The notes beneath the pieces are model-generated. The model did no database searches. It was not told the origin of the DNA and saw only the letters and a list, made by a program, of their open reading frames with translations. A stretch of DNA of 64,000 nucleotides from Acidovorax sp. 107 (GTDB taxonomy: Bacteria; Pseudomonadota; Gammaproteobacteria; Burkholderiales; Burkholderiaceae_C), in NCBI RefSeq assembly GCF_003058055.1, contig NZ_QBTZ01000001.1:1800501-1864500 (forward strand). The letters are read 5' to 3'. The translations under genes and the position numbers were made by a program. Positions 1 to 64,000 of this stretch are shown here, piece after piece; the first letter of the stretch is position 1, and each line of letters starts with the position of its first letter.

Positions 1-1
1 C

Positions 2-1213
2 AGCAGCAGCGACCCGCTCGGCCGGTTTGTGTGGGTGCATGCCGTGTCGCTGGGCGAAACCCGGGCGGCCGCCATCTTGCTGGCCCAGTTGCGCGAACAG
101 TTGCCGGGCATGCGTCTGCTGCTCACCCACGGCACTGCCACGGGGCGGGCCGAGGGCGAAAAGCTGCTGCTGCCGGGCGACGTGCAGGTGTGGCAGCCCT
201 GGGACACACCGGGCGCCGTGGGACGGTTCCTGCGCAAGTTCCGTCCGGCCATCGGCGTCCTGATGGAAACCGAGGTGTGGCCCAACCTGGTGGCGGGTTG
301 CCGGCAACGGCGCATTCCTCTGGTGCTGGCGAATGCGCGCTTCAACGAGATCTCACTGCGCAAGGCCGAGCGCCTGTCGGCCCTGGCGCGGCCTGCCTAT
401 GGCGGTTTGACTGCCGTCTGGGCGCAGACCCAGGAGGACGCCACGCGGCTCGCGGCCATCGGCGCGCCGGTGCGGGGTGTGCTGGGCAATCTCAAGTTCG
501 ATGTGGTGCCCGATGCGCAGCTGCTGGAGCGCGGTCACCAGTGGCGCGCTCGCACCGGCCGCCCGGTGGTCTTGCTGGCCAGCAGCCGCGAGGGCGAAGA
601 GGCCATGTGGCTGGAGCAGATCCAGAAAATACGGCAAAACCCGCCTCAAGCGCTAGTGGAAAAAGCCGAAGTTGCTATCAATAGTGAAGCAACCGGTGCG
701 GAACAGTCTGCGGTTCAATGGCTGATCGTGCCGCGCCATCCGCAGCGGTTTGACGAGGTCCATCAGTTGCTGCAGCGCGCAGGCCTCTCGGTGTCGCGCC
801 GCAGCACCTGGGCGGCAGCGCCTGTGGCTGCCGACGTGTGGCTGGGGGACTCGATCGGCGAAATGGCGCTGTACTACGGCCTCGCCGATGTGGCCTTGCT
901 GGGCGGGAGTTTTGCCCCGCTGGGCGGCCAGAACCTGATCGAAGCCGCCGCCTGCGGTTGCCCCGTGGTGCTGGGCCCGCACACCTTCAACTTTGCCGAG
1001 GCGGCAGAACTGGCGTGCGCGGCAGGTGCCGCACAGCGGGTGCCCGACCTGGCGCAAGGGATGGCGCAGGCCACGGCACTGGCGCAGGATGCCCAAGCCC
1101 ATCACGAGGCCAGCGAGCGCGCCACCCGGTTTGCGGCCACACACCGGGGTGCTGCACAGGCCACGGCCCGCGAGATTGTGGCGATGGTGCAGCCCGAGGG
1201 GGGCCTGCACTAG
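2..1213 (+). CDS. waaA: 3-deoxy-D-manno-octulosonic acid (Kdo) transferase, 5' partial
   Basis: The gene enters from the left edge already in frame, so its true start lies outside the window; about 403 codons are visible against a usual 420-430. The product is a family 30 glycosyltransferase that adds Kdo to lipid A precursor at the cytoplasmic face of the inner membrane. Visible signatures are WVHAVSLGETRAA near the left end (the Glu of GET is the catalytic base in this family), GVLMETEVWPNL, and the C-terminal donor-binding segment LLGGSFAPLGGQNLIEAAA. Odd feature: codons at about 620-690 are unlike the rest, rich in Lys, Ile and Asn (VEKAEVAINSEA), and match a dispersed palindromic repeat that seems to have inserted in frame. 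Converges with the tolC-type gene. Confidence 0.95.
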   Translation, partial: SSSDPLGRFVWVHAVSLGETRAAAILLAQLREQLPGMRLLLTHGTATGRAEGEKLLLPGDVQVWQPWDTPGAVGRFLRKFRPAIGVLMETEVWPNLVAGCRQRRIPLVLANARFNEISLRKAERLSALARPAYGGLTAVWAQTQEDATRLAAIGAPVRGVLGNLKFDVVPDAQLLERGHQWRARTGRPVVLLASSREGEEAMWLEQIQKIRQNPPQALVEKAEVAINSEATGAEQSAVQWLIVPRHPQRFDEVHQLLQRAGLSVSRRSTWAAAPVAADVWLGDSIGEMALYYGLADVALLGGSFAPLGGQNLIEAAACGCPVVLGPHTFNFAEAAELACAAGAAQRVPDLAQGMAQATALAQDAQAHHEASERATRFAATHRGAAQATAREIVAMVQPEGGLH

Positions 1214-1236
1214 GCTTCAGCGGTTCAACAACCGGA

Positions 1237-1257
1237 TGCACCCAGGCGTGGGGTGCA
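1237..1257. terminator. hairpin between convergent waaA and tolC genes
   Basis: A perfect 7-bp inverted repeat (TGCACCC / GGGTGCA) with a 7-base loop lies in the 53-bp gap between two convergent stop codons. It could act as a bidirectional terminator, but there is no T run on either side, so support is weak. Confidence 0.3.
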
Positions 1258-1266
1258 GGGCTAAAG

Positions 1267-2601
1267 CTATTTGACCAGCAGCGCGTTGACCGCTTCGACG
1301 TCCTGCTGCGACAGCGTGCCGGCTGCCTGGCGCAGCTTGAGCCCGCCCAGCAGCACGTTGTAGCGGGCCTGGGCCAGGTCACGCTTGGTCTGGTAGAGCT
1401 GGCTTTGGGCGTTGAGCACGTCGATGTTGATGCGCACACCCACCTGGTAGCCCAGCTTGTTCGCGTCCAGCGCGCTCTGGCTGGAGGCTTCGGCCGCTTC
1501 GAGGGCCTGTACCTGGCCCTGGCCGGACTGCACGCCGTAGAACGCGGCGCGCGTGGCCTGCGCCACATTGCGGCGGGCGGTCTCCAAGTCGGCCTCGGCC
1601 TTGGTTTCGAGGGCCAGGGTTTCCTTCACGCGGTTTTGCACGGCAAAGCCTGCAAACAGCGGCAGGTTCAAGGCCACGCCCACGCTGGCCGCGTTGCTGC
1701 GGGAGGTGACGCCGGGCGAGGTGATGGTGCCGTGCAGGTTGCGCGTGACGTTGTAGCCCGCCTGCAGGTCCACCGTGGGCAGGTGGCCGGTTTCGGCCTT
1801 CTTGGTCTCCAGGCGCGCAATGTCCAGCGCGATGGCGGCCTGGCGCACGCCGGGCTGCTGGTCGCGGGCGGTGTCCACCCAGGTGGCCAGGTTGTCGGGC
1901 AACACGCTGGGCAGTTGCACGGGCAGGGCCAGCGGCTGGGGCTTGGTGCCGGTGATGCCGACCAGTTGGTCCAGTGCCAGGCGTTTCACGCGCAGGTCGT
2001 TTTCGGCGGCAATCTCTTGGGCAATCACCAGGTCGTAGCGGGCCTGGGCTTCGCGCGAATCGGTCACCGTGGTGGTGCCGACCTCAAAATTGCGCTTGGC
2101 GGCGGCCAGTTGCTCGGACACAGCCGCCTTCTGGGCTTGCACAGAGGCCAGGGTGTCTTGTGCCGCCAGCACATCGAAGTAGGCCTGGCTCACCCGCACG
2201 AGCAGGTCTTGCGTGGCCGCATCGAGCTGGGCCTGGGCCACGTCCACACCGCGCTGGCCTTGCTCCAGCGTGATGCGATTGGCAGGGCGGTACAGCGGCT
2301 GCGACGCGTTGATGCCCACCGTCTGCGCCGTACCGGTGTTCTCGATCCTGGGTTTGCTCAGCTCCACGTTGGAGCGGTTGAGGCCGCCCGTCAGTGCGGC
2401 CGACGGCAGCAGTCCTGCACGCGCCTGGTCGGCACGGCGAGCTGCGGCGTCGAGTTGCGCACGCGCCGACTGCCAGGCCGTGTCGTAGCTGCGGGCCGAT
2501 TCCATCAGCTGTAGCAGACTTTGGGCCTGGGCGGGCGCGCACAGTGCCGCACCCAGCGCCAGGGACAGGATGGACAGGGACAAGGGCCTAAACGGTGTCA
2601 T
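1267..2601 (-). CDS. TolC-family outer membrane efflux channel
   Basis: 444 residues, the normal length for TolC-type outer membrane factors that join inner-membrane pumps to the outside. A Sec signal peptide ends near residue 26 (APAQA). The mature protein shows two related Ala/Gln-rich alpha-helical repeats typical of the OEP fold; conserved-looking stretches are ASQPLYRPANRITLEQG, VSQAYFDVLAAQDTL and, in the second repeat, VGVRINIDVLNAQSQLYQTK. The ATG start gives a proper signal peptide. It lies downstream on the same strand as the rhodanese, methyltransferase and RND pump genes, so it is the likely exit duct for that pump. Confidence 0.93.
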   Translation of the reverse strand: MTPFRPLSLSILSLALGAALCAPAQAQSLLQLMESARSYDTAWQSARAQLDAAARRADQARAGLLPSAALTGGLNRSNVELSKPRIENTGTAQTVGINASQPLYRPANRITLEQGQRGVDVAQAQLDAATQDLLVRVSQAYFDVLAAQDTLASVQAQKAAVSEQLAAAKRNFEVGTTTVTDSREAQARYDLVIAQEIAAENDLRVKRLALDQLVGITGTKPQPLALPVQLPSVLPDNLATWVDTARDQQPGVRQAAIALDIARLETKKAETGHLPTVDLQAGYNVTRNLHGTITSPGVTSRSNAASVGVALNLPLFAGFAVQNRVKETLALETKAEADLETARRNVAQATRAAFYGVQSGQGQVQALEAAEASSQSALDANKLGYQVGVRINIDVLNAQSQLYQTKRDLAQARYNVLLGGLKLRQAAGTLSQQDVEAVNALLVK

Positions 2602-2704
2602 CGGGGGGTCCTTCGGAAGAGTCTGCGAATCGAATCGGAGCGAGCATCAGCGGGCAGCACGGGGGCCACAGCGCGACAAGTGCGGTCCATCCACACCATG
2701 CGCG

Positions 2705-3058
2705 TCAGTAGCGCGGCACCGCCGGGTCGCTTTCGTGCGACCAGGCGTCGATGCCACCGGTGATATTGGCCAGATGCTCGAACCCGTGGTGCTGCAAGAA
2801 CGAGGCCACGCGCAGGCTGCGGGCGCCGTGGTGACACAGGCAGGCAATAGGACGCTGTGCCTGGCGAGCGGGCTCCAGCTCGGCCAACCGCGCGGGCAGC
2901 TCGCCCATGGGAATGGCCACCAGCTCAAACCCGTCGGCGCGCACGCTGGCGGTCTGCAGCTCCCAGGGTTCACGCACGTCCAGCACCAGGGGTTGGCTGC
3001 CTTCCGGGGCGGCGGCAAACCAGGCAGACAGCTGGGCGGGGCGGACGTGATCGATCAT
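2705..3058 (-). CDS. rhodanese-like sulfurtransferase domain protein
   Basis: 117-residue single-domain rhodanese. The active-site loop is CHHGARS (Cys75), and LVLDVREPWE near residue 25 is the usual CH2A-like segment. Single-domain rhodaneses carry persulfide sulfur; the acceptor is unknown here. The ATG at 3058 is preferred over in-frame starts further upstream because the domain begins right after it and the longer form would overlap the methyltransferase gene. It sits between the methyltransferase-like and tolC genes with short gaps, so co-transcription is likely. Confidence 0.88.
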   Translation of the reverse strand: MIDHVRPAQLSAWFAAAPEGSQPLVLDVREPWELQTASVRADGFELVAIPMGELPARLAELEPARQAQRPIACLCHHGARSLRVASFLQHHGFEHLANITGGIDAWSHESDPAVPRY

Positions 3059-3090
3059 GCAAAACTCCGAAGACAACCGAAGGGCAGGGG

Positions 3091-3804
3091 TCAGAACGTG
3101 AAGCCAGAAGGCTCGGGGAAGTTCACCAGGCGCGGCGCGATGGTGTCCCATGGCGCCGTGGTCTCAAAGCGGTCGCCGGTGCGGCGGGTCAGGGTGAAAC
3201 GCATCACGGGCTCGCCGCCCACAATGGCGCCCAGGCGGCCACCGTCGCGCAGCAGGGCCAGCAGGTGGCTGGGCACCTCGGCCACGGAGCCGCTGAGAAC
3301 GATCACGTCGAACGGACCGTCCGGGATCGCATCGCGGGCACCGTCACCCTGGCGCACATCGGCGTTCTGGACGCCGGCATCGCGCAGGTTCTCACGGGCC
3401 ATTTCGGCCAGTTCTGCGTTGATTTCGAGCGACACCACGCGCTCTGCGCGTGCGGCCAGCAGGGCGGCCATGTAGCCCGAGCCTGCGCCGATCTCGAGCA
3501 CGCGGTCGGTGGGCTTGATTTGCAGGTCTTGCAGGATGCGCGCTTCCACGCGGGGTTGCAGCATGCTGTGGCCCAGGCGCACGGCCTCTTCGGCGTCATC
3601 GCCCAGCAGGGGCACTTCGATGTCCATGAAGGCCAGGCTGCGGTAGGCCGGGGGCACAAAGTCTTCGCGGCGCACCACGGCCAGCAGGTCTAGCACGTCG
3701 GCGTCGAGCACGTTCCAGGGACGGATCTGCTGCTCGATCATGTTGTAGCGGGCCTGTGCGACAGGGTCGCTGATGTTGGCGGACGTGTTCAGGGGCAGGT
3801 TCAT
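3091..3804 (-). CDS. protein-L-isoaspartate O-methyltransferase-like protein
   Basis: 237 residues of the PCMT family, SAM-dependent enzymes that repair isoaspartyl residues. SAM-binding motif I is VLEIGAGSGYMAALLA around residue 107, followed by VVSLEINAELAEMARENL. The start ATG has a GGAG about 8 bases upstream. The region before motif I (IRPWNVLDADVL, FVPPAYRSLAFMDIEVPL) fits the diverged PCMT branch common in betaproteobacteria rather than classical Pcm, so the repair activity is inferred, not certain. Confidence 0.85.
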   Translation of the reverse strand: MNLPLNTSANISDPVAQARYNMIEQQIRPWNVLDADVLDLLAVVRREDFVPPAYRSLAFMDIEVPLLGDDAEEAVRLGHSMLQPRVEARILQDLQIKPTDRVLEIGAGSGYMAALLAARAERVVSLEINAELAEMARENLRDAGVQNADVRQGDGARDAIPDGPFDVIVLSGSVAEVPSHLLALLRDGGRLGAIVGGEPVMRFTLTRRTGDRFETTAPWDTIAPRLVNFPEPSGFTF

Positions 3805-3845
3805 GGGATTTCTCCGTGGGGCAGATGCAAGGCCGATCGGGGCGA

Positions 3846-6800
3846 TCAGGACAAACCTTCGATTTTAGGCGCTGCCGGGGCGCGTCCCATCTTGCGAAGG
3901 GCCCACTGGGCCAAGTCGTCCATATAGCAATACACCACAGGCACCACCACCAGGGTCAACAGGGAAGAGGTAATGACCCCACCGATCACCGCCTGGCCCA
4001 TGGGCGCGCGCTGTTCCGCGCCTTCGGACAACGCGAACGCCAGCGGCACCATGCCGAAGATCATGGCCAGCGTGGTCATGAGGATGGGGCGCAGCCGCAC
4101 CCGGGCCGCCAGCAGCAGCGCGTCGGCGCGGGGCAGGCCGGGCACGGTCTGGCCCTGGTCGTTCACATGCTCCTCACGGGCGCGGATCGCAAAGTCCACC
4201 AGCAAGATGGCGTTCTTGGTCACCAGACCCATGAGCATCACCACGCCGATGATCGAGAACATCGACAGCGTGGAGCGAAACATCATGAGCGCCAGTACCA
4301 CGCCGATCAGCGTGAGCGGCAGCGAGGTCATGAGCGCCAGCGGCTGCAGGAAGCTCTTGAACTGGCTGGCCAGAATCATGTAAATGAAGATGATGGCCAT
4401 GGCCAGCGCCGAGATGGCGTAGCCAAACGACTCGGCCATGTTCTTGGTGGAGCCGCCAAACTGGTACCGGTAGCCGGGTGGGAAGGTCACGGTGTCGAGC
4501 GCCTTCTTGATGTCGTTCGACACTTCACCCGCCGAGCGCTGGGATACGTTGGCGTTCACCGCCACTTCGCGGGTCAGGTCGCGCCGGTTGATTTGGTTGG
4601 CGCCGGTGGACTCGGTGACGCTGGCGACCTGGTTCAGGCGCACGATGCGGGTCGTGCCATCGGTGGCCGTCAGTGCGAAGGACAGGCGCTCCAGATCAGC
4701 CGGGGCGGTGCGCGCCTCAGGGGCCAGGCGCACATTCACGTCATAGGTCTGGTCGTCGGGCGCGCGCCAGTTACCCACGGTGGTGCCTGCCACCAGCGTG
4801 CGCAGCGATGCGGCCATGGGCGCCACCGACAGGCCAAGGTCGGACGCCACTTCGCGCTTCACGTCCAGCGCAATCACGGGCTTGTCGGGCTTGGCGCTGG
4901 TGTCCAGGTCCACCAGGCCAGGGATGTCGCGGATCTTCTCGGTGACGATTTTGGTCAGGCGCTCCAGCTCGCGCAGATCGGGCCCCTGCAGCGAAAACTC
5001 AACCTGTTTCTGGCCACCCACGGCGTCCAGCAGCCCCACATGGGTCACGGTGATGCCGGGCACGGTCTTGAGGCGCTCGCGCAGCACGTCGGACATCTGA
5101 TCCACGCTGCGGCTGCGGTCCTTGCGGTCCACCAGCCGCACATAGATGCTCGCGTACATCTTGCCCTGGGCGTTGCCGGTGTTGAGGGTGGACAGCGTGT
5201 AGCGCACTTCGGGCATCTCGCGCAGGATGGCCTCGACCTGCCTGGCCTTGGCCTCGGTGGCTTCGAGCGAAGAACCCACAGGGGTGTAGAAGTTCAGCGT
5301 AGTTTCAGAAAAGTCTGCCTTGGGCACGAACTCTGTGCCGAGCAGCGGCACCATGGCCACGCTCAGCACGAACACCGCCAGGGCAATCGCCATGGTGGCC
5401 AGCTTGTGCACCAGCGACCAGCGCAGGATGTGCTGATAGCCCTCGGCCAGCGCATCGGTGGCGCGGTCAAACCAGCTAGTGACGCGGCCAATGGTCTTGT
5501 CGTAGAAGGTGACAGGCGCCGTCTTGTGGCCGTGCGCATGAATGCTGGGGTCGTGCCAGATGCTCGACAGCATGGGGTCGAGCGTGAAGCTCACGAACAT
5601 CGAGATCATCACCGCCGCGACGATGGTGATGCCAAATTCGTGGAAGAACTTGCCGATGATGCCGCCCATGAACCCGATGGGCATGAACACCGCCACGATG
5701 GACAGCGTGGTGGCCAGCACAGCCAGGCCGATCTCCTGCGTGCCGTCCATGGCGGCGGCGTAGGCGCCTTTGCCCATCTGCACATGGCGCACGATGTTTT
5801 CGCGTACCACGATCGCGTCGTCGATCAACAGGCCCACGCACAGTGACAACGCCATCAGCGTGATCATGTTGATGGTGAAGCCGAACATGTTCATGAACAA
5901 GAACGTGCCGATCAGCGCGATGGGCAGCGTCAGCCCGGTGATGACAGTGGAGCGCCAGGAGTTCAGGAACAGGAACACGATGAGCACCGTGAGGATGGCC
6001 CCCTCGATCAGCGTCTGGCGCACGTTGTTCACCGCCACGCGGATGGGGCGGGCGCTGTCGCCGATGGTCTCCAGCCGCACGCCAGGCGGCAGCTGGTTCT
6101 TCAGTTCCAGCACCGCAGCATTCAGGCCGTCCACCACCTCGATGGTGTTCTCGCCCTGCGACTTTTGCACCGACAGCAGCAGCGTGCGCTGGCCGTTGTA
6201 AAGCGCCAGGCTTTCCACCTCTTGCGCGCCGTCGTTCACGCGGGCGACCTGGTCCAGGCGCACCGGCGCACCGTTTTTGCGGGCGACGATGATCTTGCCG
6301 AAGTCCTCGGGCCGCTCCATGCGCGCGTCGATCTGCACCACGCGCTCCTGCGCCAGCGACCGGATCGCGCCCACGGGCAGGTCCTGGTTCTCATTGCGCA
6401 CGGCATTGGCCACCTGGTCGGGCGTCACGCCAAAGGCCTCCAGGGCCTGCGGATTCAGGTAGATATTGATCTCGCGCTTGGTGGCACCCACCAGGTTCAC
6501 CGCGCCCACGCCACGCACGTTTTCCAAGCGTTTTTTCAGGATCTGCTCGGCCCAGGTGGTCAGTTCCACCGCGCTGCGATTTGATTTTTCGTCGGGCAGC
6601 ACGGCCAGCGACCAGACGGCGCGGCTGGCGGGGTCAAAGCGCAACACGCGCGGCTCCTTGACCTCGGTGCGGAGCAGGGGGCGCACGGTGGCCACCTTTT
6701 CGCGCACGTCTTCGGCCGCCTTGCGCCCGTCGATGTGGAGCTGGAACTCGATGATGACCACCGCAGTGCCTTCATAGCTGCGGGAGGTGAGGGCGTTGAT

Positions 6801-7028
6801 GCCCGCAATCGAGTTGACGCCTTCCTCGATCTTCTTGGTGACTTCGCTCTCGACAATTTCAGGCGATGCGCCCGGGTAGTCCACGGTGACCACCACCACC
6901 GGGAAGTCGATGTTGGGGAACTGATCGACCTTGAGGCGCTGGTACGAGAACAGGCCCAGCACGACGATGGCGAGCATCACCATCGTGGCGAACACGGGGT
7001 TTTTGAGGCTGACTTTGGTGAACCACAT
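3846..7028 (-). CDS. RND (HAE-1 family) multidrug efflux pump, inner-membrane subunit
   Basis: 1060 residues, the standard size of AcrB/MexB/MdtB-type proton antiporters. It starts with the typical amphipathic leader and first membrane helix ([18 protein letters not shown]). The TM4 aspartate pair of the proton relay is present in [14 protein letters not shown], and the TM10 lysine in [15 protein letters not shown]. Two large periplasmic loops follow the duplicated 6+6 TM plan. The adaptor gene ends 15 bp upstream and TolC lies further down, so a complete tripartite pump is encoded. Substrates cannot be told from the sequence. Confidence 0.95.
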
Positions 7029-7043
7029 GGCGCGTCAGCCCGC

Positions 7044-8243
7044 TCAGGGTGTCGTGCGCGAGGCAGCTTGCGCGGGCGCAGGCGCAGGCGCGGAGGTCTG
7101 GGGCACGACAGCGGCCTGCGCTGCGGTCACGCGCGTGCCTTCGCGCAGCGAGCCCATGCGGCCCGCAATGACGGTGGTGCCCACAGGCACGCCATCCACA
7201 GCCACCAGGGTCTGCCCGTTGACCACCGCGCGGGCTCCGGTCTGCACCGGTGCATAGGCCACGCGGCCGTCCTTGATGGTCTGCAAGTACGGGGCGGGCT
7301 TGTCGGTGCGCACGGCGTCCAGCGGCACGGTCAGCACCTGGGCGCTGCCGGTGGTCAGCAGGCCTTGCACGAACAGGCCCTGGCGCAGGCTGGCGGTTTG
7401 GGAGGGCTGCTCCACCCGCAGATAGACCGGCACCGTGCGGCTGCCCGCCTGAGCACTGGGGTTGATGCGCACCACCGTCGCTTGCACCGGGGCCGCAGCG
7501 CCTTCGACCGTCAGTTGCGCCTTCTGGCCCACGCGCACGGCCAGCGAATCGGCGGGGGTGAGCAGGGCTTCGAGTTCTAGGCGGGACAGGTCCACCACTT
7601 CAATGATGCGGGCGTCCACAGGCACCCGCTCGCCGGGCTGGGCGAGGCGCTGCGCGACCAAGCCGCTGATCGGGCTCTTGAGCACGGTGTCTTCCAGCGC
7701 CTTGCGGGCCACGTCGGCAGCCGACACAGCGGCCTGGTAGCTGGACTGGGCAGCCTCCAGGCTGGCCTGCGAAGTGACCAGTGCTGTGGCAGAGATGAAG
7801 CCCTGGTCCACCAGCGCGCGGTTGTTGTTGTACTGGCGCTGGTTGATGTCCACCTGCGACTTCGCGGCATCGGCCTGCTGCTGGGCCTGGCGCAGTCGTG
7901 CGCGGGCTTCGGTGGGGTCAATCCGGGCCATTTCCTGGCCCGCTTTGACGGTATCGCCCTCGCGCAAGGTCAGGCCCTGCAGCTCGCCAGCCACACGGGC
8001 CTTCACCATGGCCGAGTCCACCGCCCGCAAGGAGCCTGATACCGGCACACCCAGCTGTAGTTGGGACGATTGCACGGTGACGACCTCATCGACCGCCAGT
8101 TGCAGCGGTGCCTCGGCGCGCTGGGTGGATGCCTCGGCCAAGGCCTTTTGCTGCGCCTGCCGCGCCGCCATGGCCCGCCACACGCCACCACCGAGCAGCA
8201 CAACAACGACGGCCGCAGCCATCCAGGGAATCCAGCGTTTCAT
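7044..8243 (-). CDS. RND efflux periplasmic adaptor (membrane fusion protein)
   Basis: 399 residues from the ATG at 8243. An N-terminal anchor (residues about 6-25, PWMAAAVVVVLLGGGVW) is followed by a lipoyl/barrel-sandwich half-motif (VKARVAGELQGLTLREGD), a coiled-coil hairpin rich in Gln and Ala (RLRQAQQQADAAKSQVDINQ), the second half-motif (TVLKSPISGLVAQRLAQPGE), a beta-barrel and a Pro/Ala-rich tail. Longer in-frame extensions upstream run across the tetR gene and are rejected. Only 2 bp separate it from the tetR stop, indicating one tetR-adaptor-pump transcript. Confidence 0.93.
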   Translation of the reverse strand: MKRWIPWMAAAVVVVLLGGGVWRAMAARQAQQKALAEASTQRAEAPLQLAVDEVVTVQSSQLQLGVPVSGSLRAVDSAMVKARVAGELQGLTLREGDTVKAGQEMARIDPTEARARLRQAQQQADAAKSQVDINQRQYNNNRALVDQGFISATALVTSQASLEAAQSSYQAAVSAADVARKALEDTVLKSPISGLVAQRLAQPGERVPVDARIIEVVDLSRLELEALLTPADSLAVRVGQKAQLTVEGAAAPVQATVVRINPSAQAGSRTVPVYLRVEQPSQTASLRQGLFVQGLLTTGSAQVLTVPLDAVRTDKPAPYLQTIKDGRVAYAPVQTGARAVVNGQTLVAVDGVPVGTTVIAGRMGSLREGTRVTAAQAAVVPQTSAPAPAPAQAASRTTP

Positions 8244-8245
8244 GG

Positions 8246-9004
8246 TCAGGATGTGCGCGAGCGCTTGGAGGAGGGGGGGGGAGAAGAGGGGGGGGACTGA
8301 GTGCCAGCCAGCGGATCGTGACTGGCGCTCGTACTTGCGGACGCCTCGGGGCGCACGCACAGGCCGTGGAGGATGTTGTCGGCCTGGGTCTCGATGTACT
8401 GCTCGGGTGTCATGTCCAGCGAGTCGGGCACGCAGGCGCCGAGCGAGTGCTTCCACAACATCAGAAAGATCATGGGCGCCAGCACCAGGTACACGGCGTA
8501 GTCCAGGTTCACGGTGCGGAACTCGCCGCGTGCAATGCCGCGCTCCAGGATACGGCGCACCAGCGCCTGGCCCGGCAGAATGACTTCGTGCTGATAGAAC
8601 TGGGCGATTTCGGGGAAGTTTTGCGCCTCGCTCAGCATCAGCTTGGTGATGCCGGACGCCTTGGTAGCGCCAATGCGCTCCCACCATACCTGGTAGCAAT
8701 ACCGCAGCACCTCACTGGTGGTGCCCACAAAGCTTTCCAGCTCGTCGTTCCACTCGGCAAAGCGCCCGCCGATGTTCTCGCGCACCACCGCCTTGAAGAG
8801 TTCTTCCTTGCTGGGGAAATATAGGAAAAGCGTGCCCTTGGACACTCCGGCCCGCGCTGCCACCTCGTCCACCCGTGTGGCGGCAAACCCCTTCTCGACG
8901 AACAGGTCGAGCGCGGCCTCCAGCAGTTCTCCTGGGCGGGCTTCCTTGCGGCGCTCGCGTTTGGTGCTGGTGGCGGCTGTGGAGGGCGAAGGGGTAGGGG
9001 TCAA
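8246..9004 (-). CDS. TetR-family repressor of the efflux operon
   Basis: An N-terminal TetR helix-turn-helix is clear (LLEAALDLFVEKGFAATRVD, then RAGVSKGTLFLYFPSKEELF), followed by a helical ligand domain. No ATG is available: in-frame starts are TTG at 9004 or TTG at 9046. I choose 9004 because the longer form would translate through the predicted operator. The 3' end carries uninterrupted G9 and G7 runs (as read on the plus strand), coding a Pro/Ser-rich tail. As the first gene of the operon it should repress its own transcription and that of the pump. Confidence 0.85.
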   Translation of the reverse strand: MTPTPSPSTAATSTKRERRKEARPGELLEAALDLFVEKGFAATRVDEVAARAGVSKGTLFLYFPSKEELFKAVVRENIGGRFAEWNDELESFVGTTSEVLRYCYQVWWERIGATKASGITKLMLSEAQNFPEIAQFYQHEVILPGQALVRRILERGIARGEFRTVNLDYAVYLVLAPMIFLMLWKHSLGACVPDSLDMTPEQYIETQADNILHGLCVRPEASASTSASHDPLAGTQSPPSSPPPSSKRSRTS

Positions 9005-9021
9005 ACCAGGGATTTTTAATG

Positions 9022-9035
9022 ACTGACTGGTTAGT
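9022..9035. promoter_or_regulatory. candidate TetR operator
   Basis: Imperfect palindrome ACTGACT/GGTTAGT (5 of 7 bases pair) in an AT-rich stretch just upstream of the tetR start. The position and form suit autoregulation by the efflux TetR. Binding is inferred. Confidence 0.45.
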
Positions 9036-9209
9036 AATATAGCCAATGCCCGTTACAGCGTCAATGCGGCCTTGTCACACACATTGAAAAAGAGGGTTGG
9101 GTTCACCTCAGGGCATTGCCTACCCATCGACGCTGGCACGGTGGTTGCGTGCGTCCGGTGCCGCGCACCGGCGCCACAAATGTCCGCACGATGGCCGATT
9201 TGAGAGTTA

Positions 9210-9231
9210 AATGTCTTATTGACAGGACATT
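9210..9231. promoter_or_regulatory. candidate GntR operator overlapping a -35 box
   Basis: A 22-bp site with perfect 6-bp arms (AATGTC ... GACATT) lies just upstream of the gntR start. A consensus TTGACA -35 hexamer (9219-9224) falls inside it, and 17 bp further on CTAATA overlaps the start codon, which would make the gntR message nearly leaderless. A repressor bound here would block RNA polymerase, and inducer binding to the UTRA domain would release the whole operon. Confidence 0.5.
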
Positions 9232-9246
9232 AGAACTATTCCTAAT

Positions 9247-10059
9247 ATGACCCCCATGCCCTCCAACAACCTGCCTTTGCCCAAGTACCACCAGATCTAT
9301 CTGGTGCTGCGCGAGCAGTTGCAGGAGGGCCGGTTTGCCGATGGCCTTCCGGGTGAAATGGCGTTGATGCGGCAGTTCGCCGTGGCGCGGGTGACGGTGC
9401 GCCGTGCACTGGAGCTGCTGGAAGGCGAGGGCATGATCTCCCGCGAACCCGGCCGGGGCACCCGCCCGGTACCACCCGCTCCAGCCAGCACCGGTGGCGC
9501 GGAGGGCGATAGCGATGTCAGCCGTGCGCACCTCACCGGTTTGCTGGAGAACCTGGTCAGCATGGGCCTGCGCACCTCGGTCAAGGTGCTGGATGTGGAT
9601 ACGGTCACGGCGTCCCGTGCCGTGGCCGGTGCGCTGAACATCGCGGTGGGCGACGCCGTGCAAAAAGCGGTGCGTGTGCGCAGCACCAAAGAGGGCCCGC
9701 TGTCCCATATCACCACTTATGTGCCCGCCGACATCGCCCGCCAGTTCGGACGGCGCGAGCTGGCGCGCAAACCCATTCTGGTGCTGCTCGAAGAATCCGG
9801 CGTGAAGGTGGGCCGTGCCCACCAGACCATTTCCGCCAAGCTGGCCGATGCCGTGGTGGCCCGGCACCTCGATGTGTCGGTGGGCTCGGCCCTGCTGGCC
9901 GTGCGCCGCCTCATTTATGACGACCAGGAGCGCCCGGTGCAATGGTTGCACGGGTTGTACCGGCCAGACCGCTACGAATACGAAATGCAGCTGTCCCGCG
10001 TGGGCAGCATCGATGCCAAGGTCTGGGTCAGCAAAGAGCTGTCGGCCCAGTTCCACTGA
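9247..10059 (+). CDS. GntR/HutC-family transcriptional regulator
   Basis: 270 residues. A winged helix (YLVLREQLQEGRFADGLPGE, then RVTVRRALELLEGEGMISRE) is joined to a C-terminal UTRA ligand-binding domain ending LHGLYRPDRYEYEMQLSR. HutC-type members sense a pathway substrate or intermediate. It is the first gene of a long same-strand catabolic operon, 46 bp before the binding-protein gene, so it is the likely local regulator. ATGs at 9247 and 9256 are both possible and neither has a clear Shine-Dalgarno sequence; the upstream palindrome suggests autoregulation. Confidence 0.9.
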   Translation: MTPMPSNNLPLPKYHQIYLVLREQLQEGRFADGLPGEMALMRQFAVARVTVRRALELLEGEGMISREPGRGTRPVPPAPASTGGAEGDSDVSRAHLTGLLENLVSMGLRTSVKVLDVDTVTASRAVAGALNIAVGDAVQKAVRVRSTKEGPLSHITTYVPADIARQFGRRELARKPILVLLEESGVKVGRAHQTISAKLADAVVARHLDVSVGSALLAVRRLIYDDQERPVQWLHGLYRPDRYEYEMQLSRVGSIDAKVWVSKELSAQFH

Positions 10060-10105
10060 CCCGATCCTCATCCCCCCACTAAAACCACCTGCCAGGAGAA
10101 TGCCC

Positions 10106-11308
10106 ATGAGTACTCGCCGCCATTTCATGTCCCAGTCGGCCGCCGCCGCGTCGGCGCTGGCCTTCCCCCTGGTGGGAGGGGCACAGGCCAAGGCCGTCAA
10201 GGTGGGGGTGCTGCACCCCGTGACTGGTGCACTGGCCTATTCGGGCCAGCAATGCCGTGAAGGCGCGATGATGGCCATCGAGGACATCAACAAGGCCGGC
10301 GGCCTCAAGGCCCTGGGCGGCGCCAAGCTCGAAGCCCTGCTGGGCGATGCCCAGTCGCAGCCCCAGGCCGGTGCAGCCGAAGTGGAGAAGATGAACGAAG
10401 CGGGCGTTTCGGCCGTGGTGGGGGCATTTGCCTCGGCCATCTGCCTGGCCACCACGCAGGCCGCCGCCAAGTACAACCTGCCCCACATCGTGGATGTGGG
10501 CGTGGCGGACCAGATCGTGGAACGCGGCCTCAAGAACACCTTCCGCTTTGGCCCCGGCTACAAGAAGTGCGCCGAGACGGCCGTGGCCAACCTGCATGTG
10601 CTGAACACCGCCGCAGGCAAGCCTGCCAAGACGGTGATGATCATCCACGAGGAATCGCTCTTTGGAACCGGCACCGCGCAGTTGCTGGCGCGCGAGCTGC
10701 CCGGCTATGGCTACGAGGTCAAGGAGATCGTCAAACACGCGAACCCCACGCGTGACTTCAACAACATCGTGTTGCGCATGAAGGCGATCAACCCCGACAT
10801 CGTCATCCCCGCCAACTACTACAACGAGTACGCGCTGCTGGTGCGCACCATGCAGCAGCAAAAGGTCACGCCCAAGGCCATCTATTCGGTGCTCGGCGGA
10901 GCGGCGTCGAGCTACAAGTTCGTCAAGGAGTTTCCGGACGCAGCCAACGGAATCATTGACTGCAACCACTGGTTCAACCCCAAGGACAAGCGCGCGCAGG
11001 ACCTGAAGAAGCGTGTCGAAGCCAAGGGCCTGTTCTTCAGCTACGAGCTGTTCATGACCTACACCTCGATGTGGCTGCTGGCCGATGCGCTGGAGCGCGC
11101 CAAGTCGATGGACCGCGCGGCCCTCATCGACGCGCTGGAGAAGAGCACCTTTGCCGATCACATCATGCCGTACGGGCCCACCAAGTTCGTGGCCGGGCAG
11201 AACCAGGGCGCCCAGCCGCTGATGACCCAGGTGTTGAACAAAGACATCAAGGTAATCATCCCGCGCGACTACCGCGAAGCGGACCCGCTCTTCCCGCTGA
11301 AGGCCTGA
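10106..11308 (+). CDS. LIV-type ABC transporter substrate-binding protein
   Basis: 400 residues, type I periplasmic binding fold (Leu/Ile/Val-binding family). Start choice: AGGAG lies 7 bases before this ATG, whereas the in-frame ATG 6 bases upstream is too close to it. The signal peptide contains STRRHFMSQSAAAA and could be Tat or Sec. Lobe motifs include VKVGVLHPVTGALAYSGQ and AVVGAFASAICLATTQAA. LIV-family proteins bind amino acids, amides, urea and aromatic acids; the enzymes downstream suggest a small amide, imide or carboxylate ligand here. Confidence 0.9.
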   Translation: MSTRRHFMSQSAAAASALAFPLVGGAQAKAVKVGVLHPVTGALAYSGQQCREGAMMAIEDINKAGGLKALGGAKLEALLGDAQSQPQAGAAEVEKMNEAGVSAVVGAFASAICLATTQAAAKYNLPHIVDVGVADQIVERGLKNTFRFGPGYKKCAETAVANLHVLNTAAGKPAKTVMIIHEESLFGTGTAQLLARELPGYGYEVKEIVKHANPTRDFNNIVLRMKAINPDIVIPANYYNEYALLVRTMQQQKVTPKAIYSVLGGAASSYKFVKEFPDAANGIIDCNHWFNPKDKRAQDLKKRVEAKGLFFSYELFMTYTSMWLLADALERAKSMDRAALIDALEKSTFADHIMPYGPTKFVAGQNQGAQPLMTQVLNKDIKVIIPRDYREADPLFPLKA

Positions 11309-11346
11309 CACCCACCACTTTTCAGCCCTGATCGCAGGGGCTGCGG

Positions 11347-11367
11347 GGCGCCTCGCACCGAGGCGCC
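11347..11367 (+). promoter_or_regulatory. intercistronic stem-loop after the binding-protein gene
   Basis: A perfect 9-bp GC stem (GGCGCCTCG/CGAGGCGCC) with a 3-base loop lies in the 96-bp gap between the binding protein and the first permease. There is no T run, so it more likely protects the upstream message or thins transcription into the permease genes than ends it fully. Confidence 0.5.
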
Positions 11368-11404
11368 AGGCCGCGCCTTTGTCTGATTAGCGCCCATTCC
11401 CTCC

Positions 11405-12277
11405 ATGTTCGACCTCAGCATCCTCTTTCCGTCGGTCCTCAACGGCCTGACCACGGGCGCGGTGTATGCCCTCATCGCGCTCGGGCTCACGTTGATCTAC
11501 GGCGTGCTGCACATCATCAACTTCGCGCACGGTGCGTCGCTGATGCTGGCGCTGTACGCGGTGTACCTGCTCAAGCAGCACTTCGGGCTCGACCCCTATC
11601 TGGCGCTGCCCATCCTGGTCCCTGGCATGTTCGCCCTGGGTTATGCGCTGCAGCGCCTGGTCATCAACCGCGCCAGCCACGGCAAGGACGAAAACATCCT
11701 GCTCGTCACGCTGGGCATTTCCATCGTGATGGAAAACCTCGCGCTGCTGTTCTTCAAATCCGATACGCGCACCATCGAGACGGCCTACACCCTCACCACC
11801 GTGGCGGTGGGGCCCGCCATGATCGCCTTGCCCAAGCTGGTCGCTTTTGCTGGTGCGCTGGTGGTGTCGGCCGTGCTGCTGTGGATCGTGGGCCGCACCG
11901 ACTTGGGCCGCGCCATCCGCGCGGTGGCCAAGGAGAAGCACGGTGCCAAGCTCATGGGCATCAATGTGGACCATGTGTATGCCATGAGCTTTGGGATTGG
12001 TCTGGCCTGCCTGGGTGCTGCCGCCTGCTTTCTGCTGCCAGCGTATTACGTGAACCCGCAGGTGGGTAGCGGCTTTGTGCTGGTGGCGTTCACCATCGTG
12101 GTGCTGGGCGGCATGGGCAGCTTTACCGGCGCGCTGGTGGGTGGTCTGCTGATCGGCGTGGTGGAGTCGCTGGGCGGCCTGTACCTGGGTGAATCGCTGG
12201 GCCAAATCGGCATTTTTGCCATCTTTATCGCCGTGTTGCTGTTCCGCCCGCAGGGCTTGTTTGGAGCCAAGGCATGA
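11405..12277 (+). CDS. LIV-type ABC transporter permease (LivH family)
   Basis: 290 residues with about eight predicted membrane helices. The N-terminus LNGLTTGAVYALIALGLTLI and IYGVLHIINFAHGASLM are characteristic of LivH permeases, as is GRAIRAVAKEKHGAKLMGIN, the cytoplasmic loop that contacts the ATPases. Its stop codon overlaps the next start (ATGA), so translation is probably coupled. Confidence 0.93.
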   Translation: MFDLSILFPSVLNGLTTGAVYALIALGLTLIYGVLHIINFAHGASLMLALYAVYLLKQHFGLDPYLALPILVPGMFALGYALQRLVINRASHGKDENILLVTLGISIVMENLALLFFKSDTRTIETAYTLTTVAVGPAMIALPKLVAFAGALVVSAVLLWIVGRTDLGRAIRAVAKEKHGAKLMGINVDHVYAMSFGIGLACLGAAACFLLPAYYVNPQVGSGFVLVAFTIVVLGGMGSFTGALVGGLLIGVVESLGGLYLGESLGQIGIFAIFIAVLLFRPQGLFGAKA

Positions 12278-13245
12278 AGCAGCTTGCAAGCATTGGATTG
12301 TTTGCCGTCGTCGTGGCGGCCATCGCGGCGTTTTCCGACTCCGGCGTGTTGCTCAACTTCGTGATGATGTCGCTCTACGCGGCGCTGCTGGCGCAGGCGT
12401 GGAACATCCTCGGGGGCTTTGGCGGTCAGTTCTCGTTCGGGCACGCACTGTTCTTCGGAACGGGCGCCTACATACAGGCCATTGCCCAGATGCAAGGGGG
12501 CATCAATCCCTGGATTGCATTGCCCATGGCGGTGGCTGGCAGCGCGCTGGTGGGGCTGTTCGTGGGCGGGCTGTCGTTCCGTTACGGACTCAAGGGCTCG
12601 TACTTTGCGCTGGTCACGCTGGCTTTTGCCGAGGTGTTTCGCATCCTGGCGCTGTCGGTGCCGTTCACCGGCGCAGGTGTGGGGCTGATGCTGCCGCTCA
12701 AGGAGTCGCTCTCCAACATGCAGTTCGGATCGCGCAAGGGTTTTGTCTTCCTGATCCTGGCGCTGGTCACACTGGCGCTGCTGGTCAGCTGGTGGCTCAA
12801 GAACTCGCGCTTTGGTGCCTGGCTGCAGGCCGTGCGCGACAACGAAGACGCAGCGCGCGCCATCGGCGTCAATCCCTTCGGCGTGAAGATGGGCGCCATT
12901 GCCCTGTCGGGCGGCTTCATGGGGGCAGCCGGGGCGTTCTATGTGCAGGTGTTCCAGTACATCGACCCAGGCATTGCCTACGGTTCGGTCACGTCGGTGG
13001 AGGCCCTGGTGGCGGCCATCGTGGGTGGCATTGGCACCGTCTGGGGCCCTGTGCTGGGTGCGCTGGTGCTGCACATCCTGGCCGACGTCACGCGCAACCT
13101 GTTTGGCCAGTTGCCCGGCATCAACATGGTGATTTACGGCGTGGTGCTGGTGCTCATCGTGATGTTCCTGCCCCGTGGCATTGCGGGCATCGGGCAGTCG
13201 GTGGTGGCGGTGTGGAAACGTTCGGGAGGCCGCCATGGCGAATGA
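12274..13245 (+). CDS. LIV-type ABC transporter permease (LivM family)
   Basis: 323 residues, hydrophobic throughout. LivM signatures are AQAWNILGGFGGQFSFGHA and SVEALVAAIVGGIGTVWGPV, with the EAA-like loop AVRDNEDAARAIGVNPFGVK. It pairs with the LivH-type permease to form the membrane channel. The 3' end overlaps the next gene by 11 bp. Confidence 0.93.
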   Translation: MKQLASIGLFAVVVAAIAAFSDSGVLLNFVMMSLYAALLAQAWNILGGFGGQFSFGHALFFGTGAYIQAIAQMQGGINPWIALPMAVAGSALVGLFVGGLSFRYGLKGSYFALVTLAFAEVFRILALSVPFTGAGVGLMLPLKESLSNMQFGSRKGFVFLILALVTLALLVSWWLKNSRFGAWLQAVRDNEDAARAIGVNPFGVKMGAIALSGGFMGAAGAFYVQVFQYIDPGIAYGSVTSVEALVAAIVGGIGTVWGPVLGALVLHILADVTRNLFGQLPGINMVIYGVVLVLIVMFLPRGIAGIGQSVVAVWKRSGGRHGE

Positions 13246-13996
13246 CCTGTTGCAGCTCAACGGGCTGAGCAAATCCTTCGGCGGCCTGAAAGCCGTGCAA
13301 AACGTGAGCCTGTCGGTGCCAGAAGGTTCGCTGACCGCCCTGATCGGTCCCAACGGCGCGGGCAAGACGACGCTCTTTGCACTGATGTCAGGTTTTGTAC
13401 GGCCCGACACAGGCACCGTGCGCTTTGCGGGCCAGGACATCACGGGCCAGGCCCCGCACCTCAACGCCCGGCTGGGCATGACGCGCACCTTCCAGATCGT
13501 GCAGCCTTTCGCAGCGCAGACCGTGCGCGAAAACATTGCCGTGGGCGCGCACCTCAAAGAGCCCAGCCGCCGTGCCGCGCTGGGGCTGGCGAGCGACGTG
13601 GCGGCCCGCGTAGGCCTGGCCCCGCAGCTGGACAAACCTGCGGCCGACCTCACGGTGGCCGGCCGCAAGCGCCTGGAGCTGGCGCGCGCCCTGGCCACCC
13701 GGCCGCGCCTGCTGCTGCTCGATGAAGTGCTGGCTGGCCTCAACCCCCAGGAGATTGCCGAGATGATTCCCGTGGTGCGCGGCATTGCCGATGGTGGCGT
13801 GACCGTGTTGATGATCGAACACGTCATGCAGGCGGTGATGAACTTGGCCGAGCATGTGTGGGTGCTGGCCCAGGGCCAGCTCATTGCGCAGGGCAACCCC
13901 GCGCAGGTCACCTCGGACGAGCGGGTGATCGAGGCCTACCTCGGCCACGGCACCGCCGCCCGTTTGCGCGCCGCCGCACCGCAGGAGGCCGCATGA
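13235..13996 (+). CDS. LIV-type ABC transporter ATPase (LivG family)
   Basis: 253 residues. Walker A is GPNGAGKTT, Walker B is LLLLDEVLAGLNPQE and the switch His lies in LMIEHVMQAV. The ABC signature is degenerate: LTVAGRKRLELARAL stands where LSGGQ or LSYGQ is expected. This variant is seen in some LIV-type ATPases, so the protein may still be active with the F-type partner. The start at 13235 has GGGAGG 6 bases upstream and overlaps the LivM-type gene; the longer in-frame form is rejected. Confidence 0.92.
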   Translation: MANDLLQLNGLSKSFGGLKAVQNVSLSVPEGSLTALIGPNGAGKTTLFALMSGFVRPDTGTVRFAGQDITGQAPHLNARLGMTRTFQIVQPFAAQTVRENIAVGAHLKEPSRRAALGLASDVAARVGLAPQLDKPAADLTVAGRKRLELARALATRPRLLLLDEVLAGLNPQEIAEMIPVVRGIADGGVTVLMIEHVMQAVMNLAEHVWVLAQGQLIAQGNPAQVTSDERVIEAYLGHGTAARLRAAAPQEAA

Positions 13997-14709
13997 GCAC
14001 CGCCCCTTTGCTGGAGATCACCGGCCTGCGCGGCGGCTACGGCCGGGTGGAAGTGCTGCGGGGCGTGGACCTGCAGGTGCAGCCCGGCGAGACTGTGGCG
14101 CTGCTGGGCAGCAACGGCGCGGGCAAGTCCACGCTCAACAACGTGGTCTGCGGCATCTACAAGGCCTGGGCGGGCAAGGTGGCGTTTGATGGGGCCGACC
14201 TCAGCGGCGCCCACTACACCGAGGTCGTCAAGGCGGGTCTGATTCAGGTGCCCGAAGGCCGCAAGATATTCCCCAACCTGAGCGTGATGGAGAACCTGGC
14301 GCTCGGCAGCTTCACCCGGGCGCGCGAGCGCCGCGCCGAGAACATCGACAAGGTGTTTGCCATCTTTCCGCGCCTGAAGGAGCGCACCCTGCAGCTCGCC
14401 GGCACCATGAGCGGTGGCGAACAGCAGATGCTGGCCATTGGCCGCGGAATGATGGCCGAGCCGCGCCTGCTCATCCTCGACGAGCCCTCGCTGGGCCTGT
14501 CGCCACTGCTGGTCGAAGAGATGTTTGGTCTGATCCGGCAGCTGCGCTCCACCGGTCTCGCGGTGATGCTGGTGGAGCAGAACGTGGGCCAGTCCCTCGA
14601 AATCGCCGACCGCGCCTACGTGATGGAGAACGGAAGCATCCGCTTCTCGGGTGCCCCCGCCGACTTGCTGCGCAGCGACGACCTGCGCCGCGCCTACCTG
14701 GGGCTGTGA
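13993..14709 (+). CDS. LIV-type ABC transporter ATPase (LivF family)
   Basis: 238 residues. Walker A GSNGAGKST, Q-loop VPEGRKIFPNLSVMENL typical of LivF, signature MSGGEQQMLAIGRGMM, and Walker B LLILDEPSLGLSP are all intact. It forms the ATPase heterodimer with the G-type subunit. The start overlaps the previous stop (ATGA) and has AGGAGG upstream. It completes the five-gene importer. Confidence 0.94.
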   Translation: MSTAPLLEITGLRGGYGRVEVLRGVDLQVQPGETVALLGSNGAGKSTLNNVVCGIYKAWAGKVAFDGADLSGAHYTEVVKAGLIQVPEGRKIFPNLSVMENLALGSFTRARERRAENIDKVFAIFPRLKERTLQLAGTMSGGEQQMLAIGRGMMAEPRLLILDEPSLGLSPLLVEEMFGLIRQLRSTGLAVMLVEQNVGQSLEIADRAYVMENGSIRFSGAPADLLRSDDLRRAYLGL

Positions 14710-14776
14710 TGCCGGCACTTGCCCCGTAAGCCACCACCCCACAAGTCACAGAACTACAGGATTGGAGACACACCCC

Positions 14777-15742
14777 ATGACTTCACGCCGTCATCTCTTG
14801 GTTGCCCTGGGCGCCACGCCCGCCCTGTGGCAGGGCCCGCTGGCGCTGGCCCAAGGTAACACCCCCATCCGCATCCTGGTGGGTGCCCCGGCCGGTGGAT
14901 CCACCGACACGCTGGCGCGCACCCTGGCCATTGAAATGGGCCGCCTGCTGGGCCGCACCGTCATTGTCGAGAACCGACCTGGCGCGGGCGGCAACATCGC
15001 GGCCGACGCAGTGGCCAAGGCCGCGCCCGATGGCAATACCCTGCTGATGAGCTTCACCAGCCATGCCATCAACGCCAGTCTGTACAAGACGCCGCCGTTC
15101 GACCCCATCAAGGACTTCACGCCGCTGACCTGTGTGGCGACCTCGCCCTCGGTGCTGGTGGCCAACCCCGCCGTGCCTGCCAAGGATGTGCGCGAACTGA
15201 TCGCCCTTGCCAAGGCCAAGCCCGGCAAGCTCAACTTTGCGATCGGCGCCGTGGGCTCGTCCCTGCACTTGGCGGGGGACGCGTTCAAGATGCAGTCGGG
15301 CGCCTATATCGTGAACATTCCGTATCGGGGTACTGCGCCCGCGTTGCAGGATGTGCTGGCCGGGCAGGTGGAGCTGATGTTTGCCGCCGTGGGCAATGCC
15401 CAGGCGCAGATCCGCGCAGGCAAGCTCAAGGCGCTGGGGGTGACCAGTGCACAGCGCCTGCCTGCGTTTCCCGATGTGCCCGCGATTGCCGAGGTGCTGC
15501 CCGGCTATGAATCCAGTGCCTGGTTCGGGCTTTTCGGCCCGGGGCAGATGAACCCGGAGCTGGCCAAGCGCATCAGCGACGCTGCGCGCCAAGCCATCGC
15601 CTCGCCCGATGTGAAGCGGCGCCTGGAGCACGAAGGTGCCGTGCCCGTGGGCAACAGCCCCGAAGAGTTTGCGCGCTTTGTGCAGGCCGAGATCCCGCGC
15701 TGGGCCAAGGTGGTGCAGTTTTCTGGAGCCAAGCCCGAATGA
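14777..15742 (+). CDS. Bug/TctC-family extracytoplasmic solute-binding protein
   Basis: 321 residues with an N-terminal signal peptide ending near ALAQG. Bug-family features are ILVGAPAGGSTDTLAR, VENRPGAGGNIAADAVAKA, DGNTLLMSF and the C-terminal GLFGPGQMNPELAKRI. These proteins bind carboxylates, commonly dicarboxylates or amides, and usually serve TctAB membrane partners, none of which is present here. Its place between the importer and the aconitase-family genes, with an ATGA overlap to the latter, suggests a role as an extra binding protein or sensor for the same substrate family. Confidence 0.9.
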   Translation: MTSRRHLLVALGATPALWQGPLALAQGNTPIRILVGAPAGGSTDTLARTLAIEMGRLLGRTVIVENRPGAGGNIAADAVAKAAPDGNTLLMSFTSHAINASLYKTPPFDPIKDFTPLTCVATSPSVLVANPAVPAKDVRELIALAKAKPGKLNFAIGAVGSSLHLAGDAFKMQSGAYIVNIPYRGTAPALQDVLAGQVELMFAAVGNAQAQIRAGKLKALGVTSAQRLPAFPDVPAIAEVLPGYESSAWFGLFGPGQMNPELAKRISDAARQAIASPDVKRRLEHEGAVPVGNSPEEFARFVQAEIPRWAKVVQFSGAKPE

Positions 15743-17025
15743 GCCTCCCATCCAGCCCCCCGAGCACGCTGGCGCAGAAGCTCGTGGCCCGCGCCAGTGG
15801 CCGCGACCGCGTCACGCCCGGCGAGATCGTCAATTGCCGTGTCGATCTGGCCATGTTCCACGACTCGTCCGGCCCGCGTCGGCTCAAGCCCATGCTGGAA
15901 GAGCTGGGCGCCCAGATCTGGGACAAGCGCCGCGTGGTCCTGGTGATGGACCACTACCTGCCCGAGCGCGACGACGAATCGCGCCGCATCGTGCGCATCG
16001 CCCGCGACTGGGCGCGCGAGCAGGACCTGCCCCATGTGTACGACGGCCAGGGTATCTGCCATGTGGTGGTGCCCCAGCACGGCCACATCCGCCCCGGCAT
16101 GTTCTGTGTGGGCGGCGACTCGCATTCGCCCACGGGCGGCGCGTTTGGCGCCTACATGTTCGGCATTGGCAGCACCGAGATGCTGGGCGTGGTCGTGACC
16201 GGTGAAATCTGGCTGCGCGTGCCGCACACCCTGCAGATGCACTGGAGCGGCCAGTTGGCTGCAGGCGTGACCGCCAAGGACATGATGCTGCACATGATCG
16301 GCCGCTTTGGCATGAACGGCGGCCAGTATCAGGCCGTGGAATTTGCCGGTCCCGCCGTACAGGCGCTGGGCATGCAAGAGCGCATGACCCTGTCCAACAT
16401 GAGCGCCGAGCTGGGTGCCCAGGCCGGGCTGATTGCCCCCGACGCCACGACAAGCGACTGGCTCCGGGCTGCAGGAGTGCCCGATGCAGACCTGCAGGGG
16501 CTGGATGCCTGGCGCACGGACGAAGGCGCTGACTTGACGCGCCACACTTTCGACGCCACCACACTCACGCCCCAGGTCGCCGCCCCGCACAGCCCCGCCA
16601 ACGCCGCGCCCGTGGCGCAGCATGCAGGGCAGGGCATTGACGTGGCCTATATCGGCGCCTGTACTGGCGCCAAGTTGGACGACCTGCGCGCCGCCGCCAG
16701 CGTGTTGCGTGGCCAGCGAGTGGCCGCCAGCGTGCGCCTGATGGTCGCGCCGGCCAGCCAGCGCGACCAAGCCGCTGCCCAGGCCGAAGGCGTGCTGCAG
16801 GTGCTGCAGGACGCAGGGGCTGAACTGTTCCCCACCACCTGTGGGGCCTGCGCGGGCTATGGCGACACGGTGGGCGACGCCACCAACGTCATCTCCAGCA
16901 CGGCGCGCAATTTCAAGGGCCGCATGGGCTCGCCCACGGCGCAGGTGTATCTGGCCTCGCCCTACACGGTGGCAGCTTCGGCCCTGCGTGGCTGCATTAC
17001 TGATCCCCGAGAGGTGTTGGCATGA
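15739..17025 (+). CDS. aconitase-family dehydratase large subunit (isopropylmalate/dimethylmaleate hydratase-like)
   Basis: 428 residues, the size of stand-alone LeuC/HacA/DmdA-type large subunits. The three [4Fe-4S] ligands are Cys308 (IGACTGAK) and Cys368/Cys371 (TTCGACAGYG). Other family motifs are VMDHYLP, GDSHSPTGGAFGAYMFGIGS and VTAKDMMLHMIG. It hydrates or dehydrates a 2- or 3-hydroxy dicarboxylate together with the small subunit encoded next (ATGA overlap). The operon holds no other leucine-biosynthesis gene but does hold a lyase of the dimethylmalate/methylisocitrate type, so a catabolic hydratase is favoured over LeuC. Exact substrate unknown. Confidence 0.88.
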   Translation: MSLPSSPPSTLAQKLVARASGRDRVTPGEIVNCRVDLAMFHDSSGPRRLKPMLEELGAQIWDKRRVVLVMDHYLPERDDESRRIVRIARDWAREQDLPHVYDGQGICHVVVPQHGHIRPGMFCVGGDSHSPTGGAFGAYMFGIGSTEMLGVVVTGEIWLRVPHTLQMHWSGQLAAGVTAKDMMLHMIGRFGMNGGQYQAVEFAGPAVQALGMQERMTLSNMSAELGAQAGLIAPDATTSDWLRAAGVPDADLQGLDAWRTDEGADLTRHTFDATTLTPQVAAPHSPANAAPVAQHAGQGIDVAYIGACTGAKLDDLRAAASVLRGQRVAASVRLMVAPASQRDQAAAQAEGVLQVLQDAGAELFPTTCGACAGYGDTVGDATNVISSTARNFKGRMGSPTAQVYLASPYTVAASALRGCITDPREVLA

Positions 17026-17522
17026 CGAGTATCCACCGCGTCTGGAAGTTGGGTGCCGACGTCGACACCGACGTGCTGGCCCCCGGCCACGCCATGAAGC
17101 ACGGCATCGACGTGCTGGCACGCCACTGCCTTGAATCCGTGCGCCCCGACTTTGTGCAGGGTGTACGAAAAGGTGATGTGATCGTGGCCGGGCCCAACTT
17201 CGGCATTGGCTCGTCGCGCGAGCAGGCGGCTGCCGTGCTGGTGCGCCTGGGCGTGGCGGCGGTAATTGCGCCGTCGTTCAGTGGCCTTTACTTTCGCAAC
17301 GCGTTCAACCTGGGCCTGCTGCTGCTGACCTGCCCCGAGGCCGACGCCATCGGGGAGGAGGAGGGCATCACCCTGAACGAACAAACACCTTCGGTCACCA
17401 CCGCCCTGGGGCGTGTGCTGGCCTGCGACCCGATTCCCCCGTTTCTTTTGGACATGGTGCGCGCCGGTGGGCTGATGAACCAGCTGCGCGCCCGCTTTGG
17501 CAAGGAGCCCCTGCATGGCTGA
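17022..17522 (+). CDS. aconitase-family dehydratase small subunit
   Basis: 166 residues, LeuD/DmdB-type swivelling domain. The phosphate/carboxylate-binding loop GSSREQA is at residues 63-69, and GPNFGIGSSREQAAAVLVR is highly typical. The substrate-recognition flap reads DTDVLAPGHAMKHG (residues 15-28), unlike the YLRT or YLVR type flaps of isopropylmalate isomerases. That supports a different, possibly smaller or branched, dicarboxylate. Its start overlaps the large-subunit stop and its end overlaps the next gene by 8 bp. Confidence 0.88.
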   Translation: MTSIHRVWKLGADVDTDVLAPGHAMKHGIDVLARHCLESVRPDFVQGVRKGDVIVAGPNFGIGSSREQAAAVLVRLGVAAVIAPSFSGLYFRNAFNLGLLLLTCPEADAIGEEEGITLNEQTPSVTTALGRVLACDPIPPFLLDMVRAGGLMNQLRARFGKEPLHG

Positions 17523-19236
17523 ACACACCCCCAACCCGCCGCCCATGGACCCAGTCATGGACCCGGTCACCTTGGCCGTGCTGCGCGGGCGGCTGGAGCA
17601 GATCGCTGACGAGATGGACGCCACGCTGTACCGCAGCGCGTTCAATCCCATCATTGCCGAGGCGCATGACGCCTGCCACGGCCTGTACGACGCCACCACG
17701 GGCGACACGCTGGTGCAAGGCAAGTCCGGCCTGCCGGTCTTCGTGGGTGCCATGGCCTTTGCCGTGCGCGCGGCCATGCGGGCGGCGGGCGAGCGCGGCG
17801 GCATCACGGCGGGCGATACCTGGCTGTTCAACGACCCCTACGAGGGCGGCACCCACGCCAACGACTTCAAGCTGGTGCGCCCATTCTTCCGCAACGGGCA
17901 GCTGTTCTGCTTCTTGGCATCGGCCGCGCACTGGCACGACGTGGGCGGCAACGTGCCCGGCAACTACAACCCGGCCGCCACCGAGTGCTGGCAAGAAGCG
18001 GTGCAGATTCCGCCGGTGCGCATCGTGCGCGGCGGGGTGTTCGACGACGACGTGCTCGCCATCCTCAAGGCCAACACCCGCCTGCCCGACAGCCTGTGGG
18101 GCGACCTGAATGGCCAGCTGGCCGCGCTGGACCTGGGCGAGCGCCGCCTGCACGACTTGCTGGACCAATACGGCGATGCCCAGGTGCAGCAGGCCATGGG
18201 TGAGCTGCGCACGCGCGCCGTCAAGCTCATGCAGTCGCACATCGCGGCGCTGCCCGACGGGCGCTACAGCTTCAGCGACATCCTGGACAACGACGGCGTG
18301 AAGGACGAGCCACTGACCATCGCGCTCGACATGACGGTGCAGGGCGACCGCCTCACGCTGGACTTCTCGCGCACCTCGCCGCAGTGCGCGGGGCCGGTCA
18401 ATATCTCGCGCGCCACGGCCATTGCGGCGTGCTACGTCGCCCTTAAGCACTTGTTCCCCGATGTGCCCGCCAATGCGGGTGTGCTCGATGCCGTGGACTT
18501 TGTGCTGCCCGAGGGGCTGGTCATCAGCGCCGCGCGCCCGCGCCCCGTGGGTGGCTACACCGAAACCATCCTGCGCATGATCGATGTGATCTTCAGCGCC
18601 ACCGCGCAGGCCGACCCCAAACGCGCCATGGCCCAGGCCTACGGCACCATCAACGCGCTGTCCATCGCCGGGCTGCGCACCGATGCCGCCCGCAAGGGCC
18701 AACGCTGGGTGATGTTTAGCTTCTTCGGCGGCGGCCACGGCGGGCACAGCGATGGCGATGGCCTGAGCCACGGCAACGCGCCTATCTCCACCGCCACCAT
18801 CCCGCCGCTCGAAATTCTGGAGGCGGCGTACCCCGTGCGCTTCACGCAGTGGGCGTTGCGGCCCGATTCGGGCGGCAACGGCCAGCAACGGGGCGGCCTG
18901 GGCGCTATCTACGAAATTGAGCTGCTGGAGCAGGATGCCGAGGTCTTCATCTTTGGCGAGCGTGGCAAGGCCGCACCTCAAGGCATTTCGGGCGGTAGCG
19001 CCGGTTCCATGAACGTTTTCAGCTATGAAAACAATAGTGAATGGAAGCAGCCACCCATGCGCTCCAAGATGATTGGCATCCGCCTGAAGCAGGGCGAGCG
19101 CGTCCGCCTGGAGACCCCCGGTGGCGGTGGCTACGGTGCCCCAGCCGCGCGGGATGCGGCAGCGCGTGAGAAGGATCTGGCGATGGGCTATGTGAGCGTC
19201 CCTAACGCACTGAAAGCATTGAAAGGCAAGGCATGA
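17515..19236 (+). CDS. hydantoinase B/oxoprolinase-family subunit (HyuB-like)
   Basis: 573 residues of the HyuB family, the partner of HyuA in ATP-dependent opening of 5-membered lactam, hydantoin or imide rings. Motifs seen are LEQIADEMDATLYRSAFNPI, DTWLFNDPYEGGTHANDF and the Gly-rich FGGGHGGHSDGDG. The ATG at 17515 is used; it overlaps the small-subunit gene. Near the 3' end the segment VFSYENNSEWK is coded by AT-rich DNA matching the dispersed repeat, suggesting an in-frame insertion. HyuA follows with an ATGA overlap; note the B-before-A order. Confidence 0.9.
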   Translation: MAEHTPNPPPMDPVMDPVTLAVLRGRLEQIADEMDATLYRSAFNPIIAEAHDACHGLYDATTGDTLVQGKSGLPVFVGAMAFAVRAAMRAAGERGGITAGDTWLFNDPYEGGTHANDFKLVRPFFRNGQLFCFLASAAHWHDVGGNVPGNYNPAATECWQEAVQIPPVRIVRGGVFDDDVLAILKANTRLPDSLWGDLNGQLAALDLGERRLHDLLDQYGDAQVQQAMGELRTRAVKLMQSHIAALPDGRYSFSDILDNDGVKDEPLTIALDMTVQGDRLTLDFSRTSPQCAGPVNISRATAIAACYVALKHLFPDVPANAGVLDAVDFVLPEGLVISAARPRPVGGYTETILRMIDVIFSATAQADPKRAMAQAYGTINALSIAGLRTDAARKGQRWVMFSFFGGGHGGHSDGDGLSHGNAPISTATIPPLEILEAAYPVRFTQWALRPDSGGNGQQRGGLGAIYEIELLEQDAEVFIFGERGKAAPQGISGGSAGSMNVFSYENNSEWKQPPMRSKMIGIRLKQGERVRLETPGGGGYGAPAARDAAAREKDLAMGYVSVPNALKALKGKA

Positions 19237-21317
19237 GTAGCGGCAAGGTTTCGGACAAGGCTTTGAGCGAGGCGTCCTATGTGGTGGGCGTGGACGTGGG
19301 CGGCACCTTCACCGACCTGTTCGTGCTGGACGAGCGCGACGGCAGCGCCCGCATCGTCAAGGTGCCCAGCACCCGGGGCGAGGAGGCGCGCGGCTTCATG
19401 AATGGCGTGGCGCGCGTGGCCGACTCGGCCGGGCAGATCGCCACCATCGTGCACGGCACCACCGTGGGCACCAATGCGCTGCTGGAGCGCAAGGTGGCGC
19501 GCACCGGCATCATCACCACCCGCGGCTTTCGCGATGTGCTGGAGATGCGCCGCCGCGACCGGCCGCAGACCTGGGGCCTGCGTGGCAGCTTCGAGCCCAT
19601 CGTGCCGCGCGACTTGCGGCTGGAGGTGGACGAGCGCGTGTTGGCCGACGGCACGGTGCACACACCGGTGGATGTGGAGCAGGTCAAGGCCCAGGCCTGT
19701 GCGCTGCTTCATGCTGGCTGCGAGGCCGTCTGCGTATTCTTCATCAACACCTATGCCAACCCCGCCAACGAACAGGCCGCCGTAGCCGCCGTGCGCAGCG
19801 TGTGGCCCAACCCGCATGTGACGGCCGCGAGCGAGGTGCTGCCCGAAATCCGTGAGTTCGAGCGCTGCTCCACCGCCACGCTCAACGCCGCCCTGCAGCC
19901 CGTGGTGGGCAGCTACCTGGAACGGCTGGAAGGCGACCTGCGCACACAAGGCTTTGGCGGTGAACTGCTCATCGTGCAGAGCAACGGCGGCGTGATGTCG
20001 CGCCAGACGGCGTGCGATGTGCCGGTGCGCACCGCGCTGTCGGGCCCGGCGGCGGGCGTGATTGCCTGCGCGGCGATTGCGCGTGCTGCGGGCTTTCCCG
20101 ATGTAATCACGGGCGACATGGGTGGTACCTCGTTCGACGTGTCGCTGGTGGCTAAGGGCGAAGCGGCGCTGGCTGCACAAACGGCCATTGAGTTCGGCAT
20201 GGTGGTCCGCTCGCCCATGATCCAGATCGAGACCATCGGCGCGGGTGGCGGCTCCATCGCCTCGGTAGACGCTAGCGGCATGCTGCAGGTGGGCCCCGAG
20301 TCGGCGGGCAGCATCCCCGGCCCGGCCTGCTATGGCCGGGGCAACACGCGCCCCACGGTGACCGATGCCAACGTGCTGCTGGGCCGCATTGCCGCCGACC
20401 GCCCCCTGGGCGGTGGTCTGCTGGCCGCCATGGACGCACAAAAGTCGCGCGATGCCATCGAGACCCATGTCGCCAAGCCCCTGGGCCTGGACGTGATGGC
20501 TGCTGCCGAAGCCATCCTCACAGTGGCCAACGCCAAGATGGCGGGCGCCGTGCGCGTGGTGTCCATCGAGCGCGGGCACGACCCGCGCCAGTTTGCCTAT
20601 ATGCCGTTTGGCGGCGGCGGCGCGCTGCATGTGTGCGCCATGATGCGCGAGGTGGGCGTGGGCACGGGCATCGTGCCGCGCTACCCCGGCGTGACCTCGG
20701 CCCTGGGCTGCGTGATGGCCGACATGCGCCACGATGCGGTGCAGACGCTGAACAAGCCCCTGGCCGACCTGGACGTGGCCGACCTGCGCCAGCGCGTGGC
20801 CACACTGGCCGCCACCTGCCAGCAACGGCTCGATTCAGCGGGCGTGAAGTTTGTGGAAGTGCAGGAGGTCATTGCGCTCGACATGCTCTACGCCGGGCAG
20901 ACGCACACCGTGCAGGTGCCTGTGGCTGCCGATGCGCTGAGCCACGAGGGCATCCCCGCCGCATTCGAGGCCGCCTACCGCGCCGCCTTCGGCCGCGTGC
21001 TTGACGGTATTGCCGTGCGGGTGATGAACCTGCGCTACGCCCGTGTCGGCGTGCGCCCCAAGTTCGACCTGACGGTGCTGGCCCCGCAGACCACCACGGT
21101 GAACCCCTCGCTGGGTGTGCAGCGTGTGTTCCACGCCGGCCGCTGGTGGGACGCCGCGCGCCACGCACGCCTGGACCTGCCGGTGGGCACCTGTATCGAT
21201 GGCCCGGCCATCCTGGAGCAGCCCGACACCACGGTCTGGCTGGAGCCTGGCTTCAGCGCCACGGTGGACCCGCTGGGCAATCTGCTGGTGCGGGCCGACG
21301 CGGGGGGCGCGGCATGA
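19233..21317 (+). CDS. hydantoinase A/oxoprolinase-family ATP-dependent subunit (HyuA-like)
   Basis: 694 residues with the actin-like ATPase fold of HyuA. GVDVGGTFTDLFVLD lies near residues 19-33, followed by HGTTVGTNALLERK, LSGPAAGVIACAAIA and GGTSFDVSLV. HyuA uses ATP to activate the amide carbonyl, and HyuAB opens N-methylhydantoin, 5-oxoproline and related rings. The product in this operon should be a half-amide of a dicarboxylate, which fits the downstream hydratase and lyase. It is followed by the isochorismatase-fold gene with an ATGA overlap, the same order seen in creatinine-type pathways. Confidence 0.9.
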   Translation: MSSGKVSDKALSEASYVVGVDVGGTFTDLFVLDERDGSARIVKVPSTRGEEARGFMNGVARVADSAGQIATIVHGTTVGTNALLERKVARTGIITTRGFRDVLEMRRRDRPQTWGLRGSFEPIVPRDLRLEVDERVLADGTVHTPVDVEQVKAQACALLHAGCEAVCVFFINTYANPANEQAAVAAVRSVWPNPHVTAASEVLPEIREFERCSTATLNAALQPVVGSYLERLEGDLRTQGFGGELLIVQSNGGVMSRQTACDVPVRTALSGPAAGVIACAAIARAAGFPDVITGDMGGTSFDVSLVAKGEAALAAQTAIEFGMVVRSPMIQIETIGAGGGSIASVDASGMLQVGPESAGSIPGPACYGRGNTRPTVTDANVLLGRIAADRPLGGGLLAAMDAQKSRDAIETHVAKPLGLDVMAAAEAILTVANAKMAGAVRVVSIERGHDPRQFAYMPFGGGGALHVCAMMREVGVGTGIVPRYPGVTSALGCVMADMRHDAVQTLNKPLADLDVADLRQRVATLAATCQQRLDSAGVKFVEVQEVIALDMLYAGQTHTVQVPVAADALSHEGIPAAFEAAYRAAFGRVLDGIAVRVMNLRYARVGVRPKFDLTVLAPQTTTVNPSLGVQRVFHAGRWWDAARHARLDLPVGTCIDGPAILEQPDTTVWLEPGFSATVDPLGNLLVRADAGGAA

Positions 21318-21937
21318 GTCACGCTGCTATTGAACCGCGCCACACCGCGCTGGTCATCATCGACCTGCAAAACGACTTTCTGGCGCCGGATGGCGCCTAT
21401 GCACGCGGTGGCGCCGTGAGCGCTGCCGCCCAGGCCTTGCCGCCCCGGGTGGCAGCGGTGGCCCAAGCGCTCAAGGCGGTGGGTGGCATGGTGGTGGGGA
21501 GCCAGTTCACCCTGTGGCCCGACGCGCAGGGCGAGCCCATGGTGTCGCCCCATCTCAAGGCCTTGCGCCCGTTTCTGCGCCGTGGCGACTTTGCACCCGG
21601 CAGCACCGGCCAGGCCCATGTGGCCGAGATCGCACCGTGGGTGGACGTGTCGGTGTGCAAGGTGGCGTATTCGGCCTTCTTCAACACCCAGCTCGACTGG
21701 GTGCTGCGCCGCGCGGGCATCACCACCGTGGCCGTGTGCGGCATCGTCACCAACGGAGGCGTGGCCAGCACGGTGCGCGATGCGCACATGCGCGACTACC
21801 AGACGCTGGTGCTGTCCGACGGATGCGCGGCCTTCAAGCAAGCAGTGCACGACACCTCGCTGGCCGACATGGCCAACGTGGCCCAGGTGCTGGCCTGCGC
21901 CGACTTTGCTGCCGCTGTGGCGGCTCGTTCCGCATGA
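21314..21937 (+). CDS. isochorismatase-fold hydrolase-like protein with Gly in the nucleophile position
   Basis: 207 residues. The Asp of the family triad is in VIIDLQNDF (Asp17) and the Lys in VCKVAYSAFF (Lys116). Where amidases of this family (maleamate or N-carbamoylsarcosine amidase) have the nucleophilic Cys, in a TxGC-type motif, this protein reads VTNGGVAST, with Gly149. True isochorismatases also lack that Cys, so the reaction may not be a Cys-based amide hydrolysis. From its place after HyuBA I would expect it to act on the ring-opened product. Start chosen at the ATGA overlap. Confidence 0.85.
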   Translation: MSHAAIEPRHTALVIIDLQNDFLAPDGAYARGGAVSAAAQALPPRVAAVAQALKAVGGMVVGSQFTLWPDAQGEPMVSPHLKALRPFLRRGDFAPGSTGQAHVAEIAPWVDVSVCKVAYSAFFNTQLDWVLRRAGITTVAVCGIVTNGGVASTVRDAHMRDYQTLVLSDGCAAFKQAVHDTSLADMANVAQVLACADFAAAVAARSA

Positions 21938-23358
21938 ATGCGCCCATGAGCACGCCCCGCATCTGCCATGCCGAGTATCTACCCGGCACCGTGGCGCAAG
22001 ACGCCCATGTGCCGGTGCTCATCGTGGGTGGCGGCGCTTGTGGCCTCACAGCCGCGCTGATGCTGCACGACGCCGGTGTGGACTGCGCCGTGCTGGAGCG
22101 CGACGCCACGCCACTGGGCTCCTCGGCCCTGTCATCCGGCTTTATCCCTGCGCCCGGCACGCAGGCGCAGCGCGCGGCGGGCATTGACGACAGCCCGGAG
22201 CGGTTTGCCACCGACATCAGCGCCAAGGCCAAGGGCAGGGCGGCGCCGCACCTGGTGCAGGTCTACGCCCAGGCCATTGGCCCGGCGCTGGATGCACTGC
22301 AAGTACGCCACGGCCTGCAGTGGCAGGTGCTGGATGGATTTCTGTACCCCGGCCACAGCTTGCGGCGCATGCACGCCACGCCCGAGAAAACTGGCGTGGG
22401 CCTGATGGGCCGTTTGGCCAACGCTGTGACGGCGGCGGACATTCCGCTGATCACCGAAGCCACGGTGCGCGAGCTGTGGGTCAACGCCCAGCAGCGCGTG
22501 ATCGGCGTGGGCTACGAGCGGCCCGACGGCACGCTGGAGCACCTGGCCTGCGACGCACTCATCCTGGCCTGCAACGGCTTTGGCGGTAACCCGGCCATGG
22601 TGCGCGAGTTGCTGCCCGAGATGCGCGATGCGCTGTTCTCCGGCCACACCGGCAATGACGGCAGCGCCATTGCCTGGGGCCAGGCGCTGGGTGCCCGGCT
22701 GGCCGACCTGGGTGGCTACCAGGGCCACGGCTCCTGGGCCATTCCGCAGGGCGCGCTGATCTCGTGGGCGCTGATGATGGAAGGCGGCATCCAGGTCAAT
22801 GCGCTGGGCGAGCGCTTTCACGACGAGACACAGGGCTACTCCGAGGCCTCGGTGCATGTGCTGGCGCAACCGGGCGGCGTGGCTTGGAATGTGTTCGATG
22901 CACCCATCCTCGCGCTGGCCCGTGGCTTCCCGGACTTTGTGGATGCCGAGGCGGCGGGTGCCGTCAAGCACTGCGACAGCGTGCAGGCGCTGGCGGCTGT
23001 GATTGGCTGTGAAGAGTCAAAATTGATAGCTACTCTCGCAAGCCATACGGGCGGTAGTGGCCAAAATGATGCAAATCACCGCACTTTTACCCGTCCACTG
23101 CAGGCGCCGTTCTGCGCCGTCAAGGTGACCGGCGCGCTGTTCCACACCCAGGGCGGGCTGGACATTGACGCCCAGTGCCGCGTGCTCGGGCAGCACGGCC
23201 AGCCGTTTCCCAATCTGCTGGCCGCAGGCGGCGCCGCGCGGGGCGTGTCGGGCGACGCGGTCTGGGGCTATCTCTCCGGCAACGGCCTGCTCAGCGCCGT
23301 GGCCGGTGGCTACATCGCTGCGCACACGGCGGCAGAACTGACCCGCCAGAAAGTCTGA
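21934..23358 (+). CDS. FAD-dependent oxidoreductase, fumarate reductase/succinate dehydrogenase flavoprotein-like
   Basis: 474 residues. The dinucleotide-binding motif VLIVGGGACGLTAALMLHDAG is near residue 28, with VLERDATPLGSSALSSG after it, and the C-terminal FAD motif LLAAGGAARGVSGDAVWGY closes the fold. The family includes fumarate reductase and 3-ketosteroid dehydrogenase-type enzymes that add or remove hydrogen across a C-C bond next to a carbonyl, which would fit saturating or desaturating the ring or dicarboxylate. A 60-bp stretch (about 23016-23078) coding EESKLIATLASHTGGSG is a dispersed-repeat insertion inside the reading frame. Start overlaps the previous stop. Confidence 0.85.
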   Translation: MNAPMSTPRICHAEYLPGTVAQDAHVPVLIVGGGACGLTAALMLHDAGVDCAVLERDATPLGSSALSSGFIPAPGTQAQRAAGIDDSPERFATDISAKAKGRAAPHLVQVYAQAIGPALDALQVRHGLQWQVLDGFLYPGHSLRRMHATPEKTGVGLMGRLANAVTAADIPLITEATVRELWVNAQQRVIGVGYERPDGTLEHLACDALILACNGFGGNPAMVRELLPEMRDALFSGHTGNDGSAIAWGQALGARLADLGGYQGHGSWAIPQGALISWALMMEGGIQVNALGERFHDETQGYSEASVHVLAQPGGVAWNVFDAPILALARGFPDFVDAEAAGAVKHCDSVQALAAVIGCEESKLIATLASHTGGSGQNDANHRTFTRPLQAPFCAVKVTGALFHTQGGLDIDAQCRVLGQHGQPFPNLLAAGGAARGVSGDAVWGYLSGNGLLSAVAGGYIAAHTAAELTRQKV

Positions 23359-23362
23359 AGAC

Positions 23363-24226
23363 ATGACCACCTCATCGTTGAAAGAACGCCTGCACGAACC
23401 CCGCGCCATGCTGGCCCCCGGCGTGTACGACGCCCTGAGCGCCCTGGTGGCCGAACAGGTGGGCTTCGAGGCGCTGTACCTCTCGGGCGCCTCCATTGCC
23501 TACACGCGCCTGGGCCGCTCGGACGTGGGCCTGACCACCTACACCGAGGTGGAAGACACCCTGGCCCGCATCACCGAGCGCGTGCGCACGCCCGTTATCG
23601 TCGATGCCGACACCGGCTTCGGCAACGCACTTAACACCCAGCGCACCGTGCGCGGCTTTGAGCGCGCAGGCGCGGCCATGGTGCAGATCGAGGACCAGGG
23701 CTTTCCCAAGCGCTGCGGGCATCTGGACGGCAAGACAGTGGTGCCCGTGGCCGAGATGTGCGGCAAGCTCAAGGCCGCGCTGGATGCGCGCCGCAGCGCC
23801 CACACCCTAATCCTGGCCCGCACCGACGCGCTGGCCGTCGAGGGTATCGACGCAGCCTTCGACCGCGCCGAGGCGTACTTGGAGTGTGGTGTGGACGCGC
23901 TCTTCATCGAGGCCCTGCGCACCCCCGAGCAGATGGACGCAGCCTGCCAGCGCTTTGCCCACCGTATCCCGCTGCTGGCCAACATGGTCGAAGGTGGCAA
24001 GACACCGATCCAGAGTGCGGCCGAGCTGCAGCAGCGCGGCTTTCGCATCGTGATCTTCCCCGGCGGCACGGCCCGTGCGGTGGCGCACACGCTGCAGGGC
24101 TACTACGCCAGCCTGCACACGCACCAGACCACAGCGCCCTTCAAGGACCGGATGATGGACTTTGACGGCTTGAATGCGCTGATCGGCACGCCCGAGCTTA
24201 TGGCCCAAGGCCGCCAGTACGAGTAA
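23363..24226 (+). CDS. isocitrate lyase/PEP mutase-family C-C lyase (2,3-dimethylmalate or methylisocitrate lyase-like)
   Basis: 287 residues, the length of the small ICL-superfamily lyases. Active-site loop KRCGH at 116-120 (catalytic Cys118), metal ligands Asp81 and Asp83 in VDADTGFGN, Glu110 in QIEDQ, and NMVEGGKTP. These enzymes split 2-hydroxy-dicarboxylates to a 2-oxo acid and a carboxylate, for example dimethylmalate to pyruvate and propionate. As the last gene of the operon, following an aconitase-type hydratase, it probably performs the final cleavage. Confidence 0.88.
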   Translation: MTTSSLKERLHEPRAMLAPGVYDALSALVAEQVGFEALYLSGASIAYTRLGRSDVGLTTYTEVEDTLARITERVRTPVIVDADTGFGNALNTQRTVRGFERAGAAMVQIEDQGFPKRCGHLDGKTVVPVAEMCGKLKAALDARRSAHTLILARTDALAVEGIDAAFDRAEAYLECGVDALFIEALRTPEQMDAACQRFAHRIPLLANMVEGGKTPIQSAAELQQRGFRIVIFPGGTARAVAHTLQGYYASLHTHQTTAPFKDRMMDFDGLNALIGTPELMAQGRQYE

Positions 24227-24327
24227 ATTCCGCTTCTAAATCATCCGTGTCGTTGTTGCTTCGCCTTGCCGTGCTACAGCACTGTCTGCAGCTTCGCGCC
24301 TAGACACGAATGACTTGGAAACGGAAT
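24227..24327. repeat. long imperfect inverted repeat after the catabolic operon
   Basis: The ends pair over 25 bp with 5 mismatches (ATTCCGCTTC... against ...GAAACGGAAT), and an inner GTGCT/AGCAC pair closes a hairpin of about 100 bases. It starts directly after the stop codon of the lyase gene. It may be a transcription end or a small non-coding mobile palindrome. The rest of the gap to msrA shows nothing clear. Confidence 0.55.
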
Positions 24328-24430
24328 AGCCGCCAAGCCGCACAGAGCCAATGCCCCCGCCCGCACTGCGGCGGGTGAGGGCGCGTACCATGCCGGCAAA
24401 GTTCTTCCCCCGAACTGCATGGAGACCCAC

Positions 24431-24973
24431 ATGGCCCACAACCCACAAACCATCACCCTCGGCGGCGGCTGCTTCTGGTGCACCGAAGCCGTGTTCGACC
24501 GCGTGCGCGGCATCACCGACGTGGAAAGCGGCTACACCAACGGCCACACCATCAACCCCAGCTACGAGCAGATCTGCCAGGGCGACACCGGCCACGCCGA
24601 GGTGGTGCGCCTCACGTTCGACGCCGACGAAATCAGCCTGGAAGAAATTCTGGAAATCTTCTTCCACACCCACGACCCGACCACCCTCAACCGCCAGGGC
24701 AACGACGTGGGCACGCAGTACCGCAGCGGCATCTACTACGACAACCCCGAGCACGGCGAGAACGCCAACGCCATGATCCGCCAGATGTCGCAAGACAAGC
24801 TGTTTGGCGCGCCCATCACCACCGAGGTGAAGCCGCTCTCGAACTACAGCACGGCCGAGGCCTACCACCAGGACTACTTTGCTAAGCACCCCAACGCGGG
24901 CTACTGCGCGTTTGTGGTGGGGCCTAAGGTTGAGAAGTTTCGCAAGACGTTTGCACGGTATTTGAAGGGCTGA
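24431..24973 (+). CDS. msrA: peptide methionine sulfoxide reductase MsrA
   Basis: 180 residues. The catalytic motif GGGCFWCTEAVF has Cys14 as nucleophile, with GYTNGHTINPSYEQIC and THDPTTLNRQGNDVGTQYRS typical of MsrA. It reduces methionine-S-sulfoxide in proteins. The second ATG is chosen because GGAG lies 6 bases upstream of it; the first ATG at 24419 overlaps that ribosome site. Apparently monocistronic. Confidence 0.95.
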   Translation: MAHNPQTITLGGGCFWCTEAVFDRVRGITDVESGYTNGHTINPSYEQICQGDTGHAEVVRLTFDADEISLEEILEIFFHTHDPTTLNRQGNDVGTQYRSGIYYDNPEHGENANAMIRQMSQDKLFGAPITTEVKPLSNYSTAEAYHQDYFAKHPNAGYCAFVVGPKVEKFRKTFARYLKG

Positions 24974-25076
24974 CGCTGCGACGCAGATGACCATCAAGGG
25001 GGCGGCATCTGCATCTTGCTCTGTGGGTTCACCGAAGGGAGGGTGAGCAAATTCCTCGGGGTGACGCTTTGTGCGG

Positions 25077-25103
25077 GCATAATGCAACCCGATTGCGTTA
25101 TGC
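25077..25103. promoter_or_regulatory. candidate Zur operator
   Basis: A 12-3-12 inverted repeat (GCATAATGCAAC, CCG, ATTGCGTTATGC) with 10 of 12 pairs matching sits at the start of the Fur-family gene and covers the first possible ATG (25100). It is the only strong palindrome in the region, so it is the best site for self-repression by the Fur/Zur protein. Its fit to a known Zur motif was not tested. Confidence 0.55.
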
Positions 25104-25123
25104 GCAGTTCATCCGCACCACCC

Positions 25124-25600
25124 ATGCCCTTACCGTCCCCTCAACGTCTCCAGTCCTGGTCGCTTCCTTCCGGCATGCGCGCCACCCGCGCCACCAGGGC
25201 GTTGGCGGCGGTGTACGAAGCACGGCCGGACGCGGCCCTGTCAGAGCCCGAGGTTGAAGCGGCCCTGGCCGAAGCAGGTGTTGCCGTCAACAAGGTCACG
25301 GTCTACCGCATGCTCGACCGTTTTGCCGCTGCCGGGCTGCTGCACAAGCAGGTGGATGCCGCCCGCGTGACGCGGTATGCGCTGGCCCCGCGAGGGGAAG
25401 AGGGTGCTGCACCGCGCTTTGAATGCGACGACTGCCATCGCCAGTTCCGCCTGTCGCAGGGTTCGGCCAAGGTGCAAAAGGCCCTCCGGCAGGTGCTGCA
25501 GGCGCTGGCCACTGCAGGGCATGAGAGCCTGGCGGTGGACGTTGCCGTGCACGGACGCTGTGCCGACTGTGCGCACTCGGCAGAGGGTGCCGCCGCATGA
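25124..25600 (+). CDS. zur: Fur-family repressor, probably the zinc regulator Zur
   Basis: About 158 residues from ATG 25124; ATG 25100 is possible but lies inside the palindromic operator. Winged helix RATRATRALAAVYEARP, with VNKVTVYRMLDRFAAAGLLH as recognition region. A Cys4 structural zinc site is present: CDDC in the middle and CADC at the C-terminus. The genes behind it (ABC ATPase, permease, His-rich receptor) point to zinc rather than iron. Its stop codon overlaps the ATPase start (ATGA). Confidence 0.8.
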   Translation: MPLPSPQRLQSWSLPSGMRATRATRALAAVYEARPDAALSEPEVEAALAEAGVAVNKVTVYRMLDRFAAAGLLHKQVDAARVTRYALAPRGEEGAAPRFECDDCHRQFRLSQGSAKVQKALRQVLQALATAGHESLAVDVAVHGRCADCAHSAEGAAA

Positions 25601-26274
25601 TCCGTACCCGGGGGCTTTCCTACACCTATGCCACGGCTGGCGCGGCGCCGCTGCGCTTTCCGGATGTTGACCTCCGCCAGGGCGGCACGCTGCTGCTGCG
25701 TGGGCGCTCGGGCACCGGCAAATCGACCTGGCTGGCGCTGATGGCGGGGCTGCGCGGTGCCAGCGGAGGTGACCTGTTTGTGGCGGGCACCCAACTGGGC
25801 ACTCAGCGTGGGGCCGAGATTGATGCCTGGCGCGCCCGCAACATCGGCTTTTTGCCGCAGAAGCTGTACCTCAGCAGCGCACTCACCGTGGCGGACAACC
25901 TGGCACTGGCTTACTTTGCAGCAGGGCTGCCGCGCGACGCTGCGGCCATCCACCGTGCACTCAACCAAGTGGGAGTGGCCGAACTGGCCGCGCGCAAACC
26001 GCACCAGCTCTCCGGCGGGCAGGCGCAGCGTGTGGCGCTGGCGCGGGCCGTCCTTTTAGCGCCGCAGGTGCTGCTGGCCGATGAGCCCACGGCCAGCCTG
26101 GACGACGAGGCGGCTGCGGATGCTCTGGCGCTGCTGCAGCACAGCGCCGCGGCCTGCGATGCCAGCCTGGTGATTGCCACGCATGACCAGCGTGTGGTGC
26201 AGGCCTTGGCCGGTGCGCAGACGCTGGATTTGAATGAAATTGCGGCCTACTGCTCAACGGACGGGCGCGAGTAG
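25597..26274 (+). CDS. ABC transporter ATPase, MacB/LolD type, in the zinc locus
   Basis: 225 residues. Walker A GRSGTGKST, signature LSGGQAQRVALARAVLL, Walker B VLLADEPTASLDDE, H-loop VIATHDQRV. Such ATPases drive FtsX-like mechanotransmission permeases rather than classical importers. It is coupled to zur upstream and to the FtsX-type permease 2 bp downstream. Its stop codon lies within a copy of the dispersed repeat. Resembles, from memory, the ATPase of the Vibrio ZrgABCDE zinc system. Confidence 0.88.
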   Translation: MIRTRGLSYTYATAGAAPLRFPDVDLRQGGTLLLRGRSGTGKSTWLALMAGLRGASGGDLFVAGTQLGTQRGAEIDAWRARNIGFLPQKLYLSSALTVADNLALAYFAAGLPRDAAAIHRALNQVGVAELAARKPHQLSGGQAQRVALARAVLLAPQVLLADEPTASLDDEAAADALALLQHSAAACDASLVIATHDQRVVQALAGAQTLDLNEIAAYCSTDGRE

Positions 26275-26276
26275 CT

Positions 26277-27512
26277 ATGAAAAACATAGTAATTCTTGCC
26301 CGCCTATCCTGGCACTACCTGTGGTCGCGCCCGCTGGCGGCCGTGCTCAACCTGCTGGTGCTCACGCTGGGCCTCGCCGCCATCACGCTGGTGCTGCTGG
26401 TGGCCACGCAGCTCGACAAGGCGTTCGAGCGCGACCTGAGCGGCATCGACCTCGTGGTGGGCGCCAAGGGCAGCCCGCTGCAGCTCATCCTGGCGGGCGT
26501 GTTCCACATCGATGTGCCCACGGGCAATATCCCGCTGCAAGAGGTGCAGACGCTGCAGAAGAACCCGCTGGTGGCGCAGGTCATCCCGCTCAGCCTTGGC
26601 GACAGCTACCAGGGCTTTCGCATTGTGGGCACCACGCGGGACTACATCACGCACTACGGGGCCACGCTGGCCGAAGGCGCGCTGTGGCAGCAGCCGATGG
26701 ACGCGGTGCTGGGCGCCAGCGTGGCGCGGGGCATTGTCAAAGCCAGCCACCAAGGCGCGCCGCTGGTCGGCGCCACCTTCATCGGCAGCCACGGCCTGGG
26801 TGGAGGAGGGCATGCGCACGGCGACCACCCCTACCGCGTGAGCGGCGTGCTGGCGCCCTGCGGCTGTGTGCTGGACCGCCTGATCCTGACCAGCACCGAA
26901 TCCGTCTGGATGGTGCACGAGACCGCCACGGCCAACGATGCCGAAGACCTGGAAATCCTGAAGGAAGAGCGCGAGGTGACCGTGGCCCTGGTGCGCTACC
27001 GCACGCCCATGGCGGCCATCACGTTGCCGCGCCTGATCAACGGCGGCACATCAATGCAGGCGGCGGCGCCTGCTATCGAAGTTACACGCCTGCTGCGCCT
27101 GCTGGGCGTGGGCGCCGACGTGTTGCGCGCCTTTGGGGGCGTGCTGCTGGCCGTGGCCGCGCTCAGTGTGTTCATCGCCTTGTGGAATGCCGTGCGCGAG
27201 CGCCGCGCTGACCTGGCCATGCTTCGCATGCTGGGAGCGCCGCCGGGCCGCGTGGCAGGGCTGGTGCTGTGGGAGGCCCTTTGGCTGGCCGCGCTCGCGT
27301 CCATGCTGGGGTTGCTGCTGGGCCACGGCCTGGCGCAGGCCCTGGGCTGGGCATTGCAGGCGCAGGGCTTGCTACCGGTGACGGGCTGGATCTGGCTGCC
27401 CGCCGAAGCGGGGGTGCCACTGCTGGCCGCAGGCGTGGCGGCGGTGGCCGCGCTGCTGCCGGCGATGCAGGCCTACCGGACCGATGTGGCCGATCTGCTC
27501 AGCCAGCCATGA
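26277..27512 (+). CDS. FtsX/MacB-type ABC permease of the zinc locus
   Basis: 411 residues: one N-terminal membrane helix (residues about 20-45), a large periplasmic domain, and three C-terminal helices (about 280-400), the FtsX plan. The periplasmic domain carries candidate metal ligands HAHGDH (179-184) and CGC (195-197), which fits zinc handling. The first codons (ATGAAAAACATAGTAATT) are part of a dispersed repeat, so the current start was supplied or remodelled by that insertion. Works with the preceding ATPase. Confidence 0.85.
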   Translation: MKNIVILARLSWHYLWSRPLAAVLNLLVLTLGLAAITLVLLVATQLDKAFERDLSGIDLVVGAKGSPLQLILAGVFHIDVPTGNIPLQEVQTLQKNPLVAQVIPLSLGDSYQGFRIVGTTRDYITHYGATLAEGALWQQPMDAVLGASVARGIVKASHQGAPLVGATFIGSHGLGGGGHAHGDHPYRVSGVLAPCGCVLDRLILTSTESVWMVHETATANDAEDLEILKEEREVTVALVRYRTPMAAITLPRLINGGTSMQAAAPAIEVTRLLRLLGVGADVLRAFGGVLLAVAALSVFIALWNAVRERRADLAMLRMLGAPPGRVAGLVLWEALWLAALASMLGLLLGHGLAQALGWALQAQGLLPVTGWIWLPAEAGVPLLAAGVAAVAALLPAMQAYRTDVADLLSQP

Positions 27513-27577
27513 CCGCCCCGTTGAACACCCCCGTTTTTGTTTGACCCAGTTCTCTGAATCACCTGGAAGGACCCTTC

Positions 27578-27829
27578 ATGAAGCACCTCATCTCCGCGCT
27601 CGCCCTGGCCCCCATGCTCCTCGTTGGGGCACTGGTCCACGCGCAAGCCCACAACGACAAGGACACCCAGGAAGACATCGCCCGCCACCGTGCGATGGCC
27701 GCGGCGCACGAGGCGGCTGCCAAGTGCCTGGAATCCGGCAAGGGCCACGACCAGTGCCAGAAAGACCTGCAGGCTGCGTGCCGGAACCTGGCCATCGGAA
27801 AATACTGCGGCATGAAACACGCGCACTGA
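27578..27829 (+). CDS. small secreted Cys/His protein of the zinc locus
   Basis: 83 residues, family not recognised. A clear signal peptide ends near residue 22 (ALVHAQA). The mature 60 residues hold four Cys (50, 60, 68, 77) and several His, ending KHAH. The spacing C-x9-C-x7-C-x8-C suggests two disulfides or a metal site. AGGAAGG upstream of the ATG supports translation. The place between permease and DUF3299 genes suggests a periplasmic zinc carrier; that is inference. Confidence 0.75.
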   Translation: MKHLISALALAPMLLVGALVHAQAHNDKDTQEDIARHRAMAAAHEAAAKCLESGKGHDQCQKDLQAACRNLAIGKYCGMKHAH

Positions 27830-27871
27830 GCGCCTGTTTGTTTTGAAGCTTGTTCGCCCGGAGTCCCCGCC

Positions 27872-28501
27872 ATGTCCTGCACCTTGAACCCCTTGCCCGT
27901 CACCGGCCGGATGGCTCGCCTGGCTTGTATTGCCGCCGCGATGGCTCTGGCAGGCGGTGCACATGCGCAGCAAGGCGGTGCCACCAAACCCGCGCCGGGC
28001 GCTTTTGAGCGCGCCAAAGAAGGCGCGGCCGCTGCGCCGGTGCTGTCCTCGCCGCTGCCTGCGGGCGCGGGCACTGCGGTGCCTGCGGGGTCGGGCGCGG
28101 GGTATCACAGCCCCAACAGCCCGATTGCGCCGCTGCCGCAGCGCAACGATGTGGTGCCCTGGTCGGTGCTGACAGACCTGAGCAAGAAAACCACCAAGGA
28201 CGGCATCCTGCCCGTGTTCAACGACGCCCAGAAGGGCATGGACAAGACCACGCAGCGCATCCAGGGCTTCATGGTGCCGCTGGACGCCAAGCCGACGCAG
28301 ACGCACTTCATCCTTACCTCCGTGCCGCTGACCTGCTCGTTCTGCACACCGGGCGGGCCGGAGAGCATGGTCGAGGTCAAGGCCAAGACGCCCGTGCGCT
28401 ATTCGCTGGAGCCCGTGGTGGTGGAGGGCAAGTTCACCGTGCTGCCCAATGACCCCTATGGCCTGTACTACCGCGTGGTGGACGCGGTGCCGGTGAAATG
28501 A
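27872..28501 (+). CDS. DUF3299-like exported protein of the zinc locus
   Basis: 209 residues. A signal peptide ends near residue 34 (GGAHAQQ), then a Pro/Ala/Gly-rich linker and a C-terminal domain from about residue 95. The domain has RIQGFMVPLDAKPTQTHFIL, CSFCTPGGPESMVEV and NDPYGLYYRVVDAVPV, matching my memory of DUF3299. The CxxC may bind metal or form a disulfide. DUF3299 proteins are encoded beside FtsX-type permeases in zinc-regulated loci such as ZrgABCDE of Vibrio. Confidence 0.75.
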   Translation: MSCTLNPLPVTGRMARLACIAAAMALAGGAHAQQGGATKPAPGAFERAKEGAAAAPVLSSPLPAGAGTAVPAGSGAGYHSPNSPIAPLPQRNDVVPWSVLTDLSKKTTKDGILPVFNDAQKGMDKTTQRIQGFMVPLDAKPTQTHFILTSVPLTCSFCTPGGPESMVEVKAKTPVRYSLEPVVVEGKFTVLPNDPYGLYYRVVDAVPVK

Positions 28502-28558
28502 TCCACGGCTTTTGGCGCTGCCGCTTCTGCCGCAATCCTTTTCCCTTTCGTTCCTGAC

Positions 28559-29020
28559 GTGACCCGCTCGCTTCTTCGTCCCCCGTACCTGCCGTCCGCC
28601 GCCCTGCGCAGCGCGGTGGTGCGGCGCGTGGCGTTGGCGTGGCTGCTGCTGGCCCTGGTGGTTGTGCCCACGCTGGGGCGGCTGCACCAGGTGGTGCACG
28701 GGGGCGCGCTGGACCAGGCCCATGCCGGGCTACTGGCCGCGCCGTCGTCGCTGCCCGGGCAAACGGCGTGGGACCCGGCCCCCACTGCGCGGCCCGCTGC
28801 CACACCTGGCCACAGTCTGTGGCTGCCGTATCTGCTGGCCCACCACGCGCCGGTGGACTGCCTGTTGCTCGACCAGCTGGCGCTGGGCGACGCATTGCAT
28901 GCCGCCCCGCTGGCGCTGCCTGCGGCCGATGCGCCACTGCCGCCCACGGTGCACGTGGCAGGGCGGTCGAGCACACCCCACATTGCGCTGTTCCACGCGC
29001 GCGGCCCGCCGGTCGCCTGA
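28559..29020 (+). CDS. DUF2946-like small membrane-anchored protein
   Basis: 153 residues from a GTG start. One N-terminal membrane helix (residues about 24-40, VALAWLLLALVVVPTLG) is followed by a low-complexity Ala/Pro/His region with HQVVH, HHAPVDCLLLDQLALGD and a C-terminal FHARGPP. The H...DC..LDQ..LGD pattern resembles DUF2946-type proteins often found in metal-uptake loci; this is recalled, not searched. Function unknown; the His and Cys residues could bind zinc. Confidence 0.6.
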   Translation: MTRSLLRPPYLPSAALRSAVVRRVALAWLLLALVVVPTLGRLHQVVHGGALDQAHAGLLAAPSSLPGQTAWDPAPTARPAATPGHSLWLPYLLAHHAPVDCLLLDQLALGDALHAAPLALPAADAPLPPTVHVAGRSSTPHIALFHARGPPVA

Positions 29021-29035
29021 CGCGCAGCGCACCTC

Positions 29036-29202
29036 TAGGAACCCTCTACACGAATCAAGCGGCAAGTGGGCGCAGCGGATCGGGAAGGGCTGCAAGGCGC
29101 AAAACGCAGCAATAGCGGTAGCTATTGCGAGTATTTGCAACGCGGCAGACCGCCCGGGCCCGCTGATGCACACGGCGCGCTGATTTGTGCAGAGGGTCCC
29201 TA
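29036..29202. mobile_element. MITE-like element with about 25-bp terminal inverted repeats
   Basis: 167 bp with ends TAGGAACCCTCTACACGAAT and TAGGGACCCTCTGCACAAAT (the latter on the minus strand), about 20 of 25 bases matching. There is no room for a transposase. Inside is a second hairpin (GCAATAGC...GCTATTGC). It lies in the gap before the TonB receptor gene and may separate that gene from the operon promoter. Confidence 0.65.
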
Positions 29203-29354
29203 GCCCCACCTTCTCAGTCGGCGTACCCGCTGTGTGCCTTGCAGGGCAACGCGGCGGTGTTGTGCCTGCTGGCGAGGGGCGCGGTCTGCAGGCCGCAATA
29301 CGCAGGTTGAGCTGGCGGCTGCCAGCGGCCGTACCACGGCGCGTCCATCATTAC

Positions 29355-29412
29355 TCCTGTTTTCATAGCTGCTTGCGCATATTTCACTAGCGCTTGCAGC
29401 GGTTTTATTCAT
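29355..29412. repeat. dispersed Comamonadaceae-type palindromic repeat, copy upstream of the receptor gene
   Basis: Contains TTTTCATAGCTGCTTGCGCA and ACTAGCGCTTGCAGCGG, the same building blocks (AGCTATGAAAA and AAGCGCTAG in reverse) seen at eight or so other places in the window. Between the MITE and this copy (29203-29354) nothing recognisable was found. Confidence 0.6.
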
Positions 29413-29496
29413 CAACTCGCGCCCGGGGCGCGGGTCGGCATGCGCAGGCGCGTTGGCACCGCCAGCGCCGCGCATGCCTTGTTGCAGGCCACCACC

Positions 29497-31635
29497 ATGA
29501 CCCACACCTTTTCTAACCACCGCTTTATTTCCCGCCGCGCCCGTCCGGCCCTCCACCCCGTGGCTCTGGCAACTCTGCTGGCGCTGTCCAGCACCAGCGT
29601 TGCCACCCAGGCGCAGACTGCGCCCGCGCCCGCGCCCGTGCCCGCGCCCGCTGCGGCGGCGGATGCCGCACCCAGCCTGCCCGCTGTCACCGTGTCGGCC
29701 AGCGGCCTGCAACTGGGCGCCAGCGACATGACCACCCCCGCCACCGTGCTGGAAGGCGATGAACTGGTGCGGCGCCGCGAGGCCACGCTGGGCGAAACGC
29801 TGAACAGCGAACCCGGCATCACCAGCAGCCACTTTGGCGCCGGTGCCAGCCGCCCCATCATCCGCGGCATGGACGGCCCGCGCGTCAAGGTGCTGAGCGA
29901 TGGCGCCGAGCTGCACGACGCCTCCACCATCAGCCCCGACCACGCCGTGGTGTCCGAGCCGCTGCTGGCCACGCAGATCGAGGTGCTGCGCGGTCCCTCG
30001 GCCCTGGTCTATGGCAATGGCGCCGTGGGCGGCGTGGTCAACGTGCTCGACGGCAAGGTGCCCACCGCCATTCCGCAAAAGGGCTACGAAGGCAGTGCCG
30101 AGCTGCGCGCCAACTCGGGGGCGGGTGAGGGCGCCGGGGCCTTTTCGCTGACGGGTGGGGCGGGCAACCTGGCTGTGCATGTGGAAGGCGTGGCGCGGGA
30201 CGCGGGCGACTACCGCGTGGGCAAGGGCTGGTCGGGCGGCAGCAAGGTGCTGGGCAGCTTCAACCGCACCGACGCTGGCAGCGTGGGCCTGTCTTGGGTG
30301 GGCGACCAGGGCTACCTGGGGGCGGCCTACACCCGCCAGACCGCCAAATACGGCCTGCCTGGCCACAACCACAGCTTTGACGGCTGCCACACCCATGGCG
30401 ACCACCTGCACTGCAGCGCCCATGCGGACGACGAAGCCGACGGCCATGACCACGACCATGACGCTGCGGCAGGCGATGTGCCGGTGGTGGACCTGCGCAG
30501 CGAACGCTTTGACGTGCGGGGCGAGCTGCGCAACCCGTTTGCGGGCTTCTCGGCACTGCGTCTGCGCGCGGGCGTCACCGACTACAAACATGATGAGGTC
30601 GAAGACGGTGCCATCAGCACCACTTTCAAGAACAAGGCCTACGACACGCGCGTGGAACTGCAGCACGAGCCCATCGGTGGCTTCAAGGGCGTGATCGGCC
30701 TGCAGACCTCGCAGCGCAAGTTCAGCGCCGAGGGCGAGGAGGCCTATGTGCAGCCCACCGTGACCCGCAAGACGGGCCTCTTCGTGCTGGAGGAGTACCG
30801 CTGGAACGACTGGCGCTTTGAAGCGGCCCTGCGCCACGACCGCCAGACGGCCGAGGCCCAGACCAGCGGCATCGAGCGCAGCCACAACGGCACTTCGGCA
30901 TCGCTGGGCGCGGTGTGGAAGTTCACGCCCGGCTACCAGGTGGGCACCTCGTTCACCCGCGCCAGCCGCGCCCCGTCGGCCGAAGAGCTGTACGCCCAGG
31001 GCCTGCACATGGCCACCAGCACGTACGAACGCGGCAATGCCGACCTGCGCTCCGAAATCTCGCAGAACATCGATGTCAGCCTGAAGAAGACCAGTGGCGA
31101 CACCACCTTTGGCGTGAGCGTGTTCCGCAACCGCATCAACAACTACATCTACGGCCGCACGCTGGACGAGCTGGATGGGCTGCAGCTGCTGCAGTACAGC
31201 CAGGCCGACGCCACCTTCACCGGCATTGAAGGTCAGGTGCGCCAGCGCCTCACGCGCAATTTGGGCATCACGCTGTTTGGCGACACCGTGCGCGCCAAGC
31301 TGGACGGCGGTGGCCTGCTGCCGCGCATCCCGGCCACCCGCGCCGGTGTACGGCTGGACGCCAACTGGCAGGCGTGGGAAGGCCAGGTGGAATGGGTGCA
31401 GGTGGCCCGCCAGAACCGCGTGGCCGACTTTGAAACCGCCACGCCCGGCTACGGCATGCTGAACCTGGGCGTGAGCTACAACGGTCAGTTCAGCAGCAGC
31501 GGCACCCCTTGGCAGGTGTACCTGAAGGCCAACAACCTGACGGACCGCCTGGCGTACGCGCACACCTCGTTCATCAAGACCGCTGCGCCGCTGATGGGCC
31601 GCAACATCACGCTGGGGGTGAAGGTGGCGTTCTGA
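29497..31635 (+). CDS. znuD: ZnuD-like TonB-dependent outer membrane zinc receptor
   Basis: 712 residues: signal peptide to about residue 40, Pro/Ala linker, TonB-box-like LPAVTVSAS, plug domain (RPIIRGMDGPRVKVLSDG, VEVLRGPSALVYGNGA-like segment) and a 22-strand barrel ending in the C-terminal Phe (KVAF). An extracellular loop at about 289-322 is strikingly metal-binding: Cys297 and Cys306 bracket HTHGDHLH, followed by DEADGHDHDHD. This is the hallmark of neisserial ZnuD. The ATG at 29497 is chosen because the longer form adds no signal features. Zinc control through the upstream zur is likely, but no Zur-like palindrome was seen directly before it. Confidence 0.9.
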   Translation: MTHTFSNHRFISRRARPALHPVALATLLALSSTSVATQAQTAPAPAPVPAPAAAADAAPSLPAVTVSASGLQLGASDMTTPATVLEGDELVRRREATLGETLNSEPGITSSHFGAGASRPIIRGMDGPRVKVLSDGAELHDASTISPDHAVVSEPLLATQIEVLRGPSALVYGNGAVGGVVNVLDGKVPTAIPQKGYEGSAELRANSGAGEGAGAFSLTGGAGNLAVHVEGVARDAGDYRVGKGWSGGSKVLGSFNRTDAGSVGLSWVGDQGYLGAAYTRQTAKYGLPGHNHSFDGCHTHGDHLHCSAHADDEADGHDHDHDAAAGDVPVVDLRSERFDVRGELRNPFAGFSALRLRAGVTDYKHDEVEDGAISTTFKNKAYDTRVELQHEPIGGFKGVIGLQTSQRKFSAEGEEAYVQPTVTRKTGLFVLEEYRWNDWRFEAALRHDRQTAEAQTSGIERSHNGTSASLGAVWKFTPGYQVGTSFTRASRAPSAEELYAQGLHMATSTYERGNADLRSEISQNIDVSLKKTSGDTTFGVSVFRNRINNYIYGRTLDELDGLQLLQYSQADATFTGIEGQVRQRLTRNLGITLFGDTVRAKLDGGGLLPRIPATRAGVRLDANWQAWEGQVEWVQVARQNRVADFETATPGYGMLNLGVSYNGQFSSSGTPWQVYLKANNLTDRLAYAHTSFIKTAAPLMGRNITLGVKVAF

Positions 31636-31936
31636 ACGTTAACGCCGTCGTGACGTGAGTGAGCCAGCGCCGAGGAAGAGGATTGCCCGCTCACGTATCT
31701 CCAGGTCCCAAACTACCCAAGCCAAGAGCGGCCTGGATTCACACCATCCTCGGTTTGACACAGTTGATCTTTCGCTCCGTGAACGCGATGCTGCCTCGGT
31801 CATCGTGATCGCGCACGCCCGATTCTGGAATAGGATTGGCACCGCAGCGGGCAACCCAATGCCGGGCTGCGCGACACACCAAGGACTTGCTCAACGCGGC
31901 CCTGCATGTATCTGACCCGTTTTGCGATATCCCTGC
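31636..31936. other. intergenic stretch without a recognised feature
   Basis: About 300 bp between the receptor and the PAS-GGDEF gene. Short open frames exist but lack ribosome sites and protein-like composition. No clear terminator hairpin with T run was found. Confidence 0.4.
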
Positions 31937-33559
31937 ATGCCCACCACCCCAACGCCATCCGCGAACCTGCTGCAACTGCTCCCTGAGGCGGTGGTGCAGA
32001 CCGATGCGCTGTGGGAGATCACGTATCTGAACCCGGCGTGGCACAAGCTCACCGGCCATCCAGTGGAGACTGCGCTCGGCCGGTCTTTGCTGGAGTTCGT
32101 GCATCCCGACGACATCGGCACCATGCGTTCGGGTATGCCGGTGTTCCGCCTGCGCTTTGCCGACGCGGACTACCGCTGGGTGCGGCTGCAGTTCCACCCC
32201 GAGACAGATGCGGCGGAGCGGGTGATCAGCCGCCAGGGTGTCCTGATCGAGATCACCGAGGTCACCGAGCAGGTGCTGGTGGAGGTTCGCCAGCGCTTTC
32301 TGCGCTTGCTGGAAACCATTGACGGTGTGGTGTGGGAAGCTGAAATCGGCGTGGGCAACACCTTTCTGAGCCCGCAGGTCGAACGCTTGTTCGGCTATTC
32401 CGTCGAGGAGTGGCGGGCCGACCCGGGCTTCTGGCGGGCGCATGTGCATCCCGATGATCTGGAGGAGGCCCTGCGCATCGACGATGCCGCTTACAACGCC
32501 ACGCACAGCCACGCCTACGAGATGAGCTACCGGCTGATTGCCAAGTCGGGCAAGGTCGTGTGGGTGCGTGACCTGTGCCGCGCGGTGGTCGAACCCGGCC
32601 GGCCGAACCGCATGATCGGCCTGATGATCGACGTTACCCAGGAGAAGAACACCGAGCTTGAATTGCTGCGCTCCGAAAACCGCTATTCGCTGGCGACCCG
32701 CGGGTCCAATGACGGCATCTGGTATTGGGACTTGCGCACGGACACCCTGCATGTGTCGGGGCGCTTTCTCCAGATCGTCGGGCTGGGTAACCGCGATCAT
32801 GTGTATGAGGGCGGCTGGCGCTTTCTGGAGCAACTCATCGACCGCGAGGATCGCGCCCGCGTACAGGAGGCCTACCGCAGGCACCTGTCCGGAAGCAGCG
32901 CGAATTTTTCGGTGGACTTCCGCGCGTTCCACGGAGCGGGACGGCTGGTATGGGTCAATTGGCGCGGACTCGCCGAGTTCGAAGAGGGCGTTGCGGTGCG
33001 CATGGCAGGCTCGTTGAGCGATCTGGCCGAGCGCGGCAGCTCCTACGACGCGCTGACCAACTTGCCCGGCCGGCCGCTGTTCCACGACCGCCTTGCGCAA
33101 CTGATCGCGCTGCACCAGATTGAGGCGGAGAACGGTGATGGCGTACCGACGCGCGGTGGAGCCACGATGTTCGCCGTGCTGCTGCTGGACCTCAACGGGT
33201 TCAAGGCGGTCAACGACTGCTACGGACACCATGTGGGAGACCAGCTACTGCAGCAGGTGGCGCGGCGGCTCGAATCCTGCGTGCGAGCGGTGGATCTGGT
33301 CGCGCGCATGAGTGGCGACGAGTTCAATGTGCTGTTGGAGTCGATTGATCTCGCTGAAGCCAGCCAACGCGCCCAGCAGATCGCGGCCGCGCTTGCTGCG
33401 CCCTATGTGATTGGCGAACACACCGTGATCAGTGGCGCGAGTATCGGGTTGGTCAGCAGCGCATCCAGGCTTGCAACCGTCGACGACTACCTGCGCGCGG
33501 CAGACACTGCCATGTACCGGGCCAAAAGTCAGTCATTGGGCGTGTGCGTGACCCAATAA
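31937..33559 (+). CDS. triple-PAS diguanylate cyclase-like protein
   Basis: 540 residues with no signal peptide or membrane helix, so cytosolic. Three PAS/PAC units are seen at about 10-115, 120-240 and 250-365 (for example WVRLQFHPE, YRLIAKSGKVVWVRD, VDFRAFHGAGRLVWVN), then a GGDEF domain with LLLDLNGFKAVNDCYGHHVG. The signature reads SGDEF (residues 459-463), and an RxxD inhibitory site RAVD sits five residues before it. SGDEF-type domains are often active, so synthesis of cyclic-di-GMP with product inhibition is likely. There is no EAL domain. The sensed signal is unknown. Confidence 0.9.
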   Translation: MPTTPTPSANLLQLLPEAVVQTDALWEITYLNPAWHKLTGHPVETALGRSLLEFVHPDDIGTMRSGMPVFRLRFADADYRWVRLQFHPETDAAERVISRQGVLIEITEVTEQVLVEVRQRFLRLLETIDGVVWEAEIGVGNTFLSPQVERLFGYSVEEWRADPGFWRAHVHPDDLEEALRIDDAAYNATHSHAYEMSYRLIAKSGKVVWVRDLCRAVVEPGRPNRMIGLMIDVTQEKNTELELLRSENRYSLATRGSNDGIWYWDLRTDTLHVSGRFLQIVGLGNRDHVYEGGWRFLEQLIDREDRARVQEAYRRHLSGSSANFSVDFRAFHGAGRLVWVNWRGLAEFEEGVAVRMAGSLSDLAERGSSYDALTNLPGRPLFHDRLAQLIALHQIEAENGDGVPTRGGATMFAVLLLDLNGFKAVNDCYGHHVGDQLLQQVARRLESCVRAVDLVARMSGDEFNVLLESIDLAEASQRAQQIAAALAAPYVIGEHTVISGASIGLVSSASRLATVDDYLRAADTAMYRAKSQSLGVCVTQ

Positions 33560-33622
33560 GGCGTCGTGGCCACGCCTGGCGAGGGCGTGCTGATTCGGGC
33601 TGCAGGGCCGCAAGCGGCTGGC

Positions 33623-34711
33623 TCAAGGAACAATCGCCACCGATTTGACCTGGGCCCACACCGTGCTGCCGGGTGCCACGCCCAGCGCGTGCAGGGACCG
33701 GTGGGTGACCCGCGCCAGCAAAAATGACTCGCCACAGCGCAGCCGCACCAGCGCCTGCGAAGGGTGTGCGTCGGGCGCTATGGAGTCGATCACGCAGGGC
33801 AGGTGGTTCTGGATGCTGGTCTGCATGGGCTCCTGCACCGTCAGGCTCACATCGCGGGCCAGCACCCGCAGCCGCACCGACTGGCCCACGGGCAGGCCGC
33901 TGTCGCGCAACCACATGGCGCCACCTGCAAAGCCCACGCGCGCCAGATGCCAGGCCGTGTCCCGCTCCAGCACCTGGCCGCGCAGCAGTGCGCCCGCGTC
34001 GTCGCCCAGCACCACCGGCAGTTGTACGGACGACAGCACCTGGTCCACCGGCCCGGCGGCCTTCACCCGGCCTCCGCCCAGCACTACCAGGTGGTCGGCC
34101 AGCCGCGCCAGTTCGTCGGCAGAGTGCGTGACATACAGCATGGGAATGTGCAGCTCATCGCGCAGGCGCTCCAGCCAGGGCATGATTTCCTGGCGCCGCG
34201 CCAGGTCAAGGGCGGCCATGGGTTCGTCCAGCAGCAGCAGGCGGGGCGAGGTTGCCAGGGCGCGGGCAATGGCCACCCGCTGGCGCTCGCCGCCCGACAG
34301 CTGGCCCGGCCGGCGCTGCAGCAGGCGGCCGATGCCCAGCAGCTCGATGGCGGCCTGCAGCGTGGCCTCGGCCTGCGCAGACCGGGCGCGATTCAGGCCA
34401 TACCGCAGGTTGCCCAGCACGTTGAGGTGCTCGAACAAGCTGGCCTCCTGGAACACATAGCCCAGCGCCCGCTGGTGCGTGGGCAGAAACACCTGGGCAG
34501 CATCGTCTTGCCACACCTCGCCGGCCACGGCCACCAGGCCAGGGCGTGCGCGCTCCAGCCCCGCCACACAGCGCAGCACGCTGGTTTTGCCCGAGCCCGA
34601 TGTGCCGAACAACACCGTGATACCGCTACCGGGCAGGTGCAAGTCCACATTCAGTTCAAAGTCGGCACGCGGCAGCGCGAGCCGGATGCGCAGGTCGCCG
34701 GGCGCACTCAT
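33623..34711 (-). CDS. modC: molybdate ABC transporter ATPase ModC
   Basis: 362 residues. Walker [10 protein letters not shown], signature [16 protein letters not shown], Walker [17 protein letters not shown], and a C-terminal MOP domain ([13 protein letters not shown], then [17 protein letters not shown]) that binds molybdate and is specific to ModC. Start overlaps the modB stop (ATGA). The longer in-frame extension runs across modB and is rejected. Converges with the PAS-GGDEF gene with a 63-bp gap. Confidence 0.95.
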
Positions 34712-35391
34712 GGCAGCACCCGCGAGCCACGGTTCTTGAGCAGCGCCAGGCACAGCAGCACCACGAACGAGAACAGCACCATGCCGCCCGCCAGCCAGTG
34801 CGCCTGGGCGTATTCCATGGCCTCGACATGGCCGTAGATCTGGGTCGAGACCACCCGTGTCTTGCCCGGGATATTGCCGCCAATCATCAGCACCACGCCA
34901 AACTCGCCCACCGTGTGGGCAAAACTCAGGATGGCTGCGGTGAGCAGGCCAGTGCGGGCCTGCGGGAGGGCCACGGTAAAAAACGCATCCAGCGGGCTGG
35001 CCCGCAGGGTGGCGGCCACCTCCATCGGGCGGCGACCCATGGACTCGAAAGCGTGCTGCAGCGGCTGCACCGCAAACGGCATCGAAAACACCACCGAGCC
35101 AATCACCAACCCGGTAAAAGTGAACGACAGCAGGCCCCAGCCCATGGCCTGCGTGAACTGCCCCAGCGGCCCGGCGGGCCCCATGGCCACCAGCAGGTAA
35201 AAGCCAAGCACCGAGGGCGGCAGCACCAGCGGCAGGGTCACGAAGGCGCCCACCGGCCCCTTCCACCACGACTCGGTTTGCGACAGCCACCAGGCCAGCG
35301 GCGTGGCGATCAACAGCAGCACGAGGGTGGTGAGGGTGGCAAGCTGCAGGGTCAGCCAGACGGCTTGCAGTGCTTCAGGGCCCAGGGGCAT
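34708..35391 (-). CDS. modB: molybdate ABC transporter permease ModB
   Basis: 227 residues with five to six membrane helices. The EAA loop [20 protein letters not shown] and [20 protein letters not shown] are standard ModB features. It lies between modA and modC in the usual gene order and forms the membrane channel for molybdate. Confidence 0.95.
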
Positions 35392-35430
35392 GGAGGAAAA
35401 AGGCGGTGGCAGAGATGGTGTGTAAGTATC

Positions 35431-37046
<1,616 letters not shown>

Positions 37047-37112
37047 GGGTTGACCGCCCTCCAGCGCATTGAAGAACCTGTTCAAACAGCTAGGAGGGCC
37101 AGCGGCCCCCCA

Positions 37113-37508
37113 CTACCGGCTGCGGTCGCCGTCGCGCACGGATTCGATGGCGCCGTTGTAGATGCGAACCACCCCCAGGAAGGTGCCTGGCCCCCGGTCG
37201 TACGTCCACTCTTCCATGGGCACGCACTGATTGGCCAGCACCGCTGCGGGGCTACCGGGGCGGTAGGGTGTCACCACCCAACCCAGCTGCAACATGGAAA
37301 CGCACACGCCCTGGCGGTAGATGGGGTCACCACACTTCTGGAGCAGGGTCACCGGAGAGTCTCCCTTGCCCACCAGCGAACCATTGCAGCGCAAGGACTG
37401 CGAGGCCTGGGTGGGCAGCACCGTGCACAGGGCCAGTGCGGCTGCCAGCAGTTGCAAGGTTTTTCGGCAAGTGCCTGACAGCGCGGGCTGGGTCAAAAGT
37501 GATCTCAT
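37113..37508 (-). CDS. DUF2845-like exported protein
   Basis: 131 residues with a signal peptide ending near residue 36 (VLPTQASQ). The mature part has LRCNGSLVGKGDSPVTLLQK, CGDP, and a C-terminal RIYNGAIESVRDGDRSR, as in DUF2845 proteins. Role unknown. The ATG at 37508 gives the best signal peptide. Convergent with modE and divergent from the response regulator gene. Confidence 0.75.
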   Translation of the reverse strand: MRSLLTQPALSGTCRKTLQLLAAALALCTVLPTQASQSLRCNGSLVGKGDSPVTLLQKCGDPIYRQGVCVSMLQLGWVVTPYRPGSPAAVLANQCVPMEEWTYDRGPGTFLGVVRIYNGAIESVRDGDRSR

Positions 37509-37646
37509 GGCGGCGGATTCCAGAAGGCTGGGCCTCACTGTACAGCGGCCCGCCGCAGAAGGACGAACCCGCCTTTCGCTTCCCTTTCATCGCCCGTCCG
37601 TAGAAGCACAGTGGCCCGGGCCTGCCGCAGGCGGCATGATCGGGGG

Positions 37647-38372
37647 ATGAAACTGCTGTTGGTCGAGGACGACTTTGATCTGGCCGGGGCCTTGAGCCGC
37701 AGCCTGGTGGCGCGTGGGTTCGAGGTGTTGTGCTGTGCCGATGGCAAGGAGGCCCTGGTGGCCGCGCGGCGCACCGCGTTTGACGTGATCACGCTCGACC
37801 TGTCGCTGCCGGGCCTGGATGGGCTGGAGGTGCTGCGGCGCCTGCGCGATGGTGGCAGCACCACGCCAGTGCTGGCGTTGACCGCCCGCGCGGCGGTCAC
37901 AGACCGGGTGGCAGGACTGGAGGCCGGAGCCGACGACTACCTGGCCAAGCCGTTTGACCTGGACGAACTGGTGGCGCGGCTGCGAGCCCTCACGCGGCGC
38001 GTGGGGCGCGACGGGCAGTTGCGCTGCGGGGCGCTGTACCGCGAGCCGGGCAGCGGCGTGTTCTACAACGATGCCTTGCCGCTGGAGCTGTCGCAGCGGG
38101 AGTCCGAATTGCTGCGACTGCTGATGTCGCGCGTGGACCGGGTGGTCAGCAAGGAAGAGCTGCGCACCCAGGTGTTTGCCAACACGGACGAGCAGGTGCA
38201 AGCCGACGCGGTGGAAGTGGTGGTGCACCGGCTGCGCAAGAAGCTGGTGGGCACTAACGCCGAGATCGTGACCTTGCGCGGCGTGGGTTACCTGCTGTGC
38301 GACGCCGACAGCATGGCCGCCCACAAGACGGACAAAGCCGAAAAATCCGACAAAGGCGGGGTGGCCCGGTGA
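37647..38372 (+). CDS. OmpR-family response regulator
   Basis: 241 residues. Receiver domain with LLLVEDDFDLAGALSRSL, phosphoacceptor Asp51 in VITLDLSLPGLDGL and Lys in DDYLAKPFDL, then a winged helix with ELSQRESELLRLLMSR and VEVVVHRLRKKL. A GGGGG run precedes the start. The next gene, the kinase, overlaps its stop (GTGA). It resembles TctD/QseB-type regulators. The C-terminal Lys-rich tail (HKTDKAEKSDKGG) is unusual. Confidence 0.93.
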   Translation: MKLLLVEDDFDLAGALSRSLVARGFEVLCCADGKEALVAARRTAFDVITLDLSLPGLDGLEVLRRLRDGGSTTPVLALTARAAVTDRVAGLEAGADDYLAKPFDLDELVARLRALTRRVGRDGQLRCGALYREPGSGVFYNDALPLELSQRESELLRLLMSRVDRVVSKEELRTQVFANTDEQVQADAVEVVVHRLRKKLVGTNAEIVTLRGVGYLLCDADSMAAHKTDKAEKSDKGGVAR

Positions 38373-39766
38373 CGCTGCGGTGGTGGCAGCAGCGGCCCTG
38401 GAGGCCGCGTGGCGGCTCGTTGCAGCGGTGGCTGCTGGTGGGCTGGCTGGTGCCGCTGTGGGCGCTGGTGGCCGTGATCTGCGCGGTGCAATGGGCCTAT
38501 CAGGCGCAGCATGACGCCGCCGCGCAGGACGAGGCCCTGCGCCAGGCGCTGGCGCACTGGCCTGCAGGTTGGTCCGAAGACCCGGCCCCATCTTTGTCTG
38601 CCCAGCCAGCGCCCGGCGTCTGGTACCGCGAGAGCAATCTGGACGGCGAACGCCTGGCGGGCAGCGCTGACCTGCCGCGTGTGCCCCCTACCGAGGCAGT
38701 ACGTGACCCGGGTGCCGTGCACTTCTACCTGGCGCAGGTGGGCGACCGGCTGGTGCGGGTGGCCGTGACCCTGTACCAGCCCACCGTAGTGAAGGAGCGG
38801 CAAACCGTGGCTGCGCCCGTGGTGCGCCAGGTGGCACGCCCGCTGGGCGAGCGCCTGCCCGGCGCGCGCAGCCTGCTGGGCGGTGGCTCGGGCCTGTGGT
38901 GGGTGCTTCTGCTGGCACTGGCCATGACCGCCGTGGCGGTGCTGCTGGCGCGGGCGGCATCGGTCTGGCTGCAACATGCCGATGTGTCGCTGATGCGGCC
39001 GCTGAGCAACGACGCTGCGGGCACGGCAGACCGCATCTACGAAGGCCCGTTAGAACTCGCGCCCGCCGTGCAGCATTTTGCCGAGCTGCAACACAGCCAG
39101 AGCCGCTGGATCGAGGAACAGCGGCGCTTTCTGGCCGATGCCACCCACCAGCTGCGCACCCCCATGGCCGTGCTGCGCACCCAGCTGCAGGCCGCCATGG
39201 CGGGTGACATGCTGGTGGGCGATGCGCTGCAGCAGATGCTGCATACCGTGGACCGCGCCTCGGGCCTGGCCAACCAGTTGCTCAGCCTGAGCAAGGTGGA
39301 GCAGCTCAAGCGCATGGGCGAGTTGTCCAGCGTGGACCTGAACGCGATTGCCCGCGAGGCCGTGATGGAACTGGCACCGCTGATTGCGGCCAAACGGCTC
39401 GACTTTGCGCTGGAGGGCCCTGACACGCTGTGGGCACCCGGCGACGCAGCGCTGCTGGGCGAACTGATGCGCAACCTGCTGGCCAACGCCATCCACCACA
39501 CGCCCACCCATGGGCGGCTGGGTGTGCTGCTGCGCGACAGCACTGGGCGGCGCGAGGTGCTGGTGTGGGACGAGGGCCCCGGCATCGACGACGCCGTGCG
39601 GCAGCGACTGTTCCAGCCGTTTTCCGCCGGGCAGGGTGGGGTGGGGCTGGGGTTATCCATCTGCCGGCAGATTGCAGAGGCGATGGGCGCGCAGGTCACG
39701 CTGTTCAACCGCATGGATGCGGGGCAGGTCATCGGCGTGGATGCCGTCGTGGCCTGGGAAGAATGA
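38369..39766 (+). CDS. sensor histidine kinase (TctE-like)
   Basis: 465 residues from a GTG that overlaps the regulator stop. TM1 at about 22-42, a periplasmic domain, TM2 at about 177-197, HAMP-like linker, the phosphoacceptor in DATHQLRTPMAVLRTQLQ, N box LMRNLLANAIHHTP, and G boxes DEGPGIDD and GGVGLGLSICRQI. Forms a two-component pair with the preceding regulator. The adjacent ABC ATPase, only 1 bp after it, may be its target. Confidence 0.92.
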   Translation: MTLRWWQQRPWRPRGGSLQRWLLVGWLVPLWALVAVICAVQWAYQAQHDAAAQDEALRQALAHWPAGWSEDPAPSLSAQPAPGVWYRESNLDGERLAGSADLPRVPPTEAVRDPGAVHFYLAQVGDRLVRVAVTLYQPTVVKERQTVAAPVVRQVARPLGERLPGARSLLGGGSGLWWVLLLALAMTAVAVLLARAASVWLQHADVSLMRPLSNDAAGTADRIYEGPLELAPAVQHFAELQHSQSRWIEEQRRFLADATHQLRTPMAVLRTQLQAAMAGDMLVGDALQQMLHTVDRASGLANQLLSLSKVEQLKRMGELSSVDLNAIAREAVMELAPLIAAKRLDFALEGPDTLWAPGDAALLGELMRNLLANAIHHTPTHGRLGVLLRDSTGRREVLVWDEGPGIDDAVRQRLFQPFSAGQGGVGLGLSICRQIAEAMGAQVTLFNRMDAGQVIGVDAVVAWEE

Positions 39767-39767
39767 G

Positions 39768-40868
39768 ATGCCCGTGACAGCCCGCTCCGAGACACCAGCC
39801 GCGCATGGCATCGAGTTCCGGGATGTCAGCAAGCGGTACGGCTCATCGCCCGACGCTCCGCTGGTGGTGGACCACATCAGCTTCAGCGTGCCGCGTGGCA
39901 CGCTCACCACCATCCTCGGGCCATCGGGCTGCGGCAAGACGACCACGCTGCGCCTGATTGCCGGGCTCGAATCGCCCACATCGGGCCGCATCTTCATCGA
40001 CGGGCAGGATGTCACCCCCCTCGGCCCGGCGCAGCGCAATGTGAGCCTGGTGTTCCAGAACTACGCGCTGTTTCCGCACATGAACGTCATCGACAACGTG
40101 GTCTACGGCCTGCATTTGGCGGGCCTGGGCAAGCAGCAGGTGCGCGACAAGGCCCGCGCCATGCTCGACACCGTGGGCCTGCAAGGGCTGGACCAGCGCA
40201 GGCCGCACGAGCTGTCGGGCGGGCAGCAGCAGCGCGTGGCGCTGGCGCGGGCGCTGGCGCTGGAGCCCGCGGTGCTGCTGTTTGACGAACCTCTGTCCAG
40301 CCTGGACGCCCGCCTGCGCCGCGCCATGCGAGAGGAGATTCGCGCCCTGCAGCAGCGCCTGAAGCTCACCGTGGCCTATGTCACCCACGACCAGTCCGAG
40401 GCCCTCGCCGTCAGCGACCAGATCGTGGTGATGGACCGGGGCGCCATCGCCCAGCGTGGTGCCCCCAGCGCGCTGTACGAGCAACCGACCTCCGAGTTTG
40501 TGGCCGGCTTCATGGGCGAAGCCATGCTGTTTGCGGCCCAGAACCACGCGCCCAGCCCGGGCAACATCGCAGACACCGGGTATGCGCAACTGGGCCCGCT
40601 GCGCGTGCCGTCACCCGCCGCACTGCCCACCGGCCCGGTCAAGATCGCCGTGCGCCCGGAGGCCTGGGTGATTGGCCCGGCCACATCGGCAGGCCTGGCC
40701 GCGCGGGTCATCCGCTGCACCTACCTGGGCAGCGTCATGGAATACACCTTTGCCAGCGCCCTGGGCGCCATTTTTGTGGTGTCGCCCCTGGTGGAATTGC
40801 CGCTGGATGTGGGCGCCCCGGTCAGCCTAACGCTGGCAGACCACGGCGTATCCGTGGTGGCCGGATAA
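39768..40868 (+). CDS. ABC transporter ATPase, FbpC/PotA type
   Basis: 366 residues. Walker A GPSGCGKTTTLRLIAGLE, FQNYALFPHMNVIDNV, signature LSGGQQQRVALARALAL, Walker B LLFDEPLSSLDARLRR, and a C-terminal TOBE/OB region (VKIAVRPEAWVIG). Typical of importers for iron(III), spermidine, phosphonate or sulfonate. No cognate permease or binding protein lies next to it, so its partners are elsewhere. Cotranscription with the two-component genes is likely. Confidence 0.9.
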   Translation: MPVTARSETPAAHGIEFRDVSKRYGSSPDAPLVVDHISFSVPRGTLTTILGPSGCGKTTTLRLIAGLESPTSGRIFIDGQDVTPLGPAQRNVSLVFQNYALFPHMNVIDNVVYGLHLAGLGKQQVRDKARAMLDTVGLQGLDQRRPHELSGGQQQRVALARALALEPAVLLFDEPLSSLDARLRRAMREEIRALQQRLKLTVAYVTHDQSEALAVSDQIVVMDRGAIAQRGAPSALYEQPTSEFVAGFMGEAMLFAAQNHAPSPGNIADTGYAQLGPLRVPSPAALPTGPVKIAVRPEAWVIGPATSAGLAARVIRCTYLGSVMEYTFASALGAIFVVSPLVELPLDVGAPVSLTLADHGVSVVAG

Positions 40869-40941
40869 GGTGCGCGGCTTTTGCCCGGTATGCGCCTGCC
40901 ATGCGCCACGCCGTTTTGTTAACCCCCCTTTTTGATGAGCC

Positions 40942-41622
40942 ATGCCTCTGGACTACACCGTCGCTGTTTTTGACCTGGACAACTGCCTGATGGATGCGCG
41001 GGCGGTGGGCCCCTTGTTCGAGCCCGCTTTCGAGGCCGTGCGGCAAGCCAACCAGGGCGCGCTGAGCCCGCAGGCCCTGGACCAGGCGCTGCAGGCCTGC
41101 TGGTTCACTGCGTTCGACCTGGTGGCCCAGCGCCACCATTTCACGCCGGCCATGCGCGCGGCCGGGTGGCAACAGTTCAGCCAGATGGAAGCCAGGGCGC
41201 CGCTGCATGGCTATGCCGACATCGGCCTGCTGCCCTGCATTCCGTTGCGGCGCTACCTGGTCACCAGCGGCTTTCGGCGCCTGCAGGACAGCAAGATCGA
41301 TGCGCTGGGAATCCGCCCCTGGTTCGAGCAAGTCCTCATCGACGCGATTGACGCACCGCCCACCGCTGCGGTGCATGGCAAGCGGGCATTTTTTGAACAG
41401 ATCCTGGCCCGCGAAGGTTGCACGCCCCGCCAGATGCTGGTGGTGGGCGATAACCCCTTGTCCGAGCTGGCGGCCGGGCGCGCGCTGGGGGCCACCACCG
41501 TCCAGACCGTGCGGCCGGGTGTCGAACCCTGGCCCCTGGCCGACCACCGGGTAGACGGCCTGCAAGGGCTGCTGGCCCTGCTGTCGGCGGACACACGTGC
41601 GCCGCAGCAGATACGCTCCTAG
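40942..41622 (+). CDS. HAD-superfamily hydrolase, pyrimidine 5'-nucleotidase-like
   Basis: 226 residues. HAD motif I FDLDNCLMD (Asp11 nucleophile, Asp13), motif II LVTSGF, motif IV VVGDNPLSEL. The cap is short and helical, as in SDT1/YjjG-type pyrimidine nucleotidases (FDLDNTLYD in most members). Substrate not certain. Alone between the ABC ATPase and the AEC carrier. Confidence 0.85.
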   Translation: MPLDYTVAVFDLDNCLMDARAVGPLFEPAFEAVRQANQGALSPQALDQALQACWFTAFDLVAQRHHFTPAMRAAGWQQFSQMEARAPLHGYADIGLLPCIPLRRYLVTSGFRRLQDSKIDALGIRPWFEQVLIDAIDAPPTAAVHGKRAFFEQILAREGCTPRQMLVVGDNPLSELAAGRALGATTVQTVRPGVEPWPLADHRVDGLQGLLALLSADTRAPQQIRS

Positions 41623-41635
41623 CGCGTGCAGACCA

Positions 41636-41712
41636 GGGGATTTTAAAGAAATCGGCGCCAAGCGCCAGGGCAATATGCGCTGATAGCTATGAAAAATATA
41701 GCAATTTATCGG
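41636..41712. repeat. dispersed palindromic repeat copy upstream of AEC gene
   Basis: Contains the core TGATAGCTATGAAAAATATA and an AAGCGCCAGGGC arm, matching other copies in the window. It fills much of the 176-bp gap between the HAD and AEC genes; the remainder shows nothing clear. Confidence 0.6.
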
Positions 41713-41798
41713 TGTGCGCCAGACACACCACGCCAAGTCGGAAGAGATCATGGGAGACAATCGGCGCCCACCCTTGCCGACCTGGCGCGCTTTTCTCC

Positions 41799-42755
41799 GT
41801 GAACTCTCCTGTCTTCACCTCGCTGATCCCCGTCATCCTGTTCATTGCCATCGGCTTTTATGTGGGGCGGCGCGGCTGGATACGTGCCGAATCCGTCAAG
41901 GACTTGGCCAACCTCGTGTTCATGGTGCTCACGCCCGCGCTGCTGTTTCGCACCATGAGCACGGTGCACCTGGAAGACCTCAACTTCGGCCCCGTGGGCA
42001 TCTACTTTGTGGCGTTTGGTGTGGTCTATGCGGCCTCATTGGCGGTGCAGGGCTTCAACACGCTGGGCGCCGCGCGGGCGTTGGCCAACACCTTCAGCAA
42101 CACACTGATGATCGGCGTGCCGCTGGTGGGCCTGGTGTTTGGCGAGGCAGGGCTGGTCACGCTGTTCACCCTGATCTCGGTGCACTCGCTCATCCTGCTG
42201 ACTGCGGCCACGGTGGTTTTCGAGCTGGCGGCCGCGCGCGAACATGCCGGGCGCCCGGGCGGGGTGCAGCAGCCCATGTGGCGCACCGTGCTGCAGGCCA
42301 TTCGCAACGGCATCGTGCACCCCGTGCCGCTGCCCATCATTGCGGGCCTGCTGTTTGCGCAGACCGGGCTGGTGGTGCCCGAGGTGGTGGGCAAGCCCCT
42401 GCAACTGCTGGGCCAGGCGCTGGGGCCGATTGCGCTGCTACTAGTGGGGGTGACGCTGGCATTCACCAAGGTCGGCCACCAGTTCAAGGCCGCGCTGCGC
42501 ATTGCGCTGGTGAAATGTGTGGTGCACCCGCTGGTGCTGGCCAGCATGGGCTGGGCGCTGGGCCTGTCGGGCATGCCGCTGGCCGTGATGATCGTGGCGG
42601 CATCGCTGCCCGTCGGGGCCAACGTGTTTTTGTTCTCGCAGCGCTACCGCGTGGCAGAAGAAGAGGTGACGGCCAGCGTGGCGGTGTCCACCGCCATGGG
42701 GTTGGTGACCATGCCGGTGGTGATTTTGGCGGTCACCCGCTGGGTAGCGGGCTGA
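41799..42755 (+). CDS. auxin efflux carrier (AEC) family transporter
   Basis: 318 residues with ten predicted membrane helices: FTSLIPVILFIAIGFYVGRR, LANTFSNTLMIGVPLVGLVF and SLPVGANVFLFSQRY are AEC family marks. Bacterial members carry malate, malonate or other carboxylates. The GTG start places the first helix at residue 5 as expected; a longer in-frame extension lacks membrane character. Confidence 0.88.
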   Translation: MNSPVFTSLIPVILFIAIGFYVGRRGWIRAESVKDLANLVFMVLTPALLFRTMSTVHLEDLNFGPVGIYFVAFGVVYAASLAVQGFNTLGAARALANTFSNTLMIGVPLVGLVFGEAGLVTLFTLISVHSLILLTAATVVFELAAAREHAGRPGGVQQPMWRTVLQAIRNGIVHPVPLPIIAGLLFAQTGLVVPEVVGKPLQLLGQALGPIALLLVGVTLAFTKVGHQFKAALRIALVKCVVHPLVLASMGWALGLSGMPLAVMIVAASLPVGANVFLFSQRYRVAEEEVTASVAVSTAMGLVTMPVVILAVTRWVAG

Positions 42756-42770
42756 TCCAGCCGCCCCGAT

Positions 42771-43412
42771 TCAGGGCGCCAGCCGCTCCCGCACCCATTC
42801 GCCCGCGTCCAGCCGGTAGCGCAGCCGGTCGTGCAGACGGCTCTTGCGCCCCTGCCAGAACTCCCACTGGTCGGGCTTGAGGCGGTAGCCGCCCCAGTGC
42901 GGCGGGCGGGGCGGTTTCAGCATGAATTGCGCACCGTACTTGGCCGCGTTGGCCACCAGCACACCCCGGCCTGAAATCACCTGGCTTTGCGGGCTGGCCC
43001 AGGCGCCGATGCGCGAATCCAGTGGACGGCTGTGGAAGTATTCGTCGCTTTCTTCGTCGCTGACCTTCTCCACCACGCCTTCGATGCGCACCACACGCTC
43101 CAGCTCCACCCAGTGAAACTGCAGCGCTGCAAACGGGTTGCCCGCAATCTGGCGGCCCTTGCGGCTGTCGTAGTTGGTAAACCAGACGATGCCGCGCTCG
43201 TCATAGCCCTTGATGAGCACGATGCGGGTGCTGGGTCGCAGGTCGCTGCCCACGGTGGCCAGGGTCATGGCGTTGGGCTCGGGCACTTCGGCGCTGATGG
43301 CTTCCTTGAGCCACTGGTCAAACTGCTGCAGGGGGGCAGCGTGCGAGGCGTCTTCGTTGAGTTCGGCGCGCTCGTAGCTCTTGCGGAGGTCGGCGATGGA
43401 GTTCGTGGTCAT
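42771..43412 (-). CDS. pdxH: pyridoxamine/pyridoxine 5'-phosphate oxidase
   Basis: 213 residues, full length. It oxidises pyridoxine or pyridoxamine phosphate to pyridoxal 5'-phosphate with FMN. Motifs include [53 protein letters not shown] and the C-terminal [14 protein letters not shown]. The internal ATG (residue 15 of the longest frame) matches the usual PdxH N-terminus. Confidence 0.96.
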
Positions 43413-43528
43413 GGCCACGATTGTGCATCCCTCGTACGATGGCGCTTTGCGCAAGGGCAGGGCGCTGTAGTCATGCGCATAGGCTTTGGTAGTGGTCGAA
43501 TTTATGTTCGTTTATATTCCTGGTTCCG

Positions 43529-44101
43529 ATGAAACCCAAAGACGACGAAAAACAGCGCGCCATTGCCCAGGCCACCTTTGAACTGGTGGCCCAGCGGGGC
43601 CTGAGCGGCCTGACCCTGGCCGACATTGCCCGGGCAGCGGGCGTGGCCACGAGCACGCTGTACGTGTACTACCCGTCCAAGGACGAACTCATCAGCCAGC
43701 TGTACCAGGACGCCAAGACCGTCACGGCCGCGCGCATCATGGACGGCATCGAACCTGGCATGCCCTACCGCGCACGGGTGCGCCGCGCCTGGGGCAACCT
43801 GCTGCGCCATCGGCTGGATCAGTACGCCGAAGTGGTGTTCCAGGAGCAGTACTACAACTCGCCCTGGTTCACCCAGGGCAACCGCGAATTTTCGACCCGG
43901 CTGATGGCGGGTTTTTTTGCGCTGATGGAGGAAGGCCAGCAGCAGGAGATCCTGAAGGCCGTGCCCATTCCGCTGCTCACGGCCAGCCTGGTGGGCTCGG
44001 TGCGCGAGACCGGCAACCTGATCCGCACCCAGGTGCTGCCCGACGATGAGGCCGTGCACCAGATGGCGTTTGGGCTTTGCTGGGACGCCATCAAGGCCTG
44101 A
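43529..44101 (+). CDS. TetR-family transcriptional regulator
   Basis: 190 residues. Helix-turn-helix LADIARAAGVATSTLYVYYP within the first 55 residues, then a helical domain with no recognised ligand signature. Divergent from pdxH, and 146 bp upstream of the molybdenum hydroxylase genes in the same direction, which it may control. The upstream AT-rich TTTATGTTCGTTTATATT could hold its promoter or operator. Confidence 0.88.
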   Translation: MKPKDDEKQRAIAQATFELVAQRGLSGLTLADIARAAGVATSTLYVYYPSKDELISQLYQDAKTVTAARIMDGIEPGMPYRARVRRAWGNLLRHRLDQYAEVVFQEQYYNSPWFTQGNREFSTRLMAGFFALMEEGQQQEILKAVPIPLLTASLVGSVRETGNLIRTQVLPDDEAVHQMAFGLCWDAIKA

Positions 44102-44247
44102 ACCGGGTCGCTGCAAAAACTTGGCTTTTGCGGTTTAATCGAATGGTTATTCTCTTAAAACAACAAAGCGGCTCAACCTCTGCCCACGCCGCCCTATCGA
44201 TTGCGCTGTGCTTTTGAGCGCTGACCTTCACCCCAAGGAGTCCCCCG

Positions 44248-44709
44248 ATGCCCACCCTGAATATCAACGGCAAAGACACGGCCGTGGATGCCGACGAATC
44301 CACCCCCATCCTTTGGGCCCTGCGCGACACGCTGGGCATGACCGGCACCAAGTTTGGCTGCGGCCAGGCGTTGTGCGGGGCGTGCACCGTGCACCTGAAC
44401 GGCGCGCCGGTGCGGTCCTGCATCACGCCCATCTCGGCGGCAGCGGGCCAGAAGATCACCACCATTGAAGCCATCGCCGCCGACGACAAGGTGGGCAAGG
44501 CCGTGCATGCTGCCTGGGTGAAGCACGACGTGGCCCAGTGCGGCTACTGCCAGAGCGGCCAGATCATGAGTGCCACCGCGCTGCTCAAGGGCAAGAAGAA
44601 GCCCACCGATGCCGACATCGACGCTGCCATGGCCGGCAACGTGTGCCGCTGCGGCACCTACGTGCGCATCCGCGCCGCCATCCACGACGCTGCCAAGACC
44701 CTGGCCTGA
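44248..44709 (+). CDS. molybdenum hydroxylase [2Fe-2S] subunit (IorA-like)
   Basis: 153 residues. Plant-type cluster ligands Cys38, Cys43, Cys46 and Cys58 ([17 protein letters not shown]), and the second cluster Cys98, Cys101, Cys133 and Cys135 ([16 protein letters not shown]). It passes electrons from the molybdenum site. AAGGAG precedes the ATG. The large subunit follows 15 bp downstream, the two-subunit (FAD-less) arrangement of isoquinoline oxidoreductase and some aldehyde oxidases. Confidence 0.93.
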
Positions 44710-44724
44710 TTGAAGGAGACCACC

Positions 44725-47007
44725 ATGCACTTCGAACCCCATGCCCTGCAGGGCCAGGCACAGCATTTCATGCCAAAACACCTCCAGGCGCTCGTGGATA
44801 AAGCGCAAGGCGCTATCACTTCGGAAGCATTGGACGCACCGGACGGCGTGGCGCGCCGCACCTTCCTCAAGGTGTCTGCGGCCTCGGGCTTTGCGCTGGG
44901 CGCGTTTCCGCTGGTGTCTGCTGCGCAGGGCGCAGCCTCTGCGGCCCCAGCTGGCCTCAAGCCGCACGAGCAGCCCTCGGCCTTTGTGCGCATCGATGCC
45001 GATGGCACCGTCACCGTCACCATCAACCGGCTGGATTTTGGCCAGGGCGTGCAAACCGGCCTGCCCATGATCCTGGCCGAGGAGCTGGATGCTGACTGGA
45101 GCAAGGTGCGCAGCGTGCACGGCGACGCCAACCCCGCCTATGCCGACCCTGCGTTCGGCATGCACCTCACGGGCGGCTCCAACTCCATCAAGAACTCATA
45201 CACGCAGTACCGCGAGCTGGGCGCGCGCACCCGGGCCATGCTGGTCGGGGCGGCTGCCGCACAGTGGGGTGTGGACGCGTCGGCCCTGCGCACCAGCAAC
45301 GGCTTTGTGGTCGGCCCCGGCGGCAAGAAACTGGGCTATGGCCAGTTGGCCGAAGCTGCCATGAAGCAGCCCGTGCCCGAAAAGGTCACGTTGAAGGACC
45401 CCAAGCAGTTCCGCCTGATCGGCAAGCCCACCGGGCGCCTGGATGCCAAGGCCAAGTCGAGCGGCCAGCAGGACTACGGCATTGACGTACGCCTGCCCGG
45501 CATGCTGACGGCCGTGGTGGCCCGCCCACCCGTGTTTGGCGGCAAGGTGAAGTCGCTGGATGACAGCGCCGCCAAGGCTATCAAGGGCGTAAAGGCCGTG
45601 CTGCGTGTGCCCACCGACCGGGGCGGCGAGGGCATTGCCATCGTGGCCGACGGCTACTGGCCTGCCAAGCAAGGGCGCGACGCCCTCAAGGTGGAATGGG
45701 ACACCAGCGCGGTAACCAAGCCCGACACCACCGCGCTGCTGGCGCAGTACCGCGAACTGGCTGCCAAGCCGGGCAACGTGGCCATGCAGGCCGACATGGC
45801 GCCGCTGGCGGGTGCACCCCACAAGATCAGTGCCGAGTTTGTGTTCCCGTACCTGGCGCACGCGCCCATGGAACCACTCAACTGCACCGTGAAGCTGGAC
45901 GGCGACAAGGCGGAGCTGTGGATGGGCACCCAAATGCCCGGCCTGGACGCGATGGCCGCCGCCAAGACGTTGGGCCTGCAGCCGCAGAACGTCAAGGTCA
46001 ACACGCAGATGGCCGGTGGCGGCTTTGGCCGCCGTGCCATCCCCACCAGCGACTACGTGGTGGAGGCCTGCGGCGTGGCCAAGGCCGCGCGCACTGCCGG
46101 CATCACCGCGCCGGTGCGCACGCTGTGGAGCCGCGAGGACGACATCAAGGGCGGCTACTACCGCCCCATGCACGTGCACCGCGCCGAGATCGGTTTTGAT
46201 GCCAAGGGCAAGATCCTGGCGTGGGACCACACCATCGTCGGCCAGTCCATCACCAAGGGCTCGCCGTTCGAGGCCTTCATGATCAAGAACGGCATTGACG
46301 CCACGGCCATCGAAGGCATGAAAGAGCCCTACGACGTGCCCATGAAGCTGTCGGTGCACCACCCGGACGTGAACGTGCCGGTGCTGTGGTGGCGCAGCGT
46401 GGGCTCCACCCACACGGCCTACGCCATGGAGACGCTGATCGACGAAGTGGCCCGCACCACCAAGCAAGACCCGGTGGCCTACCGTCTGGCCCTGATGGGC
46501 GACAAGCACCCGCGCCACAAGGCAGCGCTGCAACTGGCTGTCGCCCAGTCCGGCTACGGCAAGAAGAAGCTGGCCGCCGGCCGCGCCTGGGGCGTGGCAG
46601 TGCACGAATCGTTCGAGTCGGTGGTGGCCTATGTGGTCGAGGCGTCCGTCAAAAACGGCACGCCCAAGCTGCACAGCATCACCGCCGGCGTTCACTGCAA
46701 CCTGGTGGTCAACCCCAAGAGCGTGGAAGCCCAGGTGCAAGGCGCCGCGCTGATGGGCCTGGGCACCTGCCTGCCCGGCGCAGCCATCACGCTCAAGGAC
46801 GGTGTGGTGGAGCAGAGCAACTTCGGCGACTACGCCGTGCCCCGCATCACCGACATGCCACAGGTGACCGTGCACATCGTGCCCAGCGCCGATCCGCCGA
46901 AGGGCATGGGTGAGCCCGGCCTGCCGCCGCTGGCACCGGCGTTTGCCAATGCCATTGCGCAGATCACGGGCAAGACGCCGCGCGAGCTGCCGTTCAAGTT
47001 GGCTTGA
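44725..47007 (+). CDS. molybdenum hydroxylase large subunit (IorB-like, xanthine dehydrogenase family)
   Basis: 760 residues. A Tat signal lies at 43-62 ([19 protein letters not shown]), so the enzyme is probably exported folded with its small subunit. Molybdopterin-binding features include [39 protein letters not shown] and the catalytic Glu in [24 protein letters not shown] lies 6 bases before the start. The n-region before the Tat motif is unusually long (about 43 residues), and part of it ([17 protein letters not shown]) is coded by DNA resembling the dispersed repeat. Likely substrates are N-heterocycles or aldehydes. Confidence 0.92.
44771..44828. repeat. probable dispersed repeat copy inside the hydroxylase signal region
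   Basis: The pattern CCAAAAC, CCTCCAGGCGCT, GTGGATAAAGCGCAAGG and GCTATCA follows the order of the dispersed palindromic family but is more diverged. It keeps the reading frame open. Confidence 0.45.
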
Positions 47008-47026
47008 CAAAGTTTGCTGGAATGAG

Positions 47027-47060
47027 AGCGCCGGGTTTGGGAAAGCCCGGCGCTTTTTTA
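47027..47060 (+). terminator. Rho-independent terminator after the hydroxylase genes
   Basis: Perfect 9-bp stem AGCGCCGGG/CCCGGCGCT around a 10-base loop, followed by TTTTTT, 20 bp after the stop codon. Strong support. Confidence 0.9.
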
Positions 47061-47715
47061 TGGCCCATCCATCTGCTTCAGTTCGGTGTCCACCATGGCA
47101 CTGCTCTGGCTGTGTTTTGGCGCGCAGCTTTCGGCCTAGTTCAAGCGGCAGAGAAATGACTGCCATGCAGCGATCTCGGTCGGTCCGCGCCGTGGCTCGT
47201 ATGACGGGTCCTCAGTGAATTTCGGTCATCGAGCCAATAGCCGACACAAGGTTCGACCGACCGGTCTGGGGGCTGAACCGGTCGGTCGTTGCGTGCATGC
47301 TTGCGAGCCCACTTCAACATCAGCGGATGTCTGCTTACCGCTGCAGGTCAACCGCTGCCAAACGCTGGCGACGCAAAGTTCGAGACGGACAGGCCCCACG
47401 ATGCGCTGGTCCGCAACCTGTTTCCTGGGCGGCTGAATGAGCCGTCGTGACCTCGCGCCCGCAGCTTTGAATCCTGTTCTTCGGGTTGGGGCCTATGTTG
47501 CTTCGAACTCCAGTACCGCGCGACGCCCAAGCTCCTGGGGCGTGCGCGCGTAACGAAAGGTTATTGCATACTGTTCGGTGGAAAACCGACCGCCGTCGGC
47601 TCGGCATTACGGGTCATCTCAACCCGCGACGCCCCGACAGCTTCCGATTTCCGGCTCAACTTGCGACTTAGTTATGCGAGGGGGCATTCCCCTGAAACGA
47701 GAGGGGGGTGTTCGC
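47061..47715. other. long non-coding left flank of the accessory island
   Basis: About 650 bp without a convincing gene; short frames have poor composition and no family match. It contains a striking 12-bp inverted repeat (47254-47288) and some smaller CGGTCGG motifs. Promoter sequences for the sigma-factor module must lie near its right end, where GAGGGGGG precedes a short leader frame. Confidence 0.5.
47254..47288. repeat. perfect 12-bp inverted repeat
   Basis: CGACCGACCGGT and ACCGGTCGGTCG separated by 11 bases, with no T run. A third related CGGTCGGTC lies at about 47174. Could be an operator, a recombination site or a relic of a mobile element end. Confidence 0.6.
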
Positions 47716-47766
47716 ATGACCAACGGAAAACAACGATGTACACACGAGAACCTGACGCGGCCGTAG
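47716..47766 (+). promoter_or_regulatory. short leader reading frame overlapping the sigma-factor start
   Basis: 16 codons (MTNGKQRCTHENLTRP) with a strong Shine-Dalgarno run GAGGGGGG 10 bases upstream, while the sigma-factor ATG inside it has only a weak site. The frames overlap by 31 bp, so translation of the leader could control or feed the downstream gene. Confidence 0.35.
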
Positions 47767-48467
47767 AGGCCCTCGATGACCGCGCCTTGCTGGCCAGGCT
47801 GGCGCGTACAGACTGGGAGCACGACCCACTGTTCATCCCTGATGAGCAGGTCTTTCGCATGTTCAGGCGCGTTCGGGATGCTGGAAACACCAGCCGGGCG
47901 GGGATTCTTTCAAGGGTGCTGTCGCGGCGCCTGCTGGGCCTCGCCAAGGGCTTCGCAGTGCGCAGCGGCATCTACCCCGGGAACATCGGAAACATCGACC
48001 AGGCCGCGGAAGAGCTGTCGCAGTACGTCTGGGAGTGCCTCGTTACGCGGCCAGGCGACGCAGCGCATGCTGAAAAACTGTTTGGGCAGTTGTTTAAACG
48101 CCGCGCGTTCGATTTTCAGCGCCGTCTGCTGGCCAAGAAGCGCAACCTCCAGGACAGCCTGGATGCCATGGAACGCTCAGACGAGGACGATGACCCCGAC
48201 AAGACCATTCGCAAGGTCTCTGCGCTGCGCCAGCACGATACGCCGGCTGACGCCCTGGACGCCCGGCAACGGCACGCGGAAGTTGCTAAGCGGCTGCAAG
48301 CTGTGCTGACTAAGCAAGAGCATTTCGTCTATACGATGCTTTTCGTCGAAGACATGCCGGTTAAAGACATTGCAGCTGCGCTTGGGGTCACCCCTCGAAC
48401 CATCAACACCTATAAGAACACTGCCATTGACAAAGTCGCAGAGATGCGGAAGGAGTTCATGCAATGA
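47736..48467 (+). CDS. sigma-70-like RNA polymerase factor of the accessory island
   Basis: 243 residues. The C-terminal part is a clear sigma region 4 helix-turn-helix (MPVKDIAAALGVTPRTINTY, followed by KNTAIDKVAEMRKE), and the middle (AAEELSQYVWECLVTRP, KRRAFDFQRRLLAKK) is consistent with region 2. It is not a housekeeping sigma factor. Next gene overlaps by ATGA. Probably drives transcription of its own module in response to some stress. Confidence 0.7.
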   Translation: MYTREPDAAVEALDDRALLARLARTDWEHDPLFIPDEQVFRMFRRVRDAGNTSRAGILSRVLSRRLLGLAKGFAVRSGIYPGNIGNIDQAAEELSQYVWECLVTRPGDAAHAEKLFGQLFKRRAFDFQRRLLAKKRNLQDSLDAMERSDEDDDPDKTIRKVSALRQHDTPADALDARQRHAEVAKRLQAVLTKQEHFVYTMLFVEDMPVKDIAAALGVTPRTINTYKNTAIDKVAEMRKEFMQ

Positions 48468-49105
48468 CATCGCCCACCCGCAGGCTATCGCTCGAGGAGG
48501 TTCTGGACGAGTTCTTCTTCTCCGCCGACAAGCCATCGCCCGCCATGGTTCTTCGCGCCTGCGAAGCCCATCCTCAATATCGCGAGGACATCCTTGAGTT
48601 TGCAGCCCTTTGGTCAGCCCACGACGCCTCACCCGAGACTCCAGCTGCAGAGATTGCCAACATCTCTGAGGAGTCTGTCTCGCGCCTGCAGAGCTTTGTA
48701 CTCAACCGTCTCCATGAACTGGACAACGGGGCTGGGGCGAACTCACAAGCTGAAGCTGCACGCAAAGCCATCGAGTCGCTCGCTGGGAAACGCCTCAAGC
48801 AAGCCGCCGCTGCCGCAGGCCTGGGCGCTTCTGCGCTGCTGTTAACGAAGGTCCTCACCAAAAGCATCGTCGACGTACCTATCAAGGTGCTGCGCGACTT
48901 GGCGGTGCATCTCGATGTCGCGCCTGGCGGTCTTCAAAGATGCTTGGGACCAGAGCTGGCAGGGACGAAGAGCTATCGGTCGAAAGCGGCGCCAAACGCT
49001 TCGTCTCAAGAAACATGGAAAGCCGCGGTCCAGTCCCTGTCGGTCAGCGACGAAGAGAAGCGACGATTGCTCGCGCTACAGCAAGTCAGGGAGTGCGACT
49101 CTTGA
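48464..49105 (+). CDS. unknown protein coupled to the sigma factor
   Basis: 213 residues, family not recognised. N-terminal acidic helical part (LSLEEVLDEFFFSADKPSPA), an Ala-rich hydrophobic stretch near 108-128 (QAAAAAGLGASALLLTKVL), and then VPIKVLRDLAVHLDVAPGGL, which resembles a short DNA-binding or repressor helix pair. Overlaps the genes on both sides (ATGA and TTGA). An anti-sigma role, or a role as target of the downstream IrrE-type peptidase, is a guess from position. Confidence 0.6.
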   Translation: MTSPTRRLSLEEVLDEFFFSADKPSPAMVLRACEAHPQYREDILEFAALWSAHDASPETPAAEIANISEESVSRLQSFVLNRLHELDNGAGANSQAEAARKAIESLAGKRLKQAAAAAGLGASALLLTKVLTKSIVDVPIKVLRDLAVHLDVAPGGLQRCLGPELAGTKSYRSKAAPNASSQETWKAAVQSLSVSDEEKRRLLALQQVRECDS

Positions 49106-50014
49106 CCCCCTTCCATAGAGCTAGAGAGGCTGCGACGCTGCTAAGGCATCAGCTGTTCGGCAACGAGGCGTCGTCCGGAATCTCATCGAAGCAAGTCATC
49201 GAAGCCACCGAAGACGCTGAGGACTTCGATATCTCGGATGCGGCACCTGACGACGAGGCTCTAGGAACCGCAGATGCTGTGTTGGTTCGCAAATTCCGGC
49301 AAATTGTCGTGCGCAACGACGTGCAGACCCGGGAACGGGCGTTCCTCGTCGCGCACGAATTCGGACATTGGAAGCTTCATGCCGAAGGCCACGAGGGTTG
49401 CCACAAGGTCGTGGATTCGACCTTGAATCCAGAGGACGGCGACACGTTCGGTGCTCAGAAAGTTGAGGCCTACGGCGCTCGAGAACGCGCCGAACTGCAG
49501 GCGAACATCTTCGCAAGAGAGCTACTGCTTCCGCGCACCGTGGCACGCGGCCTGTTCCTGACCGGGAAGAACGCAACGCAGCTGGCGCAGGAGCTGGACC
49601 TCCCCTTGGAGCTTGTTCGACAACAACTGCTCGACGGATTGCTTCTTCCTGAACCCGCCGCCGCCGTTGAAGAGCAGTCCGAGCCCATCACGCCGACCCA
49701 AGAACAGGTCACCGCTGCCACGTCATCTGCCACTACGTCATTGGTCGTAGCCGGGCCCGGGACTGGAAAGACGGCCACACTTCTGATGAGGGTGCAGCAC
49801 CTGCTCGCCAAAGGAGCAAAGCCCGAGGAACTGCTGCTCCTCACGTTTTCAAATCGAGCCGCCCGAGAGCTCGTTGACCGATTGCAGCAGTTGGGCGTGC
49901 CGAACGCACATGACGTCTGGGTCGGCACGTTTCACGCTTTCGGGCTGGAGTTCCTGCGCAAGAACCACGAGCAGTTCGGTCTCCAAGCCCGCTTTGGCGT
50001 CGCCGACACAATGG
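49102..50014 (+). pseudogene. IrrE/ImmA-type peptidase fused to UvrD helicase N-terminus, truncated by IS21
   Basis: About 304 codons remain before the insertion. Residues about 60-180 form an IrrE/ImmA zinc peptidase (AHEFGHWKLH, with ERAELQANIFARELLLP supplying the third ligand). Residues about 205 onward begin a superfamily 1 helicase: Walker A VVAGPGTGKTATLLMRVQ, LTFSNRAARELVDRL, VGTFHAFGLEFLR. The rest of the helicase (motifs II-VI) is absent on both sides of the element. The start is TTG at 49102, 8 bases after AGGGAG and overlapping the previous stop. After the junction, seven IS-derived codons lead to a stop. Confidence 0.8.
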
Positions 50015-50122
50015 TGTTGATTTCCACGCAGAAGTGACCCACTAACCCCCGGGATTTCCATCCAAACCTGACCCACGTACTAACCCTAACCTGCTGCTTT
50101 GCTGAGCAGCAGGAGACCAGGA

Positions 50123-51649
50123 GTGATAGACGTGGCAACACTGAGTGTCATCAGGCGCTGGGCCCTGCGAGAGCAGCTGTCCATCCGGGAGATCGCCCGC
50201 CGCACGGGCCTCTCGCGCAACACCATCCGCAAGTACCTGCGCGTAGGCGAGGCCGAGCCGCACTATGCCAAGCGGGTCAGTCCATCCAAGCTCGATCCCT
50301 TCGCCTTGAAGCTCGCCGGCTGGCTCAAGACGGAAGCTGGCCGATCCCGCAAGCAGCGGCGCACCATCAAGCAGATGTACGTGGATCTGCAGGCGCTCGG
50401 TTATGGCGGCTCCTACAACCGTGTGGCGGCCTTTGCGCGCCTCTGGCACGAGCAGCGCCTTGTGGCACAGCAGACCACTGGCCGTGGCACCTTCGTTCCC
50501 CTGACCTTCGGTCCGGGTGAGGCCTTCCAGTTCGACTGGAGCGAGGACTGGGCTGTTCTCGCTGGCGTGCGCACCAAGCTGCAGGTAGCCCACTTCAAGC
50601 TCAGCCACAGCCGAGCGTTCTACCTGCGCGCCTACCCCCTGCAGACGCACGAGATGCTGTTCGATGCCCACAACCATGCATTCGTAGTCCTGGGTGGCGT
50701 GCCCCGCCGTGGCATCTACGACAACATGCGCACCGCTGTAGACCGGGTGCGCCGTGGCAAGGAGCGCGACGTCAATGCGCGCTTTGCGGCCATGGTCAGC
50801 CACTTCCTGTTCGAGGCCGAGTTCTGCAATCCCGCGTCGGGCTGGGAGAAGGGCCAGGTGGAGAAGAACGTGCGCGATGCCCGCCATCGCCTGTGGCAGG
50901 TGGTGCCGCCATTCCAAAGCCTGCCCGATCTCAATGCCTGGCTTGAAGAGCGCTGCGTGGCGCTGTGGCACGAGATCGAGCACGGCAAGCTGCCGGGCAC
51001 CGTCGCGGATGTCTGGGCTCAAGAGAAGGCAACCTTGATGCCGATGCCCCGGCCCTTCGATGGCTTTGTGGAGCACACCAAGCGCATCTCACCCACCTGC
51101 TTGGTCCACTTCGAGCGCAATCGCTACAGCGTGCCGGCGCCGTATGCCAATCGGCCGGTGAGCCTGCGGGTCTACGCCGATCGCCTGGTGGTCGCCGCCG
51201 AAGGCCAGATCGTGTGCGAGCATCAGCGCCTGATCGAGCGTAACCACCACGGTACGGGTCAGACCGTGTACGACTGGCGCCACTACTTGGCGGTGCTGCA
51301 GCGCAAACCAGGAGCTTTGCGCAACGGCGCCCCATTCCTGGAGCTACCAGCGGCCTTCAAGCGACTGCAGGCCACCTTGCTCAAGCAACCCGGCGGCGAC
51401 CGGGAGATGGTGGAGGTACTGGCACTGGTGCTGCACCACGATGAACAAGCTGTGCTCGCTGCAGTGGAGTTGGCACTGGAGTCAGGGGCTGCCAGCAAGA
51501 CCCACATCCTGAACGTGCTCCACCGCCTGCTGGACGGTAAGCCCGCCCCAGCACCGGTCACATCGCCGCAGGCCCTCAAGCTGGCGGTGGAACCCCAAGC
51601 CAATGTGCTTCGTTACGACCAATTGAGGGAGGTGCGCTATGCGTCATGA
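50123..51649 (+). CDS. istA: IS21-family transposase IstA
   Basis: 508 residues from GTG, with AGGAG 7 bases upstream. N-terminal helix-turn-helix ([20 protein letters not shown]) and DDE catalytic core: Asp in FQFDWSEDW, Asp in [11 protein letters not shown], Glu in [11 protein letters not shown]. Intact, so the element may be active. Overlaps istB by 11 bp. Confidence 0.95.
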
Positions 51650-52442
51650 CCCTGCCATCGCTTCCATCGTGATCATGCTGCGCGAGCTCAAGATGCACGG
51701 CATGGCCCAGGCAGTTGCAGAACTGGCTGAGCAAGGTGCACCGGCCTTCGATGCGGCGCAGCCCATCCTGTCCCAACTGCTCAAGGCCGAGACCGCCGAG
51801 CGAGAGGTGCGCTCGGTGGCCTACCAATTGAAGGTGGCCAGGTTCCCGGCGTACCGGGACCTGGCTGGGTTTGACTTCGGCCACAGTGAGGTGAACGAGG
51901 CACTGGTACGCCAGCTGCACCGCTGCGAATTCTTGGAGAACGCCAACAACGTGGTGTTGGTGGGTGGCCCGGGTACGGGCAAGACCCACATCGCCACAGC
52001 CCTCGGGGTGCAAGCCATTGAGCACCATCACCGCAGGGTGCGGTTCTTCTCCACGGTGGAGCTGGTCAATGCACTGGAAGAGGAGAAGGCCCAGGGCAAG
52101 CCGGGGCAGATCGCGCACCGCCTAGCCTATGCCGATCTGGTGATCCTGGATGAACTGGGCTACCTGCCATTCAGCACGTCAGGAGGAGCCTTGCTGTTCC
52201 ACCTGCTGTCCAAGCTGTACGAGCGCACCAGCGTTGTGATCACCACCAACCTGAGCTTCAGCGAATGGGCCAGTGTGTTCGGGGATGCCAAGATGACCAC
52301 GGCACTGCTGGACCGACTCACGCATCACTGCCATATTCTGGAAACGGGTAACGACAGCTACAGGTTCAAGAACAGCTCCGCACAGCAACCACCACAGACC
52401 ACCAAGAAGGAGAAGGCGACCAAGAACTTATCCACAACGTGA
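51639..52442 (+). CDS. istB: IS21-family helper ATPase IstB
   Basis: 267 residues. AAA+ ATPase with Walker [17 protein letters not shown], Walker [14 protein letters not shown] and sensor [11 protein letters not shown]. It regulates target choice with IstA. Lys/Thr-rich C-terminal tail. Confidence 0.95.
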
Positions 52443-52515
52443 GCGTGAAGCTCACGAACCAGGGTGGGTCAAGATTCGATGGAAATGGTGGGTCAGCTTT
52501 GCGTGGAAATCAACA

Positions 52516-52853
52516 CTTCCCAAATCTGGAGGGCTGAGTCCACCGTGCAAGCCGCGCCCGAGCTGAACGATACCTACAAAAGGCTCGCCGACGAACGCAA
52601 AGACATCTGCGGGATGACGCTGCTGGCTTCCCGCGCCGTGGCCACGCCGTTCGTTGGCGCGCTGGCGGCGGTGCTGGCCCTGGCCGAGGTGATGCGCCCG
52701 CTACACGGCGGCTTGGTCTACGCGGTCCTGGACGTGCAGATGAGAACCCTGCGCCATCGCACCGGCGCAGCGCCCAGCACCTATCAAGGCCTCCAGACCG
52801 CATTCGTTCAAGCGGAGAAGCGGCCGGTCAGCTCGACGCGGGAGGCTGCGTGA
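52516..52853 (+). pseudogene. 3' remnant of a different gene, possibly E1/ThiF-like
   Basis: The frame is open from within the IS end through to 52853, but only the last 110 codons or so are native. GMTLLASRAVATPFVGALAA and VLALAEVMRPLHGG recall the C-terminal helix region of bacterial E1/ThiF-type adenylyltransferases; this is from memory and unproven. It is not the missing part of the UvrD helicase. The next gene overlaps its stop (GTGA), so both once belonged to one operon. Confidence 0.45.
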
Positions 52854-53251
52854 GCAGGCGCGGCTACAAGCGCCACGGCCGCGGCGACCTTTCCACTGCG
52901 GTGGACGACACCGCGCACCTCGCCGCTTCGTTCGGCCCAGTCGGTGCCTTTTGCACGGGCACGATTGGCTTTGCCGTCTTCTACACAGTGTTGCCGCTTT
53001 GCATGATGGCCTGGACCGCCGAGCGCAAGGCCAGCCTCAAGGGCTCGGCCGCAGCGACCTTCGCGATCTTGTTGGACCAGGTCATGTGGCAGCGCCTCAT
53101 CTCGCCTTGCCAATGCGCCGGCATCTCCATCCTGCTGGTGTGCTCGGCCATCGCTGCCTGGAAGCTCATCGACCGAGCCGATCTCAATGATGAAGACGTG
53201 ACCTTCCTGAGTTGCGTCTCTAAAGGCATCGGCCGACTGATGGGGAACTGA
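52850..53251 (+). CDS. small membrane protein of unknown function
   Basis: 133 residues from GTG. A basic N-terminus (SRRGYKRHGRGDL) is followed by two or three hydrophobic segments (about 27-54 and 85-104). No family recognised. Translationally coupled to the truncated gene upstream; convergent with the nuclease-like gene. Confidence 0.6.
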   Translation: MSRRGYKRHGRGDLSTAVDDTAHLAASFGPVGAFCTGTIGFAVFYTVLPLCMMAWTAERKASLKGSAAATFAILLDQVMWQRLISPCQCAGISILLVCSAIAAWKLIDRADLNDEDVTFLSCVSKGIGRLMGN

Positions 53252-53261
53252 GATGCATCCT

Positions 53262-53909
53262 TCAGAGCTTGTCGACCACTTCAACTGACGCCACAAATTC
53301 GTCCGCGTTGGCCACCTGCCCAGCCACCGCAAACAGCTGTCGAGCGTCCTCGTCCCACTGACGGTGCATTTGCTTCTCCAGTTTGTATTCGTCAAAGCGG
53401 CGGTAGACGAAAGGCAGTACTTCTTGATGCCAAATCAGCTGCGGAACCGATGGATGGCTTCTCTCAAGACCAGAGTTGTGCCGATTGCCGAAACACACGA
53501 TACGGATGACCAAGGTCTCGTCTTGCCACACACCATGACCGTAGAGGGCCCTAGCAATCTCCTCTACCTGGTGGGCTGGTCGGAATCCACCGGCGCAGAG
53601 CACCTTCTGCATGTTCTGACACTCCGGGTCAGTCCATGGCCCATTCAAGCCGCACTGCCCCGTCTTCACTTCAGAAAGCACCACCATCGGTCTGCGACGT
53701 TCAGCCATGAACAGCCGGTAGTCTGGCATGGGCCGCCGTCGGTTCTCCGCACGAAACGGGAACCTCACCCCCAGCACATCAACGTCAGTCTGCTGCGGAT
53801 AGGCGCCGTCGTCCCGAGGCCCCTCGGGATGCACGATGAAGTTCGGGATAGTGAGAAAGCCGTTGAGCCGCAAGAACCAGAAGGCGAGGCGTTCGGAGGG
53901 GATGCGCAT
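53262..53909 (-). CDS. candidate PD-(D/E)XK nuclease-fold protein
   Basis: 215 residues. TDVDVLGVRFPF (Asp42/Asp44) followed 36 residues later by VVLSEVKTGQ (Glu80, Lys82) has the spacing of a PD-(D/E)XK core. The N-terminus AFWFLRLNGFLTIPNFIVHP also looks conserved. Biological role unknown; such lone nucleases are frequent in defence islands. No clear partner on its strand. Confidence 0.6.
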   Translation of the reverse strand: MRIPSERLAFWFLRLNGFLTIPNFIVHPEGPRDDGAYPQQTDVDVLGVRFPFRAENRRRPMPDYRLFMAERRRPMVVLSEVKTGQCGLNGPWTDPECQNMQKVLCAGGFRPAHQVEEIARALYGHGVWQDETLVIRIVCFGNRHNSGLERSHPSVPQLIWHQEVLPFVYRRFDEYKLEKQMHRQWDEDARQLFAVAGQVANADEFVASVEVVDKL

Positions 53910-54424
53910 ATGTCACAGCATCCATGCCGTTGTTCGGTGTGTCAACACGCCTCGTACGCCACATTGTCCGGCGAGCATCCTTTGCGTGACAACAGGCGGG
54001 CCAACTTGGCGTCAGCGATTCGAGCCAGCCAGCCTGGCGGCCACGATCGGAATGCACCGCGGGACTGTCTCTACTGGCGATCACTCAAAATGCCCAACCG
54101 CCTCCACACACGCCGGACGGCCGCTTCCTTCGGCGAAGCTGCCGGAGAGGCCACGTCAGGTCGAGGGACCGCCTCTGGAACCAGCTGCCGCTTAGGTCCC
54201 CACCGACGAGCGACCGAGATCAGCCTATAGCGGTTTCCCATCTCTCTCAACACCTTTGTAGTCCGAAAAATAAAGACGCTTCAACTGCCGTGCTTTGAAA
54301 ACATGCAAATCGGGGCAGGACCCATGACCGATTCTGTTTTCAGATTCCGGAGATGATTTTGATGAACAGGGTCCGTTTTGCGCGGTCGCCAATGGTGGGT
54401 GTTACGCCATGGGCTTGGCGGCGC
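53910..54424. other. intergenic stretch without a recognised gene
   Basis: About 515 bp. Frames here have no ribosome sites and their composition is not protein-like. It becomes AT-richer toward 54250-54380. No tRNA or terminator seen. Confidence 0.4.
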
Positions 54425-54634
54425 TCAATACTTGAGTACCACTCCCAGTTCGCCCAGCTTTTTCGCAAAAGAGTCCCTGCGTTTTGCCGCCTTTGCCGCT
54501 GTTTCTGTGGCGGCTTGTATTGCCTTCGGACCCTTATTCGCCGCCGCTTGGATCAGCCCGAATTTGTGAGCGGCATCTGCCTCAGCCCGCTTGAACGTGG
54601 CGATGAGTTCAGTATGTGCAATGGGTGGATTCAC
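54425..54634 (-). CDS. small Lys/Ala-rich helical protein
   Basis: 69 residues from a GTG with AAAGGG 6 bases upstream. Almost entirely helical and coiled-coil-like (KGPKAIQAATETAAKAAKRRD). No family recognised. It follows the 138-residue gene by 29 bp, so the two are probably one operon. Confidence 0.5.
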   Translation of the reverse strand: MNPPIAHTELIATFKRAEADAAHKFGLIQAAANKGPKAIQAATETAAKAAKRRDSFAKKLGELGVVLKY

Positions 54635-54663
54635 GGTAGACCCTTTATCAATCAGCGTCGTGA

Positions 54664-55080
54664 TTATTCAATTTTGACGTTGGTGCGTAGCAAGGCAGTT
54701 CTCAACTCGCGAGTGGCCGGTTTGGAAATATCCACCTTCTGCACCGCTAGGTCGAACGAAGAGCCGGGCTTGATGCTGGTGGGCAGTATCTTTTTGGCTG
54801 GCAGTTTGGCAGGGTAGGTGCCTTTACCCGGACACATGCGAACGGAAAACCCGAATTCTTCGAGCAGGCCTTTTGCATACAGCTCCGCCAATTGGTGAAA
54901 CGATACGAAGGTGGAGCGTTTCACGTCTTTGAGTCCGGGCTGGCTGACGTCGCGAACGAGCTCGAATTTACCCAGTGAATCGCGCTGCGTATCGGTAAAC
55001 GGGTGCAGGAAGAAAGTCTGGCGAACGCCATCCTTTTTGGACACCAAAGTGTGCTCGACGGTTATATCGGTTAGCAGCAT
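54664..55080 (-). CDS. hypothetical protein
   Basis: 138 residues, not recognised. Soluble mixed alpha/beta composition with VRQTFFLHPFTDTQRDSLG and FHQLAELYAKGLLEEFGFS. ATG at 55080 with CGGAGA upstream on the coding strand. Lower GC and different codon use from the surrounding core genes support transfer. Confidence 0.55.
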   Translation of the reverse strand: MLLTDITVEHTLVSKKDGVRQTFFLHPFTDTQRDSLGKFELVRDVSQPGLKDVKRSTFVSFHQLAELYAKGLLEEFGFSVRMCPGKGTYPAKLPAKKILPTSIKPGSSFDLAVQKVDISKPATRELRTALLRTNVKIE

Positions 55081-55518
55081 ATTTTTTCTATCTCCGCGAG
55101 TTGCGGTTTGCACGGCCACATCCGCTGGCGAGCCTCACCCAAAATCGCAGATTTTGTTGTCAAACCCCGTCACCGGGAAGCACGATGCGGTCAAAAATCG
55201 CCCGCGGGGCGGGGACTTTAACTGAAGGGCCGTCCATGGCAGTTCCATAGTGCACGGCAAACAAACCGGTTCGGGCCAAAACTGCCTGCCAATGGTGGTC
55301 GAGTGAAAGTTCGAAATCAGCCTGAGGCCGTCAGCGGCGCTGCAGACCATTTCTAGTGAGTGAAAAGTGCTACTAGCGCTTTTCTGATAAGCGCTGACAG
55401 CTATCAATATTGAAGTGATCGACAGGATTTTTGCCGGCGCTGCCATCACTTCATTTCAAACTACGCTGATTGCACTTTGCGCCCTAGGGACCCTCCGAGA
55501 AGCGTGCGCCGGAGTCCC
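55081..55518. other. intergenic region at the right edge of the accessory island
   Basis: No gene can be supported. It contains a dispersed repeat copy (55350-55425: CTACTAGCGCTTTTCTGATA, then AGCGCTGACAGCTATCAATA). Just before the next stop codon is TAGGGACCCTC, the same as the tip of the MITE described at 29 kb, which may be a fragment of a related element. Confidence 0.5.
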
Positions 55519-56754
55519 TCAGCGTGTCCGCCGGTCCATGAGATGCTCTGGCCCCAGCGCTGCACAGGTGGTGGCGCCCAGCATGGCCAGGTTGCGATCC
55601 ACCTCGGCGCGCAATAGATCGATGGCCGCTGTCACGCCTGCCTCGCCATCGACTGCAGCGGCGTAGTTGAAGGGCCGCCCTACAAACACCGCTTGCGCGC
55701 CCAGTGCCAGGGCTTTGATCACGTCGGTGCCCCGGCGAATGCCGCCGTCCAGCATCACCGTCATGCCGCTGCCCGCCTGCTCGACAATCGCGGGCAGCAC
55801 GCGCAGCGGGGCCACGGCTCCGTCGAGCTGGCGGCCGCCGTGGTTGCTGACGATGATGCCGTCCACCCCATGCTGGCGGGCCAGGGCGGCGTCCTGCGGG
55901 CTGAGAATGCCCTTGACCACCAGCGGGCCGCGCCACTGGCGGCGGATGTGGGCGATGTGGCTCCAGTCAAAGTGGTCGCGTGCGGCAAAGTCGCGCTGCA
56001 CGCGCGACGACAGGATGGGTGCGCCGCGCTCGGCAAATGAGTTTTCAAAATGCGGCATGCCGTGACGTGCCAGCGTGCGCAGCAGCGTGCCCGCCAGCCA
56101 GCGCGGGCGCACCAGGCCGTCCCACGCCAGGCGCAGGCTGGGGCGCAGCGGGGTGGAGAAGCCCGCGCGGATGTTGTTCTCGCGGTTGCCGGCCACGGGG
56201 ATGTCCACCGTCACCACCAGGGTCTGTACGCCTGCAGCAATCACGCGCCACAGCAAGGCGTCGATGCGTTCGGGCGTGCCGGGCAAATAGGCCTGGAACC
56301 AGGTGCCGGGGGCGGCGGCCATCACTTCTTCCAGCCGGATGAGAGAGCTGCCGCTTTGCACGGCCGGAATACCCGCCGCGGCCGCCGCACGAGCCAGCAC
56401 GATGTCGCCCCGGTAGGCCGACAGCGCCGCGATGCCCATGGGCGCGATCCCGAAGGGGCTGGCGTAGCGCTGGCCGAACAGCGTCACGCCCTGGTCGCGC
56501 TCGGCCACGTTGCGCAGCACGCGGGGAACGAGGGCGATCTCGCGGAACGCTTGGCGGTTGTCGTCCGATGCCAGGCTGTCCTCGGCCGCACCGGCCACGT
56601 AGCCAAAGATGGGGCGCGGCAGCACGCGGCGGGCGGCGGCTTCGAAGTCGTCCAGCGAGAGCAGGCGGGCCGTGCGGCCGCTGCGGCGCGTGCCGTTGAA
56701 AGCGCCCCAGGCGTTGGGGGAGGGCGGTTGGGGTGTAGAGGAGGGGGTAGACAT
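55519..56754 (-). CDS. FMN-dependent alpha-hydroxy acid dehydrogenase (lactate dehydrogenase-like)
   Basis: 411 residues, LldD/glycolate-oxidase family; oxidises an L-2-hydroxy acid to the 2-oxo acid. Features are PRPIFGYVAGAAEDSLASDD, FGIAPMGIAALSAYRGD, VVTVDIPVAGNRENNIRAG, the catalytic His/Arg in VSNHGGRQLDGA, and FMN-phosphate binding LDGGIRRGTDVIKALALGA. Divergent from a LysR gene, its likely regulator; substrate not certain. Confidence 0.92.
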   Translation of the reverse strand: MSTPSSTPQPPSPNAWGAFNGTRRSGRTARLLSLDDFEAAARRVLPRPIFGYVAGAAEDSLASDDNRQAFREIALVPRVLRNVAERDQGVTLFGQRYASPFGIAPMGIAALSAYRGDIVLARAAAAAGIPAVQSGSSLIRLEEVMAAAPGTWFQAYLPGTPERIDALLWRVIAAGVQTLVVTVDIPVAGNRENNIRAGFSTPLRPSLRLAWDGLVRPRWLAGTLLRTLARHGMPHFENSFAERGAPILSSRVQRDFAARDHFDWSHIAHIRRQWRGPLVVKGILSPQDAALARQHGVDGIIVSNHGGRQLDGAVAPLRVLPAIVEQAGSGMTVMLDGGIRRGTDVIKALALGAQAVFVGRPFNYAAAVDGEAGVTAAIDLLRAEVDRNLAMLGATTCAALGPEHLMDRRTR

Positions 56755-56875
56755 GGCGTGGTTCCAGGCAAAAGCAAACGGGGGGCTGGAAAGCAGTGTC
56801 CTGAAACCGCAATAATCAAGAAAGCGAATTTATTGTGAATAATTTGTTCGCCTAATTGAAAAATTAGTCCACAAC

Positions 56876-57775
56876 ATGACCCTCAAGCAGCTCGAAGCCT
56901 TCTACTGGGCCGCCACCTGCAGCAGCTTTGCCATGGCGGCCGAGCGGGTGCATCTGTCGGTGTCGTCCCTGTCCAAGCGGATTGCCGAGCTGGAGGCCTC
57001 GCTGGGCCAGGCGCTGTTTGACCGCGCCGGTCACCGCGCCGCGTTGACGGAGGCGGGCACACGGTTGCTGCCGCTGGCGGGTGGGTTGCTGCAGCAGGCA
57101 GACCGTTTGCAGCAAGAGATGGGTAGCACCACCGGCCTGCGCGGCCCCTGCCGGCTGGGGGTGGGCGAACTGACGGCAATCACCTGGCTGCCTCGTTTGG
57201 TCTCGGCCCTGGCGGCGGCGCACCCGGCCCTGGAAGTGTCTGTGCATGTGGATGTGGGCGCGGCTCTGGCGGAGCGGCTGGACAAGGGCGAGCTAGACGT
57301 GGCCGTGATTGCAGGCCCCGCCAGCCGCAGCGCGCTGACGTCAGTGCCGCTGACGTATGCGCGCTTTGCCTGGTGCGCAGGCCCTGGCGTGGCGCGCGGC
57401 CTGCATCAGATGGACGCCGACGCTGTGCAGTCGCACCCGCTGGTGACGCTGCCGCAGAGCTCGGGGGTGACCCACCTCATCGACGACTGGTTGCGACAGG
57501 CCGATGCCCGCCCCGCGCGCCGACTGGTGTGCAACTACTGGGGCGCCATCGTGGGCTTGCTGGCACAGGGCAGCGGCATTGGCTTGCTGCCCGAGGGCTG
57601 GGCGCAAGCCCTGTGCGAACGGGGCGTGCTGCAGCAGCTGGCCAGCCCGGTGCCCCTGGGCTCGCTTGGCTACGCGCTCCACAGCCGGCGGGACGACCTG
57701 CGGCCCCTGGTGGGTATGCTGCACGGAATGGCGACGCAGCACGCGGATTTCACGGTGGGGAGCGGAGCGTTCTGA
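56876..57775 (+). CDS. LysR-family transcriptional regulator
   Basis: 299 residues. N-terminal winged helix (LKQLEAFYWAATCSSFAMAA, VHLSVSSLSKRIAELEASLG) and a C-terminal periplasmic-binding-like effector domain. Divergent from the FMN dehydrogenase over an AT-rich 121-bp gap, the classical arrangement for control of that gene. Confidence 0.92.
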   Translation: MTLKQLEAFYWAATCSSFAMAAERVHLSVSSLSKRIAELEASLGQALFDRAGHRAALTEAGTRLLPLAGGLLQQADRLQQEMGSTTGLRGPCRLGVGELTAITWLPRLVSALAAAHPALEVSVHVDVGAALAERLDKGELDVAVIAGPASRSALTSVPLTYARFAWCAGPGVARGLHQMDADAVQSHPLVTLPQSSGVTHLIDDWLRQADARPARRLVCNYWGAIVGLLAQGSGIGLLPEGWAQALCERGVLQQLASPVPLGSLGYALHSRRDDLRPLVGMLHGMATQHADFTVGSGAF

Positions 57776-57864
57776 CGACCTGATAGATGCGTAGCGCCGC
57801 CCTAGAATCGCGCCGACTGCACGCCGCAGCCGCCGGCCCGTGGAACCTGTTCAAGCGCAACCCC

Positions 57865-58428
57865 ATGCTCAAACCAACCTCCCTTCCCGTCATTCTGGTG
57901 CTGGCCTCGGGCCGGGGAGCGCGTTTTGCCGCATCCGGCGGTGCGGTGCACAAGCTGCGCGCGCCCCTGGGGGCAAAAACCGTGTTGGAGCACACCCTGG
58001 ATGCCGTGCGCGCCAGCGGTTTGCCCTGGCACCTGGAAGATGCAGGCCACCCCGGCATGGGAGATTCGATCGCTGCGGCTGTGCGCGCCACGGCCCAGGC
58101 GCCCGGCTGGCTGGTTTTGCCTGGGGATTTGCCACTGATCCGCCCCGCCACCTTGCGCACCATGGCCGCCGCGCTGGCAGACCCGGGCTGCGCCGTGGTC
58201 ATGCCGGTGTACCGGGGCGAGCGCGGTCACCCCGTGGGGTTTGCGGCCGCATGTTTGCACAGCCTGCTGGCGCTGACCGGCGAGCAGGGCGCCGCCAGTG
58301 TGGTGCGCGAGCAGGCGCAGCAGGTCAGGGTGCGGCAGGTGGAGGTGGATGACGAAGGCACGGTGACCGACATAGACACCGTGCAAGACCTGGAGCGGGC
58401 CGCACGGTTGCTGGCGGCGCACGGATAG
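57865..58428 (+). CDS. MobA/MocA-like nucleotidyltransferase
   Basis: 187 residues. VLASGRGARFAASGG (LAAGxGxRF-type loop), KLRAPLGAKTVLEH, LPGDLPLI and RGERGHPVGFAAA follow the MocA/MobA pattern of CTP- or GTP-dependent transfer to molybdopterin. The first loop has Ser where Ala-Ala-Gly is common. It may make the cytosine dinucleotide cofactor for molybdenum hydroxylases such as the one at 44-47 kb. ATG 57865 is preferred over an upstream frame extension. Confidence 0.8.
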   Translation: MLKPTSLPVILVLASGRGARFAASGGAVHKLRAPLGAKTVLEHTLDAVRASGLPWHLEDAGHPGMGDSIAAAVRATAQAPGWLVLPGDLPLIRPATLRTMAAALADPGCAVVMPVYRGERGHPVGFAAACLHSLLALTGEQGAASVVREQAQQVRVRQVEVDDEGTVTDIDTVQDLERAARLLAAHG

Positions 58429-58451
58429 CGGCGGCAAAGGCCGCTTTCGCT

Positions 58452-58976
58452 TTATTTGGAAGCGATCACCGCGCAGGCGAGGCGTGGGCCTGCGTTGCCG
58501 GTGGGCTGCGTTTGGTAATCGTCGGGGTCACGGTGAACGATCAGGCCTTTGCCGACGATGTCGGTGGTCGGACCGCCCACACTGATGGATTTCGACACAA
58601 AGCTGAAGGCGGCCACGCCGTACTTGTCGGCCTTGAGGCTGGGCAGGTCGCCGGTGTGGTGCTCGGCCGCGCTGTGGGCCCCGTGGGGTTTGGCCGTGGG
58701 GTTGAAATGTCCGCCCGTGCTCATCCCGTCGCCACTGCTGCAGTCACCCTTTTCGTGCACATGAAAGCCGTGTTCCGCACCCGGCTTGAGTCCACGAATT
58801 TCACCCGACACCTGAACACCCTCATCGGTCTGCACAAACGTGACCGTGCCGTTGGCGGTATTGCCCCGGGTGGGCTCCAGCTTGGCCATGGCGCGGTTAC
58901 CGGACAGATGGGAGGCGCAGCCCACCAGCGCCACAGCAGCCAGGGAAGACAGGGCAAAAGCAAAACGAATCTTCAT
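58452..58976 (-). CDS. sodC: periplasmic Cu,Zn superoxide dismutase lipoprotein
   Basis: 174 residues. Lipobox ALVGC (Cys20) indicates a lipoprotein. Metal ligands in HGFHVHEKGDC, GGHFNP, HHTGDLPSL and GLIVHRDPDDY; the disulfide is GDC with RLACAV. Converts periplasmic superoxide. Stands alone, convergent with the MobA-like gene. Confidence 0.95.
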   Translation of the reverse strand: MKIRFAFALSSLAAVALVGCASHLSGNRAMAKLEPTRGNTANGTVTFVQTDEGVQVSGEIRGLKPGAEHGFHVHEKGDCSSGDGMSTGGHFNPTAKPHGAHSAAEHHTGDLPSLKADKYGVAAFSFVSKSISVGGPTTDIVGKGLIVHRDPDDYQTQPTGNAGPRLACAVIASK

Positions 58977-59075
58977 GACTCAAACTCCTCGGTGCGAATG
59001 AATGAACGCGGGATCGAACCCGATACAAAGGCGCAGTCTCGCAAGCCACCGCGTGCGAGTCCAGAAAAATGTGCA

Positions 59076-59669
59076 CTATGACTCTTTTTGGGCCAGTGCG
59101 ATCAACCGGGCCAGCGCCCGGTCATGGATGCCGTGCCTGCGCAACTCGTCATAAGTGGCCTGGGCGTAGTCGCGCGTGGTGCCGTAGCGGCCGCAGGCTT
59201 CGTCAAAGATGCGCCGGTACTCATGGTCGGGCAGCTCGCCTGTGTGGTTGGGGCTTTTGCGTGACAGGGTAAAGGCCAGCGCACTCACCGGGCCGTGGGG
59301 AGTGTGGCAGGTCAGCCAGCGGGGGTCGTACACGCCGGTGGGCATTTCGCGCTGCCACAGGTTGATCATGACCTGCCGGGCGTGCGCCTTGTCCACGCGG
59401 AACACCATGCCCCGGCAGCTGCCGCCCGAGAGCATGCCAAACACCAGACCCGGGCACTCGGGCGTGCCCCGGTTGATGCGGCTCCACATCTTCAGCGCCC
59501 GGTGCCAACCGTGGACCTTGGCCGCGCGGCGCTCGGCATAGTCAAAATCCGGTCGCCAGATGAGCGACGCGTAGCCAAAGATCCACAGGTCCTGATGGCC
59601 GCCCCATTCCTGGAGGGCACGCTCCAGCATGGGCGCCGGGTCTCGCAGTGGGGCGGGCAGATTCGTCAT
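59076..59669 (-). CDS. gamma-glutamylcyclotransferase (ChaC family)
   Basis: 197 residues. IFGYASLIWRPDFDY is the ChaC glutamyl-binding loop; GTPECPGLVFGMLSGGSC and NLWQREMPTGVYDPRW follow. ChaC enzymes split glutathione to 5-oxoproline and Cys-Gly. Start overlaps nothing; divergent from the OmpA-domain gene. Confidence 0.9.
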   Translation of the reverse strand: MTNLPAPLRDPAPMLERALQEWGGHQDLWIFGYASLIWRPDFDYAERRAAKVHGWHRALKMWSRINRGTPECPGLVFGMLSGGSCRGMVFRVDKAHARQVMINLWQREMPTGVYDPRWLTCHTPHGPVSALAFTLSRKSPNHTGELPDHEYRRIFDEACGRYGTTRDYAQATYDELRRHGIHDRALARLIALAQKES

Positions 59670-59775
59670 GGCTTCACTCTACAATCGAAAGCTTTGCTGC
59701 AATCGGCCAGGGCCTTGTTTTCGCACCTTCTGCAGGGCCGGCCAACCACTTTTTTTATCACTACAGGGATCCTTC

Positions 59776-60297
59776 ATGTCCAGCTCTGACGGCGATAGCC
59801 AAGAACGTTTTGCCCTCGGTTTTCTCTTTGCACTGATTGCGTTGGTGATCTCCGTGGTGGTGGGCACCGTGGTAGTCAAGCGCCTGGGCGCCAAGGCCCC
59901 GGCCCAGCCCGCTGCAGTGGTTGTGGACGCTGCCCCGGCCGCCCCGGTTGCCGTGGAAGAAGACGTGGCCAGCGTTCGCGTTGAAAACGGTGTGGTGAAG
60001 TTCTACTTTGCCACCGCCAAGGCCGAACTGGCCGCAGGCGCCAACGAAGCCCTGGCCGATGTGGTCAAGGGTGTGGCCGAAGGCAAGAAGGCCGTTGTTT
60101 CGGGCTTCCACGACGCGACGGGCGACGCGGCACTGAACGCAGAACTGGCCAAGCAACGCGCAGTGGCCGTGGCCGAAGCGCTCAAGGCCCTGGGCGTGGC
60201 CGAAGACAAGGTCGAGCTGAAAAAGCCCGAAGAAACCACCGCGACCGGCAGCAACGCCGAAGCACGCCGTGTGGAAGTGACGCTGGGCGCCCTGTAA
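59776..60297 (+). CDS. OmpA-domain protein with N-terminal membrane anchor
   Basis: 173 residues. One membrane helix at about 12-34 (ALGFLFALIALVISVVVGTV), an Ala/Pro/Val-rich linker, and an OmpA-like peptidoglycan-binding domain from about 75 (VKFYFATAKAELAAGANEAL, NAELAKQRAVAVAEALKALG, EARRVEVTL). Anchors envelope to cell wall or acts as a small envelope scaffold. Followed by a strong terminator. Confidence 0.85.
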   Translation: MSSSDGDSQERFALGFLFALIALVISVVVGTVVVKRLGAKAPAQPAAVVVDAAPAAPVAVEEDVASVRVENGVVKFYFATAKAELAAGANEALADVVKGVAEGKKAVVSGFHDATGDAALNAELAKQRAVAVAEALKALGVAEDKVELKKPEETTATGSNAEARRVEVTLGAL

Positions 60298-60317
60298 GCG
60301 CTGCCAGCTTCCCCAAC

Positions 60318-60347
60318 AAAAAAACCCGGCAAGGCCGGGTTTTTTTG
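60318..60347. terminator. Rho-independent terminator, bidirectional
   Basis: 13-bp stem AAAAAAACCCGGC/GCCGGGTTTTTTT with a 3-base loop, 20 bp after the OmpA-domain stop codon. A and T runs on both sides let it serve both directions, including gloA transcription from the right. Confidence 0.92.
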
Positions 60348-60348
60348 T

Positions 60349-60411
60349 GGTCAAAATGGCCGCTTGCGCTAGTAGAACATGCGCAAACAGCTATTTATTT
60401 GATAGTAGAAG
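60349..60411. repeat. dispersed palindromic repeat copy after gloA
   Basis: TCAAAATGGCCGCTTGCGCTA, cut here into the elements TCAAAATGG and TTGCGCTAGTAG, then CAGCTATTTATTTGATAGTAG. Same family as the other copies; lies between the terminator and the gloA stop codon. Confidence 0.6.
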
Positions 60412-60825
60412 TTACCGCAGACCTTGGCCGCCTGCGCCCTCGGCGCGCTGGATCAACTCGATCTTGTAGCCATCGGGGTCGGTCACAAACGCAATCACTG
60501 TGGTGCCGCCCTTGACCGGGCCGGGTTCGCGCGTCACGTTGCCGCCCGAGGCCTTGATCTTCTCGCACGCCGCGTATGCATCGGGCACACCCAGGGCGAT
60601 GTGGCCGTAGGCCGTGCCCATGTCGTAGCTCTCTGTGCCCCAGTTGTAGGTCAGCTCGATCTCGGCCTGGCCGGGGTTGCCGCCCTCAAAGCCCAGAAAG
60701 GCCAGCGAGTATTTGTACTCGGGGTTCTCGGACTGGCGCAGCAGCTGCATGCCCAGAACCTTGGTGTAGAAATCAATCGAGCGTTGAAGGTTGCCAACGC
60801 GCAGCATCGTGTGGAGGAATTTCAT
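60412..60825 (-). CDS. gloA: lactoylglutathione lyase (glyoxalase I)
   Basis: 137 residues. Metal ligands His5 (FLHTMLRVG), Glu57 (IELTYNWG), His75 (YGHIALGV) and Glu123 ([10 protein letters not shown]), matching bacterial GloA. Isomerises the methylglyoxal-glutathione hemithioacetal. The start overlaps the stop of the thioesterase gene (ATGA), giving a two-gene operon. Confidence 0.96.
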
Positions 60826-61373
60826 CCCTTCGATTGTGCAGGCAGATCGAAAACCAGGCAGGTGGTGGTGGCGTGGGCGTACAGCGTGCCGTCCGGCCCC
60901 ACCAAGCGCGCCTCGGCCGTGGCGAGCTGGCGCCCGCTGTGGATCACCCGGCCCTCGGCGCGCACGCGCTGCACCTTGGGCGTGATGGCCTTGACCAGGT
61001 TGATACCCAGCTCGGCCGTGGTGTAGCCGCGCCCTGGCTCCATGCGGGTGTGGATGGAGCAGCCCAGGGCGGAGTCGAGCAGGGTGGCAAACCAGCCGCC
61101 GTGTACCGTGCCCATGGGGTTCAGGTGCTCCAGGCGTGGAGTGCCTTGGAAGATCGCCGTGCCTTCGCCCACTTCGACGATCAAGAAGTCCAGCGTCTTG
61201 GCAATGGCCGCGTAGGGCAACTCGCCGCGCAGCATGGCCTGCATCTGCTGCAGGCCATTCAGGTGGGCGATCTGCTCGCGGGTGGCTACGCCCGGGCCGG
61301 GGCCTGCATCCAGCGTGGCCAGAATGTCGCGCTCCTGCGCCAGCCAGTGTTCGAGGTGGTTGTGTTGGGTCAT
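60822..61373 (-). CDS. PaaI-type hotdog thioesterase
   Basis: 183 residues from ATG 61373. The hotdog core [20 protein letters not shown] holds the active-site region, with [20 protein letters not shown] following. Family members hydrolyse aryl- or acyl-CoA thioesters. Divergent from the marR gene. Confidence 0.88.
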
Positions 61374-61410
61374 GGGGTGTCCGGTTTGGGGGTAGGGTCG
61401 AAACGTATAT

Positions 61411-61439
61411 ATTGCATATGCAATTATTGCAGATACAAT
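61411..61439. promoter_or_regulatory. candidate MarR operators
   Basis: A perfect 14-bp palindrome ATTGCATATGCAAT (61411-61424) followed at once by a weaker second one ATTGCAGATACAAT (61426-61439), between divergent thioesterase and marR genes and just before the marR start. Fits autorepression. Confidence 0.65.
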
Positions 61440-61446
61440 CAAATCC

Positions 61447-61926
61447 ATGCAAGCCGAACCATCCAACCTGGCCCCTGTGCTACCGCAGGGTTGCACCAAC
61501 TTCAAGCTGCGTCAGTTGATGCGCCGCGTGGCCAACCACTACGACGCCGAAATGGCGAAGTGCGGGCTCAAGACCACGCAGTATTCGCTGCTGTCGCATG
61601 TGCTCAAGCTGGGCCCGATCCGCCCCGGCGACCTCGCCACGGAAATGAAGATGGATGCCTCCACGCTGACACGCAACCTGCGACCGCTCGTCGATGCAGG
61701 TTGGGTGACGCTGAAGGCAGGCACGGACGCACGCAGCCGCCTGGTGCACATCACCGATGCGGGCCGCGACAAACGCGCAGAGGCGCAGCGCCACTGGAAG
61801 GCCGCGCAACTGGCGCTGAACGAGGCACTGGGTGTGGAACGCGTGATGGCGCTGCATGCGCTGGTGGACGACTCGCTCGATTTGCTGGCTGCACTTCCAG
61901 TGCAGGAGGCTGTGCATGACGAATAA
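61447..61926 (+). CDS. MarR-family transcriptional regulator
   Basis: 159 residues. Winged helix: [40 protein letters not shown] and the wing [16 protein letters not shown]. Probably controls the MFS gene, which overlaps its 3' end by 11 bp, and perhaps the divergent thioesterase. Confidence 0.9.
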
Positions 61927-63178
61927 CCACACTCCGCTGGCGACGGTACCCAAGTCCGCCACGCCACTGGCCCTGTGGCTGGTGCTGCTGGCCGCCGCTG
62001 GCGCCTTTGCGCTGACCATGGGCACGCGCCAGACCATGGGCCTGTTCCTGTCCGCACTCAATACCTCCACAGGCTTGGGCATTGGCAGCATCAGCCTGGC
62101 GTTTGCATTTGGCCAGCTGTGGTGGGGCCTGACCCAGCCATTTGCCGGGGCGGTGGCCGACCGCATCGGCACGGGCCGCGTCATCCTGTTGGGCGTAGCG
62201 CTGGTGGCGCTGGGCACGTTCATCACGCCGTATATGACCACCACGGCTGGGCTGATCTTTGCGATTGGCGTGTTGGCTGCAGGTGGTGCGGGCATGGCGG
62301 GGCCGTCCGTGCTGATGGCGGCCACTGCGCGGCTGGTGCCGCTGCAAAAGCGCGGGCTGGCCAGCGGCATCGTCAACGCGGGCGGCTCGTTCGGGCAGTT
62401 TGTGATGGCGCCCATCGCCATCAGCCTGACGGCCGCCGTGGGCTGGGCCAGCGCCATGCAGTGGCTGGGCGTACTGGTGCTGCTGGCTCTGCCGGCGGTG
62501 TGGGTGCTCAAGGGCAACTCCAACGCGCTGGCAGCGCAGGCCGCTGCCGCCTCTGGCCAGAAGGCGCTGACCGCGCGCGAGGCCATTGCCCAGGCGTTGG
62601 CCACGCCCAGCTATCGGTACCTGGCAGCGGGTTTTCTGGTGTGCGGTTTTCACGTGGCGTTTTTGGCCACGCACTTGCCCGGCGTGATAGCGGCCTGCGG
62701 GCTGGCGCCCGAGGTGGGAGGCTGGGCGCTGGCGGTGATTGGGCTGTTCAATATTGTGGGCAGCCTGGCCATGGGCTGGGCGGTGGGGCGCTGGCGCATG
62801 AAGTCGCTGCTGTCGCTGCTGTATGCCACGCGCGGTCTGGCGGTGCTGATTTTCCTGTTCGCGCCCAAGACGCCCGCCGTGGTGCTGGTCTTTGCCGCCG
62901 TGATGGGTGTGACGTTCCTTTCCACCGTGCCGCCCACGGTCGGGCTGGTGGCCAAGATGTTTGGCACGGCCAACATGGCCATGTTGTTCGGCATCGTGAT
63001 GTTGTCGCACCAGATGGGCGGGTTCCTCGGCGCCTACCTGGGCGGCACTGTGTTCCAGGCCACCGGCAGCTACGACTGGGTCTGGTACATCGACATCGTG
63101 CTAGCCGTGGGCGCAGCGCTGGTGAATCTGCCGATCCGAGAAGCACGCCTGGCGCGGCCTGCCGCCACTGCCGCCTGA
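61916..63178 (+). CDS. MFS transporter
   Basis: 420 residues with twelve predicted membrane helices. FAGAVADRIGTGRVILLG is the conserved MFS loop 2-3 motif; QKRGLASGIVNAGGSFGQF is the second-half motif. CAGGAGG precedes the start within marR. The oxalate/formate antiporter-like subgroup is suggested; substrate unknown. Confidence 0.88.
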   Translation: MTNNHTPLATVPKSATPLALWLVLLAAAGAFALTMGTRQTMGLFLSALNTSTGLGIGSISLAFAFGQLWWGLTQPFAGAVADRIGTGRVILLGVALVALGTFITPYMTTTAGLIFAIGVLAAGGAGMAGPSVLMAATARLVPLQKRGLASGIVNAGGSFGQFVMAPIAISLTAAVGWASAMQWLGVLVLLALPAVWVLKGNSNALAAQAAAASGQKALTAREAIAQALATPSYRYLAAGFLVCGFHVAFLATHLPGVIAACGLAPEVGGWALAVIGLFNIVGSLAMGWAVGRWRMKSLLSLLYATRGLAVLIFLFAPKTPAVVLVFAAVMGVTFLSTVPPTVGLVAKMFGTANMAMLFGIVMLSHQMGGFLGAYLGGTVFQATGSYDWVWYIDIVLAVGAALVNLPIREARLARPAATAA

Positions 63179-63209
63179 ACCAACACCCTCTCTCCAGAAA
63201 GCCATCGAC

Positions 63210-63713
63210 ATGACGCAGACCCCGGCCAGCCATGCCTCGACAACCACAAAGCCCCCGATCTACCTGGACGACCTGTCGGTGGGCGACCAGTTCAAAAGCG
63301 GCGAACACGCCATGGACGAGGCACAGATCACCAGCTTTGCCGCGCAGTTCGACCCGCAGCCCTTTCACCTGGACGACGCCGCAGCCCGTGACACGCTGTT
63401 TGGCGGCCTGGCCGCCAGCGGCTGGCATACGGCGGCCGTGACCATGCGCTTGCAGGTGACGAGCGGTCTGCCGATTGCGGGCGGCATCATCGGCGCAGGC
63501 GGCGAACTGGCCTGGCCCCGGCCCACCCGCGCTACCGATGTGCTGCATGTGGTGAGCGAGGTGATGCAGATCCAGCCCTCCAAGTCCAAGCCCGACCGGG
63601 GCATGGTCACCGTGCGCAGCGAAACCCGCAACCAGCACGGCGACGTGCTGCAGCTGTCTACCGTGCGCATCGTGGTGCCACGCAAGCCTGCGGCCGGTGG
63701 GGCAGGGGCCTGA
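63210..63713 (+). CDS. MaoC-family (R)-hydratase-like protein
   Basis: 167 residues with a single hotdog domain. The hydratase motif is FAAQFDPQPFHLDDAAARDT, with FGGLAASGWHTAAV after it. MaoC-type enzymes hydrate enoyl-CoA. Follows the MFS gene by 31 bp and precedes the MATE gene by 1 bp, so probably one operon. Confidence 0.88.
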   Translation: MTQTPASHASTTTKPPIYLDDLSVGDQFKSGEHAMDEAQITSFAAQFDPQPFHLDDAAARDTLFGGLAASGWHTAAVTMRLQVTSGLPIAGGIIGAGGELAWPRPTRATDVLHVVSEVMQIQPSKSKPDRGMVTVRSETRNQHGDVLQLSTVRIVVPRKPAAGGAGA

Positions 63714-63714
63714 C

Positions 63715-64000
63715 GTGACCGAAGCCCTGAACCCGCGCACCCGCATGCTGCTGGAGGCGCCCATCGCGCCCACCTTGCTGCGGCTGGCCGCGCCCAACGT
63801 GCTGGTGATGCTGGCGCAGGCGGGCGTCGGACTCATCGAGACCTACTTTGTCGGCAAGCTGGGCACGGACGCGCTGGCAGGCATGGCGCTGGTATTCCCC
63901 GTGGTCATGCTGATGCAGATGACATCGGCAGGCGCCATGGGCGGCGGCATCGCATCGGCCATTGCCCGCGCCCTGGGCGCGCGGCGGCGGGAAGATGCCG
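63715..64000 (+). CDS. MATE-family efflux transporter, 3' partial
   Basis: The first 95 codons from a GTG, leaving the window. APTLLRLAAPNVLVMLAQAG, ETYFVGKLGTDALAGMALVF and GGGIASAIARALGARRREDA match the first two to three helices of MATE (DinF/NorM) pumps, which export cations by sodium or proton exchange. Confidence 0.85.
   Translation, partial: MTEALNPRTRMLLEAPIAPTLLRLAAPNVLVMLAQAGVGLIETYFVGKLGTDALAGMALVFPVVMLMQMTSAGAMGGGIASAIARALGARRREDA

Follow-up and report, generated by a model that had tools for sequence, protein, structure and literature searches.

The 14 genes at positions 9247–24226 of the window (the whole 64,000-nucleotide stretch analysed here, from Acidovorax sp. 107) are, in the interpretation that we favour and consider reasonably probable, an inducible operon for the catabolism of a five-membered cyclic imide with an alkyl substituent, or of a close cyclic amide, as far as can be judged from sequence. 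The genes form a single run on the plus strand, overlapping or abutting for the most part, and many other genomes contain this gene set with its order conserved, so that the arrangement is not a matter of chance. The operon described in the earlier note accordingly stands, except that 13 genes were counted where the list given there itself sums to 14. The family names proposed in that note agree with Pfam and/or NCBIfam profiles for the 11 of the 14 proteins that were compared (all but livM, livG and livF).

In the predicted pathway, FadR would desaturate the saturated, succinimide-level form of the substrate beside the carbonyl, provisionally ahead of ring opening; HyuBA, at the expense of ATP, would open the ring to an alkylmaleamate-type half-amide; IsoC would aid the release of ammonia; AcoLS would hydrate the alkylmaleate to a 2-hydroxy acid; and Icl would cleave the latter, yielding a carboxylate together with a 2-oxo acid that is probably pyruvate. 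Alkylmaleimides are plausible substrates for such a sequence of reactions.

The first gene, gntR (9247–10059, plus strand as are all features described here; translation may instead begin at the ATG at 9256), encodes a GntR/UTRA regulator of the HutC type (PF07702, PF00392). Upstream of it lies a predicted operator, AATGTC-N10-GACATT (9210–9231), which overlaps a TTGACA box. With up to 3 mismatches allowed, the operator core TGTCNTATTGACAGNACA is found upstream of gntR in 35 of 36 loci with HyuBA and 9 of 9 loci with an amidohydrolase (see below), in none of the 11 FadOnly and 13 minimal loci, and in 3 of 5 unlabelled ones; it is absent from all 74 shuffled upstream stretches used as a control (one shuffle each). 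A genome scan identifies one exact copy only and 8 more at 3 mismatches, with 7 for the reversed control pattern. GntR would repress transcription from this palindrome until the substrate or a pathway intermediate releases it. The regulator is followed by an importer of the LIV type, which consists of the substrate-binding protein livK (10106–11308; NF011933, under its cut-off), the permeases livH (11405–12277; PF02653) and livM (12274–13245; assigned from sequence and position, with orthologues in the same order) and the ATPases livG (13235–13996) and livF (13993–14709), both assigned from sequence and position, and then by bug (14777–15742; PF03401), a Bug/TctC binding protein. The LIV importer is encoded in 52 of the 54 ring-opener loci that hold icl and would bring the substrate in, together with Bug where the latter is encoded; Bug is optional, a protein at least 60% identical being present in 28 of 42 HyuBA and 4 of 12 amidohydrolase loci with icl.

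The hyuB (17515–19236; PF02538) and hyuA (19233–21317; ATP-binding subunit) products contain the Pfam Hydantoinase B and A domains and belong to the HyuAB hydantoinase/oxoprolinase/caprolactamase family. They stay under the NCBIfam equivalog cut-offs for caprolactamase; the nearest PDB relative of HyuA is N-methylhydantoinase (7hk5, 412 bits), and the DVGGTFTD motif is present in 47 of 47 orthologues. In the census of 107 distinct hydratase loci from Burkholderiales, HyuBA occupies the ring-opener slot in 50 loci; in 15 others it is replaced within the operon by a single gene for an amidohydrolase of an unrelated family, the two never occurring together. This amidohydrolase is of the allantoinase/hydantoinase type: its nearest PDB neighbours are allantoinases and hydantoinases, and the metal-ligand motifs are present in 14–15 of the 15 proteins. 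On the hydratase tree, the two ring openers have been swapped at least 4 times, of which at least 2 are forced by starred branches. PuuE-like genes are found in six other loci, and HyuBA and a PuuE-like gene together in one (L144); the PuuE family includes cyclic imidases, according to the relevant part of PMC9304392. The presence of an unrelated cyclic amide hydrolase in the HyuBA slot, along with PuuE-like genes elsewhere, strengthens the case for a ring-opening plan. Other rings, namely those of hydantoins, ureides and lactams, are opened by these three families (HyuBA, allantoinase and PuuE) as well, which counts against an imide in particular.

The acoL (15739–17025; above the cut-offs of NF001614, TIGR02086 and TIGR01343) and acoS (17022–17522) genes encode the large and small subunits of a hydratase of the homoaconitase/DmdA type. 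A role in leucine biosynthesis can be rejected because AcoL scores 237 bits against the LeuC profile TIGR00170 (cut-off 560) and a separate, true LeuC (777 bits) is encoded elsewhere in the genome; these comparisons are profile scores and not a tree. Residues C308, C368 and C371 of AcoL, the presumed 4Fe-4S ligands, are invariant in 30 sequences. AcoS passes the LeuD/DmdB profile TIGR02087 (145.8 bits, cut-off 109) and has HAMK or AYMK at the loop position in 60 of the 80 copies where the script located the motif. The last gene, icl (23363–24226), is assigned from family profiles and PDB matches, and the KRCGH sequence, found in 86 of 86 orthologues, fits the K-[KR]-C-G-H motif with the catalytic cysteine that is characteristic of C-C lyases of the ICL/PEP-mutase family. 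By the profile TIGR02317 (285 bits, cut-off 354), Icl is not the methylisocitrate lyase PrpB, and no protein in the whole genome passes this cut-off.

The isoC product (21314–21937) has the isochorismatase fold, as identified by Pfam. Cysteine amidohydrolases with this fold (NicF, BiuH, RutB type) employ an Asp-Lys-Cys triad, of which IsoC keeps Asp17 and Lys116, with Gly149 replacing the catalytic cysteine. Glycine occupies this position in 47 of 47 locus copies (duplicates included) and in 120 of 120 of the homologues listed, so IsoC is no ordinary half-amidase or cysteine amidohydrolase, although the best-scoring PDB sequences are cysteine and biuret hydrolases and the NCBIfam models RutB and BiuH match under their cut-offs. 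In isochorismatase proper (PhzD/EntB), glycine is found at the cysteine position and the aspartate serves as the acid. Lacking the amidase nucleophile, IsoC may aid ammonia release through acid catalysis, perhaps assisted by the neighbouring carboxyl group of the substrate itself, as is known to happen with substituted maleamic acids; we found no precedent for an enzyme mechanism of this kind. The AlphaFold2 model of IsoC has a mean pLDDT of 90.3, and no argument here rests on it.

The fadR gene (21946–23358, or from 21934) encodes an FAD_binding_2 oxidoreductase that, among PDB sequences, is still nearest to the fumarate/urocanate reductase flavoproteins and retains His261 and His400. In the alignment, Tyr298, Trp274 and Tyr442 occupy the columns of fumarate reductase Arg402, Glu378 and Arg544, which in the Fcc3 numbering are the catalytic arginine (Arg402) and the two residues that bind the carboxylate. 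With this clamp replaced, FadR does not look like a dicarboxylate enzyme similar to fumarate reductase. Among loci with icl, it is present in 41 of the 42 that have HyuBA and in all 12 that have the amidohydrolase. The imide-to-pyruvate route outlined in the earlier note survives in its plan, from ring amide to diacid, hydroxy acid and C-C cleavage, with unrelated ring openers in the same slot; corrections concern IsoC (glycine for cysteine) and FadR (clamp missing).

The full gene set recurs in many genomes, including those of other phyla, but it is modular: in 42 of the 107 hydratase loci, both HyuBA and the amidohydrolase are missing from view, and icl is still found in 32 of these. These 42 loci count against the favoured interpretation, as do several exceptions to the gene set. 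Two loci (L116 and L171, the latter from Paraburkholderia) combine HyuBA, IsoC and Icl, with FadR absent; one amidohydrolase locus (L054) has no FadR or Icl within about 8 kb beyond; a Tistrella locus (L179) encodes FadR homologues with no ring opener in view; and two Pigmentiphaga loci (L082, L083) have IsoC, with HyuBA and FadR absent. In related clusters from Alphaproteobacteria, Rhodococcus and Haloferax, FadR is retained and the ring opener, hydratase or lyase differs. A FadR homologue occurs at 13 plasmid loci, of which 12 show a cyclic amide hydrolase in view, with different hydratases and lyases. Recurrent flanking families mainly represent the FadOnly module (a second LIV set, SDR, AtuA), Bug proteins and lineage-specific genes; DUF4387 is also seen with the FadOnly module. 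MmgE/PrpD genes recur at the loci.

The minimal acoLS-icl operons without a ring opener (18 loci labelled full), together with maleate-isomerase-like genes seen at the loci and the methylsuccinate isomerase precedent for MmgE/PrpD in the relevant section of PMC12290011, are compatible with a pathway for dicarboxylates of the itaconate, methylsuccinate or citraconate type in which ring opening is secondary and HyuBA is an addition that handles a lactam, thioester or enol step. We consider this unlikely given that three unrelated families of cyclic amide hydrolases accompany the same set, the FadR pocket lacks the dicarboxylate clamp and the LIV importer is nearly always present in ring-opener loci with icl. 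Catabolism of hydantoins or ureides, in which HyuBA would yield an N-carbamoyl amino acid, IsoC would decarbamoylate it and FadR would oxidise the amine, the hydratase and lyase being merely co-regulated, agrees with the PDB relatives of HyuA, IsoC and the amidohydrolase and with the RutB and BiuH matches of IsoC. This is quite unlikely, however, because IsoC is devoid of the cysteine that such hydrolases use, the operon in the window includes no racemase/carbamoylase pair, and the hydratase and C-C lyase are left without a role, yet the 8 HyuBA loci that miss icl are, without exception, cut at the locus end. An anaerobic nicotinate-type operon with the dimethylmaleate branch of Eubacterium barkeri is highly improbable: AcoS passes TIGR02087 and Icl matches 2,3-dimethylmalate lyase (3fa3, 163 bits), but the best lyase match is higher (188 bits) and the operon includes no recognisable gene for a nicotinate dehydrogenase, an enamidase or a B12 mutase.

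Within the cyclic imide interpretation, a possible but doubtful proposal is that the operon degrades two propionate-bearing fragments derived from the pyrrole units of haem and chlorophyll, namely haematinic acid and the corresponding succinimide (its dihydro form). Haematinic acid after hydrolysis is 2-methyl-cis-homoaconitate, which the homoaconitase-family hydratase would convert to 2-methylhomoisocitrate and the methylisocitrate-lyase-like enzyme would cleave to pyruvate and glutarate; a few lineages encode a glutarate CoA-transferase and glutaryl-CoA dehydrogenase (GcdH) close to the operon, and these would process the glutarate. Ring D of chlorophyll is reduced, which would explain both FadR (desaturation) and MmgE/PrpD (epimerisation). 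GcdH is encoded near the operon in 3 of the 107 loci (L039, L050, L122) and in L170, and about 1.2 Mb from the operon in the genome of the window; it is absent among the flanking families that recur in four or more loci. These few neighbours point to a carboxyethyl-bearing alkylmaleimide and, combined with the recurrent MmgE/PrpD genes, hint at conversion of an alkylsuccinimide or maleimide to pyruvate and a carboxylate such as glutarate. The identity of the L170 protein is no clean prediction, because the acyl-CoA dehydrogenase and CaiB annotations of that locus were known before the glutarate idea. The protein is under the cut-off of the NCBIfam glutaryl-CoA dehydrogenase model and scores high (584 bits) also against PDB 4w9u, named only acyl-CoA dehydrogenase. 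The Poisson estimate for the linkage presumes that genes are placed at random and that a genome has about one GcdH, and the 32-genome and 107-locus counts overlap in two cases (G042 is L050 and G064 is L039).

Microbial cyclic imide metabolism, e.g., in Blastobacter, involves an imidase and a half-amidase and proceeds similarly from imide via half-amide and dicarboxylate to central metabolites, whereas the operon would instead use ATP-dependent HyuBA, the cysteine-less IsoC, a hydratase and a C-C lyase; we know of no gene cluster for the former. The DmdAB and Dml enzymes of E. barkeri are likewise an aconitase-family hydratase followed by an ICL-family lyase that yields pyruvate, but they function in anaerobic nicotinate fermentation, which is not known to involve HyuBA. 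In the nicotinate branch of Aspergillus nidulans (HxnM/HxnN), a cyclic imide is also opened and the amide released; as described in the pertinent part of PMC9304392, this branch differs in that its substrate is of the glutarimide type, the imidase is PuuE-like, a separate enzyme hydrolyses the amide and the product is alpha-hydroxyglutarate, and that part of the account includes no hydratase plus lyase. The itaconate/methylsuccinate cluster, in the corresponding part of PMC12290011, shares branched dicarboxylates, a C-C lyase and an MmgE/PrpD member that is a methylsuccinate epimerase, and differs in its CoA-thioester chemistry; the word "hydantoinase" is absent from the text of that source. 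A description of the operon was not found in the literature searched (open-licence PMC papers), and the database records consulted label the pathway genes piecemeal, as 3-isopropylmalate dehydratase, pyrimidine utilisation protein or cysteine hydrolase.

If the cyclic imide interpretation is right, these genes represent an uncharacterised yet widespread pathway, found in Betaproteobacteria and, as related clusters, in Alphaproteobacteria, Rhodococcus and Haloferax. Its plan would then be more durable than its enzymes, several of which have been exchanged for unrelated ones, and testable functions would become available for a distinct FadR subfamily and a cysteine-less isochorismatase-fold family. 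The pathway may also be linked to what becomes of fragments of haem and chlorophyll, and the haematinic acid route, if true, would supply an end step that is missing from the turnover of tetrapyrroles in soil and water.

The operon (9247-24226), with a proposed role in cyclic imide breakdown, is a single plus-strand run of 14 genes in the order gntR-livKHMGF-bug-acoL-acoS-hyuB-hyuA-isoC-fadR-icl. The family names that the earlier note assigned to its products agree with Pfam and/or NCBIfam for the 11 of 14 proteins on which these searches were run. A palindrome, AATGTC-N10-GACATT (9210-9231), lies upstream of gntR and overlaps a TTGACA box. A possible -10 region recognized by eye (9232-9256) directly adjoins the annotated start of gntR; translation may therefore begin at the ATG at 9256 instead. 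Elsewhere in the window, inspection by eye points to molybdate-uptake-like genes (34708-37046), the 2Fe-2S and molybdopterin subunits of a xanthine-dehydrogenase-type oxidase (44248-47007), and an IS21-type transposase pair in a lower-GC stretch (50099-52442).

The large hydratase subunit AcoL has a match at E <= 1e-60 in 46 of the 299 genomes of the window's family and a match with at least 60% identity in 32 of them (table count). The locus sample combined 40 of 58 listed places in this family with 80 further loci, the best 80 of at least 588 confirmed in a species-genome collection, and is mostly titled as Burkholderiales genera (exceptions include L085, L095, L101, L130 and L134). Filtering for AcoL identity of at least 60% left 113 loci, or 107, window included, after removal of 6 exact duplicates. 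The hydantoinase-type ring opener HyuBA is present in 50 of the 107 and an allantoinase/hydantoinase-type amidohydrolase in 15, never both together; neither is visible in the other 42 loci, of which 32 still have icl and 13 fadR. A second operon in the window's genome (L072, G000:C1:342981-362728; gene names assigned by eye) carries an AcoLS paralog (34-35%), a LIV transporter, an IclR regulator, a PEP-mutase-like protein with an altered CGH motif and 3-oxoacid CoA-transferase-like genes.

In L036, L047, L050 and L113, among others, hyuBA-isoC is swapped for a single protein of about 490 residues in an otherwise unchanged operon. The closest PDB relatives of this amidohydrolase are allantoinases and hydantoinases, and its metal-ligand motifs are kept in 14-15 of 15 copies. 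The isochorismatase-fold protein IsoC is encoded in every icl-containing HyuBA locus (42/42) and in none of the 15 amidohydrolase loci. On an AcoL tree built by a quick method from 106 of the 107 loci (the partial L065 omitted), the HyuBA and amidohydrolase states require at least four changes, and the starred branches by themselves force two for the amidohydrolase label. The operator, found as an exact copy once in the window's genome, recurs with at most 3 mismatches in 35/36 HyuBA loci, 9/9 amidohydrolase loci and 3/5 unlabelled loci; at this threshold it was found in 0/24 loci of the FadOnly (acoLS-fadR with neither opener) and minimal (acoLS-icl) types and in 0/74 shuffles, and four of those 24 (L082, L083, L090, L102) have looser palindromes with 4-5 mismatches. 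Because one regulator and operator go with exchangeable ring openers, we infer that these openers serve one substrate class. In L042, a thiolase, an OB-fold partner, CoA-transferase A/B and an extra Bug gene lie between acoS and the amidohydrolase gene (3239-7180, reverse-complement coordinates).

The FadOnly type comprises 12 loci of the tree set (L065 would make thirteen). Both a divergent PuuE-like gene and an MmgE/PrpD gene are present in six of these (L087, L090, L091, L097, L098, L099); in the other six the upstream side is cut by contig ends. The HyuBA locus L144 also carries a PuuE-like gene. The PDB matches of the L090 protein are PuuE allantoinase and related deacetylases, and its NCBIfam PuuE match is below the cut-off. 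According to parts of PMC9304392, the cyclic imidase HxnM and a Pseudomonas putida imidase are related to the PuuE-like fold. Burkholderia plantarii plasmid p1 (L170) has a FadOnly-like layout that includes two PuuE-like genes and a glutarate-CoA module. It is not independent of L090, with whose PuuE-like and isochorismatase proteins its own share 91% identity. This plasmid is typed as conjugative, as is that of the Acidiphilium cluster L220. SDR, DUF4387 and AtuA/DUF1446-family genes lie between a LIV operon and gntR-acoLS-fadR in the FadOnly loci L087 (6595-9126), L040, L091, L095 and L097-L099.

Sixteen plasmid loci (L170-L173, L177-L182, L216-L221) were hand-picked from searches with AcoL, MmgE, the amidohydrolase and FadR (48 records for FadR). 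Thirteen encode a homolog of the FAD_binding_2 oxidoreductase FadR, and a cyclic amide hydrolase is visible at 12 of these (HyuBA in 7, PuuE-like in 3, amidohydrolase in 2); at the Tistrella locus L179 none is in view. The other three, which lack FadR, are Paraburkholderia L171 (annotated as HyuBA-IsoC-Icl), Cupriavidus L172 and Natrinema L180. The hydratase varies as well, with LeuCD-type enzymes in Roseomonas, Sulfitobacter, Azospirillum, Neorhizobium and other plasmid loci. Acidiphilium and Sphingobium show no match to the lyase Icl and contain CaiB plus HMG-CoA-lyase-like genes; Rhodococcus has CaiB plus a lyase nearest to RipC/CitE, below cut-off.

Where cysteine hydrolases read TNxCV, IsoC reads TNGGV in 47/47 orthologs of the loci (duplicates included, window excluded). 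Glycine occupies the Cys position in all 120 listed of 7694 homologs found (117 TNGGV, 1 TNGGM, 2 TTGGV), which several sources label cysteine hydrolase or ureidoacrylate hydrolase. To judge from sequence, the Gly form pairs with this HyuBA, because Gly is found in 6/6 orthologs adjoining HyuBA (Roseomonas, Sulfitobacter, two Azospirillum, Neorhizobium and a Variovorax plasmid), whereas Cys is present in isochorismatase-fold proteins adjoining PuuE-like genes (L090, L170, L219, L220), in that of L220 adjoining a different HyuAB (30-37% identical), and in that of Haloferax L182. Parts of PMC5342538 describe acid hydrolysis of citraconic amides (that is, substituted maleamic acids) assisted by their own carboxyl group, with a similar statement in part of PMC8751315; the former also notes their relative stability at neutral pH, so that an enzyme could still have a part to play. 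IsoC would then be a nucleophile-free helper.

The nearest PDB entries to FadR are urocanate reductase (135 bits) and flavocytochrome c fumarate reductase (132 bits). Both active-site His are retained, and Trp274, Tyr298 and Tyr442 align with Glu, Arg and Arg of fumarate reductase; none of these five positions varies across 19 aligned sequences. The motifs are found in 63-65 of 67 locus copies (the named misses, L098, L135, L141 and L153, are off the locus end, short or split) and in 5/5 distant homologs, including Rhodococcus and Haloferax. The aligned pocket seems to suit a neutral ring substrate better than a dicarboxylate.

AcoL and AcoS exceed the cut-offs of homoaconitase/IPMI-like subfamilies and LeuD/DmdB. 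Assignment of AcoL as LeuC was rejected: the LeuC model cut-off is not reached and the genome carries its own separate LeuC. The AcoS loop reads HAMK or AYMK in 60/80 parsed copies. Icl keeps KRCGH in 86/86 and falls below the PrpB cut-off, which no other protein of the window's genome exceeds. MmgE/PrpD proteins are encoded inside HyuBA operons (L078, L037 (= L080), L085, L153) and beside six FadOnly operons; one member of this family is an (S)-(R)-methylsuccinate isomerase, according to part of PMC12290011. Orthology of these MmgE/PrpD proteins to that isomerase is putative; the L078 protein has no NCBIfam name. Proteins of the Asp/Glu-racemase/arylmalonate-decarboxylase family occur in L045, L099, L105, L108 and L143, with a divergent one in L083.

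The acyl-CoA dehydrogenase of L170 best matches PDB chains named glutaryl-CoA dehydrogenase (GcdH; 735 bits); a single chain labelled simply acyl-CoA dehydrogenase reaches 584 bits, and enzymes with other names at most 237. Among protein families, its CaiB neighbor scores highest with succinate-glutarate CoA-transferase (542 bits against a cut-off of 750). GcdH orthologs (70-87%) occur in L039, L050 and L122. Over 868,561 flanking bases of the 107 loci, 3 GcdH genes were observed against 0.19 expected; 31 of 32 genomes searched encode GcdH (32 copies in total), 2 within 10 kb against 0.14 expected, both already among the 107-locus cases. As a product clue, this linkage is suggestive only.

Chlorophyll's reduced ring D would yield a succinimide form. 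According to parts of PMC7318184, senescent leaves and lake sediments have yielded maleimides and haematinic acid; the study itself found haematinic acid in its leaves, with maleimides not detectable. The overall reading leans towards a pathway that takes substituted cyclic imides to a 2-oxo acid and a carboxylate; by our own derivation from the proposed chemistry of the operon, haematinic acid would yield pyruvate and glutarate.
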